A stretch of 64,000 nt of DNA. Source: an uncultured Bacteroidales bacterium (GTDB lineage: Bacteria; Bacteroidota; Bacteroidia; Bacteroidales; P3). The position numbers and the translations under genes were made by a program. How positions within the stretch are numbered: the stretch's first letter is position 1; each line of letters begins with the position of its first letter. The stretch is taken from contig ONBK01000001.1 in the NCBI GenBank assembly GCA_900316055.1, positions 344,015 through 408,014 on the forward strand. The letters run 5' to 3'. This document shows, one piece after another, positions 1 through 64,000 of this stretch. The notes under the pieces were generated by a model, which had not been told where the DNA came from, did no database searches, and worked only from the letters and a program-made list of their open reading frames with translations.

Positions 1-1
1 C

Positions 2-469
2 AAAAAGCTGGCGGTGCTGTCGTGCATGGACACGAGGCTCACGGAGCTGCTGCCGGCGGCATTAGGGCTCCGCAACGGCGACGCCAAGATTATCAAGAAT
101 GCCGGCGGACTCATCATCACACCCTTCGACTCCGCGATGCGCAGCCTTATTGTGGCGGTGTACGAGTTGGGGGTTGACAGCATCATGGTGGTGGCGCACT
201 CGCATTGCGGCGCCTGCCACATGAGCTACGACCACTTCCACGACGAGATGCTGGCCCGCGGTGTCACCGACCAGACACTCGACACCATCCGCAAATGCGG
301 TGTCGACCTCAACCACTGGCTTGAGGGCTTCCGCGACACCGAGGAATCGGTCCGCAAGACCGTGGAGACCATCCGCACTCACCCCTTGATGCCAAAGGAT
401 GTCACCGTCCGCGGCTTCATCATCGACAGCGAGACGGGCGCGCTGAATGAGGTGAACGAAGAAAAATGA
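2..469 (+). CDS. Beta-carbonic anhydrase, 5'-truncated by window edge
   Basis: Zinc enzyme that interconverts CO2 and bicarbonate. The frame is open from base 2, and the visible part begins KKLAVLSCMDTR, so the true start lies to the left; the GTG at 14 is an internal valine. The two family motifs are present: CxDxR (SCMDTR, zinc Cys with the Asp/Arg dyad) and HxxC (HSHCGAC). The compact C-terminus (RGFIIDSETGAL) resembles the small clade D enzymes. The stop TGA is at 467-469. The product is certain at family level; the N-terminus cannot be assessed. Confidence 0.9.
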   Translation, partial: KKLAVLSCMDTRLTELLPAALGLRNGDAKIIKNAGGLIITPFDSAMRSLIVAVYELGVDSIMVVAHSHCGACHMSYDHFHDEMLARGVTDQTLDTIRKCGVDLNHWLEGFRDTEESVRKTVETIRTHPLMPKDVTVRGFIIDSETGALNEVNEEK

Positions 470-557
470 AAAGTGGAAACCACCTATTACGAATACTGAT
501 GCATTAGGCGTGGGAATTTTAGAGAGAAAAAAATATTTTTCTTTGGGAGTTTTTACG

Positions 558-565
558 TATTTTTG
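558..565 (+). promoter_or_regulatory. Bacteroidota -7 box (TATTTTTG)
   Basis: TATTTTTG matches the Bacteroidota TAnnTTTG -7 element and lies 27 bases upstream of the DUF2147 start at 593. No clean -33 TTTG was seen at standard spacing. Confidence 0.6.
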
Positions 566-592
566 CATCATCAAACTAAAAAAAACACAAGA

Positions 593-1054
593 ATGAAAAA
601 GTTTTTGACAACACTGGCAATCACCATGTTTGCTTTCACCGGCATCATGGCTCAGAATGCATTGAACAATGCAGGTGACAACATCATCGGAATCTATCAG
701 AGCTCTCAGAGTGGCGATAACTTCAAAGCGAAGATTGTCAAACTTGAGGATGGCACCTACCAGGGTCAGGTTATCTGGATGGAAAAAACCACGGATGCCA
801 ATGGTAACAAGCGTCTCGATGCCAAGAATCCCGACAAGGAGTTGCGTAATGTGCCCTGTGACCAAATAGTACTCTTCAGTGGCCTGAAATACAACGAGAA
901 GAAACAACGTTGGGACGGCACCAAGATTTATGACCCCCAGCGTGGTGTGCGCGCCAAGATGACAGCAGAGTTCGCTGAAGACGGTTCCCTGAAAATCAAA
1001 GGCTCGGTGCTGGGCATCAGTGAGACGGTGAACTGGGAGAAAGTGAAGGAATAA
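593..1054 (+). CDS. Secreted DUF2147 family protein
   Basis: A protein of 153 residues with a clear signal peptide ([17 protein letters not shown], cleavage near MAQ), so it is exported. The mature part has the DUF2147 layout: an early GIY segment, a GQVIWM strand, a [11 protein letters not shown] segment and GTKIYDP. The family is a small beta-rich envelope domain without an assigned reaction. ATG 593 was preferred over the upstream in-frame TTG at 563 because it starts the signal peptide and follows the promoter box. Confidence 0.85.
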
Positions 1055-1087
1055 CCAAAAAGAGAAGAGGCCGGCGTTATCCTTGAC

Positions 1088-2839
1088 GTGGAACACAGGA
1101 ACAACATACTCAAGATAGAGAACCTGTCGGTATCTTTCGACGGACGGACAGTAGTAGAAGGCCTGAACCTCAGCCTCGAGCGAGGGAAGACCCTTGGTAT
1201 CGTGGGTGAAAGCGGCAGCGGCAAGAGCGTCAGCTCATTGGCGCTGATGGGATTGCTCCCAAAAAACGCCTCCGTCAGCGGACATGCTTGGATGGACGGC
1301 ACCGACCTGCTCACCCTCGACGAAGAGGGTTTCCGAGCCATCCGCGGCAATCGTATCTCGATGATTTTCCAAGAGCCCATGACCTCACTCAACCCCGTGC
1401 AGAAATGCGGGGCACAGGTTCTCGAAATGCTGAAAGCCCATCAGAATACTCCGAATAATCAGAGTACTCCGATGACTCCCAAAGAACGCGTTATCGCGCT
1501 CTTTAAAGAGGTGCTCCTCCCCCGCCCTGAGAAGATTTTCGACAGCTACCCCCATGAAATCAGCGGCGGTCAGAAGCAGCGTGTGATGATTGCGATGGCT
1601 CTCATCAACCACCCCGACATCCTCATCGCCGACGAACCCACCACAGCCCTCGATGTCACCGTACAGAAGACCATCCTCGACCTCCTCCGCTCACTCCAGC
1701 AGAAACACGGCATCAGCATCATCTTCATCACCCACGACCTCGGTGTCATCAGCCAGATTGCCGACGATATCTTAGTGATGTACCGTGGACACATGGTAGA
1801 ACAAGGTCCTGCCGCAGAGATCCTACAACATCCGAAAGAGCCCTATACACAAGGCCTGCTGGCTTGCCGCCCTCCCCTCGACAGCCGACCCGAAAGACTA
1901 CCAACGGTGGAAGACTATCTTTCGAATGAAGAAGTAAAAATGAAGAATGAAGAATTGGCAGACACAACAAATAATTCAACATTCGACATTAAACATTCAA
2001 CATTAGTCACCGTCAAGGACTTGACGGTGGAATATACTCTGAAGAAGAGCCTCTTCGGAAAGCCTCTGCAGACCCTCAAAGGTGTCGACGGCATCTCGTT
2101 TGACATCATGGAAGGAGAGACCCTTGGCCTCGTGGGAGAGAGCGGATGCGGCAAGAGCACCCTCGGGCGCGCCCTGCTGCGTCTCATCGACCATAGCGAC
2201 GGGAGCATCCTCTATCGCGGGCGCCCCCTCGACACCCTCAACGCCAAGGAGATGCGTTCCCTACGTCCCAAACTGCAGATTATCTTCCAAGACCCCTACT
2301 CTTCCCTTAATCCAAGAATCACCATCGGCGACGCGATAAGTGAACCCTTGATGGTTCACAAAGGTGAAAAGTTAAAGGAGAAAGGTGAAAGCCATGATAT
2401 CCACAACACTATTTCACCTCTCACCTCTCACCTCTCACCCAAAGAGCGTGTCTGCGCTCTCATGCAGCAAGTGGGCCTCAATCCCGACTGGTACAACCGC
2501 TACCCTCACGAACTCAGCGGCGGTCAACGCCAACGCGTCTGCATCGCCCGTGCCCTCATCCTACAACCCGAGTTGGTGGTTTGCGACGAGAGCGTCTCTG
2601 CCCTTGATGTCAGTGTGCAGGCACAGGTGCTCAATCTCCTCAACGACCTCAAGCGCCAGTACCATTACACCTACCTCTTCATCTCCCACGACCTCAGTGT
2701 AGTAAAATTCCTCTCCGACCGCATCATGGTGATGCAGCAAGGCCGCATCGTGGAGCAAGGCACCCCGGACGACCTCTTCGCCCATCCGAAGACCGACTAC
2801 ACACGCACCCTCATCGAGGCCATCCCTCGCATCAAGTAA
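1088..2839 (+). CDS. Fused double-ATPase ABC protein (DppD-DppF type)
   Basis: Two complete ABC ATPases of the oligopeptide/nickel importer class in one 583-residue chain. NBD1 has Walker A GESGSGKS (40-47), signature SGGQKQR (159-165) and Walker B ILIADEP (178-184). NBD2 has Walker A GESGCGKS (350-357), LSGGQRQR (477-484) and [11 protein letters not shown]. Each NBD ends in the oligopeptide-type tail ([22 protein letters not shown]). No permease or binding protein is nearby. The start is GTG at 1088; no ATG is close. The inter-NBD linker (about 279-306) and a loop of NBD2 (about 424-451) are encoded by heptad repeat tracts. Confidence 0.92.
1925..1959 (+). repeat. Heptad tract in ABC linker (sense-strand stops)
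   Basis: Five 7-bp units based on AATGAAG. Units 1, 3 and 4 are exact. Units 2 and 5, where the TGA would be in frame, read AAGTAAA and AATTGGC instead. Confidence 0.85.
1974..2008 (-). repeat. Heptad tract in ABC linker (antisense stops)
   Basis: Five 7-bp units based on ATTCAAC (complement GTTGAAT). With the tract at 1925 it makes an imperfect inverted pair separated by 14 bases. Confidence 0.8.
2362..2389 (+). repeat. Heptad tract in ABC NBD2 (sense-strand stops)
   Basis: Four units based on AGGTGAA. Unit 2, where TGA would be in frame, is AAGTTAA; unit 3 differs by one base. It encodes [10 protein letters not shown]. Confidence 0.85.
2411..2438 (-). repeat. Heptad tract in ABC NBD2 (antisense stops)
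   Basis: Four units, three of them perfect CTCTCAC (complement GTGAGAG). It encodes [10 protein letters not shown], the same ten residues as the mnmE tract at 12011. It forms an inverted pair with 2362-2389 across a 21-base loop. Confidence 0.9.
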
Positions 2840-2852
2840 TCAAAGGAAAAAA

Positions 2853-3392
2853 TCAATAAGTGGGAATCCAACGTTCGAGCACTTCCTGTGTCTCGGGAGT
2901 GTGCTGGATAATCAGTACCATGCGTTCGCTGTACTGGTGCTCATACTCCGAGAATCCACCGTCGGGAAGCATCTTCAGCCGCCCCTTGTCGACGCCGAAA
3001 TCTTTTATCAACGCATCATATACCGCCTGACTTCGGCGCGTGCAGAGCTTGCGGTTGTGCCGCTGCGACTCTTTGGCGTCATCGGCAGAAGCGATAATAT
3101 AGAATTCCACTCCCCCTTCTGCCAACTCCATCTGCGACACCATCAGATTCAACTGACGCAGCGCCTTATTGTCCAGTTCATCGTCGTCGACAGCGAAACG
3201 CACCACCGACACAGGCAAATGCAAGCTCTCGTTAGTTGCCAGCATATCGTCAATCAACCCATTAGGAATCCGTGAGGTCGTCACTGTATCTTCCCCAACG
3301 ACCTCCTGCGCCTTTACCTCCCCAGCCTCAAATCCTATAAGACTTATGAAAGCAATCAACGCTGTTTTCAATAATCTGTCACCCATAACCAT
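2853..3392 (-). CDS. OmpA-domain-like envelope protein
   Basis: A protein of 179 residues with an N-terminal signal region (ALIAFISLIGFEAGEVKA). The C-terminal half follows the OmpA/MotB peptidoglycan-associated pattern: SVVRFAVDDDEL, then NRKLCTRRSQAVYDALIKDFG followed by a KMLPDGG segment. A mid-protein FYIIASAD strand corresponds to the VxGHTD strand of the family but lacks its canonical residues. It probably contacts cell wall in the periplasm. It is convergent with the ABC gene (13 bp apart). Confidence 0.6.
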   Translation of the reverse strand: MVMGDRLLKTALIAFISLIGFEAGEVKAQEVVGEDTVTTSRIPNGLIDDMLATNESLHLPVSVVRFAVDDDELDNKALRQLNLMVSQMELAEGGVEFYIIASADDAKESQRHNRKLCTRRSQAVYDALIKDFGVDKGRLKMLPDGGFSEYEHQYSERMVLIIQHTPETQEVLERWIPTY

Positions 3393-3410
3393 TAATTAAC
3401 CCTTTAAAAA

Positions 3411-3438
3411 GAACCGCCCCTGATGAAAAGAGCGGTTC
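3411..3438 (-). terminator. Hairpin terminator after the DksA-like gene
   Basis: A 7-bp stem GAACCGC/GCGGTTC with a 14-base loop, downstream of the minus-strand gene ending at 3483. The A-run at 3405-3410 becomes a T-run on the transcript. Confidence 0.65.
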
Positions 3439-3482
3439 CAACATTGTCAAAGTGGTGTTTTATATGTTGGGATTATGAAAAA

Positions 3483-3884
3483 TCACTTTCTTTTTTTACT
3501 TGCCTCTTTGGCTTCCACGGTCATGGTGGCGTGGGGCACAATCATCAGGCGCTCCTTCGGGATGAGTTTACCGGTGGCCTGGCAAATGCCGTAGGTGCCG
3601 TTCTCAATGCGGATGAGGGCGGCGCGGAGGTCACGAATGAACTTCTGCTGACGAGCGGCCAACTTCTGGTTCTCCTCTTTCAGCAACACGTTGCTTCCCT
3701 CCTCGAGAGTTTTAAAGGTGGGGGCGGTATCCGTCACGTCGTTCTCGCTGCCGGCCACAGCCTGCTGCAGCATCTCGAGATCCTTTTCAGCTTTGGCTAT
3801 CTTCGAAAGAATCAACTCCTTGAATTCCTGTAATTCCTCGGGGGAATAGCGATTCTTCTCTTGGGGTTTCTCTTTAGCTTTCAT
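3483..3884 (-). CDS. TraR/DksA family protein with a degenerate zinc site
   Basis: A protein of 133 residues with a long N-terminal coiled-coil region (about 15-95) followed by the DksA signature ENGTYGICQATGKLIPKERL. DksA-type proteins bind the RNA polymerase secondary channel. The usual four zinc cysteines are reduced to one (C101): the second Cys of the CxxC pair is Thr and the distal pair falls at H118/T121-type positions. The family assignment is firm; whether it binds metal is doubtful. It has its own promoter at 3907-3914 and terminator at 3411-3438. Confidence 0.85.
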   Translation of the reverse strand: MKAKEKPQEKNRYSPEELQEFKELILSKIAKAEKDLEMLQQAVAGSENDVTDTAPTFKTLEEGSNVLLKEENQKLAARQQKFIRDLRAALIRIENGTYGICQATGKLIPKERLMIVPHATMTVEAKEASKKRK

Positions 3885-3906
3885 GATGTCATTGTATTTC
3901 TGAGTG

Positions 3907-3914
3907 CAAAAATA
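3907..3914 (-). promoter_or_regulatory. -7 box for the DksA-like gene
   Basis: TATTTTTG on the minus strand, 22 bases before the ATG at 3884. Confidence 0.6.
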
Positions 3915-3946
3915 GGCATTTTCCGCAAACTAACAGGAAAAACATT

Positions 3947-4486
3947 TCAACACTCGGTGTTAATATTATCAAGATATAAATCAATCAATCCTTTAGGTGC
4001 TGTGATATAGAGTGTTTTTTGCTCGCGATCCACTTTGTCAATCACCTCGTCGATAACCGGAATCAGTATCTCCACTTCGTTTTTCATCACCTGAAAGAGC
4101 GGCTGTGCGGGGTAGTCAATCACCTGTGCCAACGTGCCAATATCACCCTTCTCACTGTCAATCACTCTGAAACCCGCCACTTCGTGGAAATAGAATTTGT
4201 TGCCCTCCAATTTCGGCAGCAAGTCGAGGGGGAGGTAGAGCGAGTGGCCGCAGAGCGATGTCGTCTGCTCAGCAGTAATCTCTTCGAAGGTCACGATGGC
4301 CTTGTTGCCGTTCAGTTGGTCGATATGGAAAAAATAAGGCACCAATTTCCCCTTCACCTCCACAAAGGCAGAGTCGAGTTCGGCATAATCCTCCGGCTCA
4401 TCCACATCGAGGAACAGTATCACCTGTCCCTTCACGCCCCAAGGCTTGGTCACCTTACCCAGATAATAGCAATCCTTTATTTCCAT
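3947..4486 (-). CDS. rimM: Ribosome maturation factor RimM
   Basis: Assists 30S head assembly around ribosomal protein S19. The N-terminal RimM barrel starts YYLGKVTKPWGVKGQV, and the C-terminal PRC-barrel includes YFHEVAGFRVID and ILIPVIDEVIDKVD. The ATG at 4486 (MEIKDCYYLGKV) was chosen because homologs begin just before this GK(I/V)xKPxGVKG block; in-frame ATGs at 4510 and 4528 would add residues outside the family. It lies downstream of rpsP with a hairpin between them. Confidence 0.92.
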   Translation of the reverse strand: MEIKDCYYLGKVTKPWGVKGQVILFLDVDEPEDYAELDSAFVEVKGKLVPYFFHIDQLNGNKAIVTFEEITAEQTTSLCGHSLYLPLDLLPKLEGNKFYFHEVAGFRVIDSEKGDIGTLAQVIDYPAQPLFQVMKNEVEILIPVIDEVIDKVDREQKTLYITAPKGLIDLYLDNINTEC

Positions 4487-4537
4487 ATCTGTGTAACGAG
4501 AACAATTCATTATTATTGTCCCAAACATAATAAAAAG

Positions 4538-4570
4538 AATTAAGAACCATGCGCTGCATGGTTCTTAATT
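4538..4570 (-). terminator. 15-bp hairpin between rpsP and rimM
   Basis: Perfect 15-bp arms (4538-4552 and 4556-4570) with a 3-base loop. On the minus strand the stem ends in AATTC followed by TTTTTA. It can end rpsP transcripts or attenuate read-through into rimM. Confidence 0.8.
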
Positions 4571-4596
4571 CAGAAATCTCAATTCCTAATTGATTA
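4568..4596 (-). repeat. Irregular heptad tract at the rpsP stop
   Basis: On the minus strand the rpsP stop TAA is followed by 7-bp units of the type ATTAGGA and ATTGAGA, each with a stop triplet. The period is less regular than at other loci and it merges into the hairpin. Confidence 0.5.
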
Positions 4597-5160
4597 AGCC
4601 TCGGCGGGAGCCTCGGTTTCAGCGGGAGCTTCACCTTCGGTGTTCTCGGCGGCAGCAGCAGCTTCGGCCTCAGCCTTAGCGGCAGCTTCAGCCTCGGCGG
4701 CAGCCTGACGCTTGGCGGCGACGGCGGCAGCCTTAGCCTCGTTAGCCTTCTTCTCGGCCTCGAGACGAGCCTTCTTGGTGTTGCGGACGTTGTTCTCAAC
4801 GTCGCTCTTCTTGCTGTTTATCTTAGCCTCTTTGGCCTGCAGCCACTCGTTGAAACGCACATCGGCGGTCTCTTGGCTGATAGCACCCTTCTCAACACCA
4901 ATCTGAAGGTGACGACGGAGCAGGACGCCCTTATAGCTGAGGATGCGACGCACGGTGTCGCTGGGCTGGGCACCATTCTTCACCCATTCGACGGCGCGGT
5001 CGAAGTTGAGGTCGATGGTGGCAGGGTTGGTCAACGGATTGTAGGTGCCAAGCTTCTCGATAAATCTTCCATCTCGAGGTGCACGACCATCCGCAACAAC
5101 GATGTGGTAGAAAGGCTGATTCTTTTTACCATGACGCTGAAGTCTAATTCTTGCTGGCAT
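4594..5160 (-). CDS. rpsP: 30S ribosomal protein S16 with long Ala/Glu tail
   Basis: The first 80 or so residues are canonical S16 ([47 protein letters not shown]). The chain runs to 188 residues, about twice the usual bacterial length. The extra part continues with [21 protein letters not shown], then a Lys-rich helix ([18 protein letters not shown]) and an Ala/Glu run ending TEAPAEA. Extended S16 is known in Bacteroidota; this tail looks like a flexible or helical acidic arm on the ribosome surface. Confidence 0.95.
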
Positions 5161-5213
5161 AATTGTTTGGTTTTTAAATAATTAATACTTTTTGTTGTTA
5201 AAATAACAGACTG

Positions 5214-5221
5214 CAAAGATA
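5214..5221 (-). promoter_or_regulatory. -7 box for rpsP
   Basis: TATCTTTG on the minus strand, 53 bases before the rpsP ATG. A second minus-strand box, TATTTTTG, lies at 5413-5420, beyond the palindromic element. Confidence 0.6.
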
Positions 5222-5233
5222 CAACTTTTTTTC

Positions 5234-5260
5234 AAATTAAAAATTAAAAATTAATAATTT
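5234..5260. repeat. AAATTAA heptad tract upstream of the rpsP promoter
   Basis: Three perfect AAATTAA units (5234-5254) and a degenerate fourth. TAA recurs every 7 bases. Confidence 0.7.
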
Positions 5261-5307
5261 ACACTAAAAAACGGCACCATACCTTCCACCTATCATCACC
5301 CTGTCAT

Positions 5308-5386
5308 CACCGTACCAACTCCTACCGTGGTAGGAGTTGGTACGGTGTTAGGACGGTGTTAGGACGGTGTTGGTACGGTGTTGGTG
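5308..5386. repeat. Palindromic element with 11-bp tandem units
   Basis: A perfect 19-bp inverted repeat (5308-5326 with 5329-5347, GT centre) runs directly into four 11-bp units from 5342: two ACGGTGTTAGG and two ACGGTGTTGGT. The left side, read on the minus strand, continues with degenerate 11-mers such as ACGGTGATGAC to about 5270. The element is therefore symmetric with helical-turn periodicity. Confidence 0.9.
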
Positions 5387-5566
5387 CTGATTATGTGTAA
5401 GTTACGTCGGTACAAAAATAGTATAATATTGATTACTAGGTTATTATATGTATTATTTAACAGATTTTAATGATTTTTGAGGGGCTGGGGCAATAAAAAA
5501 AAGAGTAGCTCGTTAGAGGAAAAATGCGCGTAACTTAATATTAATTGTTAATTATTAAATACCAAT

Positions 5567-6958
5567 ATGAGCCTTATCAAATCCATTTCGGGCATCCGCG
5601 GCACTATCGGCGGGCCCGCCGGCGAGGGCCTCACACCCCTCGATGTAGTTAAATTCACCTCGGCTTTCGCCACCTTTCTGAAGAATGCCAATCCCGGCCG
5701 CCGTCTGCGGCTGGCCGTGGGTCGCGACGCACGCCTGAGCGGCGCCATGGTAGACCGCTTGGTGGTGGGCACGCTGCAGGGCATGGGTGTCGACGTGCTG
5801 GAGACAGGTCTCAGCACCACTCCTACCACCGAGATGACCGTTATCGACGGCCACTGCGACGGCGGCATTATCATCACCGCTAGCCACAACCCAAAACACT
5901 GGAACGCCCTCAAACTGCTTAACAACAAGGGCGAATTTATCTCCGACGCCGAAGGGAAAGAAGTGCTGCGCTTAGCCGAGAGCGGCAAGGTGAACTACGC
6001 CGAGGTCGACGACCTGGGCCAGGTGACCGTCGAGGAGGATTGGATCGACCGCCATATCGAGCGGGTGCTGGGACTGGAACTGGTGGATGTAGATACTATC
6101 AAGAAGGCCAACTTCAAGGTGGCTGTGGACGCCGTTAACTCCACCGGTGGCTTGGCCATCCCGCGTCTGCTGCGCCGCCTCGGCGTGCAAAACGTGGTGG
6201 AACTCAACTGCGAGCCCACGGGTCATTTCGCCCACAACCCCGAACCTATCCCGCAGAACCTGACACAAATCAGCGACTGCGTGAGAGATAACCACTGCGA
6301 CCTGGGCATCGTCGTAGATCCCGATGTAGACCGTCTGGCCTTGGTGTGCGAGACCGGCGAGATGTTCGGCGAGGAATATACGCTGGTGAGCGTGGCCGAC
6401 TATGTGCTGCAGCACACACCGGGCAATACGGTGAGCAACCTCTCTTCCAGCCGCGCCTTGCGCGACGTCACACGCCGCTATGCCGGCTGCGAATACAACG
6501 CCGCCGCCGTGGGTGAGGTAAATGTCACCACCTTGATGCGCTCCACTGGCGCCGTCATCGGCGGTGAGGGTAACGGAGGCGTTATCTACCCCGCCCTGCA
6601 TTACGGACGCGATGCCCTCGTGGGCGTGGCCCTCTTCCTCACCTTACTGGCCAAGCGCGGCATGAAAGTAAGCGAGTTAAGAAAGACCTATCCCGAGTAT
6701 ATCATCAGCAAGAACCGCAAGGACCTAACGCCCGATATGGAGGTCGATGCCCTGCTGGCGAAAGTCGCAGCCTTCTACAAGAGCGATACCGCCGTGGAGA
6801 AGGTGACCACTATCGACGGCGTGAAGATTGACTTTGCCGACGGCTGGGTGCACCTGCGCAAGAGCAACACCGAGCCCATTATCCGCATCTACAGCGAAGC
6901 CGCCACCGAGGCGAGGGCAAACGAGCTGGCCCAGCAGGTGATACAGCAGATTGGATAA
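5567..6958 (+). CDS. glmM: Phosphoglucosamine mutase-like phosphohexomutase
   Basis: Alpha-D-phosphohexomutase of 463 residues. All four active-site loops are present: phosphoserine loop TASHNP (S106), metal loop DPDVDR (251-256), sugar loop GGEGNGG (332-338) and phosphate loop RKSNTEPIIRIY (430-441). The GEGNGG loop fits glucosamine-type mutases of Bacteroidota, which make glucosamine-1-phosphate for peptidoglycan and LPS; phosphomannomutase activity cannot be excluded. Its stop codon TAA (6956) opens a three-unit heptad stop ladder and a strong terminator follows. Confidence 0.88.
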   Translation: MSLIKSISGIRGTIGGPAGEGLTPLDVVKFTSAFATFLKNANPGRRLRLAVGRDARLSGAMVDRLVVGTLQGMGVDVLETGLSTTPTTEMTVIDGHCDGGIIITASHNPKHWNALKLLNNKGEFISDAEGKEVLRLAESGKVNYAEVDDLGQVTVEEDWIDRHIERVLGLELVDVDTIKKANFKVAVDAVNSTGGLAIPRLLRRLGVQNVVELNCEPTGHFAHNPEPIPQNLTQISDCVRDNHCDLGIVVDPDVDRLALVCETGEMFGEEYTLVSVADYVLQHTPGNTVSNLSSSRALRDVTRRYAGCEYNAAAVGEVNVTTLMRSTGAVIGGEGNGGVIYPALHYGRDALVGVALFLTLLAKRGMKVSELRKTYPEYIISKNRKDLTPDMEVDALLAKVAAFYKSDTAVEKVTTIDGVKIDFADGWVHLRKSNTEPIIRIYSEAATEARANELAQQVIQQIG

Positions 6959-6976
6959 CGGTTAATGGTTAAAGAA
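6956..6976 (+). repeat. Three-frame stop ladder at the glmM stop
   Basis: Three successive heptads beginning TAA at 6956 (the glmM stop), 6963 and 6970, which closes all three frames within 17 bases. Confidence 0.85.
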
Positions 6977-7008
6977 AGGCTGGCGCGGTCAATATCGCGC
7001 CAGCCTTT
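6975..7008 (+). terminator. glmM terminator
   Basis: Perfect 13-bp stem (6975-6987 with 6996-7008), GC-rich, 8-base loop, ending in TTT. Confidence 0.85.
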
Positions 7009-7030
7009 AACTATTACCTCTTTGGACTTT

Positions 7031-7045
7031 TATCTATTATCTATT
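7031..7045 (-). repeat. Short TATCTAT heptad pair after the PspC gene
   Basis: Two TATCTAT units. On the minus strand they read as repeated TAGATAA, about 30 bases past the PspC gene stop. Confidence 0.45.
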
Positions 7046-7073
7046 CAATACGGTTATCTTCAGGGGCGGCAAG

Positions 7074-7247
7074 CTAAACTATAAGGTAGGCCCAGCATCC
7101 GAAGAGGCCGAAGAAAATGGCGATAAGAAAAAGAATTCGAATCACAGTGGGATCGACATTCAAATACTTAGCGATGCCACCACAGACACCAGCAATCTTT
7201 CGATCGCTGGTGCTGCGGGTAAGACGACGATAGCTGTTGTTTTCCAT
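7074..7247 (-). CDS. Small PspC-domain membrane protein (57 aa)
   Basis: Translation gives MENNSYRRLTRSTSDRKIAG, then VCGGIAKYLNVDPTVIRI and a hydrophobic end (LFLIAIFFGLFGCWAYLIV). The R-KIAGVCGGIAxYLxxDPTxxR pattern is the hallmark of PspC domains, one-TM envelope-stress proteins. At 57 residues it is a minimal stand-alone domain. It lies downstream of the peptidase gene on the same strand (35 bp apart, the gap filled by a heptad tract), so it may be co-transcribed. Confidence 0.9.
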   Translation of the reverse strand: MENNSYRRLTRSTSDRKIAGVCGGIAKYLNVDPTVIRILFLIAIFFGLFGCWAYLIV

Positions 7248-7252
7248 ATCTT

Positions 7253-7285
7253 TAAACGTTAAACTTTAAACGTTAACCGTTATTA
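7253..7285 (-). repeat. Stop ladder after the M3 peptidase gene
   Basis: The peptidase stop TAA (7285-7283) is followed by five TAA triplets (7282, 7275, 7268, 7261, 7254), 7 bases apart, in units such as TAACGTT and TAAAGTT. Confidence 0.9.
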
Positions 7286-9319
7286 GAGCATTCCTTTACG
7301 TTTCAATAGAGCCTTGGGGCTGGGGTCTTTGCCGCGGAAAGCGCGATAGAGTTCCATAGGCTCGACAGTGTTGCCGCTCTCAAGAAGGTGGCGGAACTTC
7401 TTAGCGAGCTCGGGGTTGAAGAGGTCGCCGCTCTCAGCGAAAGCCTCGAAGGCATCGGCATCGAGGATGGCGGTCCAGGTGTAGCTATAGTAGCCGGCAT
7501 CATAGCCCGTGGTGAAGACATGCTGGAAGTAGGGCGAATGGTAACGGCTAATAATCTCGGGGATGAGGCCGATCTTCTTCATGGCCTGTTCCTCGAACTG
7601 CACCGGGTCGATATGACGGGTCTCTTTCATCGTGTAATAATCCATATCCAGCAACGAAGCAGCCAACGTCTCAACGGTGGCGAATCCCTGACCATAGGTG
7701 GCGGCAGCCTCAATCTTCTTAATGAGGGCATCGGGGATGGGTTCACCGGTCTTGTAGTGCTTGGCGTACATCTTCATCACCTGCGGATGACGACACCAGT
7801 TCTCCATAATCTGAGAAGGCAGCTCGACGAAGTCACGCGGCACATTGGTGCCGGCCAACGAGGGATAGGTACACTTGGAAAGCAAGCCGTGGAGGGCGTG
7901 ACCGAACTCATGGAAGAGTGTTTCGCTCTCGTCGAAGTTGAGCAGCGATGGTTTGTCGGCCGTAGGCTTGGTGAAGTTGCACACCACCTGGATGATGGGG
8001 ATGATGTTCTCACCCTTCTGGTTGCGATACTGGCCGCGGAACTCGGTCATCCAAGCACCGCTGCGTTTGCTGGCGCGCGGGTGGAAGTCCATATAGAGGA
8101 TACCTATGGTCTGCTTGCCATCCTTTACCTCGAAGCAACGGGCCTCTTTGTCGTAGTTGGGCAGGTCGGTGCGCTCAGTAAATGTCAGTCCGTAGAGTTT
8201 GTTGGCCACCATGAAGGCACCTTCACGGACGCTATCGAGGCAGAAATAAGGACGCACCTCTGCATCGTCGATGGCATATTTCTCCACGCGGTATTTTTCG
8301 GCATAGTAGCGCCAATCCCAGGGCTGAAGTTTGGCACCGGGCACGTCTTTTTCGAGCATCTTCTGATAGATGTCGCGTTCCTGCTTGGCCACCTTGAGGG
8401 CTGGCCCCCAGACGTTATTGAGGCAATCATAGACAGCCGAGGGCGTCTTGGCAAGGCAATCGTCGAGTACATAGTCGGCATGTGTGGGGAAACCAAGGAT
8501 ATTGGCACGTTCGAGACGCAGGTTGACGATAGAGTCGATAATCTTGGTATTGTCGAACTCGCCCTCCTTGCACCTGTCGGCATAAGCATGCCACACCTCT
8601 TCGCGGAGCTTACGGTCGGCGCAGGTCTGCATGAAAGGTTCCCAGGTGGGAATATCAAGGGTTACCTTACCACCATTGGGCAGTTCTTTGCTGTAGGCAT
8701 TGGTAGCCTTCAGCACGTTCTGAGCAAAACGCATGGTGAGAGAGGCTATCTGCTCGTTGATTTGACGGAAGCGTTCTTGCTTCTCGGTAGGAACGTTGGC
8801 GCCACCGCGCACGAAGCCTTTGTAGGTCTCCTCCAAAAGGCGAGCCTGTTCGGGATTGAGATTAAGACTCTCGCGCTGCTCGTAGACAGCCTTGATACGA
8901 TCGAAGAGTTTAGCATTGAGAGCAATGTCGTCACCATGGGCGGCAAGCATCGGAGTTACCTTCTCTTCAATGGCCTCCATCTCATCGCTGTTCTCACACT
9001 CGCTGAGGTTGAAGAAAACGGAGCTAACCTCTTTTAGCAACTGCCCGCTGTACTCGTAAGCCAAGATGGTGTTCTCGAAAGTGGGAGCTTCTGTGCTGTT
9101 CACGATAGCATCGATTTCGGATTTCTGCTGACGGATGCCTTCTTCAAAAGCGGGCATGTAGTGTTCCGGCTTGATGCGCGAGAAGTCGGGAATGTTGTAG
9201 GGTGTGTTCCATTCGGCGAAGAACGGGTTCGCAGTGTCGTTCATGTTGTTTGACTGTTTGTTTTGGCAGCCAACGGCCAGCAAGGTGGCCGCGGCGGCGA
9301 GGAATAATGTGTGTTTCAT
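7283..9319 (-). CDS. dcp: M3 family peptidase lipoprotein (dipeptidyl carboxypeptidase/oligopeptidase A type)
   Basis: Zinc metallopeptidase of 678 residues. The N-terminal lipobox LLAVGC (C18) indicates a lipid-anchored envelope form. The HEFGH zinc motif sits near residue 470 in FHEFGHALHGLLS, and the typical M3 segments MDFHPRASKRSGAWM and YTWTAILDADAF flank it. It probably trims short peptides in the periplasm. The choice of dcp over prlC rests on general resemblance (GYYSYTW and PSPKALLKRKGM near the C-terminus). It ends in a heptad stop ladder. Confidence 0.9.
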   Translation of the reverse strand: MKHTLFLAAAATLLAVGCQNKQSNNMNDTANPFFAEWNTPYNIPDFSRIKPEHYMPAFEEGIRQQKSEIDAIVNSTEAPTFENTILAYEYSGQLLKEVSSVFFNLSECENSDEMEAIEEKVTPMLAAHGDDIALNAKLFDRIKAVYEQRESLNLNPEQARLLEETYKGFVRGGANVPTEKQERFRQINEQIASLTMRFAQNVLKATNAYSKELPNGGKVTLDIPTWEPFMQTCADRKLREEVWHAYADRCKEGEFDNTKIIDSIVNLRLERANILGFPTHADYVLDDCLAKTPSAVYDCLNNVWGPALKVAKQERDIYQKMLEKDVPGAKLQPWDWRYYAEKYRVEKYAIDDAEVRPYFCLDSVREGAFMVANKLYGLTFTERTDLPNYDKEARCFEVKDGKQTIGILYMDFHPRASKRSGAWMTEFRGQYRNQKGENIIPIIQVVCNFTKPTADKPSLLNFDESETLFHEFGHALHGLLSKCTYPSLAGTNVPRDFVELPSQIMENWCRHPQVMKMYAKHYKTGEPIPDALIKKIEAAATYGQGFATVETLAASLLDMDYYTMKETRHIDPVQFEEQAMKKIGLIPEIISRYHSPYFQHVFTTGYDAGYYSYTWTAILDADAFEAFAESGDLFNPELAKKFRHLLESGNTVEPMELYRAFRGKDPSPKALLKRKGML

Positions 9320-9335
9320 AATATAATATTTGTTT

Positions 9336-10763
9336 TTATTCTTTCTTTTCCATCAGGACTTTAAAGATATTCTCAAGGATAGAGGCATTGAGTTTCTTGG
9401 CGAGGAACTTATGGTCTTTGTTGTCAACAAGGTATATCTGTGGTGTTGTCTGTATATCATAGACCTGACGCCAATCCACATTGGCCTCGCCTCCGTTAAG
9501 GTTAATCCAATGGGGATGCGTCATGTGGTGGTCGGCGAGGAATTTCTTCCATTTCGCGATAGTACCGTCGTCAGGTTCGGTAAGAATAGCAAAGGCACTG
9601 ACCTCCAGAGAGTCGGCATAACGTTCATAGACATTATACACAGCGGGTATGATATCTCGGCAGTGACCACAGGTGGGACTCCAGAAGAGAAGTAGCGTGT
9701 AACGACCCGGCATGTGATAAAGCGAGGCGGCTCGCCGTAGGGTATCGAAGAGGATGAGTTCAGGAGCTTCCTTGCCAACAAGGAGGCGTTCCCATCGGGT
9801 GGCCTGCTCGACCTGTTCGTCGATGAGTGAGGGTTCCACCCCAGTAACCTTTCCTGCGGCAAAATAACGGAGAACAAGATGGACATAGACTTCGTCGTAG
9901 ACCATGATGCGACTTGTAAGATAATGCTGCGTGAGATTGAGAATCAGCCAACGGTAGACCTCATGGGCGGGTTCGGCGCGGTCGATGAGGGTGTCGAGGA
10001 GCGGGCATATCATTTCTGGTGGCATGCCATTCATGCGTTTGTTGATATACTCCATCACACGGTCGTAAAATATTGTCTTGGGAGTCCGGATAATAAAATC
10101 ATCGTCGAGCGGCATGTTGTCAAAGAAGTGAGCCATCAGCCAATCATAGCGTTCGCGATTCTCCAATGGGGTTCCATCGGGATGCTCCTTGGGAACATCG
10201 GGATCTTTTGTAGCAAGCATCATACGCGAAAGCATGCAGTCAGGATTCTTATCAATAAAACTCATGCGAAGACTGTCGAGCACATGAATGTAGCGCGGGA
10301 GGTACTCGCTACGGAAAGTAGCGGAATCAACGTTGTGGCTGGCTTCATCCATCTCTTGATAGTAAACTTCTTCTGCACGTTTGAAGTTAAAGAAGAGTTC
10401 ATTCTCGCGCGAGTCCTTGACAGTCATGCGAAGCATCCAATTCTCGTTGTCGGTGTGCAGGGTAAAACGTGGGGGCTCGTGGTAAACAACGAACTCGACA
10501 AAGCGGTCGTGATTATTGGTGAAATAGTAGAGTCCGGGAGAGAGCTCTTTATCGCCCTCGAAGACAAACTTGCCCTTGCCGTTATTGACGGCGGAGTCGC
10601 AGAAATAACGGTTTTGGGCATGGTAATAACCCATATATATCAACGAGTCACTGTTGCCGTCAACACGGAAAGTAATCTTGTAGCCTTTTTTCGCACCGAA
10701 AGCAAGCATCGGAACAGTGAGAAGCAGTATGAACAGTAGATTCTTTTTCATTTTCTTTATCAT
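9336..10763 (-). CDS. Thioredoxin-fold lipid/envelope protein (DUF4369/DUF5106-TlpA type)
   Basis: A protein of 475 residues with a signal peptide (MKKNLLFILLLTVPMLAFGA). The N-terminal beta domain (about 25-130: YKITFRVDGNSDSLIYMGYY) resembles DUF4369, followed by a helical middle part. The C-terminal thioredoxin domain has WSPTCGHC (about 362-369) and a cis-Pro region TTPQIYLVD. It is predicted to be a periplasmic thiol-disulfide protein. Start choice: ATG 10763 or ATG 10751; the second begins directly with the signal peptide. It sits 16 bp upstream of the M3 peptidase, probably in one transcript. Confidence 0.8.
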   Translation of the reverse strand: MIKKMKKNLLFILLLTVPMLAFGAKKGYKITFRVDGNSDSLIYMGYYHAQNRYFCDSAVNNGKGKFVFEGDKELSPGLYYFTNNHDRFVEFVVYHEPPRFTLHTDNENWMLRMTVKDSRENELFFNFKRAEEVYYQEMDEASHNVDSATFRSEYLPRYIHVLDSLRMSFIDKNPDCMLSRMMLATKDPDVPKEHPDGTPLENRERYDWLMAHFFDNMPLDDDFIIRTPKTIFYDRVMEYINKRMNGMPPEMICPLLDTLIDRAEPAHEVYRWLILNLTQHYLTSRIMVYDEVYVHLVLRYFAAGKVTGVEPSLIDEQVEQATRWERLLVGKEAPELILFDTLRRAASLYHMPGRYTLLLFWSPTCGHCRDIIPAVYNVYERYADSLEVSAFAILTEPDDGTIAKWKKFLADHHMTHPHWINLNGGEANVDWRQVYDIQTTPQIYLVDNKDHKFLAKKLNASILENIFKVLMEKKE

Positions 10764-10827
10764 TTATCATTACAACCTATAATAATGACGGCAGGGTTCT
10801 GTTTTTTGGTCATATTTTTAACATTTT

Positions 10828-12133
<1,306 letters not shown>

Positions 12134-12147
<14 letters not shown>

Positions 12148-12664
12148 CGGCAGAGTTGTCGTCTTTTGATTCTTTATTCTCCGAAATATACTTGTCGCCA
12201 AAGAGCTGCTTCATCTCCTCGTCGGCGAGACCCAGCTCCACCTTGATGCGGTAGATGTTGGGATAAGCCAAGAAGAGCGTAAGGGTAGCCACAAGGGCCA
12301 GCATCAGCAGCACATTGTTGTTGGAGAGCACCATGAAGAGGCAGATGATGACCACAACGGCGAACATAGTGAGGTAGAGCGAGCGAATATGAGATACATA
12401 GCCGACAATCTTCTCCTCGACACTCTCGGCCTGTCGCAGACGAGGAATCTGCTTGCGAATGGTCAACAGCGCCATACTCACTGCCAGCACCGCCAGCACG
12501 CTGCCGGCGATGAGCATCCAACGACTCGTATGGTCGGTCTGCGTGAAACGCATAGGACTGGCATAGAGAAAGAACGAGGCGAGGATAACCATCGCCACAG
12601 AACCCCAGAGACCCGTCTGTGAATAACGGCGAATTTTCTTGATTTCGTTTTCTAAATTTTTCAT
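12134..12664 (-). CDS. Four-TM membrane protein of unknown function
   Basis: A protein of 176 residues from ATG 12664. That ATG overlaps the uvrA stop in an ATGA, so translation is probably coupled; the longer frame from 12703 is less likely. Four hydrophobic segments: GLWGSVAMVILASFFLYA, WMLIAGSVLAVLAVSMALL, LYLTMFAVVVIICLFMVL and VLLMLALVATLTLFLAYP. The C-terminal tail is acidic (KESKDDNSADEAE). No family was recognised. Placed between uvrA and mnmE, it overlaps the mnmE start by 14 bp. Confidence 0.75.
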
Positions 12665-15444
12665 TTTAATTTTAGATATTTTGCAGTATAAGATTCTTTG
12701 CAATCGAGGAGGTTCTCCGGAGTGCCAGCAAAAACCACGCGGCCACCTTCGTCACCACCCTCAGGACCCATATCGATGACCCAGTCAGCCACCTTGATGA
12801 TGTCGTGATGGTGCTCGATAACCACGATAGAGTGGCCTCGCTCAATGAGTCGGTCGAACGCTGCGAGGAGCTTCTGGATATCGTGGAAGTGGAGTCCTGT
12901 GGAGGGTTCGTCAAAGATAAAGAGCATCGGCTGCTCAGCCTCTCCTTTGACGAGGTAGGAAGCCAACTTGATACGCTGGCATTCTCCACCCGAGAGCGAG
13001 CTGGAGGACTGACCCAGCATCAGGTAGCCGAGTCCCACATCCTGCAAGGGTTTCAACCGTGTGTAGATGGATTGTGTGTCGTCATCATCGAAGAACTCGA
13101 GGGCCTGATCGACAGTCATTTCGAGAATTTGACTGATATTCTTTCCTTTATAAAGCACCTCGAGAGCCTCGTCCTTGTAGCGGGAGCCATGACATTCGTC
13201 GCAAATCAGATGCACGTCGCTCATAAACTGCATGCTCACGGTGACTTGGCCTTCACCCTGACAGTTCTCGCAGCGACCTCCTTCGACGTTGAACGAGAAG
13301 AATCCTGCCTTGTAGCCACGGGTTTTTGACAACGGCTGCTTGGCATAGAGTGCACGCACCTCGTCGAAGACCTTCATATAGGTAGCGGGATTGCTGCGCG
13401 AGGAGCGGCCGATGGGATTTTGGTCGACCATCTCGACAGCCGAAATTCGCGGCACATCGCCATCCATCGCCACACAGCTGCCCACATAGTCGGAAGCTCC
13501 TTCAAAGCGATGCTGAAGAACATCGTAGAGCACCCGTCGGATAAGACTCGTCTTGCCACTGCCGCTCACGCCGGTAACCACCGTCATCACCCCCAGAGGA
13601 ATATCGACATCGATATGCTTGAGGTTGTTGCAGTAGGCTCCGTGGATAGAAATACGATCGCGCCAACGGCGACGGGTAGTGGGAACAGAGATATTCTTGC
13701 GTCCCAACAGATAGTCGGCGGTCAACGACCGCTTGGCTTTCTTCAGGTCAGAAGGCTTGCCTGCAAACACCACCTCGCCCCCAAGACGACCTGCCCCAGG
13801 GCCGATGTCGATAAGGTAGTCGGCAGCACGGATGATATCCTCGTCGTGTTCCACCACAATAACGGTATTCCCGAGGTCGCGCAAACGCTTCAGGACACCA
13901 ATTAACTGACCGGTGTCACGCGAATGGAGACCTATGGAAGGCTCGTCGAGTATATACATCGAGCCCACCAACGAACTGCCTAACGAAGTAGCCAGATTGA
14001 TACGCTGGCTTTCGCCACCACTGAGGCTGTTGCTCAAGCGGCTGAGGGTGAGGTAACCTAATCCCACGTCGACGAGGTAACCCAGACGATTCTTGATTTC
14101 TGCAAGAAGACGTTCAGTGACGGCACACTCGTGGGGCGTCAGTCGACTCTCGATATCACGAAACCATTCCACCAACTTCGACACCGACATCTCCGTGAGT
14201 TCGCTGATGCTGCAACCGTCAATTTTCACATAATTGGCATCCTTACGGAGCCTGTATCCCTGACATTCGGGACATACCGTGCGACCACGATAGCGCGCCA
14301 GCATCACTCGGTATTGTATCTTATAACTCTGACTCTCCACCCAGCGGAAGAAGCCGTCGATACCCTCCCACGTGCCGTCACCATGCCAGAGGAGGTCTTT
14401 CTGCTCTGGAGTGAGTTCGTAGTAGGGTTTATGTATCGGGAAGTCAATCACCGCAGCGTGGCGGATGAACTCGCGCTTTACATCCTGCATCTTGTCGCCG
14501 TTCCAGCATACGATGGCATTCTCGTAGATGCTGCGGCTTTTGTTCGGCACCACCATATTCTCATCGATGCCGATAACGCTGCCATATCCCTGACAAGTGG
14601 GGCAGGCGCCATAAGGGTTGTTAAAGGAAAAGAAGTTGGGATTGGGCTTCTCAAAAGTGATGCCGTCGGCCTCAAAGCGGTTGGAGAAATCTGCCGTCGA
14701 GCCGTCAACCACAACAATGCGACACTGTCCGCGTCCTTCGAAGAAGGCGGCCTGCACACTCTCAGCGATGCGGGCTCGCTGCTCGTCGTCATCGGGACGA
14801 ACCTCCAGTCGGTCGACAACAAGGTAAACCGCGCCATCAAGCGTTCCCCCATTCAAGCAATCCTCTATGCGAACCACCGTTCCTTTCACCATCACACGCT
14901 GATAGCCCTCCTGATGCAGAATCTCCAATTGCAACCGCAGCGGACGCTCCTTGCTGTCCTCCAACAGCGCCAGGATCATCACCTTCACACTTTCCCTTTC
15001 ACCTTTCACCTTTGACCTTTCACCTAAGATAAAGTCCACTACTTCGCTCACCGAATGTCTCTTCACTTCTACCCCACTCACGGGCGAGAAGGTGCGGCCA
15101 ATGCGGGCGAACATCAACTTCAGATACTCATAAATCTCGGTGCTGGTGCCTACGGTGGAGCGGGGATTGGAGGTGTTGACCTTCTGCTCGATGGCGACTG
15201 CCGGTGAGAGTCCGTGGATATAATCCACCTCAGGCTTGGTCATACGCCCCAGGAACTGGCGGGCATAAGAGCTCATGCTCTCCACATAGCGGCGCTGTCC
15301 TTCGGCAAACAAGGTGTCGAACGCCAGCGACGACTTGCCGCTGCCGCTCAAGCCGGTCACAACCACCAACTTGCCCTGTGGAATTTCCACATCGACATTT
15401 TTCAGGTTGTTCGCCCTTGCCCCTTTTATGAAAATCTTATCCAA
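12661..15444 (-). CDS. uvrA: Excinuclease ABC subunit A
   Basis: DNA damage recognition ATPase, 927 residues. Two ABC ATPases with Walker A GLSGSGKS and GVSGSGKT, signatures [12 protein letters not shown] and [12 protein letters not shown], and zinc clusters including CPTCQGYG and CENCQGEGQ with a later CDECHG. The start is TTG at 15444 ([16 protein letters not shown]); the preceding in-frame codons are AGG GTT after a TAA, so no ATG is possible nearby. A heptad tract encodes the surface loop [15 protein letters not shown] (about residues 140-154). It may work with Mfd, encoded at 18.7 kb. Confidence 0.96.
14983..15024 (-). repeat. Heptad tract in uvrA (sense-strand stops, phase-edited)
   Basis: Six units based on GGTGAAA on the uvrA sense strand. 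Units 1, 3 and 4 are exact. Units 2 and 5, the ones whose TGA would be in frame, read GGTCAAA and GGGAAAG. Confidence 0.9.
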
Positions 15445-15451
15445 AACCCTT

Positions 15452-15495
15452 TAATCGCTAATCTTTAACCATTAATTTTTAAACGTTAAACGTTA
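15452..15495 (-). repeat. Seven-unit stop ladder between the 15493 gene and uvrA
   Basis: On the minus strand TAA or TAG occurs at 15495, 15488, 15481, 15474, 15467, 15460 and 15453, exactly 7 apart. The first is the stop of the upstream gene; the last lies 9 bases before the uvrA TTG start. Confidence 0.95.
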
Positions 15496-16986
15496 CTTCA
15501 TCACCGCCATCCGGCATTTGTTTCCGCGGAACGAAAGCAGCACCCAGCTGCCGTCCATTCGCTGACCGAAGCTGGCCAGCGTATGTTTCGTCGCTTTCTC
15601 GAGGATAGACTTTGTCACATCGCCCTCGGCACCAATCTCGTAGAGCACCAGGTTCGACTTGTCGCCCACCTCATACTCGTCAGCCTCCTCGGTGATGATA
15701 TACTCCGCAGGTTCATCACAGTCCTCGTTTTTCATCACATAGGCCTTGTCATCCACAGCGAACATCTTGAGGTCTATCAAATCGTCGGTCATCTCGTTCT
15801 TGTCGTTGCGCCTCAGGTTACGCACCCACTTCACTGTGCCTATCGTATCAAAAGCCACCAGATGGATACCCTGACCATAGTACGAGTTGGTCACAGTACC
15901 ATTGGCGTTCACATAGCGGAGGTGGTGACGGTGTCCCACAGCCGCCACAGCGCCATAAGGCATGCGGATACTGCCCAACGGCGCAATCATAGGCATATCC
16001 TGATCGCGCTGCACCTTCTTGGTGTTCTTGTTCAACAGGATATTCTTGTCTTCGTTCTGGAAGAAGCGCATCTTGAAGCTCGCCATCGCCCCTGAATCGA
16101 CATCCATCACCATCGTCACCACTCCACTCGTCAGGTTCTCGTCGGGATCGGCCGTTGTCATCGTCACCAAACCCATGCATAGCAACTTCTTCCCTATCAC
16201 ATTGGCAATCCGCAGGTCGTGCACGGGATCGCACTGCACATCCAAACGGTAGCTGTTGGCAGAAGATTGATTCATCACGTTCGACAGGAAACGCTCGCCG
16301 TTGCTCGTGCGCTCCGTACCCAAAGTATACACCGTTCCCTCGTCGTCCACATAGATGTCCTCCATGACTCCCACGCCATAGTCTTTGGCCCACACCACGT
16401 TGAGATTCTCGTCGAACACCTTCGTCACCGAGATATAATCCTTGCGCTCCGTATACTGCACAATGGTCAGCACGGCGAGGTACCTCCCATTGGGCGACAC
16501 CGCGCTCCACACTCTGCTGCGGTCCTTACGTCCATAGGTGTAGCTGTCCACAGTATCCATCCCCTCCATCAGACGCAACGTATCTGTCGACAGACGGGCG
16601 CGCAAAAGGGTCGTCCTGCCCTTCGCACTACTGTCCACCAGCATCACTGAAGCTTTGTGGATGCCGCTGGCGTTCTGCTGGCAACCCAAGGCTCCCAGCA
16701 CCTTGCAATTCTGGGTCTCGGGCAGATCTGCACATTCCATCGGAACCAACACATCGCCGAACTTCACCACATGCCAGTCGCGTTTGTTCGCGAGGCCCTT
16801 CACGCCGTCGGCGCTTCGCGTCAACCAGATATCCAGCCCTTCGAGCGAACCCAGGTAGTGGGCATTTATCATCATGTCGGCCTCCACTTTCTTGCTCTCC
16901 TCACCGACCAATGTCAGTCCTTCTTTCTGCCCCCAGACGCTACCCAGCGCCATCATGGCAGCAACCGTCAGTAATAATTTCTTCAT
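15493..16986 (-). CDS. Secreted protein of unknown function, beta-propeller-like
   Basis: A protein of 497 residues with a signal peptide (MKKLLLTVAAMMALGSVWG). The remainder is rich in repeated beta segments of the form (V/I)-x-D-x-(N/D)-G-(T/E/N)-V with NLNVVWAKDYG, YVDDEGTVYTLG and FDTIGTVKWVRNL, which suggests a propeller of repeated four-stranded sheets. No catalytic motif was recognised and no T9SS C-terminal domain is present. It lies between porX and uvrA in the same orientation, and its stop codon is the first unit of a seven-heptad ladder. Confidence 0.65.
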   Translation of the reverse strand: MKKLLLTVAAMMALGSVWGQKEGLTLVGEESKKVEADMMINAHYLGSLEGLDIWLTRSADGVKGLANKRDWHVVKFGDVLVPMECADLPETQNCKVLGALGCQQNASGIHKASVMLVDSSAKGRTTLLRARLSTDTLRLMEGMDTVDSYTYGRKDRSRVWSAVSPNGRYLAVLTIVQYTERKDYISVTKVFDENLNVVWAKDYGVGVMEDIYVDDEGTVYTLGTERTSNGERFLSNVMNQSSANSYRLDVQCDPVHDLRIANVIGKKLLCMGLVTMTTADPDENLTSGVVTMVMDVDSGAMASFKMRFFQNEDKNILLNKNTKKVQRDQDMPMIAPLGSIRMPYGAVAAVGHRHHLRYVNANGTVTNSYYGQGIHLVAFDTIGTVKWVRNLRRNDKNEMTDDLIDLKMFAVDDKAYVMKNEDCDEPAEYIITEEADEYEVGDKSNLVLYEIGAEGDVTKSILEKATKHTLASFGQRMDGSWVLLSFRGNKCRMAVMK

Positions 16987-17009
16987 AATCTTTATCTATT
17001 CAATAAATC

Positions 17010-17055
17010 TCTAATCTTTAAACTTTAACCGTTAGACGTTAACCATTACCCTTTA
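17010..17055 (-). repeat. Seven-unit stop ladder at the porX stop
   Basis: TAA/TAG at 17055 (the porX stop), 17048, 17041, 17034, 17027, 17020 and 17013 on the minus strand, exactly 7 apart. The four bases between them vary. Confidence 0.95.
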
Positions 17056-18600
17056 TCTCCTCCCCAATTTCACAAACGGCACCAGCACCTCTTCCATCGA
17101 CACGCCTCCGTGCTGGAAGGTGCCGTTGTAGTAACGCACATACTCGTTGTAGTTGTTCGGGTAGGCGAAGAAGTCGCTGTCCATGCAGAAGATATAGGGA
17201 CTCGTCACATGGCGGCGCGGCAGGAATATCTTCGCCGGATCCTTCACCTCGAAGACCTCCTTGGGGTTATAGTCGAGCAGACGGCCCTGCTTGTAGCGCA
17301 GGTTCACGCTGATGCCCTTGTCGCCCTTCACCTTAACGGGATGGTCGATACGCACGCTTCCGTGGTCGGTGGTGATGATAACATTCACATCCTTGTCGCT
17401 CACCGCCTTCAGGATTTCCAACAGCGGAGAATGCTCCATCCACGACAGCGTGAGGCTGCGGTAGGCCTTCTCGTCCACCGCCAGCTCGCGCACGATGTCG
17501 CTGTCTGTACGGGCATGCGAGAGCATATCGATGAAGTTGTAGATAATCACATTCAGCCTGTTCCGCAGCAACTCAGGCACGCGCTCTACCAGCTTGTGGC
17601 CATACTGTGCGTTGAGCACCTTGTTGTACGAATGCCTGATATTCAATCCATGGCGGCGCAGGTTCTCCTCCAGCAGCTCGTCTTCGTACTGGTTTTTCCA
17701 GCCCTCCTCGTCTTCGTTCACCCAGTACTGCGGGTATTTTCGTTCAATCTCGCTCGGCATCAATCCGGCAAACATCGCGTTGCGGGCAAACTGCGTCGTC
17801 GTCGGTACGATGGTGTAGTAGAGGTCGTCGCGCTCCGTGCGCAGGTACTGCTCCACCAACGGCTGGATGAACTTCCACTGGTCGTAGCGGAAGTTGTCTA
17901 TCACGATGAGGAACGTCGGTTTGTCCTCCTTCAGCAGCGGGAACATCCTCTCATTGAGCACCGTGGGCGACAGCAGCGGCTTCTCGGTGCTGCCACTCAG
18001 CCAGTCGACATAGTTGCGCTCGTAGAAACGGCAGAACTGCTGGTTGGCCTCCTTCTTCTGCGAAAGGAAGATATCGTGGATATTCTCGTCCTCGGTCTTC
18101 GAGAGCTCCAGTTCCCAGTACACCAGGCGTTTGTACACCTCCATCCACTCGTTGGCATCCATCAATCCCTGCAGCTGCATGCCTATCTCGCGGAACTGCT
18201 GCTGGTAGTTCATTGTTGAGTGCTCGCTCTGCAGACGCTTCAACTCCGTGTGCTTCTTCACCGTGAGCCATATCTGGTTCGGATTCACGGGCTTGATGAG
18301 ATAGTCGCTGATTTTTCCACCCAGAGCATCCTCCATCACTCCCTCCTCTTCGCTCTTGGTAATCATCACCACCGGCAGTTGCGGCCAACGCTCCTTGATG
18401 CGACCCAGCGTGTCGATGCCGCTGAGGCCAGGCATCTGCTCGTCTAAAAACACAATGTCCGGTTGCTGCTCTTCCAGCACATCCAGCGCGTCGCGTCCCG
18501 ACTGTACCGGCAGCACCTCGCAGCCCTTCTCTTCAAGAAACAGAATATGAGGCTTCAACAGTTCAATCTCATCATCAGCCCAAAGAATCGATGTCTTCAT
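17053..18600 (-). CDS. porX: PorX-type response regulator with PglZ domain
   Basis: A protein of 515 residues. The N-terminal receiver domain (about 1-120) has the acidic pair D9/D10, phosphoacceptor D53 in IVFLDEQMPG, and K102 in YLIKPVN. A helical linker follows. The C-terminal PglZ alkaline-phosphatase-like domain has FLIVIDNFRYDQW, VPTTTQFARNAMFAG and VIITTDHGSVRIDHP with metal-ligand-type Asp, Thr and His. PorX regulates the type IX secretion system and the domain is a nucleotide phosphodiesterase in characterised members. No PorY kinase is adjacent. It fits the T9SS cargo genes at 24-30 and 57-59 kb. Confidence 0.93.
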   Translation of the reverse strand: MKTSILWADDEIELLKPHILFLEEKGCEVLPVQSGRDALDVLEEQQPDIVFLDEQMPGLSGIDTLGRIKERWPQLPVVMITKSEEEGVMEDALGGKISDYLIKPVNPNQIWLTVKKHTELKRLQSEHSTMNYQQQFREIGMQLQGLMDANEWMEVYKRLVYWELELSKTEDENIHDIFLSQKKEANQQFCRFYERNYVDWLSGSTEKPLLSPTVLNERMFPLLKEDKPTFLIVIDNFRYDQWKFIQPLVEQYLRTERDDLYYTIVPTTTQFARNAMFAGLMPSEIERKYPQYWVNEDEEGWKNQYEDELLEENLRRHGLNIRHSYNKVLNAQYGHKLVERVPELLRNRLNVIIYNFIDMLSHARTDSDIVRELAVDEKAYRSLTLSWMEHSPLLEILKAVSDKDVNVIITTDHGSVRIDHPVKVKGDKGISVNLRYKQGRLLDYNPKEVFEVKDPAKIFLPRRHVTSPYIFCMDSDFFAYPNNYNEYVRYYNGTFQHGGVSMEEVLVPFVKLGRR

Positions 18601-18609
18601 GTAATTTCA

Positions 18610-18637
18610 ACTATTATCTATTATCTCTTATCTATTA
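18610..18637 (-). repeat. Heptad tract in the porX 5' leader
   Basis: Four units of the type TAATAGA/TAAGAGA on the minus strand, ending about 10 bases before the porX ATG. This tract precedes a start rather than following a stop. Confidence 0.85.
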
Positions 18638-18673
18638 ATTTTTCTATAACGCGTGTACGCAAGAAATATTATA

Positions 18674-18701
18674 TTGAGTCAACTTATTTTTCGTATATTT
18701 G
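18674..18701 (+). promoter_or_regulatory. mfd promoter (TTG ... TATATTTG)
   Basis: -33 TTG at 18674-18676 and -7 TATATTTG at 18694-18701 (17-base gap), 27 bases before the mfd ATG. Confidence 0.7.
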
Positions 18702-18727
18702 CAACGTCGTTCCAATGCCAACTTTCT

Positions 18728-21700
18728 ATGATACTCACTGATCTATACAAAGATAGCCTTTTTATCAAAAATATCACAAACCACCTTTCTTCTTCGAAAG
18801 CACGGCTGCATGTCGATGGTATGACGGGGTCGCTACCAGCGGTGGCCATCGCGGCACTGGCGCAACGGATGCCTACCGTCAGCCAACTCATCATCGCTCC
18901 AAGCAAGGAGGAGGCCTACTATCTGCAGAACGACCTGGAAGCCTTATTGACAGGAGATAAGGAGGGAAGTAGGGTGATGCTGTTTCCTACGAGCTACCGT
19001 AAGGCCTACCACTACGACCCCGACCAGACGGAGAATGCAAACATACTGATGCGCAACGAGGTGGTGAAAACTCTCAGCGGCTCGGAGCCCCTCATCGTGG
19101 TCTCCTATGCCGACGCACTGAACGAGAAAGTAGTCTCGTCGAACACCTTCCGCGCCAACACCCTGCGTATCGCCCGCGGCCAGAAACTCGATATGTGGGA
19201 GGCAGTGGAACGCCTGCAGGAGATGGGCTTCGAACGCGAAGATTTCGTCGTGGAACCTGGTCAATATGCCGTGCGCGGCGGTATCGTGGATGTCTACTCC
19301 TTCGCCTCCGACCTCCCCTTCCGCATCGAGTTCTTCGACGACGAAGTCGACTCACTACGTACCTACGACACCGTGAGCCAGCTGAGCGTGAAGCAGATGG
19401 AAAGGATTGATATCGTGCCGGATTTTCAAGGAGTGAAAAGGGGCGATGAGGGAGAGAGTGAAAGGTCAATAGAATCCAGAGTGTCGCTGATGGAGTATTT
19501 CGGGAGCGACGACATCGTCTGGACGCAAAGCCTGATGATGACGGCCGAGCAGATGGAGAAGCTGCTGGCCGACACCCGCAAGGCCTACTCCGACCGCTTG
19601 GCCGACAAGGAGCATCCAGTAGCAGGCGACCTTCCGAAGCCCGAGGAGATGAGCTGCTCCGCCAACGAGTTCCTCCACAAACTGCTCGATTGCAAGATTG
19701 TGGAATACGGTAACAGTCACTATTTCTCCCAAGCCGAACGTATCGAGCACCATAGTGAGCCACAGCCGGCCTTCAACAAGCAGTTCGACCTCCTCACCGC
19801 CAATCTCGCCGACTATGCCGAACGCGGCTACCATCTCCTCATCACCGTCAGCAACGACTCGCAGGAGAAACGACTGAAAAAGATATTCGAAGAGTCCGAA
19901 AACTCGCCAACTTTCAACTTTGACTCCACAAGGTCGTCGAACTCAATTCAACTTTCAACCTTCAACTTAAGCCACGGTTTCATCGACCACGACGCAAAGG
20001 TGCTCTGCTATACCGACCACGAGATTTTCGACCGCTACCACAAATACACCGTCAAGGACCTCCGCTCCACCCACGAGGCGCTGACACTGAAAGAACTTTT
20101 CGAGCTGAAGCCTGGCGACTTCGTCACCCATATCGACTACGGCGTGGGCCGTTTCTCTGGTCTCGAGAAGGTGACCAACAACGGCAAGAGCCAAGAGCTT
20201 ATCCGCCTGATTTACAAGGGTGGCGACGTGCTTTATATCTCCATCCACGGCCTACATAAAATCAGCCGCTACGTAGGGCGTGAGGGCGAAGCTCCCACCC
20301 TCAACCGTTTGGGTAGCAACACCTGGCAGGTACTGAAAGCCAAAACGAAACGACAGGTCAAAGATATCGCCAAAGACCTCATTGCCCTCTACGCCAAACG
20401 CAAAGCCTCGCAGGGATTCGCTTTCAGCGAAGACTGCTCGATGCAGGAGCAACTCGAGGCCTCGTTCCTCTACGAGGACACCCCCGACCAGCTGAAAGCC
20501 ACAGTGGCGGTGAAGCACGATATGGAAGGGCGCGCCCCTATGGACCGCCTCGTCTGCGGCGATGTGGGATTCGGCAAGACCGAGGTGGCCATACGCGCCG
20601 CCTTCAAGGCCTGCTGCGACGACAAGCAGGTGGCCGTCCTCGTGCCCAACACAATCCTCGCCTTCCAACACTACAACACCTTCCGCGAACGCCTCAAAGG
20701 CATGCCCGTGCGCGTCGACTACCTCAACCGCTTCCGCACCACCAAGGAGAAGAACCAGATATACAAAGACACCGAGGAGGGCAAGATTGACATCCTCATC
20801 GGCACCCACGCCATCACCAACAAACAGTTGAAGTTCAAAGACCTCGGACTCCTCATCATCGACGAGGAGCAGAAATTCGGCGTCAGCGCCAAGGAGAAGC
20901 TCAAGCAGCTGAAAGCCAACGTCGACTGCCTCACGCTCACCGCCACACCCATCCCGCGCACCCTGCAGTTCTCCCTCATGGGCGCCCGCGACCTCAGCGT
21001 CATTCAGACCCCGCCGCCCAACCGCCAACCCATCGAGACCGAACTCTCCGACTTCAACGAGGAGCTTATCCGAGACGCCATCATGTACGAGATGGACCGC
21101 GGCGGACAAACCTTCTTCATCTCCAACCGCGTGGAGAACCTGCCCGAGATGGCGGGCCTGGTGCAGCGCCTCGTGCCCGACGCCCGCGTAGCAATGGCTC
21201 ACGGCCGCATGGAGGGCAAGGATGCCGAAGAAACGCTGATGCGCTTCCTCGAGGGCGATATCGATGTGCTTGTGGCCACCTCCATCGTGGAGAACGGCCT
21301 CGACATACCGAACGCCAACACCATGATTATCAACAACGCGCAGCAGTTCGGCCTCTCCGACCTGCACCAGATGCGCGGCCGTGTAGGGCGTTCGAACCGC
21401 AAGGCCTTCTGCTATCTCCTCATCCCCTCCTACCTCACCCTCACCCCCGACGCCCAGCGGCGCCTCAAAGCCATCGAGGAATTCTCCACCATCGGTTCAG
21501 GATTCAATATCGCCATGCGCGACCTCGACATCCGCGGTGCCGGCAATATCCTTGGTGCCGAACAGTCAGGTTTTATCTCCGAGATAGGCTACGATATGTA
21601 CCACAAGATTCTCAACGAGGCCATCGAAGAGCTGAAAGAGAGCGACTTCGCCGACCTCTTCGCCACCGAGGCCGAGGAGAACAAGGAGTACGTGAAGGAG

Positions 21701-22156
21701 TGCACCATCGAGACCGACCTCGAGGTGCTGCTGCCCGACGACTACGTCACCTCCGTCTCCGAGCGTCTGCTATTATATAAGGAATTAAACGAACTCACCA
21801 CCGAAGAGGAGCTCGACACCTACCGCGAGCATCTGGAGGACCGTTTCGGCCCCGTGCCGCCCTGCGCCCTCGAGCTCATCCGCACCATCACCCTGCGCCG
21901 CATGGCCAAGGAGTTCGGCATCGAGAAGATAGTCCTCAAGCAAGACCGCATGGTGCTGCACCTCGTCTCCAATCCCCAGAGTCCCTTCTATCAGAGCGGC
22001 AATTTTTCAAAGGTCATCCAGTTCGCCCAGGCGCACCCTCGCACCGCGCGACTCAAGGAGACCCCCGACCGGCTCACCCTCTCCGTCGAGAACGTCCAGT
22101 CCATCACCGCCGCCATCGACGTGCTTTCTGAATTGAAAAGTGGAAAAAGTGTGTAG
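18728..22156 (+). CDS. mfd: Transcription-repair coupling factor Mfd
   Basis: Removes stalled RNA polymerase and recruits UvrA. Order: UvrB-homology N-terminal part (GSLPAVAIAALAQRM, FPTSYRKAYHYDPD), RNAP-interaction domain (KPGDFVTHIDYGVGRFSGLE), RecG-like helicase (DRLVCGDVGFGKTEVA, LLIIDEEQKFG, TATPIPRTL, QMRGRVGRSNR) and the C-terminal TRCF domain. ATG 18728 (MILTDLYKDSLF) was chosen because the frame from 18653 would start upstream of the promoter. Two heptad tracts encode SPTFNFDS and SIQLSTFNLS in the linker before the RNAP-binding domain. Confidence 0.96.
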   Translation: MILTDLYKDSLFIKNITNHLSSSKARLHVDGMTGSLPAVAIAALAQRMPTVSQLIIAPSKEEAYYLQNDLEALLTGDKEGSRVMLFPTSYRKAYHYDPDQTENANILMRNEVVKTLSGSEPLIVVSYADALNEKVVSSNTFRANTLRIARGQKLDMWEAVERLQEMGFEREDFVVEPGQYAVRGGIVDVYSFASDLPFRIEFFDDEVDSLRTYDTVSQLSVKQMERIDIVPDFQGVKRGDEGESERSIESRVSLMEYFGSDDIVWTQSLMMTAEQMEKLLADTRKAYSDRLADKEHPVAGDLPKPEEMSCSANEFLHKLLDCKIVEYGNSHYFSQAERIEHHSEPQPAFNKQFDLLTANLADYAERGYHLLITVSNDSQEKRLKKIFEESENSPTFNFDSTRSSNSIQLSTFNLSHGFIDHDAKVLCYTDHEIFDRYHKYTVKDLRSTHEALTLKELFELKPGDFVTHIDYGVGRFSGLEKVTNNGKSQELIRLIYKGGDVLYISIHGLHKISRYVGREGEAPTLNRLGSNTWQVLKAKTKRQVKDIAKDLIALYAKRKASQGFAFSEDCSMQEQLEASFLYEDTPDQLKATVAVKHDMEGRAPMDRLVCGDVGFGKTEVAIRAAFKACCDDKQVAVLVPNTILAFQHYNTFRERLKGMPVRVDYLNRFRTTKEKNQIYKDTEEGKIDILIGTHAITNKQLKFKDLGLLIIDEEQKFGVSAKEKLKQLKANVDCLTLTATPIPRTLQFSLMGARDLSVIQTPPPNRQPIETELSDFNEELIRDAIMYEMDRGGQTFFISNRVENLPEMAGLVQRLVPDARVAMAHGRMEGKDAEETLMRFLEGDIDVLVATSIVENGLDIPNANTMIINNAQQFGLSDLHQMRGRVGRSNRKAFCYLLIPSYLTLTPDAQRRLKAIEEFSTIGSGFNIAMRDLDIRGAGNILGAEQSGFISEIGYDMYHKILNEAIEELKESDFADLFATEAEENKEYVKECTIETDLEVLLPDDYVTSVSERLLLYKELNELTTEEELDTYREHLEDRFGPVPPCALELIRTITLRRMAKEFGIEKIVLKQDRMVLHLVSNPQSPFYQSGNFSKVIQFAQAHPRTARLKETPDRLTLSVENVQSITAAIDVLSELKSGKSV
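19905..19925 (-). repeat. Heptad tract 1 in mfd
   Basis: Three units based on TTTCAAC (complement GTTGAAA). The stop-bearing strand is antisense. Confidence 0.7.
19940..19967 (-). repeat. Heptad tract 2 in mfd
   Basis: Four units based on TTCAACT, antisense TGA every 7 bases. Direct, not inverted, relative to tract 1. Confidence 0.8.
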
Positions 22157-22161
22157 TGGGT

Positions 22162-22220
22162 GATACACTAAAACACGGGGCCGCCACGTGTGTAGCGGTC
22201 CCGTGTTGTTTTAGCGTATC
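22162..22220. terminator. Bidirectional terminator between mfd and the S41-like gene
   Basis: Long imperfect stem (about 23-26 bp) whose arms carry GATAC(A/G)CTAAAAC and a GC-rich CGGG-CCGC top, between convergent genes. Confidence 0.8.
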
Positions 22221-22232
22221 CGTTATTTTTGA

Positions 22233-23516
22233 TTAATAACTTTGTATGTATTGTATAGCCTCGTCAAGCTGGGGTTTGAAGTTCCCGCCATAGTCTTTGC
22301 GGTTGACAACCTTGTCGGGGACCAGACCGGTACCCTCACGGTTTATACCGCCAATCTTACACTCCATGGTAGAGGTATAGACGTAGTGATTCATCTTTTG
22401 GAGGTCTCCAAAGGGGCCACCATAGGTGAGGTCAATATTATTGGCGGGCAAGAGCGACCCTGTGGCGCCGCAGGTACGCTCACCGATGATATAGCTTGTG
22501 GGCAGCAACGTCTTGATAACGGAGGGTTCTATTTCGCCCATGCTGATGGAGTTGATGTCGCAGAGGACGACATAAGGGATATTCTCGGCGGTGAGGTCGC
22601 GATGGTAACGACTTTTTGCGGGGAAAACGTAAGTGGGAATCCAGGCGGTGTGCTCAAAACGTCCCGGGCCTTCTTTGGTACGGTTCTCTCCCCAGACGGC
22701 TATTTCGTTGAGGAATGAGCCGATAATGAGATTGATATCGTTCGTTTCGCCGCCGCTGTTGGACCTGTTGTCGAGGATGATTCCAGCCAGCTTCGTACGC
22801 GGGAGGGTGGTGACGGCAGTGAACCAACTGTCGACGACAGCGGCGGCGGCAGCGGCATCCGCAGTGCTGCCCAAAGTGGGCAGGATGCTGCTGAGCGATG
22901 CTCCCGACTGCCACAGATAGGGTATCTGGCGTCCGTCAGGGAGGTTGATCAGACAGTAATGATAGGTCACGCTGTCCCCCAGTGCCGGCGAGAGGACGGT
23001 GGCCGTCTGATGTGCGGCGAGGCTATACTGCCCGTCGATACCGTCGAGGAAAGCGCGCATCGATACCTTTTCATTGTAAACCGATTCGAAATAGTAATCC
23101 CTCGTTGCCACTTCGGCTTGTCCGGGCCGGAAGGCAGCATATGGCTTGGTGTCGTTGGGAGAGGGGTGGATATTCCTTATCACGACGGTCATGTGGTGGT
23201 CGACCATGCCGCCCAAAGCACGGTTATAGAGTGTCTCCAAGTCGTCGACGGTCACGTCGCCGCCGGCCTTGTACTTAGCATCCAAGGCTTCGAACTGGGG
23301 CATAAGCTCATCGTAGACAGCGTCCCAGTCGGTTTTTTCGATATCCCAGAACACATAACCCATGCTGATGCACTTCCAGAGGTAGTCGAACTGCGAGGCA
23401 TAGGTGTTGTAGGCCAAAGTGCCATTCTCCCCGATATAGGGATAATAGTCGGCCTCCTTGCGGCAGCCGGTGAAAAACAAGGCGACAAGCGTCAAAATAA
23501 TGATATTTCTTTTCAT
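22233..23516 (-). CDS. S41 (C-terminal processing) peptidase-like lipoprotein
   Basis: A protein of 427 residues with lipobox LVALFFTGC (C18). The tail-specific protease core is visible: GIILDNRSNSGGETND (substrate-cradle strand, usually DLRxNxGG), then VVLCDINSISMGEIEPSVIKTL, in which the first Ser of SISMGE aligns with the nucleophile of the usual SASAxE block, and IIGERTCGATG. The N-terminal helical part has no clear PDZ. It may cleave periplasmic or surface proteins. It is paired with a beta-barrel gene 12 bp upstream on the same strand. Confidence 0.78.
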   Translation of the reverse strand: MKRNIIILTLVALFFTGCRKEADYYPYIGENGTLAYNTYASQFDYLWKCISMGYVFWDIEKTDWDAVYDELMPQFEALDAKYKAGGDVTVDDLETLYNRALGGMVDHHMTVVIRNIHPSPNDTKPYAAFRPGQAEVATRDYYFESVYNEKVSMRAFLDGIDGQYSLAAHQTATVLSPALGDSVTYHYCLINLPDGRQIPYLWQSGASLSSILPTLGSTADAAAAAAVVDSWFTAVTTLPRTKLAGIILDNRSNSGGETNDINLIIGSFLNEIAVWGENRTKEGPGRFEHTAWIPTYVFPAKSRYHRDLTAENIPYVVLCDINSISMGEIEPSVIKTLLPTSYIIGERTCGATGSLLPANNIDLTYGGPFGDLQKMNHYVYTSTMECKIGGINREGTGLVPDKVVNRKDYGGNFKPQLDEAIQYIQSY

Positions 23517-23528
23517 GACATTTCGATT

Positions 23529-24194
23529 TTAGAATTTATAGTAAACACCCAAGTCTATAGTTAAAGTGCTGAGATAGCGGGGGTCGTTGAGGTGTTCATA
23601 CCCTTTGCGGTAGCTGATGAGGTCGTAATAGTAGAGGGCGTCAAGGTTGATACCCAGCCAATTGTTGATGTCGTAGGTGAGGCTCACGCCACCTGCCAGG
23701 CCTGCCGTGAGGCGTTGTGTCTCGTCGTTGAACTCAAGGTCTTCGTCGGTATCATATAAGCCCGTCACGCTAAAAGTAACTCCATTGCGGTGAGCCGTCA
23801 GCCAGTAGCCGGCGAAGCCACCGCAAAGCAGATGACCGCGCAGCTTCTTCCCGCCAAACGAGAAGTCGGCCATCACGGGAAGCATGAGGTAACTGTTGGT
23901 GTACTCCATGAAAAGGGTATCAACAATGTTGAGGTTGCGATCCATGCGATGGGAGCGGGTCATATATTCCAAATCGACACGAATGGCCAGCCAGTCGTTG
24001 AAAGAGTAGTGGGCTTGGATGCCCAAATCGATGCCTCGGAGAGAGGAATAGCTTTCATCGATACGTCCCGCGTTGGAACGGTCGACGGAGGTGGTGTTCA
24101 CACCGCCCTTGATGCCCACTGCCCACTGGGCATTGACCACTTCGGTCGTCATACTCAGGAGGAGGGCAAAGAGAATAATAATACGTTTATTCAT
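23529..24194 (-). CDS. Outer-membrane beta-barrel protein (PorT/OMP_b-brl_2 type)
   Basis: A protein of 221 residues with a signal peptide (MNKRIIILFALLLSMTTEVVNA). GIKGGVNTTSV at the mature N-terminus, alternating amphipathic strands (LAIRVDLEYMTRS, SYLMLPVMADFSFG, GLAGGVSLTYDI) and the terminal aromatic strand LTIDLGVYYKF are typical of small Bacteroidota porin-like barrels. The specific role is unknown. A promoter box lies at 24252-24259. Confidence 0.82.
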   Translation of the reverse strand: MNKRIIILFALLLSMTTEVVNAQWAVGIKGGVNTTSVDRSNAGRIDESYSSLRGIDLGIQAHYSFNDWLAIRVDLEYMTRSHRMDRNLNIVDTLFMEYTNSYLMLPVMADFSFGGKKLRGHLLCGGFAGYWLTAHRNGVTFSVTGLYDTDEDLEFNDETQRLTAGLAGGVSLTYDINNWLGINLDALYYYDLISYRKGYEHLNDPRYLSTLTIDLGVYYKF

Positions 24195-24251
24195 TTATAA
24201 ATGAGTTAATAAGTTAATAATTACACAACAATCAACATTGTTTTCGGATTG

Positions 24252-24259
24252 CAAAGATA
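24252..24259 (-). promoter_or_regulatory. -7 box for the barrel gene
   Basis: TATCTTTG on the minus strand, 58 bases before the ATG at 24194. Confidence 0.55.
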
Positions 24260-24333
24260 CAGCTTTTTTCTGAAACGGGGAAAAATGTTTTTCTAGACAG
24301 CCGCAGGCGCGAAAAAAGTACAAAACAATTGCA

Positions 24334-24359
24334 AGTCACCAGTCACTGGTCACCAGTTA
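24334..24359 (-). repeat. Stop ladder at the LRR gene stop
   Basis: Stops at 24359 (the gene's TAA), 24352, 24345 and 24338 on the minus strand (TAA, TGA, TGA, TGA), in units of the type TGACTGG. Confidence 0.92.
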
Positions 24360-26552
24360 CCGATGATTCACCACCACTACTTTCCGTGCCGGACGGTCGC
24401 CGACCTTGACGAGGTAAACGCCGGAGGGAAGGTCGTTGTTAAGGACGCTGCGGCCAGAGAGGTCGTAGACGCTTACCGTTTCATCGTCAGCACCTTCGAC
24501 TATGATGCGGCCGTTGGCGGCATAGATGTTGACGGCCGAAGCGTCAGCATCGTCGATGGCATTGCAGTTCTCTTCGATATTGGCGAAGCGCCCCCAAACG
24601 GGGTGTTGGCGGTAAGTTTCGGCGGCGCCGCAGGGGACGATGAGGAGGGTGTTGTAATGCTTGAAGACGCCGCTGCCCAAAGTAGGAGGCACTGTGCAGC
24701 CGAGGATCAGCGTGTCGAGAGGTGTGCCGCCAAAGAAGAGGCTGTCGCCGAGATAGGTGACGGCGGCGGGCAGCTCGACCTTATGGAGATGTTGGCATCT
24801 GACGAGGGCCGCATACTCGATGCGGGAGACGTGCGGCGGCACAATGAGAGTCTCGATGCCCGTTCCGTAAAGCAGCAGGGAATCCATCACCTCCAAGCCC
24901 TCGGGCAACTGCACCGCCTTCAAATTCTCGCATACGGCGATGGCAGCATAGCCCAACTGGTGCGTGCTCGGAGGGAAGAAGAGGCTGTCGAGCGCGGCAC
25001 ACCAAGCAAAGACCATTTTACCCACCTCTTCAAGCGTGGAGGGAAAATCGACATGGCGCAGATGGTCGCAACCGTAGAATGCGTAATTATCGATTATTCT
25101 GATGCCCTCGCCGAGGGTGGCAGTTTGAAGACCCGTGCAGCCGAGGAACACGGCTTGGGGAATCGAATCCACAGTCCCCGGCAGGCTGACGGAGGGGATG
25201 CTGACACAGCTGCGGAAGGCATTGGTGCCCAGCGAGAGGAATCCCTCGGGAAGGTTGATCGGGACGGCTAGAGAGCTGTCGTCGGTGAATGCCGCCCCCT
25301 CGATGACTCTCAGCGAGGAGGGAAAATTGATGCTCGTCAAGCTGGGGCATTTGAAAAATGCGTTGGCACCTATCTTCCTGATGCCCTCGCCGAGGGTGAC
25401 GGTTTGCAGACCCTTGCAGCCCCAGAACACCTGCGGCGAAATCGAATCCATGGTCCCCGGCAGGCTGATGGAGAGGATGCTGTTGCAGTCGCCAAAGGCC
25501 ACAATGCCTATCGTCCGGAAGCCATCGGGGAGGTTGAGCGGGGTGGCGAGGAGCGTGTCGTACTGGAAGGCGTAGCCCCCAATCACCCGCAACGTCGAGG
25601 GGTAGTTGATGTTGGTGAGGCTGCCGCATTCGCGGAAGGCGCACTGGCCTATCGTCTCCACGCCCTCGCCGAGGGTAACGCTCTGGAGGCTGTGGCAGTT
25701 GTTGAAGGCCCACTCGCCGATGGTGCTCACGCCGCCGGGGATGGTTATCTGCTCAAGCGACTCGCACCAACCGAAAGCGGCGATGCCAATGGAGTCCAGG
25801 CTAGCGGGAAGGGTTATCGAATGAAGACTGGAGCAGTAGTCGAAAGCGTTGTCGTCTATAATGGTAAGACCATTGGGGAGGTTTATCGATTGGAGACTGG
25901 TGCATCTGTTGAAAGAACGTTTGCCGATGGTGGTCAGGCTCGAGGGGAGGTTGACCACAGTGAGCAGGCTGTCGTAATAGAAGCAGTAAGAAGGAATTTC
26001 GGTGACGCCTTCGGGGATGGCGACGGAGGTGAGGCTATAGCACCTGCTGAAAGCCCATTCGCCGATGGCGGTGACGCTGGAGGGAATGGTGACGGAAGTC
26101 AGGCCGATGCAGTCAGAGAAAGCAGAATAACCTATCAAGGTGACGCCTTGCGGGATGTTGATAGAGGCCAGTCTAAAGCATTGACGGAAGCAGTTACGGT
26201 CGAGGGTGGCGACGCTGGCAGGCAGGGTGATGGCCGTCACAGAATCGCAGCGCCGGAAGGCGTTGTTGCCCACCTTGGTCACGGCGTGGTTGGTGCCGAG
26301 GAAAGGCACCGAGTCGGGAACCACAACGGCACCCTGTGGCTTGCTGTAGCCCCACCACGTCTCGACAACGGTACTGTCAGCGTTGTAATGCAGGTTGGGG
26401 TACAGCGGTGCCACCACGGCGGCATCGCCGGTGCTGTCGACGATATAATACAGCGTCGTACCCTGATGGGTGTAGCTGAAAACGGAATCCTGAGCCCTGA
26501 GGCCGAGGGTCGCCATCGCAAGGACGGCCAATGTGAGTATTGCTCTTTTCAT
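24357..26552 (-). CDS. BspA-like leucine-rich repeat surface protein with T9SS domain
   Basis: A protein of 731 residues with a signal peptide (MKRAILTLAVLAMATLGLRA). Residues from about 90 to 640 are tandem Treponema pallidum-type LRRs of about 23 residues: consensus (I/V)TIPxSVTxIGxxAFxxCxSLxS. The C-terminus (about 660-731) is a T9SS sorting domain: VYDLSGRSVLNN, LPSGVYLVKVG and the final PARKVVVVN. Cell-surface adhesion or protein binding is the usual role. Repeats around 380-520 are near-duplicates of one another (two runs with CKGLQT/CTGLQT). Confidence 0.9.
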   Translation of the reverse strand: MKRAILTLAVLAMATLGLRAQDSVFSYTHQGTTLYYIVDSTGDAAVVAPLYPNLHYNADSTVVETWWGYSKPQGAVVVPDSVPFLGTNHAVTKVGNNAFRRCDSVTAITLPASVATLDRNCFRQCFRLASINIPQGVTLIGYSAFSDCIGLTSVTIPSSVTAIGEWAFSRCYSLTSVAIPEGVTEIPSYCFYYDSLLTVVNLPSSLTTIGKRSFNRCTSLQSINLPNGLTIIDDNAFDYCSSLHSITLPASLDSIGIAAFGWCESLEQITIPGGVSTIGEWAFNNCHSLQSVTLGEGVETIGQCAFRECGSLTNINYPSTLRVIGGYAFQYDTLLATPLNLPDGFRTIGIVAFGDCNSILSISLPGTMDSISPQVFWGCKGLQTVTLGEGIRKIGANAFFKCPSLTSINFPSSLRVIEGAAFTDDSSLAVPINLPEGFLSLGTNAFRSCVSIPSVSLPGTVDSIPQAVFLGCTGLQTATLGEGIRIIDNYAFYGCDHLRHVDFPSTLEEVGKMVFAWCAALDSLFFPPSTHQLGYAAIAVCENLKAVQLPEGLEVMDSLLLYGTGIETLIVPPHVSRIEYAALVRCQHLHKVELPAAVTYLGDSLFFGGTPLDTLILGCTVPPTLGSGVFKHYNTLLIVPCGAAETYRQHPVWGRFANIEENCNAIDDADASAVNIYAANGRIIVEGADDETVSVYDLSGRSVLNNDLPSGVYLVKVGDRPARKVVVVNHR

Positions 26553-26616
26553 TTCAGTATGCTTGTTTATTTATTACTGTTTTTCAGCGTTTTGCTAAAA
26601 TCTTATTTGTCTTCCG

Positions 26617-26661
26617 AAACGATGCCTCGCTTTTATCTGCACCAAAAACGAGGCATCGTTT
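26617..26661 (-). terminator. Terminator of the double-protease gene
   Basis: Perfect 13-bp arms (26617-26629, 26649-26661) with a 19-base loop, directly after the stop at 26668. The minus-strand T-run is weak. Confidence 0.7.
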
Positions 26662-26667
26662 TTGGCA

Positions 26668-29600
26668 TCATTTTACCACCACCACTTTCCGCGCCGGACG
26701 GTCGCCGACTTTCACAAGGTAGACGCCGTTGGGGATTGCTTGATTGCTTGATTGCTTGAATGTCTGAGTGAGGCGGCCGACCATGTCATAGACCTGCACC
26801 TCATCGGATGTACCGTCAACCACGATGCGGCCGTCCATAACCCATAACCTATAACCCATAACCTCTAAGTCGTCGATGCCCTCGGTGCCGAGGAAGTGGA
26901 CGTGGAAGGTGAGCTCGGTGCCGTTCTCTTGGATGTTGGTTATTTCGAAGGAGGTTTCCGGCGTGCCGTCGGTGAGGTAAGGGTGCGGGTCGGTCGTCGG
27001 ACCGAACGAGGTGCGGCCCTCTGCTTGGCAGAAATGAGCGTGCCAGATGTCACCTTGCACCGTGTCGATGGCGCTGCCCGGACGGAAGATCCAGTATTGG
27101 TTTGCCCGGGTGTGGAAGTCGAAGAAGGCATTGGCGAACATGCCGTCGTAGCCCGCCGGCACAGTGTCGTTCCACCGGGCCACGATGAGACCGGTGCCGG
27201 GGAGGCCATCCTCAAAGAGATCGGCCTGACGACGGTACTCGAAGACAAACCACTGCGTGGGGTCGATGGCGGAGCGGATGTAGTAGCAGTTCTGCGAGGG
27301 GCTGGAACCCGCGCTTTGCAGCGTGTAGTCGCCGTCGACGGTAATCTCTATCGGGTCGTCAGCCACATGGAGAACCTTGTTCTTGTAGATGGCCGCCGTC
27401 TGGTTGTTCACATAGGAGCCTTCCATCATATCCCAGTTGCCGGCCTGCGAGAGATCCATATAATTGATGTAATGGTACAGGTCGGGCATGTTGAGCGAGT
27501 GTCCCATCTCGTGGCGGAACACAAGGGTGTTGAAATATACTTCGCCAGCACCCTCAAACTCGAAGTTGAAAGTATTGGGCCGCACGCCGTTGAGGGTGAC
27601 GGTATAGCCGAGCGAGTCGTGGGGGAAATACTCCATGTGCGGCCAGAGGATGGAAGCCCAGCCACCGGTGCCACCTTTGACGATGAAGCTGATGTTGTCG
27701 ATATCGCCGTCACCGTCGCCGTCGAGCACCACCGAGGAATTGACCAGATGCAGCGAATCGACATAGCGGACAGCACGTCCCAGCAACTCGGCTTCGCGCA
27801 TCGAGACGCCCATGAACGGCTGCTCCCAGGGCTGAAAGCCGATGGGGTTCTCCACGCTGTCGTAGGGCTCGAAATAGCAGCGCGGCATCGGGTCCTGATA
27901 GGATATTATCGTGCCGTTAAGGATATTGTTGGGGTAGACAGTGTTGTAGTGGATGTTGCCGTAGGAGAGGGCATCGAAGAAGTTGTAGACGCTCAGGTAG
28001 CCAGGCGTGCGGCCGTTGAACATCGAGTCGATGTCAGCGAAGGGGTGGTCAATCTCCTCGTCGTCGGCGAAACGCAGGAAGATGACGAGGTTGGTGAGCG
28101 CATTGCTGTCGACGTCAGTCGGGTCGGAAGTCAGGCCCGCTAGGGGATTGATTTTGCCCCAGCCCCAGAGGTTGCTGCCGCTGGCAGGAAGGGTGCCGGT
28201 GAGGCTGTCGGTGCGGCCGGTGTGGTGGATGAGAGCGAGGGCGGAGTCGTAGCGCAGCTGCGGGTTCTGCTGCAGCCAGAGGGCCATGATTCCGGCTGTG
28301 GCAGGCGATGCCATCGAGGTACCCTGGGCGGCACCATAGAAGGCGGTGTCGCCGTTGAAGAGGGTATAGTCGGAGCAGTAGAGGGAGTGTACATAACTGT
28401 CGCAGTAGCGGTTGATGGAGGAGACGATGTGCTGGCCGGGGGCACAGACATCGGGCTTGGTGCGGAGGTCGAGGGTGGGACCGTGGGAGGAGAAGTAGGT
28501 CAGGTTGCCCTGCTCCTCGATGCCCATGCTGAGATTGCCCCCACCAACGTATGGCCACGAGGTGGCGGTGGTGTAGGCGCCGACGGTGATGATGGAGTTG
28601 GCGGTGCCGCCAATCTCGCCCACGGTGCAGTCGGTGTTGCCATCCGTCACACCCGGCAGGCCGTCGCTGACGAAGGTGACTCGGTCGCTCCAGACGTGGA
28701 CATTGGCCTGTGTGGTGCTCTTGAGGAAGAGGACGACGCGGTAGGTGTCGGTGGCGATGGGCCGGTTTGTGAGTGTTAGGGTGATGTTCTGTCGGTTGTT
28801 GAAGGGATTGGTGCCGTTGCAGGCAAACTCGCAATAGGTCTTATCCAGATATATTGAATCGTCATAGACCCCCGTCGCACTGGAGTTGTACCACGGAGTG
28901 CGGCCCAGGGTGTCACCCGAGGCGGTGTCGATGACGCCCACGCTGACCGCGAAGGGGCTGTTGACGGTACTCCAGAGGTCGATAGTGGCCTCTACCCTAC
29001 CGGCATTGTAGTTAACGAAAGAGCATGCCGTTGTGTCTTCGGCGGTGAAGGACTTGTAGAGGTGCAGTTTGTTGCTGCCCTCGTTGCCGGCGGAGCCCAC
29101 CACGAGGAAGCCTTCGGGGTACTGCGCATGGAGGCCGTCCATCATGCGGTCGAGCGACGAGGTGCCGTCGTGGGGACCCTCATGTGTTCCAAGACTCATG
29201 TTGATTACGCAAGGCTTGCCCACCGAGGCGGCATAGGCGCGAATATAGGCGATGCCGTCGTAGATGCCTGGAAGAGAGGCCATACTCACCATCACAATGT
29301 CGGCATTGGGAGCCATACCACGATAACGGCGGCCGATGCTGTCGGGACCGCCGCAGCCGGCAGCGATGCCTGCGACGTGGGTGCCGTGGAAGCCGTTGGG
29401 GTTGTCGGTCTGTGCCGCAAGTATCTCGCTCTCGGTGGCGAGCTCACGACCGTAGCTGTAGCCCGCCGGGGCTGTGCCGATGGTGTCGCCCTGTATCCAG
29501 GCGCGCTTGATGCGCAGGGTGGTACCCGTCGAGTCGTAGAAGGCGGGGTGGCTGTACTGGAAACCACCGTCGATGATGCCCACCACCACGCCGGTGCCAT

Positions 29601-30027
29601 CATAGCCGTGAGGCAGGTCTACACCACCATAGATGGCATCGATGCCCAGCTCGGCACGGGCGTTCTCGAGTTTCTGTTGAGGCTTGCTCCCCACGTCGAG
29701 CCACGAGCAGAGGCCCGACTGGGCGAAGGCCACATAGTTGTTCAGCGGGATGCAGACGGTCAGCATACCGCCGACGCGCGACTGCACATGCACGCCATAA
29801 TCGGCGAGGGCTTTCTCGTCGCCACTGAGTTCAGCGAAAGCGGTGACATTTGCTCCGCCGTTGACATACACAAGGCCGTACTGCTCGGCCACCTGTTTCT
29901 CGTCGAGGCGGCCCGTCTGGAGGTCGGCCAGCAGCAGGGCGCTGTTGCCCGACATGAAACTCTTCTGTGCCGTAGCCATCGAAACGACGGCCAGCAACAT
30001 TATAATAAAGGTAAAAACTCTCTTCAT
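26668..30027 (-). CDS. Subtilisin (S8) fused to an M6-like metalloprotease, T9SS cargo
   Basis: A protein of 1119 residues with a signal peptide (MKRVFTFIIMLLAVVSMATA). S8 domain with catalytic D153 (GIIDGGF), H214 (HGTHVAG), oxyanion N315 (SAGNEG) and S571 (GTSMASP), interrupted by a beta insert. A second protease module follows: LVIFLRFADDEEIDHPF, an Asp-rich loop LDGDGDGDIDN (768-778) and HEMGHSLNMPDLY (839-851), the M6 immune-inhibitor-A zinc pattern. The C-terminal sorting domain ends PARKVVVVK. Two repeat tracts encode the linker and part of this last domain. Both catalytic centres look intact. Probably a secreted or surface proteinase; substrates unknown. Confidence 0.9.
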   Translation of the reverse strand: MKRVFTFIIMLLAVVSMATAQKSFMSGNSALLLADLQTGRLDEKQVAEQYGLVYVNGGANVTAFAELSGDEKALADYGVHVQSRVGGMLTVCIPLNNYVAFAQSGLCSWLDVGSKPQQKLENARAELGIDAIYGGVDLPHGYDGTGVVVGIIDGGFQYSHPAFYDSTGTTLRIKRAWIQGDTIGTAPAGYSYGRELATESEILAAQTDNPNGFHGTHVAGIAAGCGGPDSIGRRYRGMAPNADIVMVSMASLPGIYDGIAYIRAYAASVGKPCVINMSLGTHEGPHDGTSSLDRMMDGLHAQYPEGFLVVGSAGNEGSNKLHLYKSFTAEDTTACSFVNYNAGRVEATIDLWSTVNSPFAVSVGVIDTASGDTLGRTPWYNSSATGVYDDSIYLDKTYCEFACNGTNPFNNRQNITLTLTNRPIATDTYRVVLFLKSTTQANVHVWSDRVTFVSDGLPGVTDGNTDCTVGEIGGTANSIITVGAYTTATSWPYVGGGNLSMGIEEQGNLTYFSSHGPTLDLRTKPDVCAPGQHIVSSINRYCDSYVHSLYCSDYTLFNGDTAFYGAAQGTSMASPATAGIMALWLQQNPQLRYDSALALIHHTGRTDSLTGTLPASGSNLWGWGKINPLAGLTSDPTDVDSNALTNLVIFLRFADDEEIDHPFADIDSMFNGRTPGYLSVYNFFDALSYGNIHYNTVYPNNILNGTIISYQDPMPRCYFEPYDSVENPIGFQPWEQPFMGVSMREAELLGRAVRYVDSLHLVNSSVVLDGDGDGDIDNISFIVKGGTGGWASILWPHMEYFPHDSLGYTVTLNGVRPNTFNFEFEGAGEVYFNTLVFRHEMGHSLNMPDLYHYINYMDLSQAGNWDMMEGSYVNNQTAAIYKNKVLHVADDPIEITVDGDYTLQSAGSSPSQNCYYIRSAIDPTQWFVFEYRRQADLFEDGLPGTGLIVARWNDTVPAGYDGMFANAFFDFHTRANQYWIFRPGSAIDTVQGDIWHAHFCQAEGRTSFGPTTDPHPYLTDGTPETSFEITNIQENGTELTFHVHFLGTEGIDDLEVMGYRLWVMDGRIVVDGTSDEVQVYDMVGRLTQTFKQSSNQAIPNGVYLVKVGDRPARKVVVVK
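26734..26765 (+). repeat. Octamer tract in the T9SS domain of the double protease
   Basis: Three exact GATTGCTT units and a degenerate fourth. It encodes FKQSSNQA in the C-terminal domain. Confidence 0.85.
26835..26862 (+). repeat. Heptad tract in the double protease before the T9SS domain
   Basis: Four units based on CCATAAC (third CTATAAC). TAA lies on the antisense strand. It encodes VMGYRLWVM. Confidence 0.9.
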
Positions 30028-30033
30028 GCTTTT

Positions 30034-30564
30034 TTACATTTGTGTGAAATGGCCGTTAATATCAAAGGAAAGGGTGTAGGTTTTGTCGAGTCTGCCAGCT
30101 TCACAGTGCTCGGCGATGCGGGCACCACTGGCGCCGGAGAGCGGGGCTCTGCCCCAGCTGTCGTTCATGCCGGGGATGGGGGTGGCGGTAGAGTCGAAAA
30201 TCTGGTAGGCGTAACCGTAGCCATCGGTCATGTGGACAGTGTCGGCGGCGACAAGGGCGTCGTGCATGCCATCTTTCACGCGGAGGCGTCTCTTGATGGT
30301 GAAAGTGGCGGGGAGGGAGGCGGCAAAAGTCTTCTCCCAGCGGTTGGAAGTGACGGCCTCCTCGTGCTCGCCGGTGCCGTCGATATAGATAACAGTGTAG
30401 TCGAGGTATTGCAGCATGTCATCGGTGGCGTCGAGGTGGTACGTCATCGACACGGTGGCGGGCACTTGCTGTGCGGGTTCTGCGGGAGTGTTGTGGTCGT
30501 CGTCTTTGCCGCAGGCGGCGAAGAGGGTCGCCGCAAGGGCGAGCATTAAGGTTACTTTCTTCAT
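30034..30564 (-). CDS. Putative lipoprotein of unknown function
   Basis: A protein of 176 residues with lipobox LAATLFAACG (C18) and a low-complexity linker (KDDDHNTPAEP). The rest is beta-rich (TVSMTYHLDATDDMLQYLDYTVIYIDGTG). No family was recognised. It lies 6 bp upstream of the double-protease gene on the same strand, so the two are probably co-transcribed and functionally linked at the surface. Confidence 0.6.
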   Translation of the reverse strand: MKKVTLMLALAATLFAACGKDDDHNTPAEPAQQVPATVSMTYHLDATDDMLQYLDYTVIYIDGTGEHEEAVTSNRWEKTFAASLPATFTIKRRLRVKDGMHDALVAADTVHMTDGYGYAYQIFDSTATPIPGMNDSWGRAPLSGASGARIAEHCEAGRLDKTYTLSFDINGHFTQM

Positions 30565-30584
30565 TGTGATATTGTTTTATTGTT

Positions 30585-30602
30585 TCTAATTCCTAATTTC
30601 TA
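30585..30602 (-). repeat. Stop ladder at the small TM gene stop
   Basis: TAG at 30602 (own stop), 30595 and 30588 on the minus strand. The related unit AATGAGA at 30606-30612 lies within the coding part. TCTAATT-type heptads. Confidence 0.88.
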
Positions 30603-30770
30603 ATTTCTCATTCCTTGCAACAGCACATCCTCCTTGATGAATCGGGCGAGGGTGCGGTGGCTCTCCTTCAGCCTATACCTATAATATATAATAACTGCCA
30701 CCAAACCCACGACCAGAAGGACGAAGGCGGCAGCCAATGCCACTGTTAGGATGAAAGTAATGCTATTCAT
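30600..30770 (-). CDS. Small single-TM protein (56 aa)
   Basis: Translation begins MNSITFILTVALAAAFVLLV, continues VGLVAVIIYYRYRLKESHRT and ends with RFIKEDVLLQGMRN. One N-terminal membrane helix (about 5-30) and a basic cytoplasmic tail. A good promoter box (30794-30801) lies 23 bases upstream, which supports a real gene. The last residues and the stop are inside a heptad tract, so the C-terminus may be set by the repeat. No known family was recognised. Confidence 0.65.
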   Translation of the reverse strand: MNSITFILTVALAAAFVLLVVGLVAVIIYYRYRLKESHRTLARFIKEDVLLQGMRN

Positions 30771-30793
30771 TTTTTTCCTTTTTAAATCGGATG

Positions 30794-30801
30794 CAAAAAT
30801 A
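30794..30801 (-). promoter_or_regulatory. -7 box for the small TM gene/lipoprotein/protease group
   Basis: TATTTTTG on the minus strand, 23 bases before ATG 30770. It may drive the genes down to 26668. Confidence 0.6.
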
Positions 30802-30886
30802 AAGGGAAACTCCGAAAGGCGTTTCCCATGGCTTCAAAACTTTGTGTCATATTTTCAAAACACAAAGTATCAGTTACTTACAATAT

Positions 30887-32503
30887 CTATTTTCCCTTCG
30901 CAGCGTGACGGTATTCGGTGGGTGACATGGAATAATGGTCGCGGAAAAGGCGAGCAAAAGTGCTTCTGTTGGTGATTCCGCACAGCTCGGCAACGAGGGC
31001 CACAGGGTCGTCCGTGGTGGCAAGCAGCAGGGCGGCATGACGTATGCGGTAGCGGTTGATGAAGTCGGCCGGTGTCGTGTCGGCACACTCGCGCAGGGCA
31101 TCGTAGAGGTACGTGCGGTTGGTGCCCAGCAGCTGCGCCAAGGTCTCATGGTTGCACTCGGCATCGGTATATACGGTGGAATCCTCCATCAGCTCGCAGA
31201 GACGGCGGTAAAGCAGTTGGTTCTGGCTGAGGGTCTCGGTGGGTTGCGCCTGCTGCCGCTCGTGTTCCTCGACTTCGGCTTGCTCGCGTTGCCGTATCTG
31301 CTCATAGAGTACATGGTTCTTTTCGGTCAACAGGCGGTTGTAGCGGCGCACACGCCATAAAATATAGCCCACCAGCAGAAGAAGCAACAAGGCTCCGATG
31401 GCAATTATCAGATAGATAGTGGATTTCGTCCTCGACTCTTCCAACGCCAGTTCCTTCTCGTGGGTTTGGTAGATGACCGACAGTTCGGCGGCATCGTTTC
31501 GTTTCTGCCAGGCGAGAGCCGAATCGATGGCCGCAGCCATGTCGGCTCCGATAGCCAGAGCCTCTTGAGTGCGTCCCGCCTTCATGTCTGCCATGTAACG
31601 CGGTGCCAGACACTCGCTTATCTTGTCGAAGGTCATCGTGACATTGCTGGCACTGGCGTAGGTGGTGTCGAGACGGGCATACATGTCGGCCGACTCTCCA
31701 TAGCGTCCGGCATCCGACAGCCAGATGGCCGCCCAAGTGATGCCCAAGGGGGTGAAGATGCGGCTGGCGGGGATAGCATCATAAACAGCGTTGGCTTCGT
31801 GGGCGTGACCCGTAGCCAGCAGCAGCCGTGCACGGTTCATAGCCACATATCCCCTGTACTCCTCAATGATTCTGGACGAGGCATCAGACCTTTGTTCATA
31901 AACCGAGAGCTCCTTCTCCATTCGTTCCAGCCACTGCGCGGCCTCTTCGTATTCACCGAACTCCATGAAGGAATTATAGATAGCGAAACAGGTCACCATC
32001 ATATTGATGGGGCAGTCGTCCTTGCCGTCTTGGTGCCAGCGGCTCCTCGCCTCGAAGGCTTTGGCATAGCTCTCGCGCGCCGCATCATGTTGATTGAGAA
32101 GTAGTTGACATTCTCCCATAAGTTGGAATATCGACGATTGTTCAACATCGCGGATGTCGTAGGTCAGGATGTCGCTCAATAGCGCTATCGTCCCCTCGGT
32201 GTCGCCCCGCCGATAGAGCATCACGGCATAGCGATAGCCTGCGTCGCCATAGAGAAACCAAGAATACGATTGGTCATCGGCCGGAGGAAACAAACCATCC
32301 TCGTTGGCCTTCTTCAACGCCTCGTAAGCCTTGCGATAGTACATCTCCGCCAGCCGCACCTGCCACTGCCCATCATAATCCTGTGCCAGCTTGTAGTCCT
32401 CGTCCGCCTGCATCAGCCACTCCGGCCGTTGGTCGGTTTTCGGACTTCCCGTACACCCCACAAAAGCCATCAAAGCACATATAATCAGTATCCTATATCT
32501 CAT
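30887..32503 (-). CDS. Membrane-anchored TPR sensor with AraC-type DNA-binding domain
   Basis: About 538 residues. The N-terminus is lipobox-like (ALMAFVGC), then a helical tetratricopeptide-like part (to about 360), one membrane helix (IYLIIAIGALLLLLLVGYILW), a charged coiled coil, and a C-terminal AraC/XylS helix-turn-helix domain (LAQLLGTNRTYLYDALREC, then CGITNRSTFARLFRDHYSMSPTEYR). The arrangement suggests an outside sensor with an inside DNA-binding domain on the inner membrane. ATG 32503 was chosen because the promoter box at 32526-32533 lies inside the longer frame from 32566. The lipobox and a TM helix together are unusual, so the first could be an ordinary signal anchor. Confidence 0.82.
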   Translation of the reverse strand: MRYRILIICALMAFVGCTGSPKTDQRPEWLMQADEDYKLAQDYDGQWQVRLAEMYYRKAYEALKKANEDGLFPPADDQSYSWFLYGDAGYRYAVMLYRRGDTEGTIALLSDILTYDIRDVEQSSIFQLMGECQLLLNQHDAARESYAKAFEARSRWHQDGKDDCPINMMVTCFAIYNSFMEFGEYEEAAQWLERMEKELSVYEQRSDASSRIIEEYRGYVAMNRARLLLATGHAHEANAVYDAIPASRIFTPLGITWAAIWLSDAGRYGESADMYARLDTTYASASNVTMTFDKISECLAPRYMADMKAGRTQEALAIGADMAAAIDSALAWQKRNDAAELSVIYQTHEKELALEESRTKSTIYLIIAIGALLLLLLVGYILWRVRRYNRLLTEKNHVLYEQIRQREQAEVEEHERQQAQPTETLSQNQLLYRRLCELMEDSTVYTDAECNHETLAQLLGTNRTYLYDALRECADTTPADFINRYRIRHAALLLATTDDPVALVAELCGITNRSTFARLFRDHYSMSPTEYRHAAKGK

Positions 32504-32525
32504 CTTGACAATCATTTTCGACTTG

Positions 32526-32533
32526 CAAAGATA
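32526..32533 (-). promoter_or_regulatory. -7 box for the AraC-type regulator
   Basis: TATCTTTG on the minus strand, 22 bases before ATG 32503. It decides the start choice. Confidence 0.65.
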
Positions 32534-32607
32534 CAAATAATACCCAAATAGCCAAATGATTTTCATTCCGCCCCTCTGTTTGGATAATGTTAACTTGCTT
32601 ATATATT

Positions 32608-32675
32608 CATTTGTTGTTCGTCTGTTGTTCGTTTGTTGTTCGTTTTTTAATCGAACAACAGACGAACAACAAATG
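32608..32675. repeat. 24-bp perfect inverted repeat built of 11-bp units
   Basis: Arms 32608-32631 and 32652-32675 are exact reverse complements; the loop is 20 bases. Left arm plus loop are 11-mers of the form T(T/C)TGTTGTTCG (32610, 32621, 32632). The right arm repeats them inverted. Confidence 0.95.
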
Positions 32676-32755
32676 TGTATCAGATGTGCAAAAGAGCTAC
32701 TATATAGTGTCCTACACTAATGTTGGCCCAATTAAGTAAGTTATACGGAAACAAG

Positions 32756-32784
32756 AAAGAGACGGCCGAAACGACCGTCTCTTT
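32756..32784 (-). terminator. Terminator of the PepSY-like gene
   Basis: 10-bp perfect stem AAAGAGACGG/CCGTCTCTTT with a 9-base loop, about 75 bases after the stop at 32860. Confidence 0.8.
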
Positions 32785-32828
32785 TATCGAATTATTCTTG
32801 CAAATAACTACTATCTAGCAACTTACAT

Positions 32829-32862
32829 CTTAGTTCTTAGTTCTTACTTCTTAGTTCTGCTA
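32829..32862 (-). repeat. Stop ladder at the PepSY-like gene stop
   Basis: Own stop TAG at 32862, then TAA at 32853, 32846, 32839, 32832 and 32825, 7 apart, in units of the type TAAGAAC. The first gap is 9. Confidence 0.92.
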
Positions 32863-33903
32863 CTGCACGTCTTTCTCGTCGAGGGGCTGGGCGAGGAGGT
32901 TGAGGAAGGTGCCCTTGCTGTCGAACTCCATGCGGGTGAACTTCTTTTTCCCATCGACCTTCTGGCTGATAACAACATAGGTGTAAGGTTTGGGCTTTTT
33001 GCCGTCGGCACCGCGATACTTGGAGTTGTACTCGTAGACGACCATCTTCTCAATCTTGTATTTCTCGCCGTTGAATTTCTCGGCCAAATATTTCATGATG
33101 CTGTTGTTATAACGCTCTTTGAGGAGCACCTTGCCAGTCATGATGGGAGCACCACTGTTGATGTCAAAGACAGCATCCATCTCAACCTTCTGTTTGTCGG
33201 TGTAGTAGGCCACAGCGTACTGACCGTTACGGTTAATCCATTCGGGGCCGGATTTGAGACGTTTCTCAAGGTTCTTTTTGAAGTAGTCGACAGCGGCCTG
33301 AGGGGGCTGGAACTGCTCCACCTGGGGCTCATCGACCTTGGGGGCGGGACGGTCGCGATGACGGCTGCTCTCGGTTTTGGTAGCCTTGGTAATCTCGTCA
33401 TCGGTAGCATCAGGATTATTGTGGGTGTAGTAGTCACGTTTAACGGCAGCAGGGTCGGGAGCGTTGCTTTTCATAAGTTTTCCACGAGTGTCGAACACCA
33501 TTTCGAAATCCTTATCGGAGATACCCTGCTTGGTGATGATCATGCGGTAGTAATTGTCGCCGCTCATCTCTTCGATATAGTCGAGGGTCTTCACCTTATA
33601 GCCGGGATAATTATTGTTGAAATAACTGGTGAGCATCGTGGGGCATTCCTCGAACTTGACAGGGAAAGCGGAATACTGCCAGTCACCACCGGCGGTGAAG
33701 TAACTGCGACCCTCCTGACCATCGATGAGAATCTCGGCGATGTACTGTCCGGGAGCCTGATACCAAGTCCTCACCTTGTAGGAGTCATAGATCTTCTCAA
33801 GAGTGAGCAACACCGAGCGAGGCACAGCGGTTTCTTTGATTTTGGTCTGAGCGCCAGCCATCAAAGGCAGGATCAGCGCAAAGGCAAAAACTATCTTTTT
33901 CAT
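32860..33903 (-). CDS. Secreted PepSY-like (DUF2874-type) repeat protein
   Basis: A protein of 347 residues with a signal peptide (MKKIVFAFALILPLMAGA). It appears to contain repeated PepSY-like units of about 70-90 residues, each with a helix (VPRSVLLTLEKIYDS, FEECPTMLTSYFNNNYPG, PPQAAVDYFKKNLEK, NSIMKYLAEKFNG) followed by strands ending in D(T/S)(R/K)G. The Bacteroidota family is periplasmic and has no assigned activity. The middle linker is charged (SSRHRDRPAPKVDEPQ). Its own terminator lies downstream. Confidence 0.7.
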   Translation of the reverse strand: MKKIVFAFALILPLMAGAQTKIKETAVPRSVLLTLEKIYDSYKVRTWYQAPGQYIAEILIDGQEGRSYFTAGGDWQYSAFPVKFEECPTMLTSYFNNNYPGYKVKTLDYIEEMSGDNYYRMIITKQGISDKDFEMVFDTRGKLMKSNAPDPAAVKRDYYTHNNPDATDDEITKATKTESSRHRDRPAPKVDEPQVEQFQPPQAAVDYFKKNLEKRLKSGPEWINRNGQYAVAYYTDKQKVEMDAVFDINSGAPIMTGKVLLKERYNNSIMKYLAEKFNGEKYKIEKMVVYEYNSKYRGADGKKPKPYTYVVISQKVDGKKKFTRMEFDSKGTFLNLLAQPLDEKDVQ

Positions 33904-33996
33904 ATTGTGAAATTGTTTGATTGCTTGTATTGTATTTTTGTCTGAGTGTTTAGTACCCGTACATGCATTTTTCTTGCAATTCTTCTTAACCAGCGT

Positions 33997-35289
33997 CTAT
34001 TTGAACAGCACGTCTTTGCGGTCGGGACTGATGCTGACCGCAGCAATATTGACACCCGTCTGCTCTTCGATGGCAGCGAGGAAGATACGGAGACGTTCGG
34101 GGAGTTCCTCATAACGGCTGATACCTTCAAGACTCTGCTTCCATCCCTCAAAGGGGGTAAGGACGGGAGCGATATGGGCGGTGTTGTACTCGAAAGGAAT
34201 CTCGTCGGTGCGTTTACCCTCTATATCATAGTGGGTACACATATTGACCGTCTCGAAGTCATTCATCACGTCGGGCTTGGTGACGTAGAGTTCGGTGACA
34301 CCGTTAATCATGCAGGCATAGCGCAGCGCCGGAAGGTCAATCCAACCGCAACGACGCGGACGCCCGGTGGTGGCACCATATTCATGACCCTGCTCACAGA
34401 GTTTACGACCGATTTCGTCGTCGAGCTGCGTGGGGAAAGGACCAGCCCCGACACGTGTGCAATAGGCTTTGGTGATGCCCATCACCTTGCCGATAGTGCA
34501 CGGAGCCACACCAAGACCGGTGCAGACACCTGCGGTGATGGTGTTGCTGGAGGTAACGAATGGATAGGTACCGAAATCGATGTCGAGCATCATAGCCTGT
34601 GCGCCCTCGGCAAGGACTTTCTTGTCCTCACGGAGGCACTGGTTGATAAAGTATTCGCTATTGACAAAGCGGAACTTCTTCAGCGTGGCGAGGCTCTCCA
34701 TCCACACCTTCTCGTATTCGCTGAGAGGCATGTTATCGATGCGGAAAGAGTCGACATCGAAGCCCATAGCATGCGCCATCATCAGGTGTTGACGCTTAAG
34801 TTGGCCGTAGCGCTCGATAAAGTCCTCGGTCATGATGTCACCCACACGAAGTCCTGTACGGGCAATCTTGTCGGTATAGGCAGGTCCGATACCCTTGAGG
34901 GTGGAGCCAATTTTTGAGTTCCCTTTGGCCTGCTCGTTAGCAGCATCCATCATGCGGTGAGAAGGCAGGATAAGATGCGCCTTCTTACTGATAAAAAGAT
35001 TTTTCGTGGCATCGACACCCTTTTCAGCAATACCTTCTATCTCCTGACGGAAAATGCGGGGCTCGATAAGCACACCATTGCCAATGAGGTTAATTTTGTC
35101 TTTATGAAAAATACCGCTGGGGATGATATGGAGCACATGTTTCATGCCGTTGAACTCGAGGGTGTGACCGGCATTGGGGCCACCCTGAAAACGAGCCACC
35201 ACGTCATAGTTCGGAGTCAGCACATCGACAATCTTACCCTTGCCTTCGTCCCCCCACTGCAGTCCTAAGAGAACATCTATCTTTGTCAT
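33997..35289 (-). CDS. purA: Adenylosuccinate synthetase
   Basis: Joins IMP and aspartate with GTP in AMP synthesis. Full length at 430 residues: LLGLQWGDEGKGKIVD P-loop, RFQGGPNAGHT, IGSTLKGIGPAYTDKIAR, QAMMLDIDFGTYPFVTSSN, GAGPFPTQ, TGRPRRCGW and the C-terminal ISPDRKDVLFK. A -7 box lies at 35354-35361. A companion purine gene, purH, lies at 46 kb. Confidence 0.97.
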   Translation of the reverse strand: MTKIDVLLGLQWGDEGKGKIVDVLTPNYDVVARFQGGPNAGHTLEFNGMKHVLHIIPSGIFHKDKINLIGNGVLIEPRIFRQEIEGIAEKGVDATKNLFISKKAHLILPSHRMMDAANEQAKGNSKIGSTLKGIGPAYTDKIARTGLRVGDIMTEDFIERYGQLKRQHLMMAHAMGFDVDSFRIDNMPLSEYEKVWMESLATLKKFRFVNSEYFINQCLREDKKVLAEGAQAMMLDIDFGTYPFVTSSNTITAGVCTGLGVAPCTIGKVMGITKAYCTRVGAGPFPTQLDDEIGRKLCEQGHEYGATTGRPRRCGWIDLPALRYACMINGVTELYVTKPDVMNDFETVNMCTHYDIEGKRTDEIPFEYNTAHIAPVLTPFEGWKQSLEGISRYEELPERLRIFLAAIEEQTGVNIAAVSISPDRKDVLFK

Positions 35290-35353
35290 ATCTACTTTAT
35301 ATTCAATAGTTAATAATCACAAGATCCACACAAACACTCGTCAACACAAAATG

Positions 35354-35361
35354 CAAAAATA
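35354..35361 (-). promoter_or_regulatory. -7 box for purA
   Basis: TATTTTTG on the minus strand, 65 bases before the purA ATG. Confidence 0.5.
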
Positions 35362-35391
35362 CAAATAATAGACGACGTGACAAAATTTATT

Positions 35392-36000
35392 TTATTCATC
35401 ACGTTTCCGCTTGAACCACTCGACAAACCTGGGCAGGTCGTCAAGGGGTTGGAATCCTGTTTTGAAAGGCTCTTCTGGCACGGGGACGGTCTCCATGTAT
35501 CCGATGAGGGTGGCACAGTCGAATTCGCCCAGCAGGGCCTCGAGGGTCACATAAACTCCCACCTGGAAGTCCTCATCCTGCCGCTGGCCCTCTTCGACAG
35601 CAATGCGCAATCCCAACATCTCAGGCTCTTCCTCGCACTCCAACTGCTGAAAGAACATTTTTCGAGTGTCGAAAAGCATCTTGTCGAAGCGCACCTTGAG
35701 CTCGGTTCCCATGGGCTGTTTGAAAGCAATGAACTCCCACCAGTCGAGGTCGGGGGCATTGTCGACAAGTTCCACCACATAGCGAAAGAGGTCGGTATCG
35801 CCTTCAGCGGTGAAGGTGAGGGTGCGACCATTGGCGGTTGCATCGCCTATCTCGCAGGTGAGGCCGTCGCAGTATTTCGTCAGCTGGTACTGGAGAGCAT
35901 TTTCCAGCTGCTCGCGCTCTTTGTCTTCGAGGTCTCCAAGGCTTACCAACTGCTCGTTGTGGTCCTGAAACCATTGCCAAAATTTCTCTATTTTTTCCAT
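35392..36000 (-). CDS. Cytoplasmic protein of unknown function (202 aa)
   Basis: No signal peptide or membrane segment. Acidic, with an N-terminal helix (MEKIEKFWQWFQDHNEQLVSL) and a mixed alpha/beta body (GRTLTFTAEGD, WWEFIAFKQPMG, QVGVYVTLEALLGEFDCATLIGYMETVPVP). The C-terminus PRFVEWFKRKRDE is basic. It recalls small immunity-like or DUF-type proteins of Bacteroidota, but I cannot name a family. It lies between purA and murB, same strand. Confidence 0.6.
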   Translation of the reverse strand: MEKIEKFWQWFQDHNEQLVSLGDLEDKEREQLENALQYQLTKYCDGLTCEIGDATANGRTLTFTAEGDTDLFRYVVELVDNAPDLDWWEFIAFKQPMGTELKVRFDKMLFDTRKMFFQQLECEEEPEMLGLRIAVEEGQRQDEDFQVGVYVTLEALLGEFDCATLIGYMETVPVPEEPFKTGFQPLDDLPRFVEWFKRKRDE

Positions 36001-36082
36001 ATCTGTTTCTTTCTCCCCGCTTTGTGAATATCCATAAAACCAGATAACTATAGATTTATTGATTGCACCACAGACGGGAGGT

Positions 36083-37090
36083 TTATATTATAATTGCCTC
36101 GGGATCAAGGGAAACACCAAATTTTTGTTTCACATCTTGTTGAATAGCGATAGCGAGGGATTGCACCTCTTCTCCAGAACAGCCATCAGTATTATATAGC
36201 ACCAATGCATTTTTAGGCCACACTCCTGCCCTACCCTGTGTGCAACCTTTCCAACCGGCTTTATCTATCAACCAGCCGGCAGAAAGTTTGTATCCAATTA
36301 AAGATTGAATATTGGAAATTGAAACGGGGTGGGCATCGGGCATATTGGGGTATTCCGCTTTCAGATGAAGGTAGGTCTCTTCATCCACCACAGGGTTTTT
36401 GAAGAAGCTGCCGGCCGAACCGTTTTCCTCGGGACGAGGAAGTTTACTCCAACGCAACTCAGTAATAGCATCACGTAACTGCTGAGCAGTATCATGAGGC
36501 AACCCTTCGAGGGCTTTGTAGCTGAGATTAGGAGTGTATTCTTTGTTCAGTCGGTAAACCACTCGCAAAATAAGGTATCGGCCGGGATAGTGCTTGAAGA
36601 AAGAATCGCGGTAAGCGAACTGACAATTGGTATTAGTGAAGGTACAACGACAGCGTTCCTGCAAATCATAGGCCTCTACGCTGTCAATAAAATCCTTCGC
36701 TTCAGCACCATATGCTCCCACATTCTGCACAGCCGATGCGCCCACGGTGCCGGGAATAGCGGAAAGATTCTCGAGGCCAGAGAGACCATTGTCCAACGAC
36801 CACTGAATGAGGTCGTCCATCACCATACCTCCCCAAGCATTGACAAAATTGCCTAATTGCCTGACAGCATGCTTGCTTGAGTCGCGAGAAAGAATAATGA
36901 TGGTTCCGCCATAATCTTTCGTAAAAACCATGTTGCTTCCTGCTCCAAGAACCAGTACTTCTTGACCCCGAATGCTATCCACTATACACTCCACACTATC
37001 CTTTGGCTCAACCATCACCATTCGGCGCGCTTTCACGTCGATACCAAAGGTGTTATATTCCTTCAACGATATGTTCTCAAAAACTTTCAA
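36083..37090 (-). CDS. murB: UDP-N-acetylenolpyruvoylglucosamine reductase MurB (type I)
   Basis: FAD enzyme making UDP-MurNAc, 335 residues. FAD-binding pattern LVLGAGSNMV, GLENLSAIPGTVGASAVQNVGAYG, the catalytic-Ser region ENGSAGSFFKNP, and the C-terminal LSAGWLIDKAGWKG. The start is TTG at 37090: only 3 bases separate it from the MATE stop and a TAA lies just upstream in frame, so no ATG start is possible. It is translated at the end of the ileS-M20-MATE-murB run. Confidence 0.95.
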   Translation of the reverse strand: MKVFENISLKEYNTFGIDVKARRMVMVEPKDSVECIVDSIRGQEVLVLGAGSNMVFTKDYGGTIIILSRDSSKHAVRQLGNFVNAWGGMVMDDLIQWSLDNGLSGLENLSAIPGTVGASAVQNVGAYGAEAKDFIDSVEAYDLQERCRCTFTNTNCQFAYRDSFFKHYPGRYLILRVVYRLNKEYTPNLSYKALEGLPHDTAQQLRDAITELRWSKLPRPEENGSAGSFFKNPVVDEETYLHLKAEYPNMPDAHPVSISNIQSLIGYKLSAGWLIDKAGWKGCTQGRAGVWPKNALVLYNTDGCSGEEVQSLAIAIQQDVKQKFGVSLDPEAIII

Positions 37091-37093
37091 TTC

Positions 37094-38518
37094 TTAATTC
37101 TCTTTGGGTCCAAGTTCCTTGCGGGGTTTTCGCTCGGGAGGCACATAGTCCATGCGGAACACTTGGCGGTGTGTCAAGAGCAATACAGCACTCAAGACGG
37201 CTCCCAACACATCACAGATTGCACAGGCCTGCCACACTCCGGTGACACCGTCGCCATCGTTGAAGTCCAACAACAAGTCGGGTAAGATAAGCGACAAAGG
37301 AATAAGGAATATCACTTGGCGCGAGAGACTCGTCACAATGGCTATCCAAGGCTGGTCAATACTTTGGAAAAGTTGAGAATTGGTGACCGTAAAGGCTATC
37401 AACGGACAGAAAACCAGCAGATAGCGTAATGCCGGCTCACCCATGGAGAGAATCTCAGGCTGCGAATTAAAGAAGCCTATGATGGTGCGTGGGAAGATGA
37501 GTGCCATCGCCATACCAATGATGCCTATGAGGACACATACTTTCATAGTAAGGAGATAGACCTCACGCAAGCGGTCGTTGCGACGGGCTCCGTAGTTATA
37601 GCCCGCAATGGGCTGCATGGCCTGACACAGACCTAACAATACCATAAAAACTAACCCCATGAATGAATTAGCAGCACCATAGACCGTCATCGCATCGTCG
37701 CCTCCAAAATGGATAAGCTGCCGGTTGAGTACAGCCACCACCGCGAAAGCGGCAAAATTCATCGAGAACGGACTGATACCAATGGCCAATATATTGCGGA
37801 AGATATAGAGTTTGGGAGTCCACGCGTGACGCTTGAACCGGATGAACGAATGGGGCTGAACAAAGTGGAGCACAGCTACGGCGGCCGATACCGCCATCGA
37901 GATGGTGGTAGCCCATGCGGCTCCCTTCATACCCCACCCCAACTCGCAGATGAAGATGTAGTCGAGCAAGATGTTCAGAACAGCTCCTCCCACCATAATC
38001 CACATGCCCTTCATTGGATAGCCGGAGGAACGGATAAGACCCACAAGGTTGAAAGTCAATGTAAGGAGGAACATGCCGGGCAGCACTATATACATGTATT
38101 CGCAGGCTGATTCAAGCACCTTGCCAGTGGCTCCGTCGGCGAAGAGGTTGATGATGGGGTGCATCCAAAGATAGCCTCCTACCACGAAGATAAATCCGAA
38201 AATAAAGGTCAGCAACATACTGTTGCCCAATATCTTCTCAGCCCAGCGCACATCCTTGCGACCCAACACAATGCTCATGCGGGCGCTCGAACCGGCACCC
38301 ACCAGTGAGCCAAAAGCATGGATAATATTCATGAGGGGAAAGGTGATGGTCAATGCCGCCAACAGCATCTTTCCATCATCAGGACTGTTGCCCAAGAAGA
38401 TACGGTCTACAATATTGTATATCGACGTCACCACTTGGCTGGCCACTGCAGGCAGCGCATACTGCCACAACAGTTTCCCCATGGGTTTGGTTTCCAGTTC
38501 GCGAATATCGTTGTCCAT
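37094..38518 (-). CDS. MATE family efflux transporter
   Basis: A protein of 474 residues with about 12 hydrophobic segments and two homologous halves. The N-terminal MGKLLWQYALPAVASQVVTSIYNIVDRIFLG and mid-protein GLCQAMQPIAGYNYGA are the family's two characteristic segments. It probably exports cationic compounds or drugs using Na+ or H+. It is directly adjacent to the M20 gene (ATG at 38518, M20 stop at 38521) and to murB (3 bp). Confidence 0.93.
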   Translation of the reverse strand: MDNDIRELETKPMGKLLWQYALPAVASQVVTSIYNIVDRIFLGNSPDDGKMLLAALTITFPLMNIIHAFGSLVGAGSSARMSIVLGRKDVRWAEKILGNSMLLTFIFGFIFVVGGYLWMHPIINLFADGATGKVLESACEYMYIVLPGMFLLTLTFNLVGLIRSSGYPMKGMWIMVGGAVLNILLDYIFICELGWGMKGAAWATTISMAVSAAVAVLHFVQPHSFIRFKRHAWTPKLYIFRNILAIGISPFSMNFAAFAVVAVLNRQLIHFGGDDAMTVYGAANSFMGLVFMVLLGLCQAMQPIAGYNYGARRNDRLREVYLLTMKVCVLIGIIGMAMALIFPRTIIGFFNSQPEILSMGEPALRYLLVFCPLIAFTVTNSQLFQSIDQPWIAIVTSLSRQVIFLIPLSLILPDLLLDFNDGDGVTGVWQACAICDVLGAVLSAVLLLTHRQVFRMDYVPPERKPRKELGPKEN

Positions 38519-39724
38519 TTATTGTTTTATCCTATTATTCAGCGCCATCAGCGCGTTGTAGGCTATCAGTCCATTGGCCAGCTCCAGGCTGCGCTCGTCG
38601 ACCATGAGGTTAGGACGGTGGAGGTTGCTGAAGGGGGCGCCGGGCTCGTGGATGCCGATGCGGAAGTAGCAGGCCGGTATCTTCTGCGCGAAGAAGGCGA
38701 AGTCTTCGGCCGTCATGCGGAGGTCCAGCCACTCGACATTCTCCTCGCCGAGGAAGGCGCAGGCGTTGTCGTGCACCTGCTGTGTGCAGGCGTCGTCGTT
38801 GAAGACGTAGGGATAGCCGTAGTCGATGAAGAGGTCGCACTCGGCGCCCATGGCTTCGGCCACGCCAGTGCTGATCTTGCGAATCTTCTCGTGGGCCTCG
38901 AGGCGCCACTTCTCGTCGAAGGTGCGGATGATGCCCTCCATCTTCACCGTGTCGGGGATGATGTTGGTGCGGCCGCCCACCTCCTGAATCTTGCCAATAG
39001 TGAGCACCGTGGGCATCATGGGGGCGGCGTTGCGGCTGACCACCTGCTGCAGGGCGATGACGATATGGCTGGCCACCACGATGGGGTCGACGCTGAGGTG
39101 CGGCGTGGCGCCGTGGCCGCCGAGGCCCTTGACGGTCCAGTAGAGCTCGTCGGTCGAGGCCATATACTTGCCCTTGCGCATGCCCACTTTGCCGAAGTCC
39201 ATCTCCGGCAGGCAGTGGAAAGAATAAATCTCGTTGGGCATGATGTCGTCGAAGAGGCCGTCCTCCATCATCATGCGGGCGCCGCCGGGGTATTTCTCCT
39301 CGCTGGGCTCGAAGATGAACATCAGCGTGCCGCTGAACTGGTCTTTCAGTTGTATGAGAATCTTGATGGCGCCGAGGAGCGAGCAGGTGTGCATATCGTG
39401 CCCGCAGGCATGCATCACGCCGGGCTTCTCGCTGGCGAACGGCAGACCCGTGCACTCGGTGATGGGCAAAGCGTCATAATCCGACCGCAAAGCGACGCAA
39501 TAGCTGTCGGGGTCTTTGCCGCGAAGCAAAGCCATGGTTCCCGTCTTGCCAATCCCCGTCTTGGGCTCCAGCCCCATCGCACGCAGCCGTTCGGCCACGA
39601 ACTCCATGGTGCCGTACTCCTCCTGCGAGAGGTCGGGATGCCGGTGCATCCAGCGCCGCCACTCTATCACCTCCTCGCGCTGTGCATGCGCCAGCTGCTT
39701 GATTCTATCTATCAGGTTTTCCAT
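38519..39724 (-). CDS. M20 family amidohydrolase/aminoacylase-like metallopeptidase
   Basis: A protein of 401 residues. Metal-ligand motifs of the M20D amidohydrolase group: HRHPDLSQEE, HACGHDMHT and FEPSEEKYPGGARMM, with a mid-domain dimerisation segment (GLGGHGATPHLSVDPI). Likely hydrolyses N-acyl amino acids or similar amides in the cytoplasm. Its ATG shares one base with the ileS stop (TAATG), indicating coupled translation. Confidence 0.9.
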   Translation of the reverse strand: MENLIDRIKQLAHAQREEVIEWRRWMHRHPDLSQEEYGTMEFVAERLRAMGLEPKTGIGKTGTMALLRGKDPDSYCVALRSDYDALPITECTGLPFASEKPGVMHACGHDMHTCSLLGAIKILIQLKDQFSGTLMFIFEPSEEKYPGGARMMMEDGLFDDIMPNEIYSFHCLPEMDFGKVGMRKGKYMASTDELYWTVKGLGGHGATPHLSVDPIVVASHIVIALQQVVSRNAAPMMPTVLTIGKIQEVGGRTNIIPDTVKMEGIIRTFDEKWRLEAHEKIRKISTGVAEAMGAECDLFIDYGYPYVFNDDACTQQVHDNACAFLGEENVEWLDLRMTAEDFAFFAQKIPACYFRIGIHEPGAPFSNLHRPNLMVDERSLELANGLIAYNALMALNNRIKQ

Positions 39725-42700
39725 TAAGCTTTCGCTATCTTAATCATCGTGTTCTGCCCGTCGAGGAGCTCGATGGGGGTGCCGCCTTCCACGGAGGGGA
39801 CGAGGGTGAGGCTGGTGCAGAGGGTCTCGGTGCAGATGTAGTCGCGGTGGGCGTTGATGGCGCTGTCCCACTCGCCGCTCTGCAGCTCGACAACAATACG
39901 GTCGGTGACGTCGAACTGTTCCTTACGGATGTTTTGGATGCGGTTGACCAGCTCGCGGGCGATGCCTTCGTTGACGAGCTCGGGGGTGAGCTGGATATCG
40001 AGGGCCACGGTGAGGTTGCCGTCGTTGGCCACCACCCAGCCGGGGATGTCCTGCGTGGCAATCTCGACGTCGCTCAGCAGCACTTCGCAGTCCTGACCTT
40101 CGACGCTGATCACGCAGCGGCCATCGGCTTCGAGGGCGTTGATCTGCTGCTGGCTGAAGGCCATGATGGCGGCACCGAGGGCTTTCATCACCTTGCCGTA
40201 GCGCGGGCCGAGGGTCTTGAAGTTGGGCTTGATCTTCTTCACCAAGAGGTCGTTGTCGGCAGCGAGGAACTCAATCTCCTTGACGTTGAGCTCGGAGCAG
40301 ATGAGGTGCTGCACCTTCTCGATCTGGGCCTTCATGTTTTCGTCGCGCACCGGGATGACAATCTTCTGCAGCGGCTGTCGCACACGGAGGTTACTCTTCT
40401 TGCGAAGGCCGAGAACCATGGAGCAGACCTTCTGGGCCAGCTGCATGCGCTCCTCGAGGGCCTTGTCGACCATCTCGGCATGGTATTCGGGGAAGCCAAG
40501 GTGATGGACAGACTCGACATCGTAGCGCTTGGTGACGGCGTTCAGGTCGAGGAACATGCGCTCGCTGAAGAAGGGAGCGATGGGAGCCATGAGGCGGCTG
40601 AGGGTCTCGAGGCAGGTGTAGAGGGTCTGATAGGCACTCTTCTTATCATCGGTGATCTCACCACGCCAGAAGCGGCGGCGGCAGAGACGCACGTACCAGT
40701 TGCTGAGGTAGGCATCGACGAAGGTGCCGATGGCGCGGCCGGCGCGGGTAGGCTCGTAGTCCTCCATGGCGTCACCGACGGTCTTCACCAGCGTGTTGAG
40801 CTCGGAGAGTATCCAGCGGTCAATCTCGGGACGCTCCTTGATGTCGAGGTCCTTCTGGCTGTAGTCGAAGCCGTCGAGGTTGGCATAGAGGGCGAAGAAA
40901 CTGTAGGTGTTGTAGAGGGTACCGAAGAGCTTTCTTCTCACCTCGTCGACGCCTTCCACGTCGAACTTCAGGTTGTCCCACGGCTGGCTATTGGTGATCA
41001 TATACCAGCGGGTGGCGTCGGGACCGTACTTTCCGAGGGTCTCGAAGGGGTCGACGGCGTTGCCGAGGCGCTTCGACATCTTGTTGCCGTTCTTGTCGAG
41101 CACCAGGCCGTTACTGATAACGTTCTTGAAGGCTACGCTGTCGAAGCACATGGTGCCGATGGCGTGGAGCGTGTAGAACCAGCCACGGGTCTGGTCGACG
41201 CCCTCGGCGATGAAGTCGGCAGGGAACTCGGTGGGCTTCAGCTCGCCGCCCATGTAGTGTATCTGGGCGTAAGGCATGGCACCGCTATCGAACCACACGT
41301 CAATCAGGTCGGGCTCACGACGCATGGGCTTACCACTCTCGCTGACGAGCACTACATTGTCGATATAGGGTCTGTGCAAATCAAACTTGTTGTAATCGTC
41401 TCCTGCATACGGATTTTCCTTCATCAGGCCTGCGGCGATAGCTTTCTCAATCTCGGCACTGAGCTCCTTCACGCTGCCGATGCACTTCTCTTCCTTGCCG
41501 TCTTCGGTGCGCCAGATGGGCAGCGGGGTACCCCAGTAGCGGCTGCGGCTGAGATTCCAGTCGACGATATTCTCCAGCCAGTTGCCGAAGCGGCCGCTGC
41601 CGGTGGCCTCGGGCTTCCAGTTGATGGTCTTGTTGAGTTCTATCATGCGGTCCTTGAGAGCCGTGGTGCGGATAAACCAGCTGTCGAGGGGGTAGTAGAG
41701 CACGGGCTTGTCGGTACGCCAGCAATGGGGGTAGCTGTGCGTGTGCTTCTCGCTCTTGAAGAGTTTGCCCTGCTCCTTGAGCATGATGACCAACTCCACG
41801 TCGAGGCTCATGTCCTTCTCGCCCTTGGTGGGGTCGTAGGCGTTCTTGACGAACTTGCCGGCATACTTGCTGTATTCTTCCACATTCACGTTGGCCTTCA
41901 CCCATTCGGGGTCGAGATCCTCGACGGGGGCGAAGCGGCCCTGCTTGTCGACCATAGGCAGCTGCTTGCCGTCGCGGTCGAAGAGCAGCAGGTCTCCGAT
42001 GCCGGCCTTCTTGGCCACGCGGGCGTCGTCGGCACCGAAGGTGGGTGCGATATGCACGATGCCGGTACCATCCTCGGTGGTGACATAGTCGCCAAGGATG
42101 ATGCGGAAGCTGCCCTTATCAGAGACTTCCGTGGGTTTTACCCAGGGAATCAGCGGCTCGTAACGCAGACCTTCCAGCGCGGTGCCCTTGCACTCGGAGA
42201 CAATCTTGTATTCGGGTGATTTGCCCTCAGGAAACATGCTGCCCACCAGCGCCTTGGCCATGATGATGCGGCAGGGCTTCTCGGTGTAGGGGTGCGTGGT
42301 CTCGATGGTGGCATAGTCGATATTGGGTCCCACGCAGAGGGCGGTGTTCGAAGGCAGTGTCCACGGCGTGGTAGTCCAAGCAATAGCGTAGGTAGGCATG
42401 TCCTTAAGGTCCTTAGCGTCCTTAAGGTCCTTAATCTTGAACATGGCCACGCAGGTGGTGTCCTTCACGTCGCGGTAGCAGCCGGGCATGTTCAGTTCGT
42501 GGCTCGAGAGGCCGGTGCCGGCGGCGGGGCTATAGGGCTGGATGGTGTAGCCCTTGTAGAGGAGGCCCTTGTCGTAGAGCTTCTTCAGCAGGAACCACAG
42601 GGTCTCGATATACTCGTTGTTGAAGGTGATATAGGGGTTCTTGAGGTCGACCCAATAGCCCATCACACGCGTCAGCTCGTCCCACAGCTCCTTGTACTTC

Positions 42701-43074
42701 ATCACCTCCTCGCGGCAGGCGCGGTTGTAGTCGTCGACGCTAATCTTCTTGCCGATATCCTCCTTGGTGATGCCGAGGTTCTTCTCCACGCCGAGTTCCA
42801 CAGGCAGGCCGTGGGTGTCCCAACCGGCTTTGCGGTCGACGAAGTAGCCCTTCTGCGCCTTGTAGCGACAGAAGACGTCCTTGATGGTGCGGGCCATCAC
42901 GTGGTGGATGCCGGGCTTGCCATTGGCACTCGGGGGACCATCGTAAAACACATAGGCGGGATGTCCTTCGGCCAGTTTCTGTCCTTTCTCGAAAGTCTCG
43001 TTCTCCTCCCAGTAGCGGCGCACATCCTGCCCAATCTGGGTCAAATTAAGCTGCTTATACTCGTTATACTTCAT
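39724..43074 (-). CDS. ileS: Isoleucyl-tRNA synthetase (eukaryote-like class)
   Basis: A protein of 1116 residues. The signature HIGH region is GPPSANGKPGIHHVMARTIKD, the form found in eukaryote-like (type 2) IleS; KMSKR lies near residue 665 in NGNKMSKRLGNAVDP. The CP1 editing domain contains WTTTPWTLPSNTALCV. Type 2 enzymes are commonly insensitive to mupirocin. Just before the WTTTPWTLP motif, four 9-bp repeats (42400-42435) add a 12-residue KDLKDAKDLKD segment that keeps frame. A promoter box lies at 43142. Confidence 0.97.
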   Translation of the reverse strand: MKYNEYKQLNLTQIGQDVRRYWEENETFEKGQKLAEGHPAYVFYDGPPSANGKPGIHHVMARTIKDVFCRYKAQKGYFVDRKAGWDTHGLPVELGVEKNLGITKEDIGKKISVDDYNRACREEVMKYKELWDELTRVMGYWVDLKNPYITFNNEYIETLWFLLKKLYDKGLLYKGYTIQPYSPAAGTGLSSHELNMPGCYRDVKDTTCVAMFKIKDLKDAKDLKDMPTYAIAWTTTPWTLPSNTALCVGPNIDYATIETTHPYTEKPCRIIMAKALVGSMFPEGKSPEYKIVSECKGTALEGLRYEPLIPWVKPTEVSDKGSFRIILGDYVTTEDGTGIVHIAPTFGADDARVAKKAGIGDLLLFDRDGKQLPMVDKQGRFAPVEDLDPEWVKANVNVEEYSKYAGKFVKNAYDPTKGEKDMSLDVELVIMLKEQGKLFKSEKHTHSYPHCWRTDKPVLYYPLDSWFIRTTALKDRMIELNKTINWKPEATGSGRFGNWLENIVDWNLSRSRYWGTPLPIWRTEDGKEEKCIGSVKELSAEIEKAIAAGLMKENPYAGDDYNKFDLHRPYIDNVVLVSESGKPMRREPDLIDVWFDSGAMPYAQIHYMGGELKPTEFPADFIAEGVDQTRGWFYTLHAIGTMCFDSVAFKNVISNGLVLDKNGNKMSKRLGNAVDPFETLGKYGPDATRWYMITNSQPWDNLKFDVEGVDEVRRKLFGTLYNTYSFFALYANLDGFDYSQKDLDIKERPEIDRWILSELNTLVKTVGDAMEDYEPTRAGRAIGTFVDAYLSNWYVRLCRRRFWRGEITDDKKSAYQTLYTCLETLSRLMAPIAPFFSERMFLDLNAVTKRYDVESVHHLGFPEYHAEMVDKALEERMQLAQKVCSMVLGLRKKSNLRVRQPLQKIVIPVRDENMKAQIEKVQHLICSELNVKEIEFLAADNDLLVKKIKPNFKTLGPRYGKVMKALGAAIMAFSQQQINALEADGRCVISVEGQDCEVLLSDVEIATQDIPGWVVANDGNLTVALDIQLTPELVNEGIARELVNRIQNIRKEQFDVTDRIVVELQSGEWDSAINAHRDYICTETLCTSLTLVPSVEGGTPIELLDGQNTMIKIAKA
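42400..42435. repeat. Nonamer tract in the ileS editing domain
   Basis: Four 9-bp units based on GTCCTTAAG (variants in units 2 and 4): a clean 36-bp, 12-codon insertion. Confidence 0.92.
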
Positions 43075-43141
43075 TATTATATTATATTTATATATTCATA
43101 ATCAACCCATTGCCCACAAAAGAGAGCAATGAAGCAAACTA

Positions 43142-43149
43142 CAAAAATA
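43142..43149 (-). promoter_or_regulatory. -7 box for the ileS operon
   Basis: TATTTTTG on the minus strand, 68 bases before the ileS ATG. The following genes (M20, MATE, murB) are nearly abutting. Confidence 0.6.
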
Positions 43150-43247
43150 CAAAAATTATTTGAACTGCACAGCTTTTTTTATCAAATATTGAAGCCTTTT
43201 TTCCAGCCTTCCAAATAGTAAGAACAGCGAATTATATAGAAAAAATT

Positions 43248-43271
43248 GCGGGGCGGCTGACGCCGCCCCGC
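43248..43271 (-). terminator. GC-rich hairpin upstream of ileS
   Basis: Perfect 10-bp arms GCGGGGCGGC/GCCGCCCCGC with a 4-base loop, followed on the minus strand by AATTTTTT. A second terminator for the rpmG transcript, or an ileS insulator. Confidence 0.75.
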
Positions 43272-43381
43272 AAGATAAAATTCTATTACGTAAAGTATTA
43301 GAGAGTAATTTAACATATAGATTTTTTATGCACCAGGCAGATGGAATGTACGTAAAAAACTAAAATTCAACAACTAAAAAA

Positions 43382-43407
43382 CCTCCATTCCACGCATGGA
43401 ACGGAGG
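43382..43407 (-). terminator. rpmG-DUF4295 terminator
   Basis: 11-bp stem with one mismatch (CCTCCATTCCA/TGGAACGGAGG), immediately followed by six T on the minus strand. Confidence 0.85.
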
Positions 43408-43455
43408 CCAAAACAAAAGCGTATGAAAAAAATTATTATCTTTTTCTGTTAAGAC

Positions 43456-43611
43456 TTACTTCTTTTTCAGGTATTCCTGAACATTGTCGGAAGCAACGAT
43501 TTCCTCTTTGAACATATAGGCACCGGTCTTCTCGGAACGGACCATGCGAATCACCTTGGCGAAACTTTTACCGGTAGAGGTCTTAAGGGTAGCAACAACT
43601 TTCTTTGCCAT
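43456..43611 (-). CDS. DUF4295 family small basic protein (51 aa)
   Basis: Translation begins MAKKVVATLKTSTGKSFAKV, then IRMVRSEKTGAYMFKEEIVA and ends SDNVQEYLKKK. This short Lys-rich protein is characteristically encoded next to ribosomal protein L33 in Bacteroidota, as here (16 bp apart), and is probably ribosome-associated. The stop TAA is followed 7 bases later by another TAA, a minimal heptad pair. Confidence 0.92.
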   Translation of the reverse strand: MAKKVVATLKTSTGKSFAKVIRMVRSEKTGAYMFKEEIVASDNVQEYLKKK

Positions 43612-43627
43612 AGTCTATTCTCCTATT

Positions 43628-43816
43628 TTACTTGATTTCTTTGTGAACGGTAACTTTCTTCAAGAAGGGGTTGTACTTCTTGAGCTCCAAACGCTCAGGA
43701 GTGTTCTTCTTGTTTTTGGTGGTGATGTAACGGCTCATGCCGGGGACACCGCTGTTCTTCTGTTCTGTGCACTCAAGGATCACCTGGACCCGTGCGTCTT
43801 TATTCTTTTTTGCCAT
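43628..43816 (-). CDS. rpmG: 50S ribosomal protein L33
   Basis: A protein of 62 residues, [20 protein letters not shown], with [29 protein letters not shown] typical of L33. Only one cysteine (C16) remains, so it is a zinc-free C- form. The usual Bacteroidota order has rpmB (L28) before it; here rpmB is not upstream, where a divergent pfkA lies. Confidence 0.96.
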
Positions 43817-43904
43817 GACTTAATTGTTTTCAATTTCCATAACCAACTGAATCCCAATAACGAAAGAGCATCACAATCGTTTCATTGGCCATTCAAATCG
43901 GCTG

Positions 43905-43912
43905 CAAAAATA
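43905..43912 (-). promoter_or_regulatory. -7 box for rpmG-DUF4295
   Basis: TATTTTTG on the minus strand, 89 bases before the rpmG ATG. Divergent to the pfkA box 65 bases away. Confidence 0.55.
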
Positions 43913-43976
43913 CGAACTTTTTTGAAACTGGCAAAAAAAAGTTCGAATTTTTTTTAGTAGATTTGGTTTTTCTTCG

Positions 43977-43984
43977 TATCTTTG
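43977..43984 (+). promoter_or_regulatory. -7 box for pfkA
   Basis: TATCTTTG, 57 bases before the pfkA ATG. Confidence 0.6.
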
Positions 43985-44041
43985 CAAATTAAAAGAGAAA
44001 CAATATATATAGTAAAACACTATATAATAATAGTATAGAAT

Positions 44042-45142
44042 ATGGCACTAAAACGAGTGATGGTACTGACTGGTGGCGGTGATTGTCCCGGATTGAACGC
44101 GGTGATTCGCGGCATTGTAAAGCGGGCCTCACAAACTTCGGACTGGGAGGTTGTGGGATGCATCGAGTCGTTTAACGGCGTGCTGCGCGAACCTACCGAG
44201 ATACAGATGCTCGACGAGAAAAGCGTCGAGGGACTCCAGATACAGGGTGGTACCATACTGGGTACCACGAACAAGGGTGGTCCCTTCGCTTGGCCTGTGA
44301 AGAACAACGACGGCTCGTGGACCACTGTGGACCGCAGTGACGAAATGCTGCGTAAGTTGCAGTATATGGGCGTGGATGCCGTCATCAACATTGGAGGCGA
44401 CGGTTCGCAGCGCATCTCGCTGGGTCTCGCCAAGAAAGGACTCAACATCGTGGGCGTTCCCAAGACCATCGACAACGACCTCTCGCTCACCGATTACACC
44501 TTCGGTTTCCAAACTGCTGTGCAAATTTGCACCGATGCCATCGACAAACTCGTCACCACTGCGGCTTCACACAACCGTGTCTTCATTCTTGAAGTGATGG
44601 GACGCGATGCCGGCTGGATAGCACTTCACTCGGCCATTGCCGGCGGTGCCGACGTGTGTCTCATCCCCGAGATACCCTACGACATCCAGAAGGTGAAATC
44701 CAAGATAGAACAACGCTATACCAAGCGTCGCGGATACTGCATCATCGTGGTGGCCGAAGGCGCGATGCCCAAAGGTGGCAGCGTCACCGGCAGCATGAGC
44801 AGCGAAATAGGCTACCAGCATATCAAACTTGGAGGTGTGGGCGAGCAGTTGGCAGCAGATTTGAAAGTTGCTGGTGTGGAACACGATATCCGCTACACCA
44901 TTCTCGGACATCTACAGCGCGGCGGCACACCCATTGCTTTCGACCGTGTGCTGGCGACCGAATTCGGTGTGCGTGCTATGGAATTCGTCATGGAAGGACA
45001 CTATGGTCAGATGGTGGCTTACCACCACCCCGATATCGTGGGCATCCCTCTCGAAGAGGCCGTCCGCAAACAGAACCTCGTGGCTCCCGACAGTCGTTTA
45101 GTCCACACTGCCAAGGGCGTGGGCATAGAATTTGGAGATTAA
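44042..45142 (+). CDS. pfkA: 6-phosphofructokinase
   Basis: Phosphorylates fructose-6-phosphate, 366 residues. LTGGGDCPGLNAVIRG, NIGGDGSQ, catalytic PKTIDNDL, EVMGRDAGWIALHSA, GHLQRGGTP. The GGDGS Gly is the ATP-type residue, while Lys in PKTIDND is more typical of pyrophosphate-type or mixed clades, so the phosphoryl donor cannot be settled from sequence. The flavodoxin-like gene follows 11 bp later. Confidence 0.93.
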   Translation: MALKRVMVLTGGGDCPGLNAVIRGIVKRASQTSDWEVVGCIESFNGVLREPTEIQMLDEKSVEGLQIQGGTILGTTNKGGPFAWPVKNNDGSWTTVDRSDEMLRKLQYMGVDAVINIGGDGSQRISLGLAKKGLNIVGVPKTIDNDLSLTDYTFGFQTAVQICTDAIDKLVTTAASHNRVFILEVMGRDAGWIALHSAIAGGADVCLIPEIPYDIQKVKSKIEQRYTKRRGYCIIVVAEGAMPKGGSVTGSMSSEIGYQHIKLGGVGEQLAADLKVAGVEHDIRYTILGHLQRGGTPIAFDRVLATEFGVRAMEFVMEGHYGQMVAYHHPDIVGIPLEEAVRKQNLVAPDSRLVHTAKGVGIEFGD

Positions 45143-45153
45143 AAAACAAATTC

Positions 45154-46011
45154 ATGAAAGCAATGAAATATATATTGGCTGCCACCATCGTGGCCATGAC
45201 CGTCGTATCGTGCGGTGGCGCAAAGAAAGAAGAGTCCAAGACTCTGGTGCTCTATTATTCGCTGACAGGCACCACTCAGACGGTGGCCAAGGAGATTGCC
45301 TCGCAACTCAGAGCCGACGTTGAGGAGATCACCTGTGTAAACCCCTACGACACCAACTTCCAAGCCTGCATCCAGCGCTGCTTACAGGAGCGTGAAGCAG
45401 GCACCGTCACAGAAATCAATCCTGTGAAAGCCGACCTGTCAAAATACGACATCATCTTCGTCGGCTACCCCGTATGGTTTGGCACCTATGCGCCACCAAT
45501 TGCCACCTTTTTGGCCAACAACGACCTTAGCGGCAAGAAGATTATCCCTTTCTGTACCTTCGGCAGCGGCGGTCTGGAGTCGAGCATAAAAGACCTAAAA
45601 GCCGCGCAGCCCCATGCGGAGATTCTTCCCGGTTATGGAATCCGCGCCGCTCGCATGGATGCCATGAAAGGCGAAGTAACGGTGTTTCTGGTGGAGAGAG
45701 GCCTCACCGAGGGCACCATCATCAAACTCGACGCCTTCCCCATACAGCATGAGGTGAGTGCCGACGAGGCTGCCATCTTCGATACCGCCGTCGACGGCTA
45801 CCCGATGCTCCACGCTAAAGCCGTGCGTGTAGCCTCCCGCACCCTACCCAATGGAACTGAATACCTCTTCACCGCCGAGGATATGTCCCGCAAGGAACGG
45901 GGGCACGCGGCGGACGACAAAAAGGCCGACGTGCCTCCCGCCAGCGAGTTGCAGATCTATGTCACCGTCATCGACGGCCATGCCCCCGTCTTCACCAAGG
46001 TGGTGAGATAA
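45154..46011 (+). CDS. Flavodoxin-like lipoprotein
   Basis: A protein of 285 residues from ATG 45154 (MKAMKYILAATIVAMTVVSC). The frame is open further left only as a shadow of pfkA. Lipobox at VVSCGG. The flavodoxin fold has an FMN phosphate loop YYSLTGTTQTVA, then IIFVGYPVWFGTYAPPIATFL and FCTFGSGGLESS. The last 80 residues after about 200 (LDAFPIQHEVSADEA) form an extra domain. A lipid-anchored flavodoxin in the envelope suggests an electron-transfer or quinone/NAD(P)H reductase role. Confidence 0.82.
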   Translation: MKAMKYILAATIVAMTVVSCGGAKKEESKTLVLYYSLTGTTQTVAKEIASQLRADVEEITCVNPYDTNFQACIQRCLQEREAGTVTEINPVKADLSKYDIIFVGYPVWFGTYAPPIATFLANNDLSGKKIIPFCTFGSGGLESSIKDLKAAQPHAEILPGYGIRAARMDAMKGEVTVFLVERGLTEGTIIKLDAFPIQHEVSADEAAIFDTAVDGYPMLHAKAVRVASRTLPNGTEYLFTAEDMSRKERGHAADDKKADVPPASELQIYVTVIDGHAPVFTKVVR

Positions 46012-46029
46012 GCCTGCCGCAAAAAAGTT

Positions 46030-46060
46030 TTTGCACAATCGGAAAAAGGTTGTATATTTG
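46030..46060 (+). promoter_or_regulatory. purH promoter (TTTG-N19-TATATTTG)
   Basis: -33 TTTG (46030-46033), a 19-base spacer and TATATTTG (46053-46060): an exact Bacteroidota consensus. The leader to ATG 46149 is 88 bases, with repeated TATATTG words. Confidence 0.85.
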
Positions 46061-46148
46061 CAACCTACGAGTATTGCACAATATATCGCGCAAGTGATAT
46101 ATTGTCAATATATTACATAGGTATATTGTATAAAAACAACTATAATAA

Positions 46149-47678
46149 ATGGAACCCAAACGCATAAAATCAGCCCTCATCTCGGTCTTCTACAAGGACG
46201 GCCTGGAGGACATCGTTCGTGCACTCGACGCCAAAGGGGTGACCATCTACTCCACGGGCGGTACGCAGAAATTTATTGAAGAACTCGGCATCAAGCCAGT
46301 GGCTGTGGAGAGCCTCACGGGCTATCCCTCCATCCTCGGCGGCCGCGTGAAGACGCTGCACCCAAAGGTGTTCGGCGGCATCCTCGCCCGTCGCGACAAT
46401 GAGGGCGACAACGCCCAACTGACACAATACGAGATTCCGGAAATCGACCTCGTCATCGTCGACCTCTATCCCTTCGAGCAGACCGTAGCCAGCGGTGCCT
46501 CGGAACAAGACATCATCGAGAAGATAGACATCGGTGGCATCAGCCTCATCCGCGCCGCCGCCAAGAACTTTTCCGACGTGGTCATTGTGCCCGCCGTCGA
46601 CTACTACAAGGAGTTCCTGGACATCTATACCTCGCAGGATGGCTGCACCACCCTGGAGCAGCGCCATCGCTTTGCCGCCTACGCCTTCAATGTCAGCTCC
46701 CATTACGACACCGCCATCTTTGCCCATTTCAACGAGAGCGAGCAGATTCCTGTCTTCAAGCAGAGTTGCAAGCATGGCGAAGTGCTGCGCTACGGCGAGA
46801 ACCCTCACCAGAAAGGTGTCTTCTACGGCAATATCGAGAACTGCTTCGACAAACTCAACGGCAAAGAGATCAGTTATAACAACCTTGGCGACATCGACGC
46901 CGCCTGCAGCCTCATCGACGACTTCGAGGGCCAGACCGCCTTCGCCATCCTCAAGCACAATAACGCCTGCGGCATGGCCGTGCGTTCCACCCTCCTCGAG
47001 GCCTGGAAAGACGCATTGGCCGGCGATCCCGTTAGCGCCTTCGGCGGCGTGCTCATCTGCAACCAGAAGGTGACCAAAGAGGTGGCCGACGAGATGCACA
47101 AGATCTTCTTCGAGGTCTGCATCGCCCCCGACTACGATGACGATGCCCTCGAGGTGCTGCGCGGCAAGAAGAACCGCATCATCCTGCGTCGCAAAGGCTT
47201 CAAGATGGCCGACCCGATGTTCCGCTCCGTCCTCAACGGCGTGCTGGTGCAGGACCGCGACAATGTCGTCCCCACCGCTGCCGACATGCAGAAGAGCGTC
47301 ACCTCTACCGCCATCAGCGCTGCGCAGGCCGAGGACCTGGCTTTCGCCACCATCCTCGTCAAGCATACCAAGAGCAACGCCATCGTGCTGGCCAAAGGCC
47401 GTCAGCTCTACGCCAGCGGCACGGGCCAGACGAGCCGCGTCGACGCCCTGCGCCAGGCCATCGCCAAGGCCAAGAGCTTCGGCTTCGACCTCAACGGCGC
47501 CGTGATGGCCAGCGATGCCTTCTTCCCCTTCCCTGACTGCGTGGAGATTGCCCACGAGGCCGGCATCGTGGCTGTGGCCCATCCCGGCGGCTCAATCCAC
47601 GACCAGGATTCTATCAACTATTGCGAGAAAAACAAGATGGGTATGGCCATCACTGGAAAACGTCATTTTAAACACTAA
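46149..47678 (+). CDS. purH: Bifunctional AICAR transformylase/IMP cyclohydrolase
   Basis: Last two steps of IMP synthesis, 509 residues. The N-terminal MGS-like IMP cyclohydrolase has [14 protein letters not shown] and [25 protein letters not shown]. The C-terminal transformylase has the [10 protein letters not shown] block, [11 protein letters not shown] (catalytic Lys-His pair), DPVSAFGGV and [13 protein letters not shown]. mreB follows after 6 bp, so the two are co-transcribed. Confidence 0.97.
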
Positions 47679-47684
47679 TCACAC

Positions 47685-48710
47685 ATGGGACTTTTATCAT
47701 TCTTCAACCGTGAAGTCGCAATGGACCTTGGCACCGCCAATTCCATCGTCATATACAACGACCAGGTGGTCATCGACGAGCCCTCTATCGTGGCCGTCGA
47801 CCGCAACAACAACAAAGTCATCGCCGTAGGTAAGGAAGCCCAACGTATGGACGGTCGTACCGACAACAAGAATGTGGAGACCGTGCGTCCTCTGAAGGGC
47901 GGCGTTATCGCCGACTTCGAGATGGCACAGCACCTCATCCGTGAACTCATCGGCATGACCAACATCAACCGCTCCTTCCTGCCGCCGTCGCTTCGCATGG
48001 TCATCTGCATTCCCTCAGGCATCACCAATGTCGAGGAACGCGCCGTGCGTGAGAGCGCAGAGCAAGCGGGAGCCAAGGAAATCCGCATGATTCATGAGCC
48101 TATGGCCGCTGCCATCGGAATCGGTATCGACGTGCTACAACCCGAAGGACACATGGTGGTGGACATCGGAGGCGGTACTGCCGAAATCGCCGTTATCTCT
48201 CTGGGTGGCATCGTTTGCAACACCTCCATCAAGGTGGCAGGCGATGAGTTCAACGACAACGTCGTCGACTACATGCGTCGTCAGCACAACATGATTATCG
48301 GTGTGCGTATGGCTGAGAAGGTGAAGATTGCCGTGGGTTCTGCCGTCAGCGAGCTGGCCGACCCACCGGAGGACTATCACACCCTCGGTCGCGACCTTCT
48401 CACAGGTCTGCCCAAAGAGGTATCCGTCAATTACAAGGAGATCGCTCACGCCCTCGACAAATCGGTAGCACGCATCGAGCAGGCCATCCTCGACACCTTG
48501 GCGAACACGCCTCCCGAGCTGGCCGCCGATATCTACAAGAACGGCATCTATCTGGCCGGCGGTGGTGCTTTGCTGCGCGGTCTCGACCAGCGTGTGAGCA
48601 GCAAAACCAAGCTGCAGGTGCATATCGCCGACGACCCCCTGCGCGCCGTCGCCCGTGGTACCGGCATCGCCTTGAAGAACTTCAACAAGTTCTCGTTCCT
48701 GATTCGATAA
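47685..48710 (+). CDS. mreB: Rod shape-determining protein MreB
   Basis: Actin-like filament protein that directs side-wall synthesis, 341 residues. Phosphate 1 loop MDLGTANSIVIY, VCIPSGITNVEERAVRESAEQAG, phosphate 2 VVDIGGGTAEIAVIS and adenosine loop YLAGGGALLRGLD. Neither mreC nor mreD follows: the next gene is convergent dacB beyond a shared terminator. Confidence 0.97.
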   Translation: MGLLSFFNREVAMDLGTANSIVIYNDQVVIDEPSIVAVDRNNNKVIAVGKEAQRMDGRTDNKNVETVRPLKGGVIADFEMAQHLIRELIGMTNINRSFLPPSLRMVICIPSGITNVEERAVRESAEQAGAKEIRMIHEPMAAAIGIGIDVLQPEGHMVVDIGGGTAEIAVISLGGIVCNTSIKVAGDEFNDNVVDYMRRQHNMIIGVRMAEKVKIAVGSAVSELADPPEDYHTLGRDLLTGLPKEVSVNYKEIAHALDKSVARIEQAILDTLANTPPELAADIYKNGIYLAGGGALLRGLDQRVSSKTKLQVHIADDPLRAVARGTGIALKNFNKFSFLIR

Positions 48711-48739
48711 CCTAAGTCAGGAAATAAGACAATAGAATC

Positions 48740-48766
48740 AGAGGGAGACCATCACGGCCTCCCTCT
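48740..48766. terminator. Terminator between mreB and dacB
   Basis: 8-bp stem AGAGGGAG/CTCCCTCT with an 11-base loop between convergent genes. Confidence 0.7.
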
Positions 48767-48783
48767 CTTCTTTATACCTATAC

Positions 48784-48804
48784 TCCCTTATTCCTTATCG
48801 TCTA
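48784..48804 (-). repeat. Stop ladder at the dacB stop
   Basis: Own stop TAG at 48804, then TAA at 48797 and 48790 on the minus strand: three units, three frames. Confidence 0.85.
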
Positions 48805-50283
48805 ATAAATCGAGGCAATTTTCTGCAATATCTTATTGAGTTTCTCAGAGACCACCGAGGCGGAACAGTTGTGACCGTTGCTGATGATGGCGAAGGCCAG
48901 ACGGTCACCGTTGGCGGCGTCGACATATCCGGCATAGGCTTTCACACCACTGATAGTGCCAGTCTTGAGACGCACGATGACACCCGGAACTGAGACCTTA
49001 ATTTTCTTGGCGGTGCCACTCTCTCCTGCTACCGCCAGTGTGTTGTAGAAATCTTCAAAAAAAGGCTCTCGACTGATGGCCATCAAGTAGCGGCAAAGGA
49101 AGTCGGAGGTGACGCGATCCTGCGGCGAGAGACCACTGCCGTCGACGACCTTCACTCCGTCAGCATCAATCTTCTTCTCCTTGAGCCATTCCATTACTGC
49201 CTTGCTGCCATTGGCAAAGGTACCCTTTCCATACTGAGCGTAGCCCAGGTATTTGAAGATAGCTTCGGCATAGATGTTATTGCTGGTGATATTGGTGTAT
49301 TGGGCAATGGTGTAGTAGTCGCTGCTATAGTAGTCGAGGACTGTCCGCAGGCTATCAGGCTGGGTGTAGACCTGCATGGAGTTCGACGAGATGCTGATTC
49401 CGTGGGTACGGAGGTAGGAGGCGAAAAGGTCCGCACACTGACGACCGGGATTGGGCAACGAAATTCGGACAGAGAAGTCCTTTTCTCCCAGCGGAACTGT
49501 GCCACGATAAACGCGTTCTTTTGATGTGGGACTACCGTAGGCAATCACTTGGTCGCCTGATTTCGCAGGTCCTGTGGTCACCTCGCAGACAGCTTGCACG
49601 TCGATATTCTTAGGGACCGTGCGTACCGCTGTGGCGGGGAAACCCACCCTCAAACCAGGATCAAAATGAGCGAAGTACATATTCTCATGGAAGTTGAGTC
49701 CATAGACACCGGCACCATAGTAGTTACCGACATCGCCCCACGGCCAGCTGTCGTGGAGAGGAACCTCGTCGAAGATACCTTGATGATAGCAAACCCGGCC
49801 ATCGACACGATGGACACCTTTCTTTTTCAGCGCCATCATCCAGCCCTCGAAAAGCGAATCCACCGAGGTCTGGCGGTAGCGATAGGAACCCAGCAGCGGG
49901 TCACCGCCACCGATGATATAGATATCTCCGTGCAACACTCCGTCGCGGTCGACGGTGCCACGAAGGCAGAGACGCGTGGTGAAGCGGAACTTACTCCCCA
50001 GACGGGCAAAACCCACACCGGTAGTAAGCATCTTGTTCACCGAGCCGGGAGCCATTCCCATCTGCGAGTTGTAGTCATATACCTGCTTATGCTTAGTAAT
50101 ATTATAGACGCTAACGGCAAGGGTACCATGCTGCAGTACAGCGTCACGCTGGGTAGCTACGACAGTTTTCTCAAGCTCGGAAATCTGCTGGGCACATGCC
50201 GAATTGAAAATTGAAAATTGGAAATTAAGAACAACGCCAGCGCAAACTATCAATTTAAATATGCGAGATGTTTTATATGGCAT
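48802..50283 (-). CDS. dacB: D-alanyl-D-alanine carboxypeptidase/endopeptidase (PBP4, DacB type)
   Basis: Class C low-molecular-mass penicillin-binding protein, 493 residues. SVNK (SxxK, near residue 81) in GMAPGSVNKMLTTG, SNN (SxN) near 333 in NITSNNIYAEAIFKYLG, and KTG near 438 in RLKTGTISGVKAYAGYV. Trims peptidoglycan in the periplasm. The end of the signal peptide (LNFQFSIFNSACAQ) is encoded by a heptad tract at 50202-50229. It follows engB by 9 bp. Confidence 0.94.
   Translation of the reverse strand: MPYKTSRIFKLIVCAGVVLNFQFSIFNSACAQQISELEKTVVATQRDAVLQHGTLAVSVYNITKHKQVYDYNSQMGMAPGSVNKMLTTGVGFARLGSKFRFTTRLCLRGTVDRDGVLHGDIYIIGGGDPLLGSYRYRQTSVDSLFEGWMMALKKKGVHRVDGRVCYHQGIFDEVPLHDSWPWGDVGNYYGAGVYGLNFHENMYFAHFDPGLRVGFPATAVRTVPKNIDVQAVCEVTTGPAKSGDQVIAYGSPTSKERVYRGTVPLGEKDFSVRISLPNPGRQCADLFASYLRTHGISISSNSMQVYTQPDSLRTVLDYYSSDYYTIAQYTNITSNNIYAEAIFKYLGYAQYGKGTFANGSKAVMEWLKEKKIDADGVKVVDGSGLSPQDRVTSDFLCRYLMAISREPFFEDFYNTLAVAGESGTAKKIKVSVPGVIVRLKTGTISGVKAYAGYVDAANGDRLAFAIISNGHNCSASVVSEKLNKILQKIASIY
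50202..50229 (+). repeat. Heptad tract in the dacB signal-peptide region
   Basis: Four units based on AATTGAA, antisense to dacB. It encodes LNFQFSIFN, so the repeat forms part of the hydrophobic export signal. Confidence 0.92.
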
Positions 50284-50292
50284 AAGGTTACC

Positions 50293-50901
50293 TTATTTAT
50301 TGTTTTTTAAATCTTCATTGATGGATTCGATGCTGTCGAGCAACGCGTCGCGGCCGTAACCAGTAAGCGACGATGTAAGAAACATCGGAGGCAACTCCTC
50401 CCAGAGTTCAGAGAGAGCCACCTTCATGGCCTTAATATTGGTCATCACCTCACGTTGCTTCTCCTTGTCAGTCTTAGTGAAGACAATAGCGAGGGGGATG
50501 CCGTTGGCGCCGAGGAATTCGATGAATTCGAGGTCGATGCGCTGAGGTGGGATACGACTGTCGACAAGCACGAAAACATTGGTGAGGGCTTCACGATGGA
50601 GAAAATAATCGCGCATCATGGCACTCCACTTCTCGCGCGAAGTCTTCGAGGTGCGTGCATAGCCGTAGCCTGGGAGGTCGACAAGATACCACTCGTTATT
50701 GATGAGAAAATGATTGATGAGTTGTGTCTTACCCGGACGGCCGGAGGTCTTCGCTAACCCTTTCACTCCCGTGAGCATATTGATGAGCGACGATTTGCCA
50801 ACATTACTGCGTCCAATAAAGGCGTACTCCGGACGCCCGTCATCTGGGCACTTCTTATAATTGGGACTGCTGACGCAGAACGATGCACTTCTAATATTCA
50901 T
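50293..50901 (-). CDS. engB: Ribosome biogenesis GTPase EngB/YsxC
   Basis: Assists 50S assembly, 202 residues. P-loop FIGRSNVGKSSLIN, GKTQLINHF (Switch I Thr), DLPGYGYA, NKxD-type TKTDKEKQ and the C-terminal TSSLTGYG. Its ATG overlaps the glsB stop in ATGA, so it is translationally coupled to the lipid gene upstream. Confidence 0.96.
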   Translation of the reverse strand: MNIRSASFCVSSPNYKKCPDDGRPEYAFIGRSNVGKSSLINMLTGVKGLAKTSGRPGKTQLINHFLINNEWYLVDLPGYGYARTSKTSREKWSAMMRDYFLHREALTNVFVLVDSRIPPQRIDLEFIEFLGANGIPLAIVFTKTDKEKQREVMTNIKAMKVALSELWEELPPMFLTSSLTGYGRDALLDSIESINEDLKNNK

Positions 50902-52010
50902 TTCCTGTTCGCTCGTTTTATTTTTCTCAGTTCCTGCTTTACCTCACGCTTCTTCTGTTTCAGTTCCTTTAACTCCTTCATAACGGTACGCTCCTCCTCG
51001 CTGATTTGTTTCCACCAAGGAAGCAATTTCATATTGATACCGAAGAGGCGGCGGCGATCAAGCTTCTGGTTGCGATCCTGATAACTGTCGAGGTAACGTT
51101 TACGTTTATCTTCAAAAAGGTCGTTGAGCGTGATGAGGATACCCGTGTCCGTTGTACCCTTGAGATGATGGTTAGGACAGGTTCCGAAAGAACGCATGGT
51201 GGGAGTGAGGTTCATATAGGAGTTGAAGAGTGGAGGCACCGTGCATCCGCAAGCACGGACAGCATGGAGGAGAATCTGGTAATCTTCCCTATAGTTTCGT
51301 CCATTAAAGAGATGCACAAGCTCGTTATAGTCGGTCTGGATATCAATTCGCTCGTAAGGCCACACCAATCCGTCTCGGTCAGGGAAGTGCTTCTGGTAGA
51401 AATAGAGTATCATATCACGCGCCTTAAGGTCAATATCGCCATACATGGTAATTTTGCCAAAGAAATAGCGTGTCTCGGGAATTTCGAGGATGAGGCACCC
51501 GAGGCCATCCCATAGATTGTCGAGGCTGTAGAGGCCCTTGCGAAGATTGTTGCCGGGCTGATAGGCAGGCTGCACGAAAGCTCTTCCAAGCTCCACTGTA
51601 TAGGGAAGATAGTCATTAATAAACTGCTCGCTAAACTGGTACTGGTCGGCCGTAGGGGTAACAATGGAGCCGTCGTCACGACGCATCATATTGCTTCCGT
51701 GGATGAAGCGATAAGCGCCCACGATTTCCTCATCCTCGGGACTCCAAACAAAGAGCTGTTTGCAGCAGTATGGGTCATCGAGGGTGTCGTACATATCAAT
51801 ATCCACCTCGTTGCCGCTCCCGCCGCCATCGACGGCGAAGCTCAGTTCACGCAAACGACCAATTTCACGCATGATATTGGGTGATAAATGGGCGGTGGTG
51901 ACATATATCTCCTTGTTGCCGCGATTACTCATGCGGAGGAAATGCTTTTGCTTCAGTTCCTTCTTGATAAGCTCGCGATCTACTGGTGGGGCTATGTAAT
52001 TTAAATCCAT
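50898..52010 (-). CDS. glsB: GNAT-like N-acyltransferase for glycine/ornithine-type lipids (GlsB-like)
   Basis: A protein of 370 residues. The N-terminal segment MREIGRLRELSFAVDGGGSGNEVDIDMYD and VWSPEDEEIVGAYRFIHG, then SEQFINDYLPYTVELGRAFVQPAYQ, match the acyl-ACP-dependent N-acyltransferases of the OlsB/GlsB family. The C-terminus is a basic coiled coil (KELKELKQKKREVKQELRK). In Bacteroides, GlsB makes N-acyl glycine. The adjacent O-acyltransferase supports this pathway. Confidence 0.88.
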   Translation of the reverse strand: MDLNYIAPPVDRELIKKELKQKHFLRMSNRGNKEIYVTTAHLSPNIMREIGRLRELSFAVDGGGSGNEVDIDMYDTLDDPYCCKQLFVWSPEDEEIVGAYRFIHGSNMMRRDDGSIVTPTADQYQFSEQFINDYLPYTVELGRAFVQPAYQPGNNLRKGLYSLDNLWDGLGCLILEIPETRYFFGKITMYGDIDLKARDMILYFYQKHFPDRDGLVWPYERIDIQTDYNELVHLFNGRNYREDYQILLHAVRACGCTVPPLFNSYMNLTPTMRSFGTCPNHHLKGTTDTGILITLNDLFEDKRKRYLDSYQDRNQKLDRRRLFGINMKLLPWWKQISEEERTVMKELKELKQKKREVKQELRKIKRANRK

Positions 52011-52017
52011 TTTTGAA

Positions 52018-52045
52018 AGGTGAGAGTTGAAAGGTGATAATTAAA
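52018..52045 (+). repeat. Heptad tract between glsA and glsB
   Basis: Four units with TGA, TGA, TGA and TAA at 52021, 52028, 52035 and 52042 on the plus strand. It overlaps the glsA stop, but the ladder is on the strand opposite to the genes. Confidence 0.85.
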
Positions 52046-52892
52046 TACAGAAGTCGACGTTGGGATTATCTTTTAAACGGTACACATGCTCACGCATCAG
52101 GGAAGCCCATTCGGCGGGAGTGTGTCGCTTGTCAAAGGTAGTATAAGGTACCGGCTTGCCGAAGGTGATGGCGACCGACTTGCCACGCTGGGCGAACATC
52201 TCGGCCGGCAACAGGGCCATCTCGTAACGGAACTTGATTCCCAGTCGTTCGCGCAAATTAGCCACACGGTAGAAGAGATTGCGGTTGCAGGCTTCAGTGT
52301 AGACGGGGATAATATCGCGCTGGTACTTTACAGCCTTCTTGATGAATGTAGGTTGCCATTCGAGGTCTTTGATAACTCCTTTCTTGCGGCGAGAAGCGGC
52401 TCCAGAGGGGTAGTAGAGTAGCACATTACGCCCTGCGAAAGCATCCTCGAGATTGGCGAGGGTCTTCGAACGGTTCACCTTGTCGATGGGAACAAAGAGC
52501 TGGCGGAGACCCGGAAGATAAAGCAAGAAGTCGGTGACAGGAAAAAGAATATCGGAACGTTTATGGCCTACGGCACCCATCAGTGCAAGGCCGTCAGGAC
52601 CCCCCAACGGATGATTGCCCACCACCATCGGGCAACCCTCTGCAGGCACATTTTCCAGCCCCTGATATGAAACCTTCATCCCGAGGTTGTAAGGCTCGCG
52701 GCCCTCGGTGAAAGCGTAAACGAAATCGAGGCCGAACTTGTCTCGGTTGTTGTAGATGCCCGCGTTAAGATCCTTGACATGCAGCAGCCGTCCGAGGAGC
52801 CACACGGCAAAAGCCGGCAGTTTCACCCCCTTGGCGGCGAGAATCTTCCGCACGTCGATATAGTTTTCTGAGATAATTTCGTGTTCCATCAA
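52041..52892 (-). CDS. glsA: 1-acyl-glycerol-3-phosphate acyltransferase-like O-acyltransferase (GlsA-like)
   Basis: A protein of 283 residues of the PlsC/LPLAT group. The catalytic motif is VGNHPLGGPDG (His with Asp six residues on), with a later VPIDKVNRS block and LLYYPSGAASR in place of the usual FPEGTRS. In Bacteroides, GlsA adds the second acyl chain to N-acyl glycine. Its order upstream of glsB matches this use. It is transcribed from the box at 52920-52927. Confidence 0.86.
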   Translation of the reverse strand: MMEHEIISENYIDVRKILAAKGVKLPAFAVWLLGRLLHVKDLNAGIYNNRDKFGLDFVYAFTEGREPYNLGMKVSYQGLENVPAEGCPMVVGNHPLGGPDGLALMGAVGHKRSDILFPVTDFLLYLPGLRQLFVPIDKVNRSKTLANLEDAFAGRNVLLYYPSGAASRRKKGVIKDLEWQPTFIKKAVKYQRDIIPVYTEACNRNLFYRVANLRERLGIKFRYEMALLPAEMFAQRGKSVAITFGKPVPYTTFDKRHTPAEWASLMREHVYRLKDNPNVDFCI

Positions 52893-52919
52893 AATCGTTT
52901 TAACTTAGATTTTAGAGTG

Positions 52920-52927
52920 CAAAGATA
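52920..52927 (-). promoter_or_regulatory. -7 box for glsA-glsB-engB-dacB
   Basis: TATCTTTG on the minus strand, 28 bases before the glsA ATG. Confidence 0.65.
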
Positions 52928-52966
52928 CGATTTTTTTTTCGAATTACAGGACATTTGTACGTTTTT

Positions 52967-52998
52967 TTTGGTCACAAAAGAAAAAAATCGTATTTTTG
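52967..52998 (+). promoter_or_regulatory. cstA-like promoter (TTTG-N20-TATTTTTG)
   Basis: -33 TTTG at 52967-52970 and -7 TATTTTTG at 52991-52998, 23 bases before the ATG at 53022. Divergent from glsA. Confidence 0.8.
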
Positions 52999-53021
52999 CA
53001 CCGCTTTTTAAGACATAAAAT

Positions 53022-54476
53022 ATGATTACATTCATCGTATCTGTTGTATTACTATTGCTTGGTTACTGGCTCTACTCAAAAGTGATAGAGCGTGTTATCG
53101 GCATCGACCCCAATCGCACCACCCCCGCTGTGGCGCATCCTGACGGAGTGGACTATGTGCCCATGAAGCCTTGGAGAATCTTCCTTATCCAGTTCCTCAA
53201 CATCGCGGGCGTTGGCCCCATCTGCGGCGCCATCATGGGTGCACAGTTCGGCACCGCCTCGTTCCTTTGGATTGTCTTCGGATGCATCTTCGCCGGTGCC
53301 GTGCACGATTTCATCGCGGGGTTCATCAGCCTGCGCCAGAATGGTGCCTCGCTACCCGCCATCCAAGGCAAATATTTAGGGCATCGTGTAAAGACCTTCA
53401 TGGCTTTCTTCACCATCGTCCTGATGGTGCTGGTGGGGGCCGTCTTCGTGAAAACACCCTCCCAACTTATCGTCGACAATTTCACCCCCGGCTGGCCGCT
53501 GTGGATATGGCCCGTCATCATCTTCGCCTACTATCTAGTGGCCACGCTGCTGCCTATTGACAAAGTTATCGGCAAGATATATCCCATCTTCGGATTCCTG
53601 CTACTGGCAATGGCCATAATGTTGGTGGTGGCCTTCTTTGTCATTCCCGACGTCCATCTGCTGGAAATTTGGGACGGACTTGAGAACCGCCATCCGCATG
53701 CCGACACCAATCCCATCTTCCCAATGATGTTCGTTAGCATCGCCTGCGGCGCCATCAGCGGTTTCCACGCCACACAGAGTCCCCTCATGGCACGCTGCAT
53801 GGTCAACGAGAAGCAGGCGCGCCCCATCTTTTATGGTGCTATGATTACCGAGGGTATCGTAGCCCTCATCTGGGCTGCCGCCGCCGCCTACTTCTTCCAT
53901 GACAAAGCCGAACTTTGCATAGGCAAGGGCGGCGACGCTATGGTGGGCGTGATTGCTAACGAGTGGTTCCCGCCGGCACTGGCCGTCATCTCAATCCTCG
54001 GCGTCATCTGTGCCGCCATCACCAGCGGCGACACCGCCCTGCGCTCGGCACGCCTCATCGTGGCAGAACAGTTCCACATCGACCAGAAGCCCATCACCAA
54101 ACGCATCGTCGTAGCCATTCCACTGTTCGTCCTCACTGGAGGACTGCTCATCTACGCCTTCAGCGATGCCGACGGCTTCCAGACCATCTGGCGTTACTTT
54201 GCCTGGTGCAACCAAATTCTGGCAGTCTTCACCCTATGGGCCATCACCTCGTTCCTGGTACTGAAGGGCAACTATAAGGCCACCCTCATGACCCTATTGC
54301 CCGCCAACTTCATGACCTACATCTGCGCCTGCTTCATCTTGGTGGCACAGAAAGAAGGTTTCGGTGGCCTCATCCCGGAGACCTGGGGCTATATTCTCGC
54401 TGGTGTGATTACCATTGTAGGCGGCTCAATGGCACCCTTCTGGCTGAAAATATTTAAGTGGCGACGCAATAAATAA
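53022..54476 (+). CDS. cstA: Carbon starvation protein CstA-family transporter
   Basis: Inner-membrane protein of 484 residues with about 12-13 hydrophobic helices. Family blocks: NIAGVGPICGAIMGAQFG, GAVHDFIAGFISLRQNGAS, CGAISGFHATQSPLMARCM and TSGDTALRSARLIVAEQF. This is the short CstA form of many anaerobes. In characterised members it imports pyruvate or peptides; which substrate applies here is unknown. Single-gene unit with a strong promoter. Confidence 0.92.
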   Translation: MITFIVSVVLLLLGYWLYSKVIERVIGIDPNRTTPAVAHPDGVDYVPMKPWRIFLIQFLNIAGVGPICGAIMGAQFGTASFLWIVFGCIFAGAVHDFIAGFISLRQNGASLPAIQGKYLGHRVKTFMAFFTIVLMVLVGAVFVKTPSQLIVDNFTPGWPLWIWPVIIFAYYLVATLLPIDKVIGKIYPIFGFLLLAMAIMLVVAFFVIPDVHLLEIWDGLENRHPHADTNPIFPMMFVSIACGAISGFHATQSPLMARCMVNEKQARPIFYGAMITEGIVALIWAAAAAYFFHDKAELCIGKGGDAMVGVIANEWFPPALAVISILGVICAAITSGDTALRSARLIVAEQFHIDQKPITKRIVVAIPLFVLTGGLLIYAFSDADGFQTIWRYFAWCNQILAVFTLWAITSFLVLKGNYKATLMTLLPANFMTYICACFILVAQKEGFGGLIPETWGYILAGVITIVGGSMAPFWLKIFKWRRNK

Positions 54477-54518
54477 AAAGAAACCACGTTAAGGTTTCAA
54501 AAAGTATATATTTTCAAT

Positions 54519-55349
54519 ATGAAAAAAACACTTATATTAGTTCTCACCCTGCTTGTGGCAGGAGAAGCCCTGGCAGCAAATCCTAAGACCCGCAAGAACT
54601 CGCGCACAGAGATGGGCATCCACGGAAACGCCATCTATGTCATCGAGTACACCTATAACCTCCACAGCGGAAAAGATGGCGGCCGTCAACTCATCTGCAT
54701 CGACAGCATCACCTTCGACAAGCGTGGCAACTTCGCCGACAAGTTCCGCACTAAGGCCAACGAATATACTTGGTACAGCTACTTCTTCGATGTCAACGGC
54801 TACAGCCTCGGATGGAACGAATACAATCGCGAGAAGATACTCACCGGCCGTACCGCCTACCTCAACGACCGTGATGGCAACCGCGTGGAGCGCACCGTTT
54901 ATTTAGGCAACCAAATGACCAAGAAGGAGAGTTCGAAGTTCGTCGGTGGCCAGATGATGGAAGAGCAGAGTTTCGACCAGGACGGCCAGATGACCGAACT
55001 GCGCAAATACAAATACGACCAGAAAGGCAACTGCACCGAGATGGAGTTCTACAACCGCGATGGCGACCTCATGCAGCACTACCTCTACAAATACGACGCT
55101 CGCGGCAACCGCATCGAATGGCGCTTCTACGACGCCGACGAATTCCTCTCGGCACTCACCACCTACTACTACGACGACCACGACAACGTGATAGAAATCA
55201 GCTCGTTCAACTACGACGAACACCTCAACTGGAAGCACAGTTACGTCTATGAGTACGACGAGGACGACAACTGGGTCCGCCAGACCATCTACCGCAACAA
55301 CGTGCCCTACCAGGTCATCGAGCGCGAGATTGCTTTCCCGGTGGAGTAA
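54519..55349 (+). CDS. Secreted protein with YD-like repeats
   Basis: A protein of 276 residues with a signal peptide (MKKTLILVLTLLVAGEALA). From about residue 60 it has repeated strand pairs of about 20-25 residues with YxYDxxGN or (K/Y)YDxxxN (KYKYDQKGNCTEMEFYNRDG, YKYDARGNRIEWRFYD, YEYDEDDNWVRQTIY), like the YD/RHS repeat or the YwqK-type MORN-like repeat. It is likely to form a short beta helix in the envelope. No toxin or cleavage domain is present. Confidence 0.7.
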   Translation: MKKTLILVLTLLVAGEALAANPKTRKNSRTEMGIHGNAIYVIEYTYNLHSGKDGGRQLICIDSITFDKRGNFADKFRTKANEYTWYSYFFDVNGYSLGWNEYNREKILTGRTAYLNDRDGNRVERTVYLGNQMTKKESSKFVGGQMMEEQSFDQDGQMTELRKYKYDQKGNCTEMEFYNRDGDLMQHYLYKYDARGNRIEWRFYDADEFLSALTTYYYDDHDNVIEISSFNYDEHLNWKHSYVYEYDEDDNWVRQTIYRNNVPYQVIEREIAFPVE

Positions 55350-55350
55350 A

Positions 55351-56013
55351 TCAAAACAGTGACATCTGCCTCACCCCTTGGGCACAGTAGTGTTGATAGG
55401 GACAGGCATAAGGCTCGAGGCAGTGCTGCCCTGTCGGGGTGGCAGGTTCTCCGTGAGCTAATATTTCCTTCATTGCCGCAATATTGCGGGCTATCTCGTT
55501 GTGTCGGGATTCCAGTTCCTCTGTGAGATTTTCTTTTAGGAAACCACCGTTTCCATCGTTGAAAACGAGTGAGAATCTATTGATTTCACGGCAATGCGAG
55601 ATTACATAATGCTGCAAGGCGGCGTCACGTTTATAGGTGTCGCTGATCGCATTGCCGCTCTTCACCTCGTAGATATCAAGGCTTCCGTCGTTGTTGCGAT
55701 GCACCACGTCGGCAAGTACCAGCACGTCGTCATAGAGGAATCCTGCCTCAAATAAATCCACCTCCTCTTCCCTATCCAAAAATTGAGCGGTCAACGAAGG
55801 ATAGGCATCGACGTTGCGCTTCAGTTCCACACTGATATCGATACCGTTGGGGAAAGTGTCTTTGAAAGCATACTCGAACTCGCGACCGCGGTCGAAGCGG
55901 CGCATCTGCTCGGCACTATAGCGCGCGATGCGAGGGTTGAAGACATCCAACCACAGCGCTCTGTCGCACTGCAGCCCACGGATATACTTGCTCTTGCTCA
56001 GCAAATGTGGCAT
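55351..56013 (-). CDS. Stand-alone Cas4/AddB-like PD-(D/E)XK nuclease domain
   Basis: A protein of 220 residues. Motifs: LQCDRALWLD (first Cys), VLADVV (Asp) and DIYEVKSGN (ExK), spaced as in the Cas4/RecB nuclease fold, and a C-terminal cysteine group CLEPYACPYQHYC that could complete a 4Fe-4S site. No Cas1/Cas2 or CRISPR is nearby, so this is a non-CRISPR member (DUF2779-like N-terminal part without the C-terminal half). It overlaps the LOG gene by 16 bp, so translation is coupled. Confidence 0.78.
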   Translation of the reverse strand: MPHLLSKSKYIRGLQCDRALWLDVFNPRIARYSAEQMRRFDRGREFEYAFKDTFPNGIDISVELKRNVDAYPSLTAQFLDREEEVDLFEAGFLYDDVLVLADVVHRNNDGSLDIYEVKSGNAISDTYKRDAALQHYVISHCREINRFSLVFNDGNGGFLKENLTEELESRHNEIARNIAAMKEILAHGEPATPTGQHCLEPYACPYQHYCAQGVRQMSLF

Positions 56014-56561
56014 AGCACCTCCTCGACAGAAGCGGCGGCCACAAGTCCGGCATCCGAGCGCATCAAGCCTTCCTCTTTGACCACCCGCATCTGTTCGAGG
56101 AAGGGGTCATAGTAGCCGTCGATGTTTAGTAATATCATCGGCTTAGTCTTATAGCTGCCGTCGAGCATCCGTTGTCCATCCACTATCTGCAACTGGTTCA
56201 TCACCATCACCTCCGACACCTCGTCGATGGTGCCGATGCCGCCCGGCAGGGCTATAAAGGCGTCGCAGGCCGCCAGGATGCGCTCCTTGCGCTCAGCCAT
56301 GGTGCCGACACGCACCAACTCGCTGACCGTCTGCGAGCGGATGATATCTTCGCTGAAGAGCGTGGGAATCACCCCTATCACATGTCCGCCAGCCTCGAGG
56401 GCAGCACTGCTCACCACTCCCATCAGACCGAGGTTGCTACCTCCGTATACCAACGCATCCCCCTCTTCGGCGAGACGCCGTCCCAACTCACGAGCCGCAG
56501 CTACAATCTTAGGGTTGTGAGGCATCGAAGAACCACAGAAAACCGCTATATTACGTTTCAT
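55998..56561 (-). CDS. LOG-family (TIGR00730) nucleotide-phosphate hydrolase
   Basis: A protein of 187 residues with a Rossmann-like fold. FCGSSMP at the N-terminus, YGGSNLGLMGVV, and the family motif LPGGIGTIDEVSE. The group comprises cytokinin-riboside-5'-monophosphate phosphoribohydrolases that release free bases from nucleoside monophosphates; the bacterial role is often uncertain. A -7 box lies at 56582-56589. It is followed by the overlapping nuclease gene. Confidence 0.92.
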   Translation of the reverse strand: MKRNIAVFCGSSMPHNPKIVAAARELGRRLAEEGDALVYGGSNLGLMGVVSSAALEAGGHVIGVIPTLFSEDIIRSQTVSELVRVGTMAERKERILAACDAFIALPGGIGTIDEVSEVMVMNQLQIVDGQRMLDGSYKTKPMILLNIDGYYDPFLEQMRVVKEEGLMRSDAGLVAAASVEEVLCHIC

Positions 56562-56581
56562 ATCTCTATCGTTTTAAGATG

Positions 56582-56589
56582 CAAAAATA
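56582..56589 (-). promoter_or_regulatory. -7 box for the LOG/nuclease operon
   Basis: TATTTTTG on the minus strand, 21 bases before ATG 56561. Confidence 0.6.
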
Positions 56590-56634
56590 CGAAAAAAAAT
56601 TCCAAACTTATACACTTAGATGAAAATATTTTAT

Positions 56635-56642
56635 TACTTTTG
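56635..56642 (+). promoter_or_regulatory. -7 box for the T9SS subtilisin gene
   Basis: TACTTTTG fits TAnnTTTG and lies 35 bases before ATG 56678. Confidence 0.55.
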
Positions 56643-56677
56643 CACTTTATTAAGGATATATTGTATAGTACAATATT

Positions 56678-59410
56678 ATGATTATGAAAAAGTTTATCTT
56701 TTTTGCTGCTCTCCTGGCGGGTGTCATTTCCCTGCAGGCACAGCACACCCTTCTCTCGCCCCAAGCGGCAATCAAAGCCCTCGAAATCCGTGAGGGCAAA
56801 TGCCTGACAGAGTATGTCCATGCTTTTGCCACCCTCGTAGATGGCGTTGACCTCAAGGCCTTGGATACTTATGGCGTAAAGGTTAATTCATTGGTTGCTA
56901 ACATGGCTACGGTGCAGATTCCCGCAAAGCGTTTTGATGAGTTTGTTGCCTCGGGACACTGTTCATATATCAACTTGGGGCGCGAGGTGCACCCTCTGCT
57001 CGACAAGGCGCGTGCCGATATTGGCATCGACTATATACATCAAGGAGTCGACCTGCCGCATGGTTACGACGGCACCGGCGTGGTTGTGGGTGTGATTGAC
57101 GTAGGATTTGAATACGGCCATCCCTCGTTCTACGACACCACAGGTACCACGCTGCGTATCAAGCGCGTGTGGCAGCAACTTGACACCACGGGCAATGCTC
57201 CCGCAGGCTTCAGCTACGGCTCCGAATACACCACTACGGCCGCCATTCTGGATGCTGTCACCGACAGGCCCGAACAGGGACACGGCAGCCACACTGCCGG
57301 TATAGCCGCCGGCTGCGGTGCGCCAGATGCTCACGGTCGCCGCTACCAGGGAATGGCTCCGGGAGCCGACATCGTGCTGGTGGCCACCAACTTGTCTGAG
57401 CCCGGCATCTTCGACGGCATACGCTATATCCACCAATATGCACGCATGGTTGGCAAACCATGTGTCATCAACATGAGCCTTGGGTCATTGTGGGGACCTC
57501 ACGACGGATTGGATGACATGGATGTGATGATTGAAAACTATGCGCATCAAACCGACAGCCTAGTGCTTGTTACTTCTGCATCCAATGATGGCGGCTCGCA
57601 GCGCCATCTTCACCATCAGTTCTCTGCAACCGAAGGCGACACAGTGGTACGTACTTACATGAGCGGCGACATGACGAGCGAGGACTTCTCGATCAGTTTC
57701 GACGCGTGGGGCGAGATAGGCGATGAGTTCAGTGCACAGATTATCCTTCGCAGAGCCACGACCTATGCTGTGGATACGATACTTCCCGTTGTGTCGAGTG
57801 CAATAGATTCGGTATATGAAATCCAGATTGTCAGCCGCAACGGCAGCGTGTACAACTGTGCGATTGGCGTGAGCCACTCGTCGCCGCACAACCAGCGTCC
57901 CGAGATTAGCATGATTATTAGCAAACAAGGAAGGGCCAACGTCTCCGATAAATTCGAACTCACCCTTCGGTCCACCTCGGCCAACGTGCACCTGTGGAGT
58001 GACCTGTGTGAATTCTCAGACGAAAACAACGCGCAGCATGTGAACGGCGACGACAATTACACCATCGGCGGTATTGGAGCCAACGGCGATGCTGTGATTT
58101 CGGTGGGAAGCTATGTCACACGTAGCAGTGGTATAAATGCCGACGGGTCTGTCACCAGACTTGGCAACGCTTTGGCGGGCGACCTCTCCACCTTCTCGTC
58201 GCACGGCCCCACCAGCGACGGCCGTGTGAAACCCGATATCTGTGCCCCAGGACAGTATCTGGTGTCGGCTATCAACGCCTATTACCTGCCTTATTATCTG
58301 AGATCCTATATCTTTGACTCCACCACCTTTGGTGGACAGTCCTACTACTACGCCTTGATGCAGGGCACCTCGATGTCGTCGCCCGCGACGGCGGGTATCG
58401 TTGCCCTGTGGCTGCAGCAGAATCCGGGTATGAACGTCGACTCGGTGCGTGCCATCCTCCACGCCAGCGGCCGCCACGACCGCTTCACCGGCAACGTCCC
58501 CGCCACCGGCAGCAACCTATGGGGCTGGGGTAAGGTCGACCCCTATGGCGGATTGCCTGCTACCGTGGTGCCGATGTACTATCTGGATGTCTACCCGGGC
58601 AACTTCATGCATGGTTATGTCACCGGCCGCGGCCGTCATCCCCAAGGTACGTACACCGTTGAGGCTTTTGCCGCCACTGGCTATGTCTTCGTCGGATGGA
58701 GCGACGGCGTGACAGACAATCCCCGCGTGGTCAACCTCACCTCCGACACCGTGCTGACGGCCCTCTATGACGTGCCTTGCGACACCATCAGCGAGTTTCC
58801 TTGGGATGCCGTGTTTGCTGATAATGAGCTTCTTTGCTGGGAGTTGTTCCACCACACCGGAATATCTGATTGGATTACTGTAAACGGAGAGATGAACTCT
58901 ATCTCTATAGGAGGACAAGTTGACAATTGGCTTATCACTCCGCGTATCATTCCCGTCGACCAGAGTGCGTTGTACTATACCGTCAAAAGCTACACCGGTG
59001 ATAGTATGTCCGTAGTAGTTATCACCGCCGTTGGCGACAGTATTGTGCTTGCTGACAACAAATTTGCCGCTGGAAACGACCAGGAATGCCAGATTGACAT
59101 CTCCTCCTACGCCGGCCAGACGGTACGCTTCGGATTCCGTCACCACGCATCTACCGGATCCTATGGTATGTTGGCCCTTAAATCACTCAAGATTGGCCAG
59201 TTGCAAAGCATTGTGGAACCTTTGGATGAGAATCTCTCTGTCCGCATTTTTGCTGCGGGTGGCCGCATCCATGTGTCCGGTGCCGACGGCATGAAGGTTG
59301 GCATCTATGACATTATTGGGCGTCAGGTGGCAAACAACAACCTGCCCAACGGTGTATATCTTGTGCGTGTTGGTGACCTTCCGGCGCGTAAAGTGGTGGT
59401 GGTAAGATAA
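56678..59410 (+). CDS. Secreted subtilisin-like protease with T9SS sorting domain
   Basis: A protein of 910 residues; the start is 56678 or 56684 (MKKFIFFAALLAGVISLQA is the signal peptide). S8 triad: D141 (GVIDVGF), H202 (GHGSHTAG) and S565 (GTSMSSP), again with a beta insertion between His and Ser. After the protease come an InlB-like repeat (FAATGYVFVGWSDGVTDNP), a jelly-roll-like region, and the T9SS C-terminal domain (VGIYDIIGRQVANNNLPNGVY and PARKVVVVR). The first 600 residues resemble the S8 half of the double protease at 26-30 kb, so the two are paralogs. A strong terminator follows. Confidence 0.92.
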   Translation: MIMKKFIFFAALLAGVISLQAQHTLLSPQAAIKALEIREGKCLTEYVHAFATLVDGVDLKALDTYGVKVNSLVANMATVQIPAKRFDEFVASGHCSYINLGREVHPLLDKARADIGIDYIHQGVDLPHGYDGTGVVVGVIDVGFEYGHPSFYDTTGTTLRIKRVWQQLDTTGNAPAGFSYGSEYTTTAAILDAVTDRPEQGHGSHTAGIAAGCGAPDAHGRRYQGMAPGADIVLVATNLSEPGIFDGIRYIHQYARMVGKPCVINMSLGSLWGPHDGLDDMDVMIENYAHQTDSLVLVTSASNDGGSQRHLHHQFSATEGDTVVRTYMSGDMTSEDFSISFDAWGEIGDEFSAQIILRRATTYAVDTILPVVSSAIDSVYEIQIVSRNGSVYNCAIGVSHSSPHNQRPEISMIISKQGRANVSDKFELTLRSTSANVHLWSDLCEFSDENNAQHVNGDDNYTIGGIGANGDAVISVGSYVTRSSGINADGSVTRLGNALAGDLSTFSSHGPTSDGRVKPDICAPGQYLVSAINAYYLPYYLRSYIFDSTTFGGQSYYYALMQGTSMSSPATAGIVALWLQQNPGMNVDSVRAILHASGRHDRFTGNVPATGSNLWGWGKVDPYGGLPATVVPMYYLDVYPGNFMHGYVTGRGRHPQGTYTVEAFAATGYVFVGWSDGVTDNPRVVNLTSDTVLTALYDVPCDTISEFPWDAVFADNELLCWELFHHTGISDWITVNGEMNSISIGGQVDNWLITPRIIPVDQSALYYTVKSYTGDSMSVVVITAVGDSIVLADNKFAAGNDQECQIDISSYAGQTVRFGFRHHASTGSYGMLALKSLKIGQLQSIVEPLDENLSVRIFAAGGRIHVSGADGMKVGIYDIIGRQVANNNLPNGVYLVRVGDLPARKVVVVR

Positions 59411-59435
59411 TGGTACACAGAATTCTCACCTATAG

Positions 59436-59460
59436 ACTCACCAGAAATGGTGAGTTTTTT
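59436..59460 (+). terminator. Rho-independent terminator after the subtilisin gene
   Basis: Perfect 8-bp stem ACTCACCA/TGGTGAGT, GAAA loop, then a T-run. Confidence 0.92.
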
Positions 59461-59493
59461 TATAAAAAGAGGCAAAAAGTCATTTTTATTTTG

Positions 59494-59501
59494 TATATTT
59501 G
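59494..59501 (+). promoter_or_regulatory. -7 box for the hydrogenase operon
   Basis: TATATTTG, 84 bases before the first gene (59586). The -33 part is not clean. Confidence 0.65.
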
Positions 59502-59585
59502 TCCCGTCATACGAGAATGTATATTCTCGCATGGTATTGATAATTAGTTAAATAAATAATATATTAATCCTAAAAAGTCACATCT

Positions 59586-59981
59586 ATGACAAAAGTTAAA
59601 TCTTTGGCTGACCTGAAAGCCATGCGCGAGAAGCTCCAGTCGAATCTCGACGTCCGCGAGAAGGCCGAGAACCCTGAGAGTTTGGTGCAGATCAAGGTAG
59701 CTATGGCTACCTGCGGTATTGCCGCCGGTGCCAAGCAGGTTATGGAACACATGATGCAGAAAGCCGACGAGCTGGGCATCCAGGCCGTGTTTACCCAGAC
59801 GGGTTGCATGGGCTACTGCCACGCTGAGCCCACCCTTGAGGTGCGCGTCCCCGGCAAAGACCCCATCGTCTTCGGCCATGTCGACAACAACCGTGCCGAT
59901 GAGATTCTCACCAAATATGTTCAGCAGGGCGAACTCGTCGAGGGCATCATCCCAGTGAACTACGAAACCATTGACAAATAA
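59586..59981 (+). CDS. Thioredoxin-like [2Fe-2S] ferredoxin subunit (HndB-like)
   Basis: A protein of 131 residues. After an N-terminal helix (LADLKAMREKLQSNL) it has the thioredoxin-like ferredoxin cysteines: ATCGIAAGA (CxxxxG start) and TGCMGYCHAEP, with C43, C87 and C91 visible. Its size and position before the NuoF-like gene match HndB of the Desulfovibrio Hnd hydrogenase. It probably shuttles electrons between complex subunits. Its stop enters a heptad tract. Confidence 0.85.
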   Translation: MTKVKSLADLKAMREKLQSNLDVREKAENPESLVQIKVAMATCGIAAGAKQVMEHMMQKADELGIQAVFTQTGCMGYCHAEPTLEVRVPGKDPIVFGHVDNNRADEILTKYVQQGELVEGIIPVNYETIDK

Positions 59982-60013
59982 AAGTGATTAGTTGACAGTT
60001 GACAGTTAATAGT
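59979..60013 (+). repeat. Heptad stop tract after the HndB-like gene
   Basis: Stop TAA at 59979, then TGA at 59993 and 60000 and TAA at 60007, 7 apart, in AGTTGAC-type units. Confidence 0.88.
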
Positions 60014-60041
60014 TGGCAGTGCTTCGCAGCCTGGCAGCAGC

Positions 60042-60074
60042 CAACTACAAACTACCAACTACAAACTACCAACT
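60042..60074 (-). repeat. Inverted heptad tract before the hydB-like gene
   Basis: Five units CAACTAC/AAACTAC, the near-complement of the tract at 59990. The pair can fold into a hairpin with a loop of about 24 bases inside the operon. Confidence 0.88.
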
Positions 60075-60088
60075 GAAAAAAAAAGATT

Positions 60089-61903
60089 ATGGCAAAATAC
60101 AAAATGCATATTCTGATCTGCGGCGGCACGGGATGCAAATCCTCCAACAGCCTCCAGATTATTGAGAACTTCCAGAAAATCCTGGCCGAGAAGGGTCTCG
60201 CCGAAGAGGTTCAAGTCATCAAGACCGGTTGCTTCGGCTTCTGCGAGAAGGGCCCAATCGTGAAGATCATGCCCGACAACACCTTCTACACTCAAGTGAA
60301 GCCCGAAGACGTGGAGCGTATCGTCAACGAGCACATCATTAAAGGTCGTAAGGTCCCCGAACTGCTCTACACCAATCCCGAGAACAAGGAGCACGTCAGC
60401 GACTCGAAGCACATGGACTTCTATCGCAAGCAGATTCGTATCGCCCTGCGCAACTGCGGCTTTGTGGATCCCGAGAACATCGAGGAGAGCATTTCCCGTG
60501 GCGGCTACGAGGCTCTGGCCAAGTGCTTGACCGAGATGACCCCGCAGCAGGTTATCGACGAGATCACCAAGTCCGGTCTCCGTGGCCGTGGCGGTGCCGG
60601 CTTCCCCACCGGTGTCAAATGGGGTCTCTGCGCCAAGAACCAGGCCGACCAGAAGTACATCATCTGCAACGCTGACGAGGGCGACCCTGGTGCTTTTATG
60701 GATCGTTCCATCCTCGAGGGTGACCCCAACAGCATCGTCGAGGCTATGGCCATCGGCGGCTACGCCATCGGTGCCACAAAGGGTCTCGTGTACATCCGTG
60801 CCGAGTATCCTCTGGCCATCGAGCGTTTGAAAATCGCCATCAACCAGGCTCGCGAGTATGGCCTCCTCGGTGAGGACATCCTTGGCAGCGGCTTCAACTT
60901 TGATATCGAGCTCCGCTACGGTGCCGGCGCTTTTGTCTGCGGCGAGGAGACTGCATTGATTCACTCCATGGAAGGCCAGCGCGGCGAGCCCACCTTGAAG
61001 CCCCCGTTCCCCGCTGTCCGCGGCTATATGGACAAGCCCTCGAACGTGAACAACGTCGAGACCTTCGCCAATATCCCCATCATTATCACCAAAGGCGCCG
61101 ACTGGTTCCGCACCATCGGTACCGAGAAGTCGCCCGGAACAAAGGTGTTTGCCCTCGCCGGCCAGATTAACAACGTGGGTCTGATCGAGGTTCCCATGGG
61201 CATCACCCTGCGTGAGATTATCTATGAGATTGGTGGCGGTATCAAGGACGGCAAGGAGTTCAAGGCCGTTCAGACCGGCGGTCCTTCCGGCGGCTGCCTC
61301 ACTGCCAAGCATCTCGACACCGAGATTGACTACGACAGCCTCGTGGCTGCCGGCTCGATGATGGGCTCCGGCGGTATGGTCGTCATGGATGAAACCTCTT
61401 GCATGCCTGCCATCGCCAAGTTCTATCTGGAGTTCACCTGCGAAGAGAGCTGTGGTAAGTGCTCGCCCTGCCGTATCGGTAACAAGCGCCTCTGCGAGAT
61501 GCTTGAGAAGATTACCGACGGTCGCGGTACGATGGAAGACCTCTATGCCCTCCGCAACCTGGCCGCCGTCATCAAGGACAGCGCTCTCTGCGGTCTCGGC
61601 CAGACCTCGCCAAACCCCGTCCTCTCGACCCTCGACAACTTCTGGGACGAATATGTGGAGCACGTCGTCGACAAGAAGTGCCGTGCCGGCGTCTGCAAGA
61701 AACTCATGCAGTATGTCATCGACGCCGAGAAGTGCATCGGCTGCGGCAAGTGCCAGAAGGGTTGCCCCGCCGAGGCTATCAGCCGTACCGACTATATCGC
61801 TCCCGGTCACAAGTTGGCTTCGATGGTCATCGACGCCACCAAGTGCATCAAGTGCGGCGCTTGCATCGGCAACTGCAAATTCGGTGCTATTTCGGTTAAA
61901 TAA
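60089..61903 (+). CDS. hydB: NuoF-like NAD(P)-binding hydrogenase subunit (HydB/HndC-like)
   Basis: A protein of 604 residues. The N-terminal thioredoxin-like [2Fe-2S] domain has GGTGCKSS and KTGCFGFCEKGP. The flavin/NAD-binding NuoF core contains GLRGRGGAGFPTG and ICNADEGDPGAFMDR. The 4Fe-4S site is EESCGKCSPCRIG. The C-terminal 2[4Fe-4S] ferredoxin (from about 547) has CIGCGKCQKGC and CIKCGACIGNC. FMN- and NADH-binding subunit of electron-bifurcating or NAD(P)-linked [FeFe] hydrogenase. It lies between the HndB-like gene and hydA. Confidence 0.95.
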   Translation: MAKYKMHILICGGTGCKSSNSLQIIENFQKILAEKGLAEEVQVIKTGCFGFCEKGPIVKIMPDNTFYTQVKPEDVERIVNEHIIKGRKVPELLYTNPENKEHVSDSKHMDFYRKQIRIALRNCGFVDPENIEESISRGGYEALAKCLTEMTPQQVIDEITKSGLRGRGGAGFPTGVKWGLCAKNQADQKYIICNADEGDPGAFMDRSILEGDPNSIVEAMAIGGYAIGATKGLVYIRAEYPLAIERLKIAINQAREYGLLGEDILGSGFNFDIELRYGAGAFVCGEETALIHSMEGQRGEPTLKPPFPAVRGYMDKPSNVNNVETFANIPIIITKGADWFRTIGTEKSPGTKVFALAGQINNVGLIEVPMGITLREIIYEIGGGIKDGKEFKAVQTGGPSGGCLTAKHLDTEIDYDSLVAAGSMMGSGGMVVMDETSCMPAIAKFYLEFTCEESCGKCSPCRIGNKRLCEMLEKITDGRGTMEDLYALRNLAAVIKDSALCGLGQTSPNPVLSTLDNFWDEYVEHVVDKKCRAGVCKKLMQYVIDAEKCIGCGKCQKGCPAEAISRTDYIAPGHKLASMVIDATKCIKCGACIGNCKFGAISVK

Positions 61904-61949
61904 AGAATAGTATAACTAGAAAATCTAGAGCATCTAGAAAATCTGGAAT
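61901..61949 (+). repeat. Nonamer tract at the hydB stop
   Basis: After TAA (61901) and TAG (61908), four 9-bp units based on ATCTAGAAA run from 61914 to 61949 with TAG in three of them. Confidence 0.85.
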
Positions 61950-61969
61950 AACTATAAAAGTAAGAAACA

Positions 61970-63763
61970 ATGATCAACGTAACAATAGATAATAAAGCGA
62001 TCCAGGTCCCCGAAGGCACCACTATTCTGAAAGCTGCCCGCATGGCCGGTATCGATATCCCGACGCTCTGCTACTTCGAGCTCGACGGAATGAAATTTGA
62101 AAACAAACCCGGTGGATGCCGCGTCTGCATGGTTGAGGTCACCAAGGACTTCAACGGCAAGCCCCGTCGCAACCTGGCCCCCGCCTGTGCCACCGACTGC
62201 GTGGAAGGCATGGAGGTCCTCACTGCCTCACCCCGCGCCCTCAACGCCCGCAAGACCGTCCTCGAGCTGATCCTCAGCGACCACCCGAATGACTGCCTCC
62301 AGTGCGAGAAGAGCGGCGACTGCGAACTCCAGGCCCTCGCCGCCAAGATGGGCATCCGCGAGATTCCCTTCAAGGGCGAACAGAGCCACTATGAGAAAGA
62401 CACTACCCTCAGCGTCTATCGCGACATGGACAAGTGCGTCTACTGCCGCCGCTGTGAGACCATGTGCAACAAGTTCCAGAGCGTCGGCGCCCTCAGCGGC
62501 GTCAACCGTGGCTTCCCCTCGGTGGTGGCTCCCGCCTTCGAGCAGAAACTCGGCGACAGCTCCTGCGTCAACTGCGGCCAGTGCGTCCAGGTCTGCCCCG
62601 TGGGTGCCCTCACCCTCGTCGACAACATCAACGATGTGCGTAAAGCCCTCGCCGACCCGACCAAGAAAGTCGTCGTCCAGACCGCTCCCGCCGTCCGCGT
62701 CGCCCTCGGCGAAGAGTTCGGCATGGAACCCGGCACCATCGTCACCGGCAAGATGGCCGCTGCCCTCCGTCGCCTCGGTTTCGACTATGTCTTCGACACC
62801 GACTGGAGCGCTGACCTCACCATCATGGAGGAAGGCACCGAGCTTCTCGGCCGCGTGAAACAGCTCCTCGCTGGCGACAAGAACGTCAAGATGCCTATGT
62901 TCACCAGCTGCTGCCCCGCTTGGGTCACCTTCTACGAGAAGAACTTCCCCGACCTGCTCGGTCACCCCTCGACCGCCAAGTCGCCCCAGGGTATGTTCGG
63001 CGCCGTCACCAAGAACTACTTCGCCCCGAAGATCGGCGTGAAGCGCGAGGATGTCGTCTGCGTCTCCATCATGCCCTGCCTGGCCAAGAAGAGCGAGTGC
63101 GCCCGTCCCGAACTCGGCAACGGCACCGACCAGGATGTCAACTTCAGCCTCACCACCCGTGAGCTCGCCCACATGCTCAAACAGAGCAACATCGACCTCA
63201 ACAGCATGCCTGAGGAGGACTTCGACAGCCCGCTCGGCCAGTCCACTGGTGCTGCCGTCATCTTCGGTGCTACCGGTGGTGTTATGGAGGCTGCCCTCCG
63301 TACCGCCTACGAGGTGCACACCGGCAAGACCCTCCCGAAGATCGACTTCGAGGAGTGCCGCGGCATCTTCGGCGAGAGCATCCGCGAGGCCACTGTCGAC
63401 TTCGCCGGTCTGCCCGTGAAGATCGCTATCTGCTACGGTCTCAGCAATGCTCGCAAACTCATGGAAGAAGTCCGCGAAGGCAACCCCAACGGCTACCACT
63501 TCATCGAGGTGATGGCCTGCCCGGGTGGCTGCATCGGCGGTGCTGGTCAGCCCTACCACCACGGCAAGAGCGACATCATCAAGCGCCGTATGGACGCCAT
63601 CTACCGCGAGGATGCTGGCAAGCCCATCCGCAAGAGCCACGAGAACCCCGACATCGCCGCCATCTACAAGGAGTACTACGGTGAACCCTGCGGCCACCTC
63701 AGCCACGAGCAGCTCCACACCCACTACTTCGACAAGAGCGACAAAGTCGAGACCACAAAATAA
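61970..63763 (+). CDS. hydA: [FeFe] hydrogenase catalytic subunit (HydA/HndD-like, group A)
   Basis: A protein of 597 residues. N-terminal plant-type [2Fe-2S] (LCYFEL, GGCRVCMVEV, CATDC), His-ligated cluster HPNDCLQCEKSGDC, two 4Fe-4S (CVYCRRCETMC, CVNCGQCVQVC), then the H-cluster domain: L1 TSCCPAW (about 312), L2 MPCLAKKSE (about 367) and L3 EVMACPGGCIGGAGQP (about 513). All cluster ligands are present. The C-terminus has the small-subunit-like tail (HYGEPCGHLSHEQLHTHY-type). With hydB and hydC it forms an NADH/ferredoxin-linked complex, electron-bifurcating in characterised relatives. Confidence 0.97.
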   Translation: MINVTIDNKAIQVPEGTTILKAARMAGIDIPTLCYFELDGMKFENKPGGCRVCMVEVTKDFNGKPRRNLAPACATDCVEGMEVLTASPRALNARKTVLELILSDHPNDCLQCEKSGDCELQALAAKMGIREIPFKGEQSHYEKDTTLSVYRDMDKCVYCRRCETMCNKFQSVGALSGVNRGFPSVVAPAFEQKLGDSSCVNCGQCVQVCPVGALTLVDNINDVRKALADPTKKVVVQTAPAVRVALGEEFGMEPGTIVTGKMAAALRRLGFDYVFDTDWSADLTIMEEGTELLGRVKQLLAGDKNVKMPMFTSCCPAWVTFYEKNFPDLLGHPSTAKSPQGMFGAVTKNYFAPKIGVKREDVVCVSIMPCLAKKSECARPELGNGTDQDVNFSLTTRELAHMLKQSNIDLNSMPEEDFDSPLGQSTGAAVIFGATGGVMEAALRTAYEVHTGKTLPKIDFEECRGIFGESIREATVDFAGLPVKIAICYGLSNARKLMEEVREGNPNGYHFIEVMACPGGCIGGAGQPYHHGKSDIIKRRMDAIYREDAGKPIRKSHENPDIAAIYKEYYGEPCGHLSHEQLHTHYFDKSDKVETTK

Positions 63764-63781
63764 CCTTAAAAAGAAACAACA

Positions 63782-64000
63782 ATGGCAAATATAAAAATTT
63801 CCGAAGAAAAGATCAACGTTATCAAAGACATCTGCAAGAGCTTTGGTAACCGCAGCGGCGAGGTCATCAACGTCCTCCACCAGGTGCAGGGCAAATTCGG
63901 CTACCTGCCCGCCGAGGTCCAGGAAGTCATCGCCCACGAGTTGAACATGCCCGTGGCCAAGGTCTATGGTATCGTCTCCTTCTACAGCTTCTTCACCATG
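63782..64000 (+). CDS. hydC: NuoE-like subunit (HydC/HndA-like), cut by window edge
   Basis: The open frame from ATG 63782 has no stop before the edge: MANIKISEEKINVIKDICKS, then VLHQVQGKFGYLPAEVQEVIAHELN and VYGIVSFYSFFTM. This is the N-terminal helical part of the 24-kDa NuoE-type [2Fe-2S] subunit (GYLPxE, VYGVxxFYxxF). The cysteine motifs would lie beyond the window. The gap to hydA is 18 bp. Confidence 0.95.
   Translation, partial: MANIKISEEKINVIKDICKSFGNRSGEVINVLHQVQGKFGYLPAEVQEVIAHELNMPVAKVYGIVSFYSFFTM

What the first reader, a model, noticed from the sequence alone, without database searches (positions are those of the whole stretch)
1925..61949. Window-wide family of heptad 'stop ladder' tracts
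About 30 short tracts share a strict 7-bp period (two 9-bp and one 8-bp case), yet their unit sequences differ (GTTGAGA, GGTGAGA, TAACGTT, AATTGAA, CTTAGTT, TCTAATT, CCATAAC and others). The common property is that nearly every unit holds TAA, TAG or TGA at the same place on one strand: (T[A/G][A/G]NNNN)n. Since 7 mod 3 is 1, three units close all reading frames. They resemble the heptameric STRR repeats of cyanobacteria in period, but a stop triplet as the conserved core is a feature I do not know to be described. Function (translation barrier, transcript 3' end signal, slippage product) is inference.
Basis: partly seen in the sequence, partly recalled or inferred. Interest (0 to 1): 0.9.

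Follow-up and report, generated by a model that had tools for sequence, protein, structure and literature searches.

The report
Heptad repeats sorted by reading frame
A rumen bacterium's genome is littered with short repeats seven letters long that sit both between genes and inside loops of conserved proteins, and the stop signals seen in them look mostly like a side effect of where such repeats can survive, not a brake on translation.

Summary
The 7-bp period is real: 28 tracts in the window against 2.85 in shuffles, and 77 in 404 kb of the same contig against 0. The genome belongs to a Bacteroidales genus in which the sampled species differ in repeat density and in favoured period (7, 8, 9 or 11). 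The stop ladder is real as a description: runs of four or more stops at 7-bp spacing, 176 against 8.2. But the excess is confined to spacers, is carried mainly by TAA/TTA, shows no significant strand bias away from real stop codons (sense-only 26, antisense-only 19), and is mostly matched by shuffling letters within units (45 of 48 against 40.4). Coding tracts show no excess. I read it as a heptad load sorted by reading frame, not a translation barrier. More interesting: one multi-unit block reads GERLKVKGE in the same frame in 23 of 23 contexts examined (of 25 found), and 12 of 36 protein indels against the nearest relative lie on short tandem repeats.

The parts
1936..2004 (+). Two heptad tracts (1936-1955 AATGAAG type; 1974-2004 ATTCAAC type), in roughly inverted relation, between the two ATPase domains of an ABC transporter gene (1088-2839 +)
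   Evidence: Pfam ABC_tran, two stretches; close pair listed
2360..2439 (+). Composite in the same gene: purine-rich heptads (2360-2391, peptide GEKLKEKGE), short linker, inverted TCACCTC heptads (2414-2439, peptide SPLTSHLSP)
   Evidence: lies at aa 425-451, within the second ABC_tran stretch 334-502; coincides with an indel against G055
7252..7282 (.). Spacer tract (TTAAACG/TTAACCG type, TAA on both strands) abutting the 3' end of the M3 peptidase gene 7283-9319 (-)
   Evidence: Pfam
11549..11586 (-). Heptad tract (GAGTTGA)5.4 inside mnmE (10828-12147 -), peptide LSTLNSQLSTLN; relatives have the same length here, so it replaced sequence rather than lengthening it
12009..12042 (-). Heptad tract (GAGGTGA)4 in a variable loop of mnmE, peptide SPLTSHLSP; other species have different units or none at this loop
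14995..15025 (-). Heptad tract in the uvrA-like gene (12661-15444 -), peptide [11 protein letters not shown]106 has nearly the same block at the same place
15452..15495 (-). Spacer tract running onto the stop codon of gene 15493-16986 (-)
17006..17055 (-). Spacer tract running onto the stop codon of gene 17053-18600 (-)
18611..18637 (.). Spacer tract CTATTAT upstream of gene 17053-18600 (-)
26835..26863 (-). Heptad tract CCATAAC inside a subtilase gene (26668-30027 -), near its C-terminus
30583..30615 (.). Spacer tract CTAATTC/CTAATTT, upstream of gene 30034-30564 (-)
32819..32858 (.). Spacer tract TCTTAGT next to the 3' end of gene 32860-33903 (-)
50202..50226 (-). Heptad tract AATTGAA inside the S13 peptidase gene (48802-50283 -), aa 20-28
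59990..60074 (.). Composite in a spacer: AGTTGAC heptads (59990-60014), linker with GCTTCGCAG, inverted AACTACA heptads (60043-60074)

Best explanation
The tracts are a lineage-specific load of seven-base tandem repeats (some species favour 8, 9 or 11). They arise by a repeat-making process, most likely replication slippage plus some copying of multi-unit blocks between loci, and are then sorted by purifying selection on reading frame. Inside genes only arrays survive that leave the used frame open and change length by whole codons; they sit in tolerant loops and their stops end up antisense or out of frame. Spacers have no such filter, so AT-rich units with TAA/TTA can grow there. Where a tract overlaps a gene's own stop codon, copies of that codon recur at +7, +14 and +21. 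The stop ladder is therefore mostly a by-product. Shown: the period, both locations, the frame rule in the cases examined, lineage turnover, no significant strand bias away from real stops. Inferred: the slippage and copying machinery, and that the remaining TAA/TTA excess in spacers has no translational role.
For: Period 7 far above shuffles. 46 spacer and 38 coding tracts on one contig; units with stops on both strands 31 of 46 in spacers, 0 of 38 in genes. Sense-only and antisense-only stops do not differ significantly away from real stops. Stop set not top in genes, and matched in spacers by a set sharing only TAA. Different units or periods, or none, at the same mnmE and uvrA loops in 14 relatives, with homoplasy on the gene tree. 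12 of 36 indels of 3 aa or more against G055 lie on tandem repeats of period 7, 8 or 9. One block recurs in one frame in 23 of 23 contexts examined; order variants 25 against 5.
Against: A spacer excess of stops remains after permuting letters (either strand 45 of 48 against 40.4, P 0.011; both strands 23 against 10.8, 0 of 2000), and stop-core letters vary less in own and G055 spacers; frame sorting does not predict this. Tracts overlap real stop codons more than uniform placement gives (38 of 133 against 23.8, maximum 37 of 1000). Some tracts have an inverted partner, which slippage alone does not explain.
Confidence: 0.65

Rival explanations
1. Functional stop ladder: spacer tracts are kept because they supply stops in all frames after gene ends and act as a translation barrier.
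For: Stops at +7, +14 and +21 of real stop codons: 16.9, 16.5 and 14.3% against 6.7%. Spacer units exceed GC-matched heptamers in stops. Tracts denser in co-directional spacers (1.0 per kb) than divergent (0.42) in own. Just after stops (+3 to +30) sense-only 9, antisense-only 3 (P 0.15).
Against: No significant strand bias overall away from the real stop (26 and 19); 15 of 16 tracts in divergent spacers also carry stops; no ladder shared at 39 orthologous gene ends; TAA carries the signal; PMC6764699 (abstract) finds no selection for extra stops in eubacteria.
Confidence: 0.08
2. Binding site: tracts bind a protein or RNA regulator, as MacGregor proposed for TAACTGA repeats upstream of start codons.
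For: Period-7 signal is raised in roughly the 35 nt after stops and 10-40 nt before starts.
Against: 37 distinct units among 84 tracts on one contig, turnover between species, and many tracts inside conserved proteins.
Confidence: 0.07
3. Small mobile composite element: heptad arm, GC-rich tip (GCTGACGCA, GCTACGCAG or GCTGCCGC type), inverted heptad arm, inserted as a unit in spacers and in frame in genes, comparable to Rickettsia palindromic elements.
For: Inverted partner nearby: own coding 9 of 66 against 3.6, own spacer 18 of 83 against 8.0, G055 coding 5 of 29 against 1.4. Tip motifs: 25 hits on the 3' side and 5 on the 5' side of 511 merged tracts, 2.9 expected each. Recurring block in unrelated genes.
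Against: Most tracts have no partner or tip; G055 spacer 2 of 24 against 0.8 is weak; no constant sequence in the arms; tests were made after seeing examples; no transposase tied to it, own has only two weak Y1 matches; mnmE tract 2 shows no insertion.
Confidence: 0.2
4. Local slippage alone: each tract grew from a heptamer already present, and shared units only reflect shared codons and composition.
For: At the mnmE loop several relatives without an array have the seed CACCTCTC for His-Leu-Ser; tract 2 involves no length change in any of the 15 aligned rows. Intact MutL does not speak against slippage of 7-base loops (inference).
Against: The same imperfect block with the same odd unit in 23 examined contexts, 25 against 5 for the other order; nearly the same uvrA block in the window species and distant G106; read-through codons TTA 21 and TCA 7 dominate the listed rows over TGG (6, one array) and CGA (2).
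Confidence: 0.3

Closest known systems
TAACTGA direct repeats of marine Beggiatoaceae, some Cyanobacteria and five Bacteroidetes (MacGregor 2015, PMC4679880; abstract, sections 9, 12, 24 and passages read)
   Same: Heptad arrays, mostly intergenic, stops in all three frames in one orientation; neighbouring arrays of other heptamers in some Bacteroidetes.
   Different: One unit there; here many units, none of them TAACTGA among the 37 on contig C26, and about half the tracts lie inside genes.
Heptanucleotide long simple sequence repeats (Mrazek 2007, seen only as described in passages of PMC4679880 and PMC4692102) and cyanobacterial STRR heptads (name recalled; three heptads of Calothrix mentioned in PMC4692102 passages)
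   Same: Seven as the favoured unit length; slippage proposed.
   Different: Coding tracts, block sharing and lineage-specific repertoires within one genus were not in the passages I read.
Tandem repeats of Borg elements (PMC9879509, passages read)
   Same: About half within ORFs, fast turnover, new peptide repeats.
   Different: Borg ORF repeats all have unit lengths divisible by three; here coding tracts have unit length 7 or 8 and the frame is kept by total length and altered units.
Rickettsia palindromic elements (search listing only; properties recalled)
   Same: In-frame inserts in conserved genes; some inverted structure.
   Different: Recalled as 100-150 bp elements; here short arrays, mostly unpaired, with no constant sequence.
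Fail-safe or tandem additional stop codons (PMC6764699, abstract read)
   Same: Extra stops after the real stop.
   Different: Spacing of 7, no significant sense bias outside overlap with the real stop, and not shared at orthologous ends.

Membership tests
Heptanucleotide simple sequence repeats | Tandem units of 7 bp dominate over other lengths | tested here: met
   77 of period 7 against 14, 13 and 10 of periods 8, 9 and 11 on C26, 0 in shuffles
Heptanucleotide simple sequence repeats | Copy number varies between strains (slippage) | not testable with these tools
   No strains of the species at hand; nearest relative about 79% identical
TAACTGA repeats (MacGregor 2015) | Unit TAACTGA | tested here: not met
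   Absent from the 37 units of 84 tracts on C26
TAACTGA repeats (MacGregor 2015) | Just upstream of start codons | tested here: inconclusive
   21 of 133 co-directional spacer tracts fall in the bin within 30 nt of the next start, 38 overlap the previous stop; earlier bins took precedence
Functional stop ladder | Stops preferred on the sense strand away from the real stop | tested here: not met
   Period 7: sense-only 26, antisense-only 19, both 49, neither 1; period 8: 6, 10, 3, 2
Functional stop ladder | Ladder kept at orthologous gene ends | tested here: not met
   Both 0 of 39; own only 8, G055 only 5
Borg-type tandem repeats | Coding unit length divisible by three | tested here: not met
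   66 coding tracts of period 7 and 28 of period 8 in own, against 18 of period 9
Rickettsia palindromic elements | In-frame insertion in conserved genes | tested here: met
   mnmE, uvrA-like and ABC transporter tracts in open frames
Rickettsia palindromic elements | Palindromic structure as a constant part | tested here: not met
   Inverted partner in 9 of 66 coding and 18 of 83 spacer tracts in own

The most novel reading that the evidence does not exclude
A genus-wide micro-mobile system: defined blocks of about four heptads, sometimes as inverted pairs around a GC-rich tip, are copied from tract to tract by templated repair or a dedicated enzyme, and keep inserting in frame into loops of conserved proteins (GERLKVKGE and SPLTSHLSP peptides), so that a frame-breaking repeat length becomes a main source of protein insertions in these bacteria.
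Probability: 0.3. Interest if true: 0.8.

Novelty: new variant of a known kind. Interest (0 to 1): 0.55.

Why it matters
If right, repeats of a frame-breaking length (7) have become a common source of new peptide loops in core proteins such as MnmE and a UvrA-like protein; 12 of 36 larger indels against the nearest species lie on tandem repeats of period 7, 8 or 9. It offers a natural test of how reading-frame selection sorts repeats between spacers and genes, and warns that a striking stop ladder can arise without a translational role. The recurring blocks make the open question of how heptad repeats arise and spread testable by comparing strains.

Tried and rejected
Rejected: translation barrier. 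Rejected: loss of mismatch repair as the cause; a MutL match is present in own and in 56 of 59 genomes searched. Not supported: a Y1/RAYT transposase as mover; 45 of 59 genomes have matches, own only two weak ones, and G028, the densest in heptads of the 12 sampled, has one. Rfam and tRNA scans of the window gave nothing. A general TA-step preference is not supported: in spacer units TAC and ATA classes are depleted and TAA and TAG enriched, while TGA is within noise. Dropped: the idea that coding inserts come in 21-bp steps; inserts on period-7 tracts were 3, 4, 6, 7, 9, 9, 15, 16, 17 and 20 aa. Paper searches on heptads or tandem repeats in Bacteroidetes, Bacteroidales, Prevotella or rumen genomes turned up PMC4679880, PMC4692102 and PMC9879509 as useful; searches listed nothing.

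Limits: gene calls come from my own codon-score caller, not a curated annotation, so tracts near gene ends may be misfiled. Units are not independent (shared descent). C22, C23 and C31 were chosen because they held pattern hits, so rates from the 864-kb sample are somewhat biased; C26 was taken because it holds the window. Inverted-pair and tip tests came after seeing examples. The repeat-indel overlap was compared only with a 1.6% repeat mask of the own sample, not formally tested. One 5-unit array is counted under both block orders. The row list was cut for the own genome, so its codon tally covers listed rows only.
Full report
WHAT WAS CHECKED. The window is C26:344015-408014 of a 2.43-Mb, 32-contig genome. 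The closest named relatives found with its MnmE protein (L006-L026) are Bacteroidales metagenome-assembled genomes, many from ruminant guts.

THE PERIOD IS REAL. Scoring self-matches at each offset gives 14 strict segments of period 7 in the window and none for periods 4, 5, 6, 10, 12 and 13; loosely 28 against 2.85 in shuffles. On the sampled contig: 77 for period 7, 14 for 8, 13 for 9, 10 for 11, 2 for 6, with no period-7 segment in three shuffles. Runs of four or more stop triplets spaced by 7: 15 against 0.4 in the window, 176 against 8.2 in 864 kb; spacings 8 and 9 are also raised (43 and 40 against about 5).

MANY TRACTS ARE INSIDE GENES. Of 84 tracts on the contig, 46 lie in spacers and 38 in called genes. 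In the window these include an ABC transporter gene, mnmE, a uvrA-like gene, mfd (weak), a subtilase and an S13 peptidase. Of 66 own coding tracts the unit has a stop antisense only in 39, sense only in 8, on both strands in 3, on neither in 16. In the three sense-strand cases looked at closely the frame is open because one unit carries TTA in place of TGA.

LINEAGE TURNOVER. In an alignment of mnmE and uvrA with 14 relatives, at one mnmE loop the window species, G002 and G022 carry TCACCTC-type heptads, G045 an 8-bp unit, G019 and (by eye, below the detection threshold) G112 other heptads, and the rest none evident. At the uvrA loop the window species and G106 carry blocks differing at one base inside the array, G116 a 9-bp unit, and most others none. 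On the gene tree the window species and G106 lie far apart, and G055, sister to the window species, lacks the mnmE heptads. At mnmE tract 2 all 15 rows have equal length, so the array replaced existing sequence. Over 12 species sampled (40 to 864 kb each), period-7 density runs from 0 (G047, G029, G031) to 42 (G028) per 100 kb, while period 8, 9 or 11 leads in others. Between own and G055, 12 of 36 indels of at least 3 aa in 68 ortholog pairs lie on tandem repeats (4 of period 7, 8 of period 8 or 9); over four relatives 21 of 75. A weak repeat mask covers 1.6% of the own sample; I made no formal test.

IS THE STOP TRIPLET A CORE? For: in spacers 83 of 84 own tracts have a stop on some strand (the exception is poly-C) against 59.0 from GC-matched spacer heptamers (maximum 72 of 2000), and 55 have stops on both strands against 17.5 (maximum 31). 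G055 has 24 of 24, G028 37 of 38, G002 13 of 14, G009 1 of 2. Core A/T letters vary less: 6.1% against 12.0% in own, 5.5% against 16.3% in G055; without TTAA-type units 8.2% against 10.0% and 6.3% against 14.0%. Against: permuting letters within units gives 40.4 of 48 where 45 are seen (P 0.011; both strands 23 against 10.8 remains a clear excess), and for coding units 29.0 where 26 are seen. Among 36 relabelled triplet sets the stop set leads in spacers with 129 ladders, but a set sharing only TAA has 122; in genes the stop set, with 47, is tenth. The excess is mainly a TAA/TTA property of AT-rich spacer units. Units also tend to hold G or C but not both on a strand (38 of 48 against 25.6; coding 31 of 39 against 15.9). 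My inference is that T followed by two purines, a stop in three of four cases, is then hard to avoid.

REGISTER WITH REAL STOPS. Stop triplets recur at +7, +14 and +21 of real stops: 16.9, 16.5 and 14.3% against 6.7% on C26; 18.8, 15.4 and 9.1% against 6.0% in G055; 9.1, 8.7 and 4.5% against 4.4% in rumen relatives L006-L026; 5.9, 7.4 and 5.8% against 6.4% in 59 loci of other Bacteroidota; 12.4, 14.1 and 11.9% against 6.5% in the larger own sample. Tracts overlapping the real stop account for this: 38 of 133 co-directional spacer tracts, against 23.8 under uniform placement. Tracts not overlapping it have sense-only 26, antisense-only 19, both 49, neither 1 (P 0.37); in the bin nearest the stop the split is 9 and 3 (P 0.15), so a weak local sense bias is not excluded. 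Of 39 orthologous gene ends with room for a ladder, own alone has one in 8, G055 alone in 5, both in 0. A function in ending translation predicts otherwise.

BLOCKS SHARED BETWEEN GENES. The imperfect block GGTGAAAGGTTAAAGGTGAAAGGTG occurs 25 times in 10 of 99 genomes of the genus, 8 times in own; the order with the odd unit one place on occurs 5 times in 2 of 99, never in own. I examined 23 of the 25: all lie in an open frame giving GERLKVKGE, with flanks that look unrelated apart from one gene seen in three species. The other frames are closed by the block's own stops, so the single frame is forced wherever the block is coding; its recurrence, and the lack of any spacer case among the 23, are not. 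In the listed rows the odd codon is TTA 21, TCA 7, TGG 6 (one array), TAA 5, CGA 2, CTA, TCG and AGC 1 each, the rest TGA. This favours copying over repeated independent repair of the frame, but selection for leucine or serine is not excluded.

COMPOSITE FORMS. Some tracts have an inverted partner within 70 nt: own coding 9 of 66 against 3.6, own spacer 18 of 83 against 8.0, G055 coding 5 of 29 against 1.4, G055 spacer 2 of 24 against 0.8; same-orientation partners are near the control. The linker sometimes begins with GCTGACGCA, GCTACGCAG, GCTTCGCAG or GCTGCCGC: 25 motif hits on the 3' side and 5 on the 5' side of 511 merged tracts, 2.9 expected each. These are a minority and were tested after being noticed.

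LITERATURE. MacGregor 2015 (PMC4679880; abstract, sections 9, 12, 24 and passages) describes TAACTGA arrays that close all three frames, in five Bacteroidetes among others, and cites Mrazek 2007 for heptanucleotides as the commonest long simple repeats. PMC4692102 (passages) treats G-rich heptads; PMC9879509 (passages) Borg repeats whose coding units are multiples of three; PMC6764699 (abstract) finds no selection for extra stops in eubacteria. Rickettsia palindromic elements were seen only in a listing.

VERDICT. Observation confirmed. The stop-ladder reading holds as a description of spacer tracts, not as a function. Best account: a heptad repeat load with lineage-specific units, partly spread as blocks, sorted by reading frame. 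The residual TAA/TTA excess in spacers is unexplained.

Noticed in passing
window 5289-5385 and 32606-32680: Arrays of 11-bp units arranged as inverted repeats (hairpins) in spacers; 11-bp arrays also occur in relatives, several of them inverted (L006, L012, L021, L023), and 11-bp spacer tracts show no stop excess in own (7 of 18 against 10.6).
   Followed up: partly
window 4594-5160: Ribosomal protein S16 of 188 aa whose Pfam domain covers only aa 9-67; the rest includes a stretch encoded by imperfect 6-, 18- and 30-bp repeats.
   Followed up: no
window 42400-42434: A 9-bp tract (GTCCTTAAG, 3.9 copies) inside the class I tRNA synthetase gene 39724-43074.
   Followed up: no
window 61908-61959: A 9/18-bp tract (CTAGAAAAT type) in the short spacer between a NuoF-like gene and an iron hydrogenase gene.
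   Followed up: no
L022 10001-11470: MnmE of a yak-rumen relative carries a long insert in the G-domain region encoded by 8-bp CAACCTAT-type repeats.
   Followed up: no
G028 (sampled 100 kb): A same-genus species with 42 heptad tracts per 100 kb, almost all in spacers (38 spacer, 5 coding), and 46 matches of the GAGTTGA block genome-wide.
   Followed up: partly
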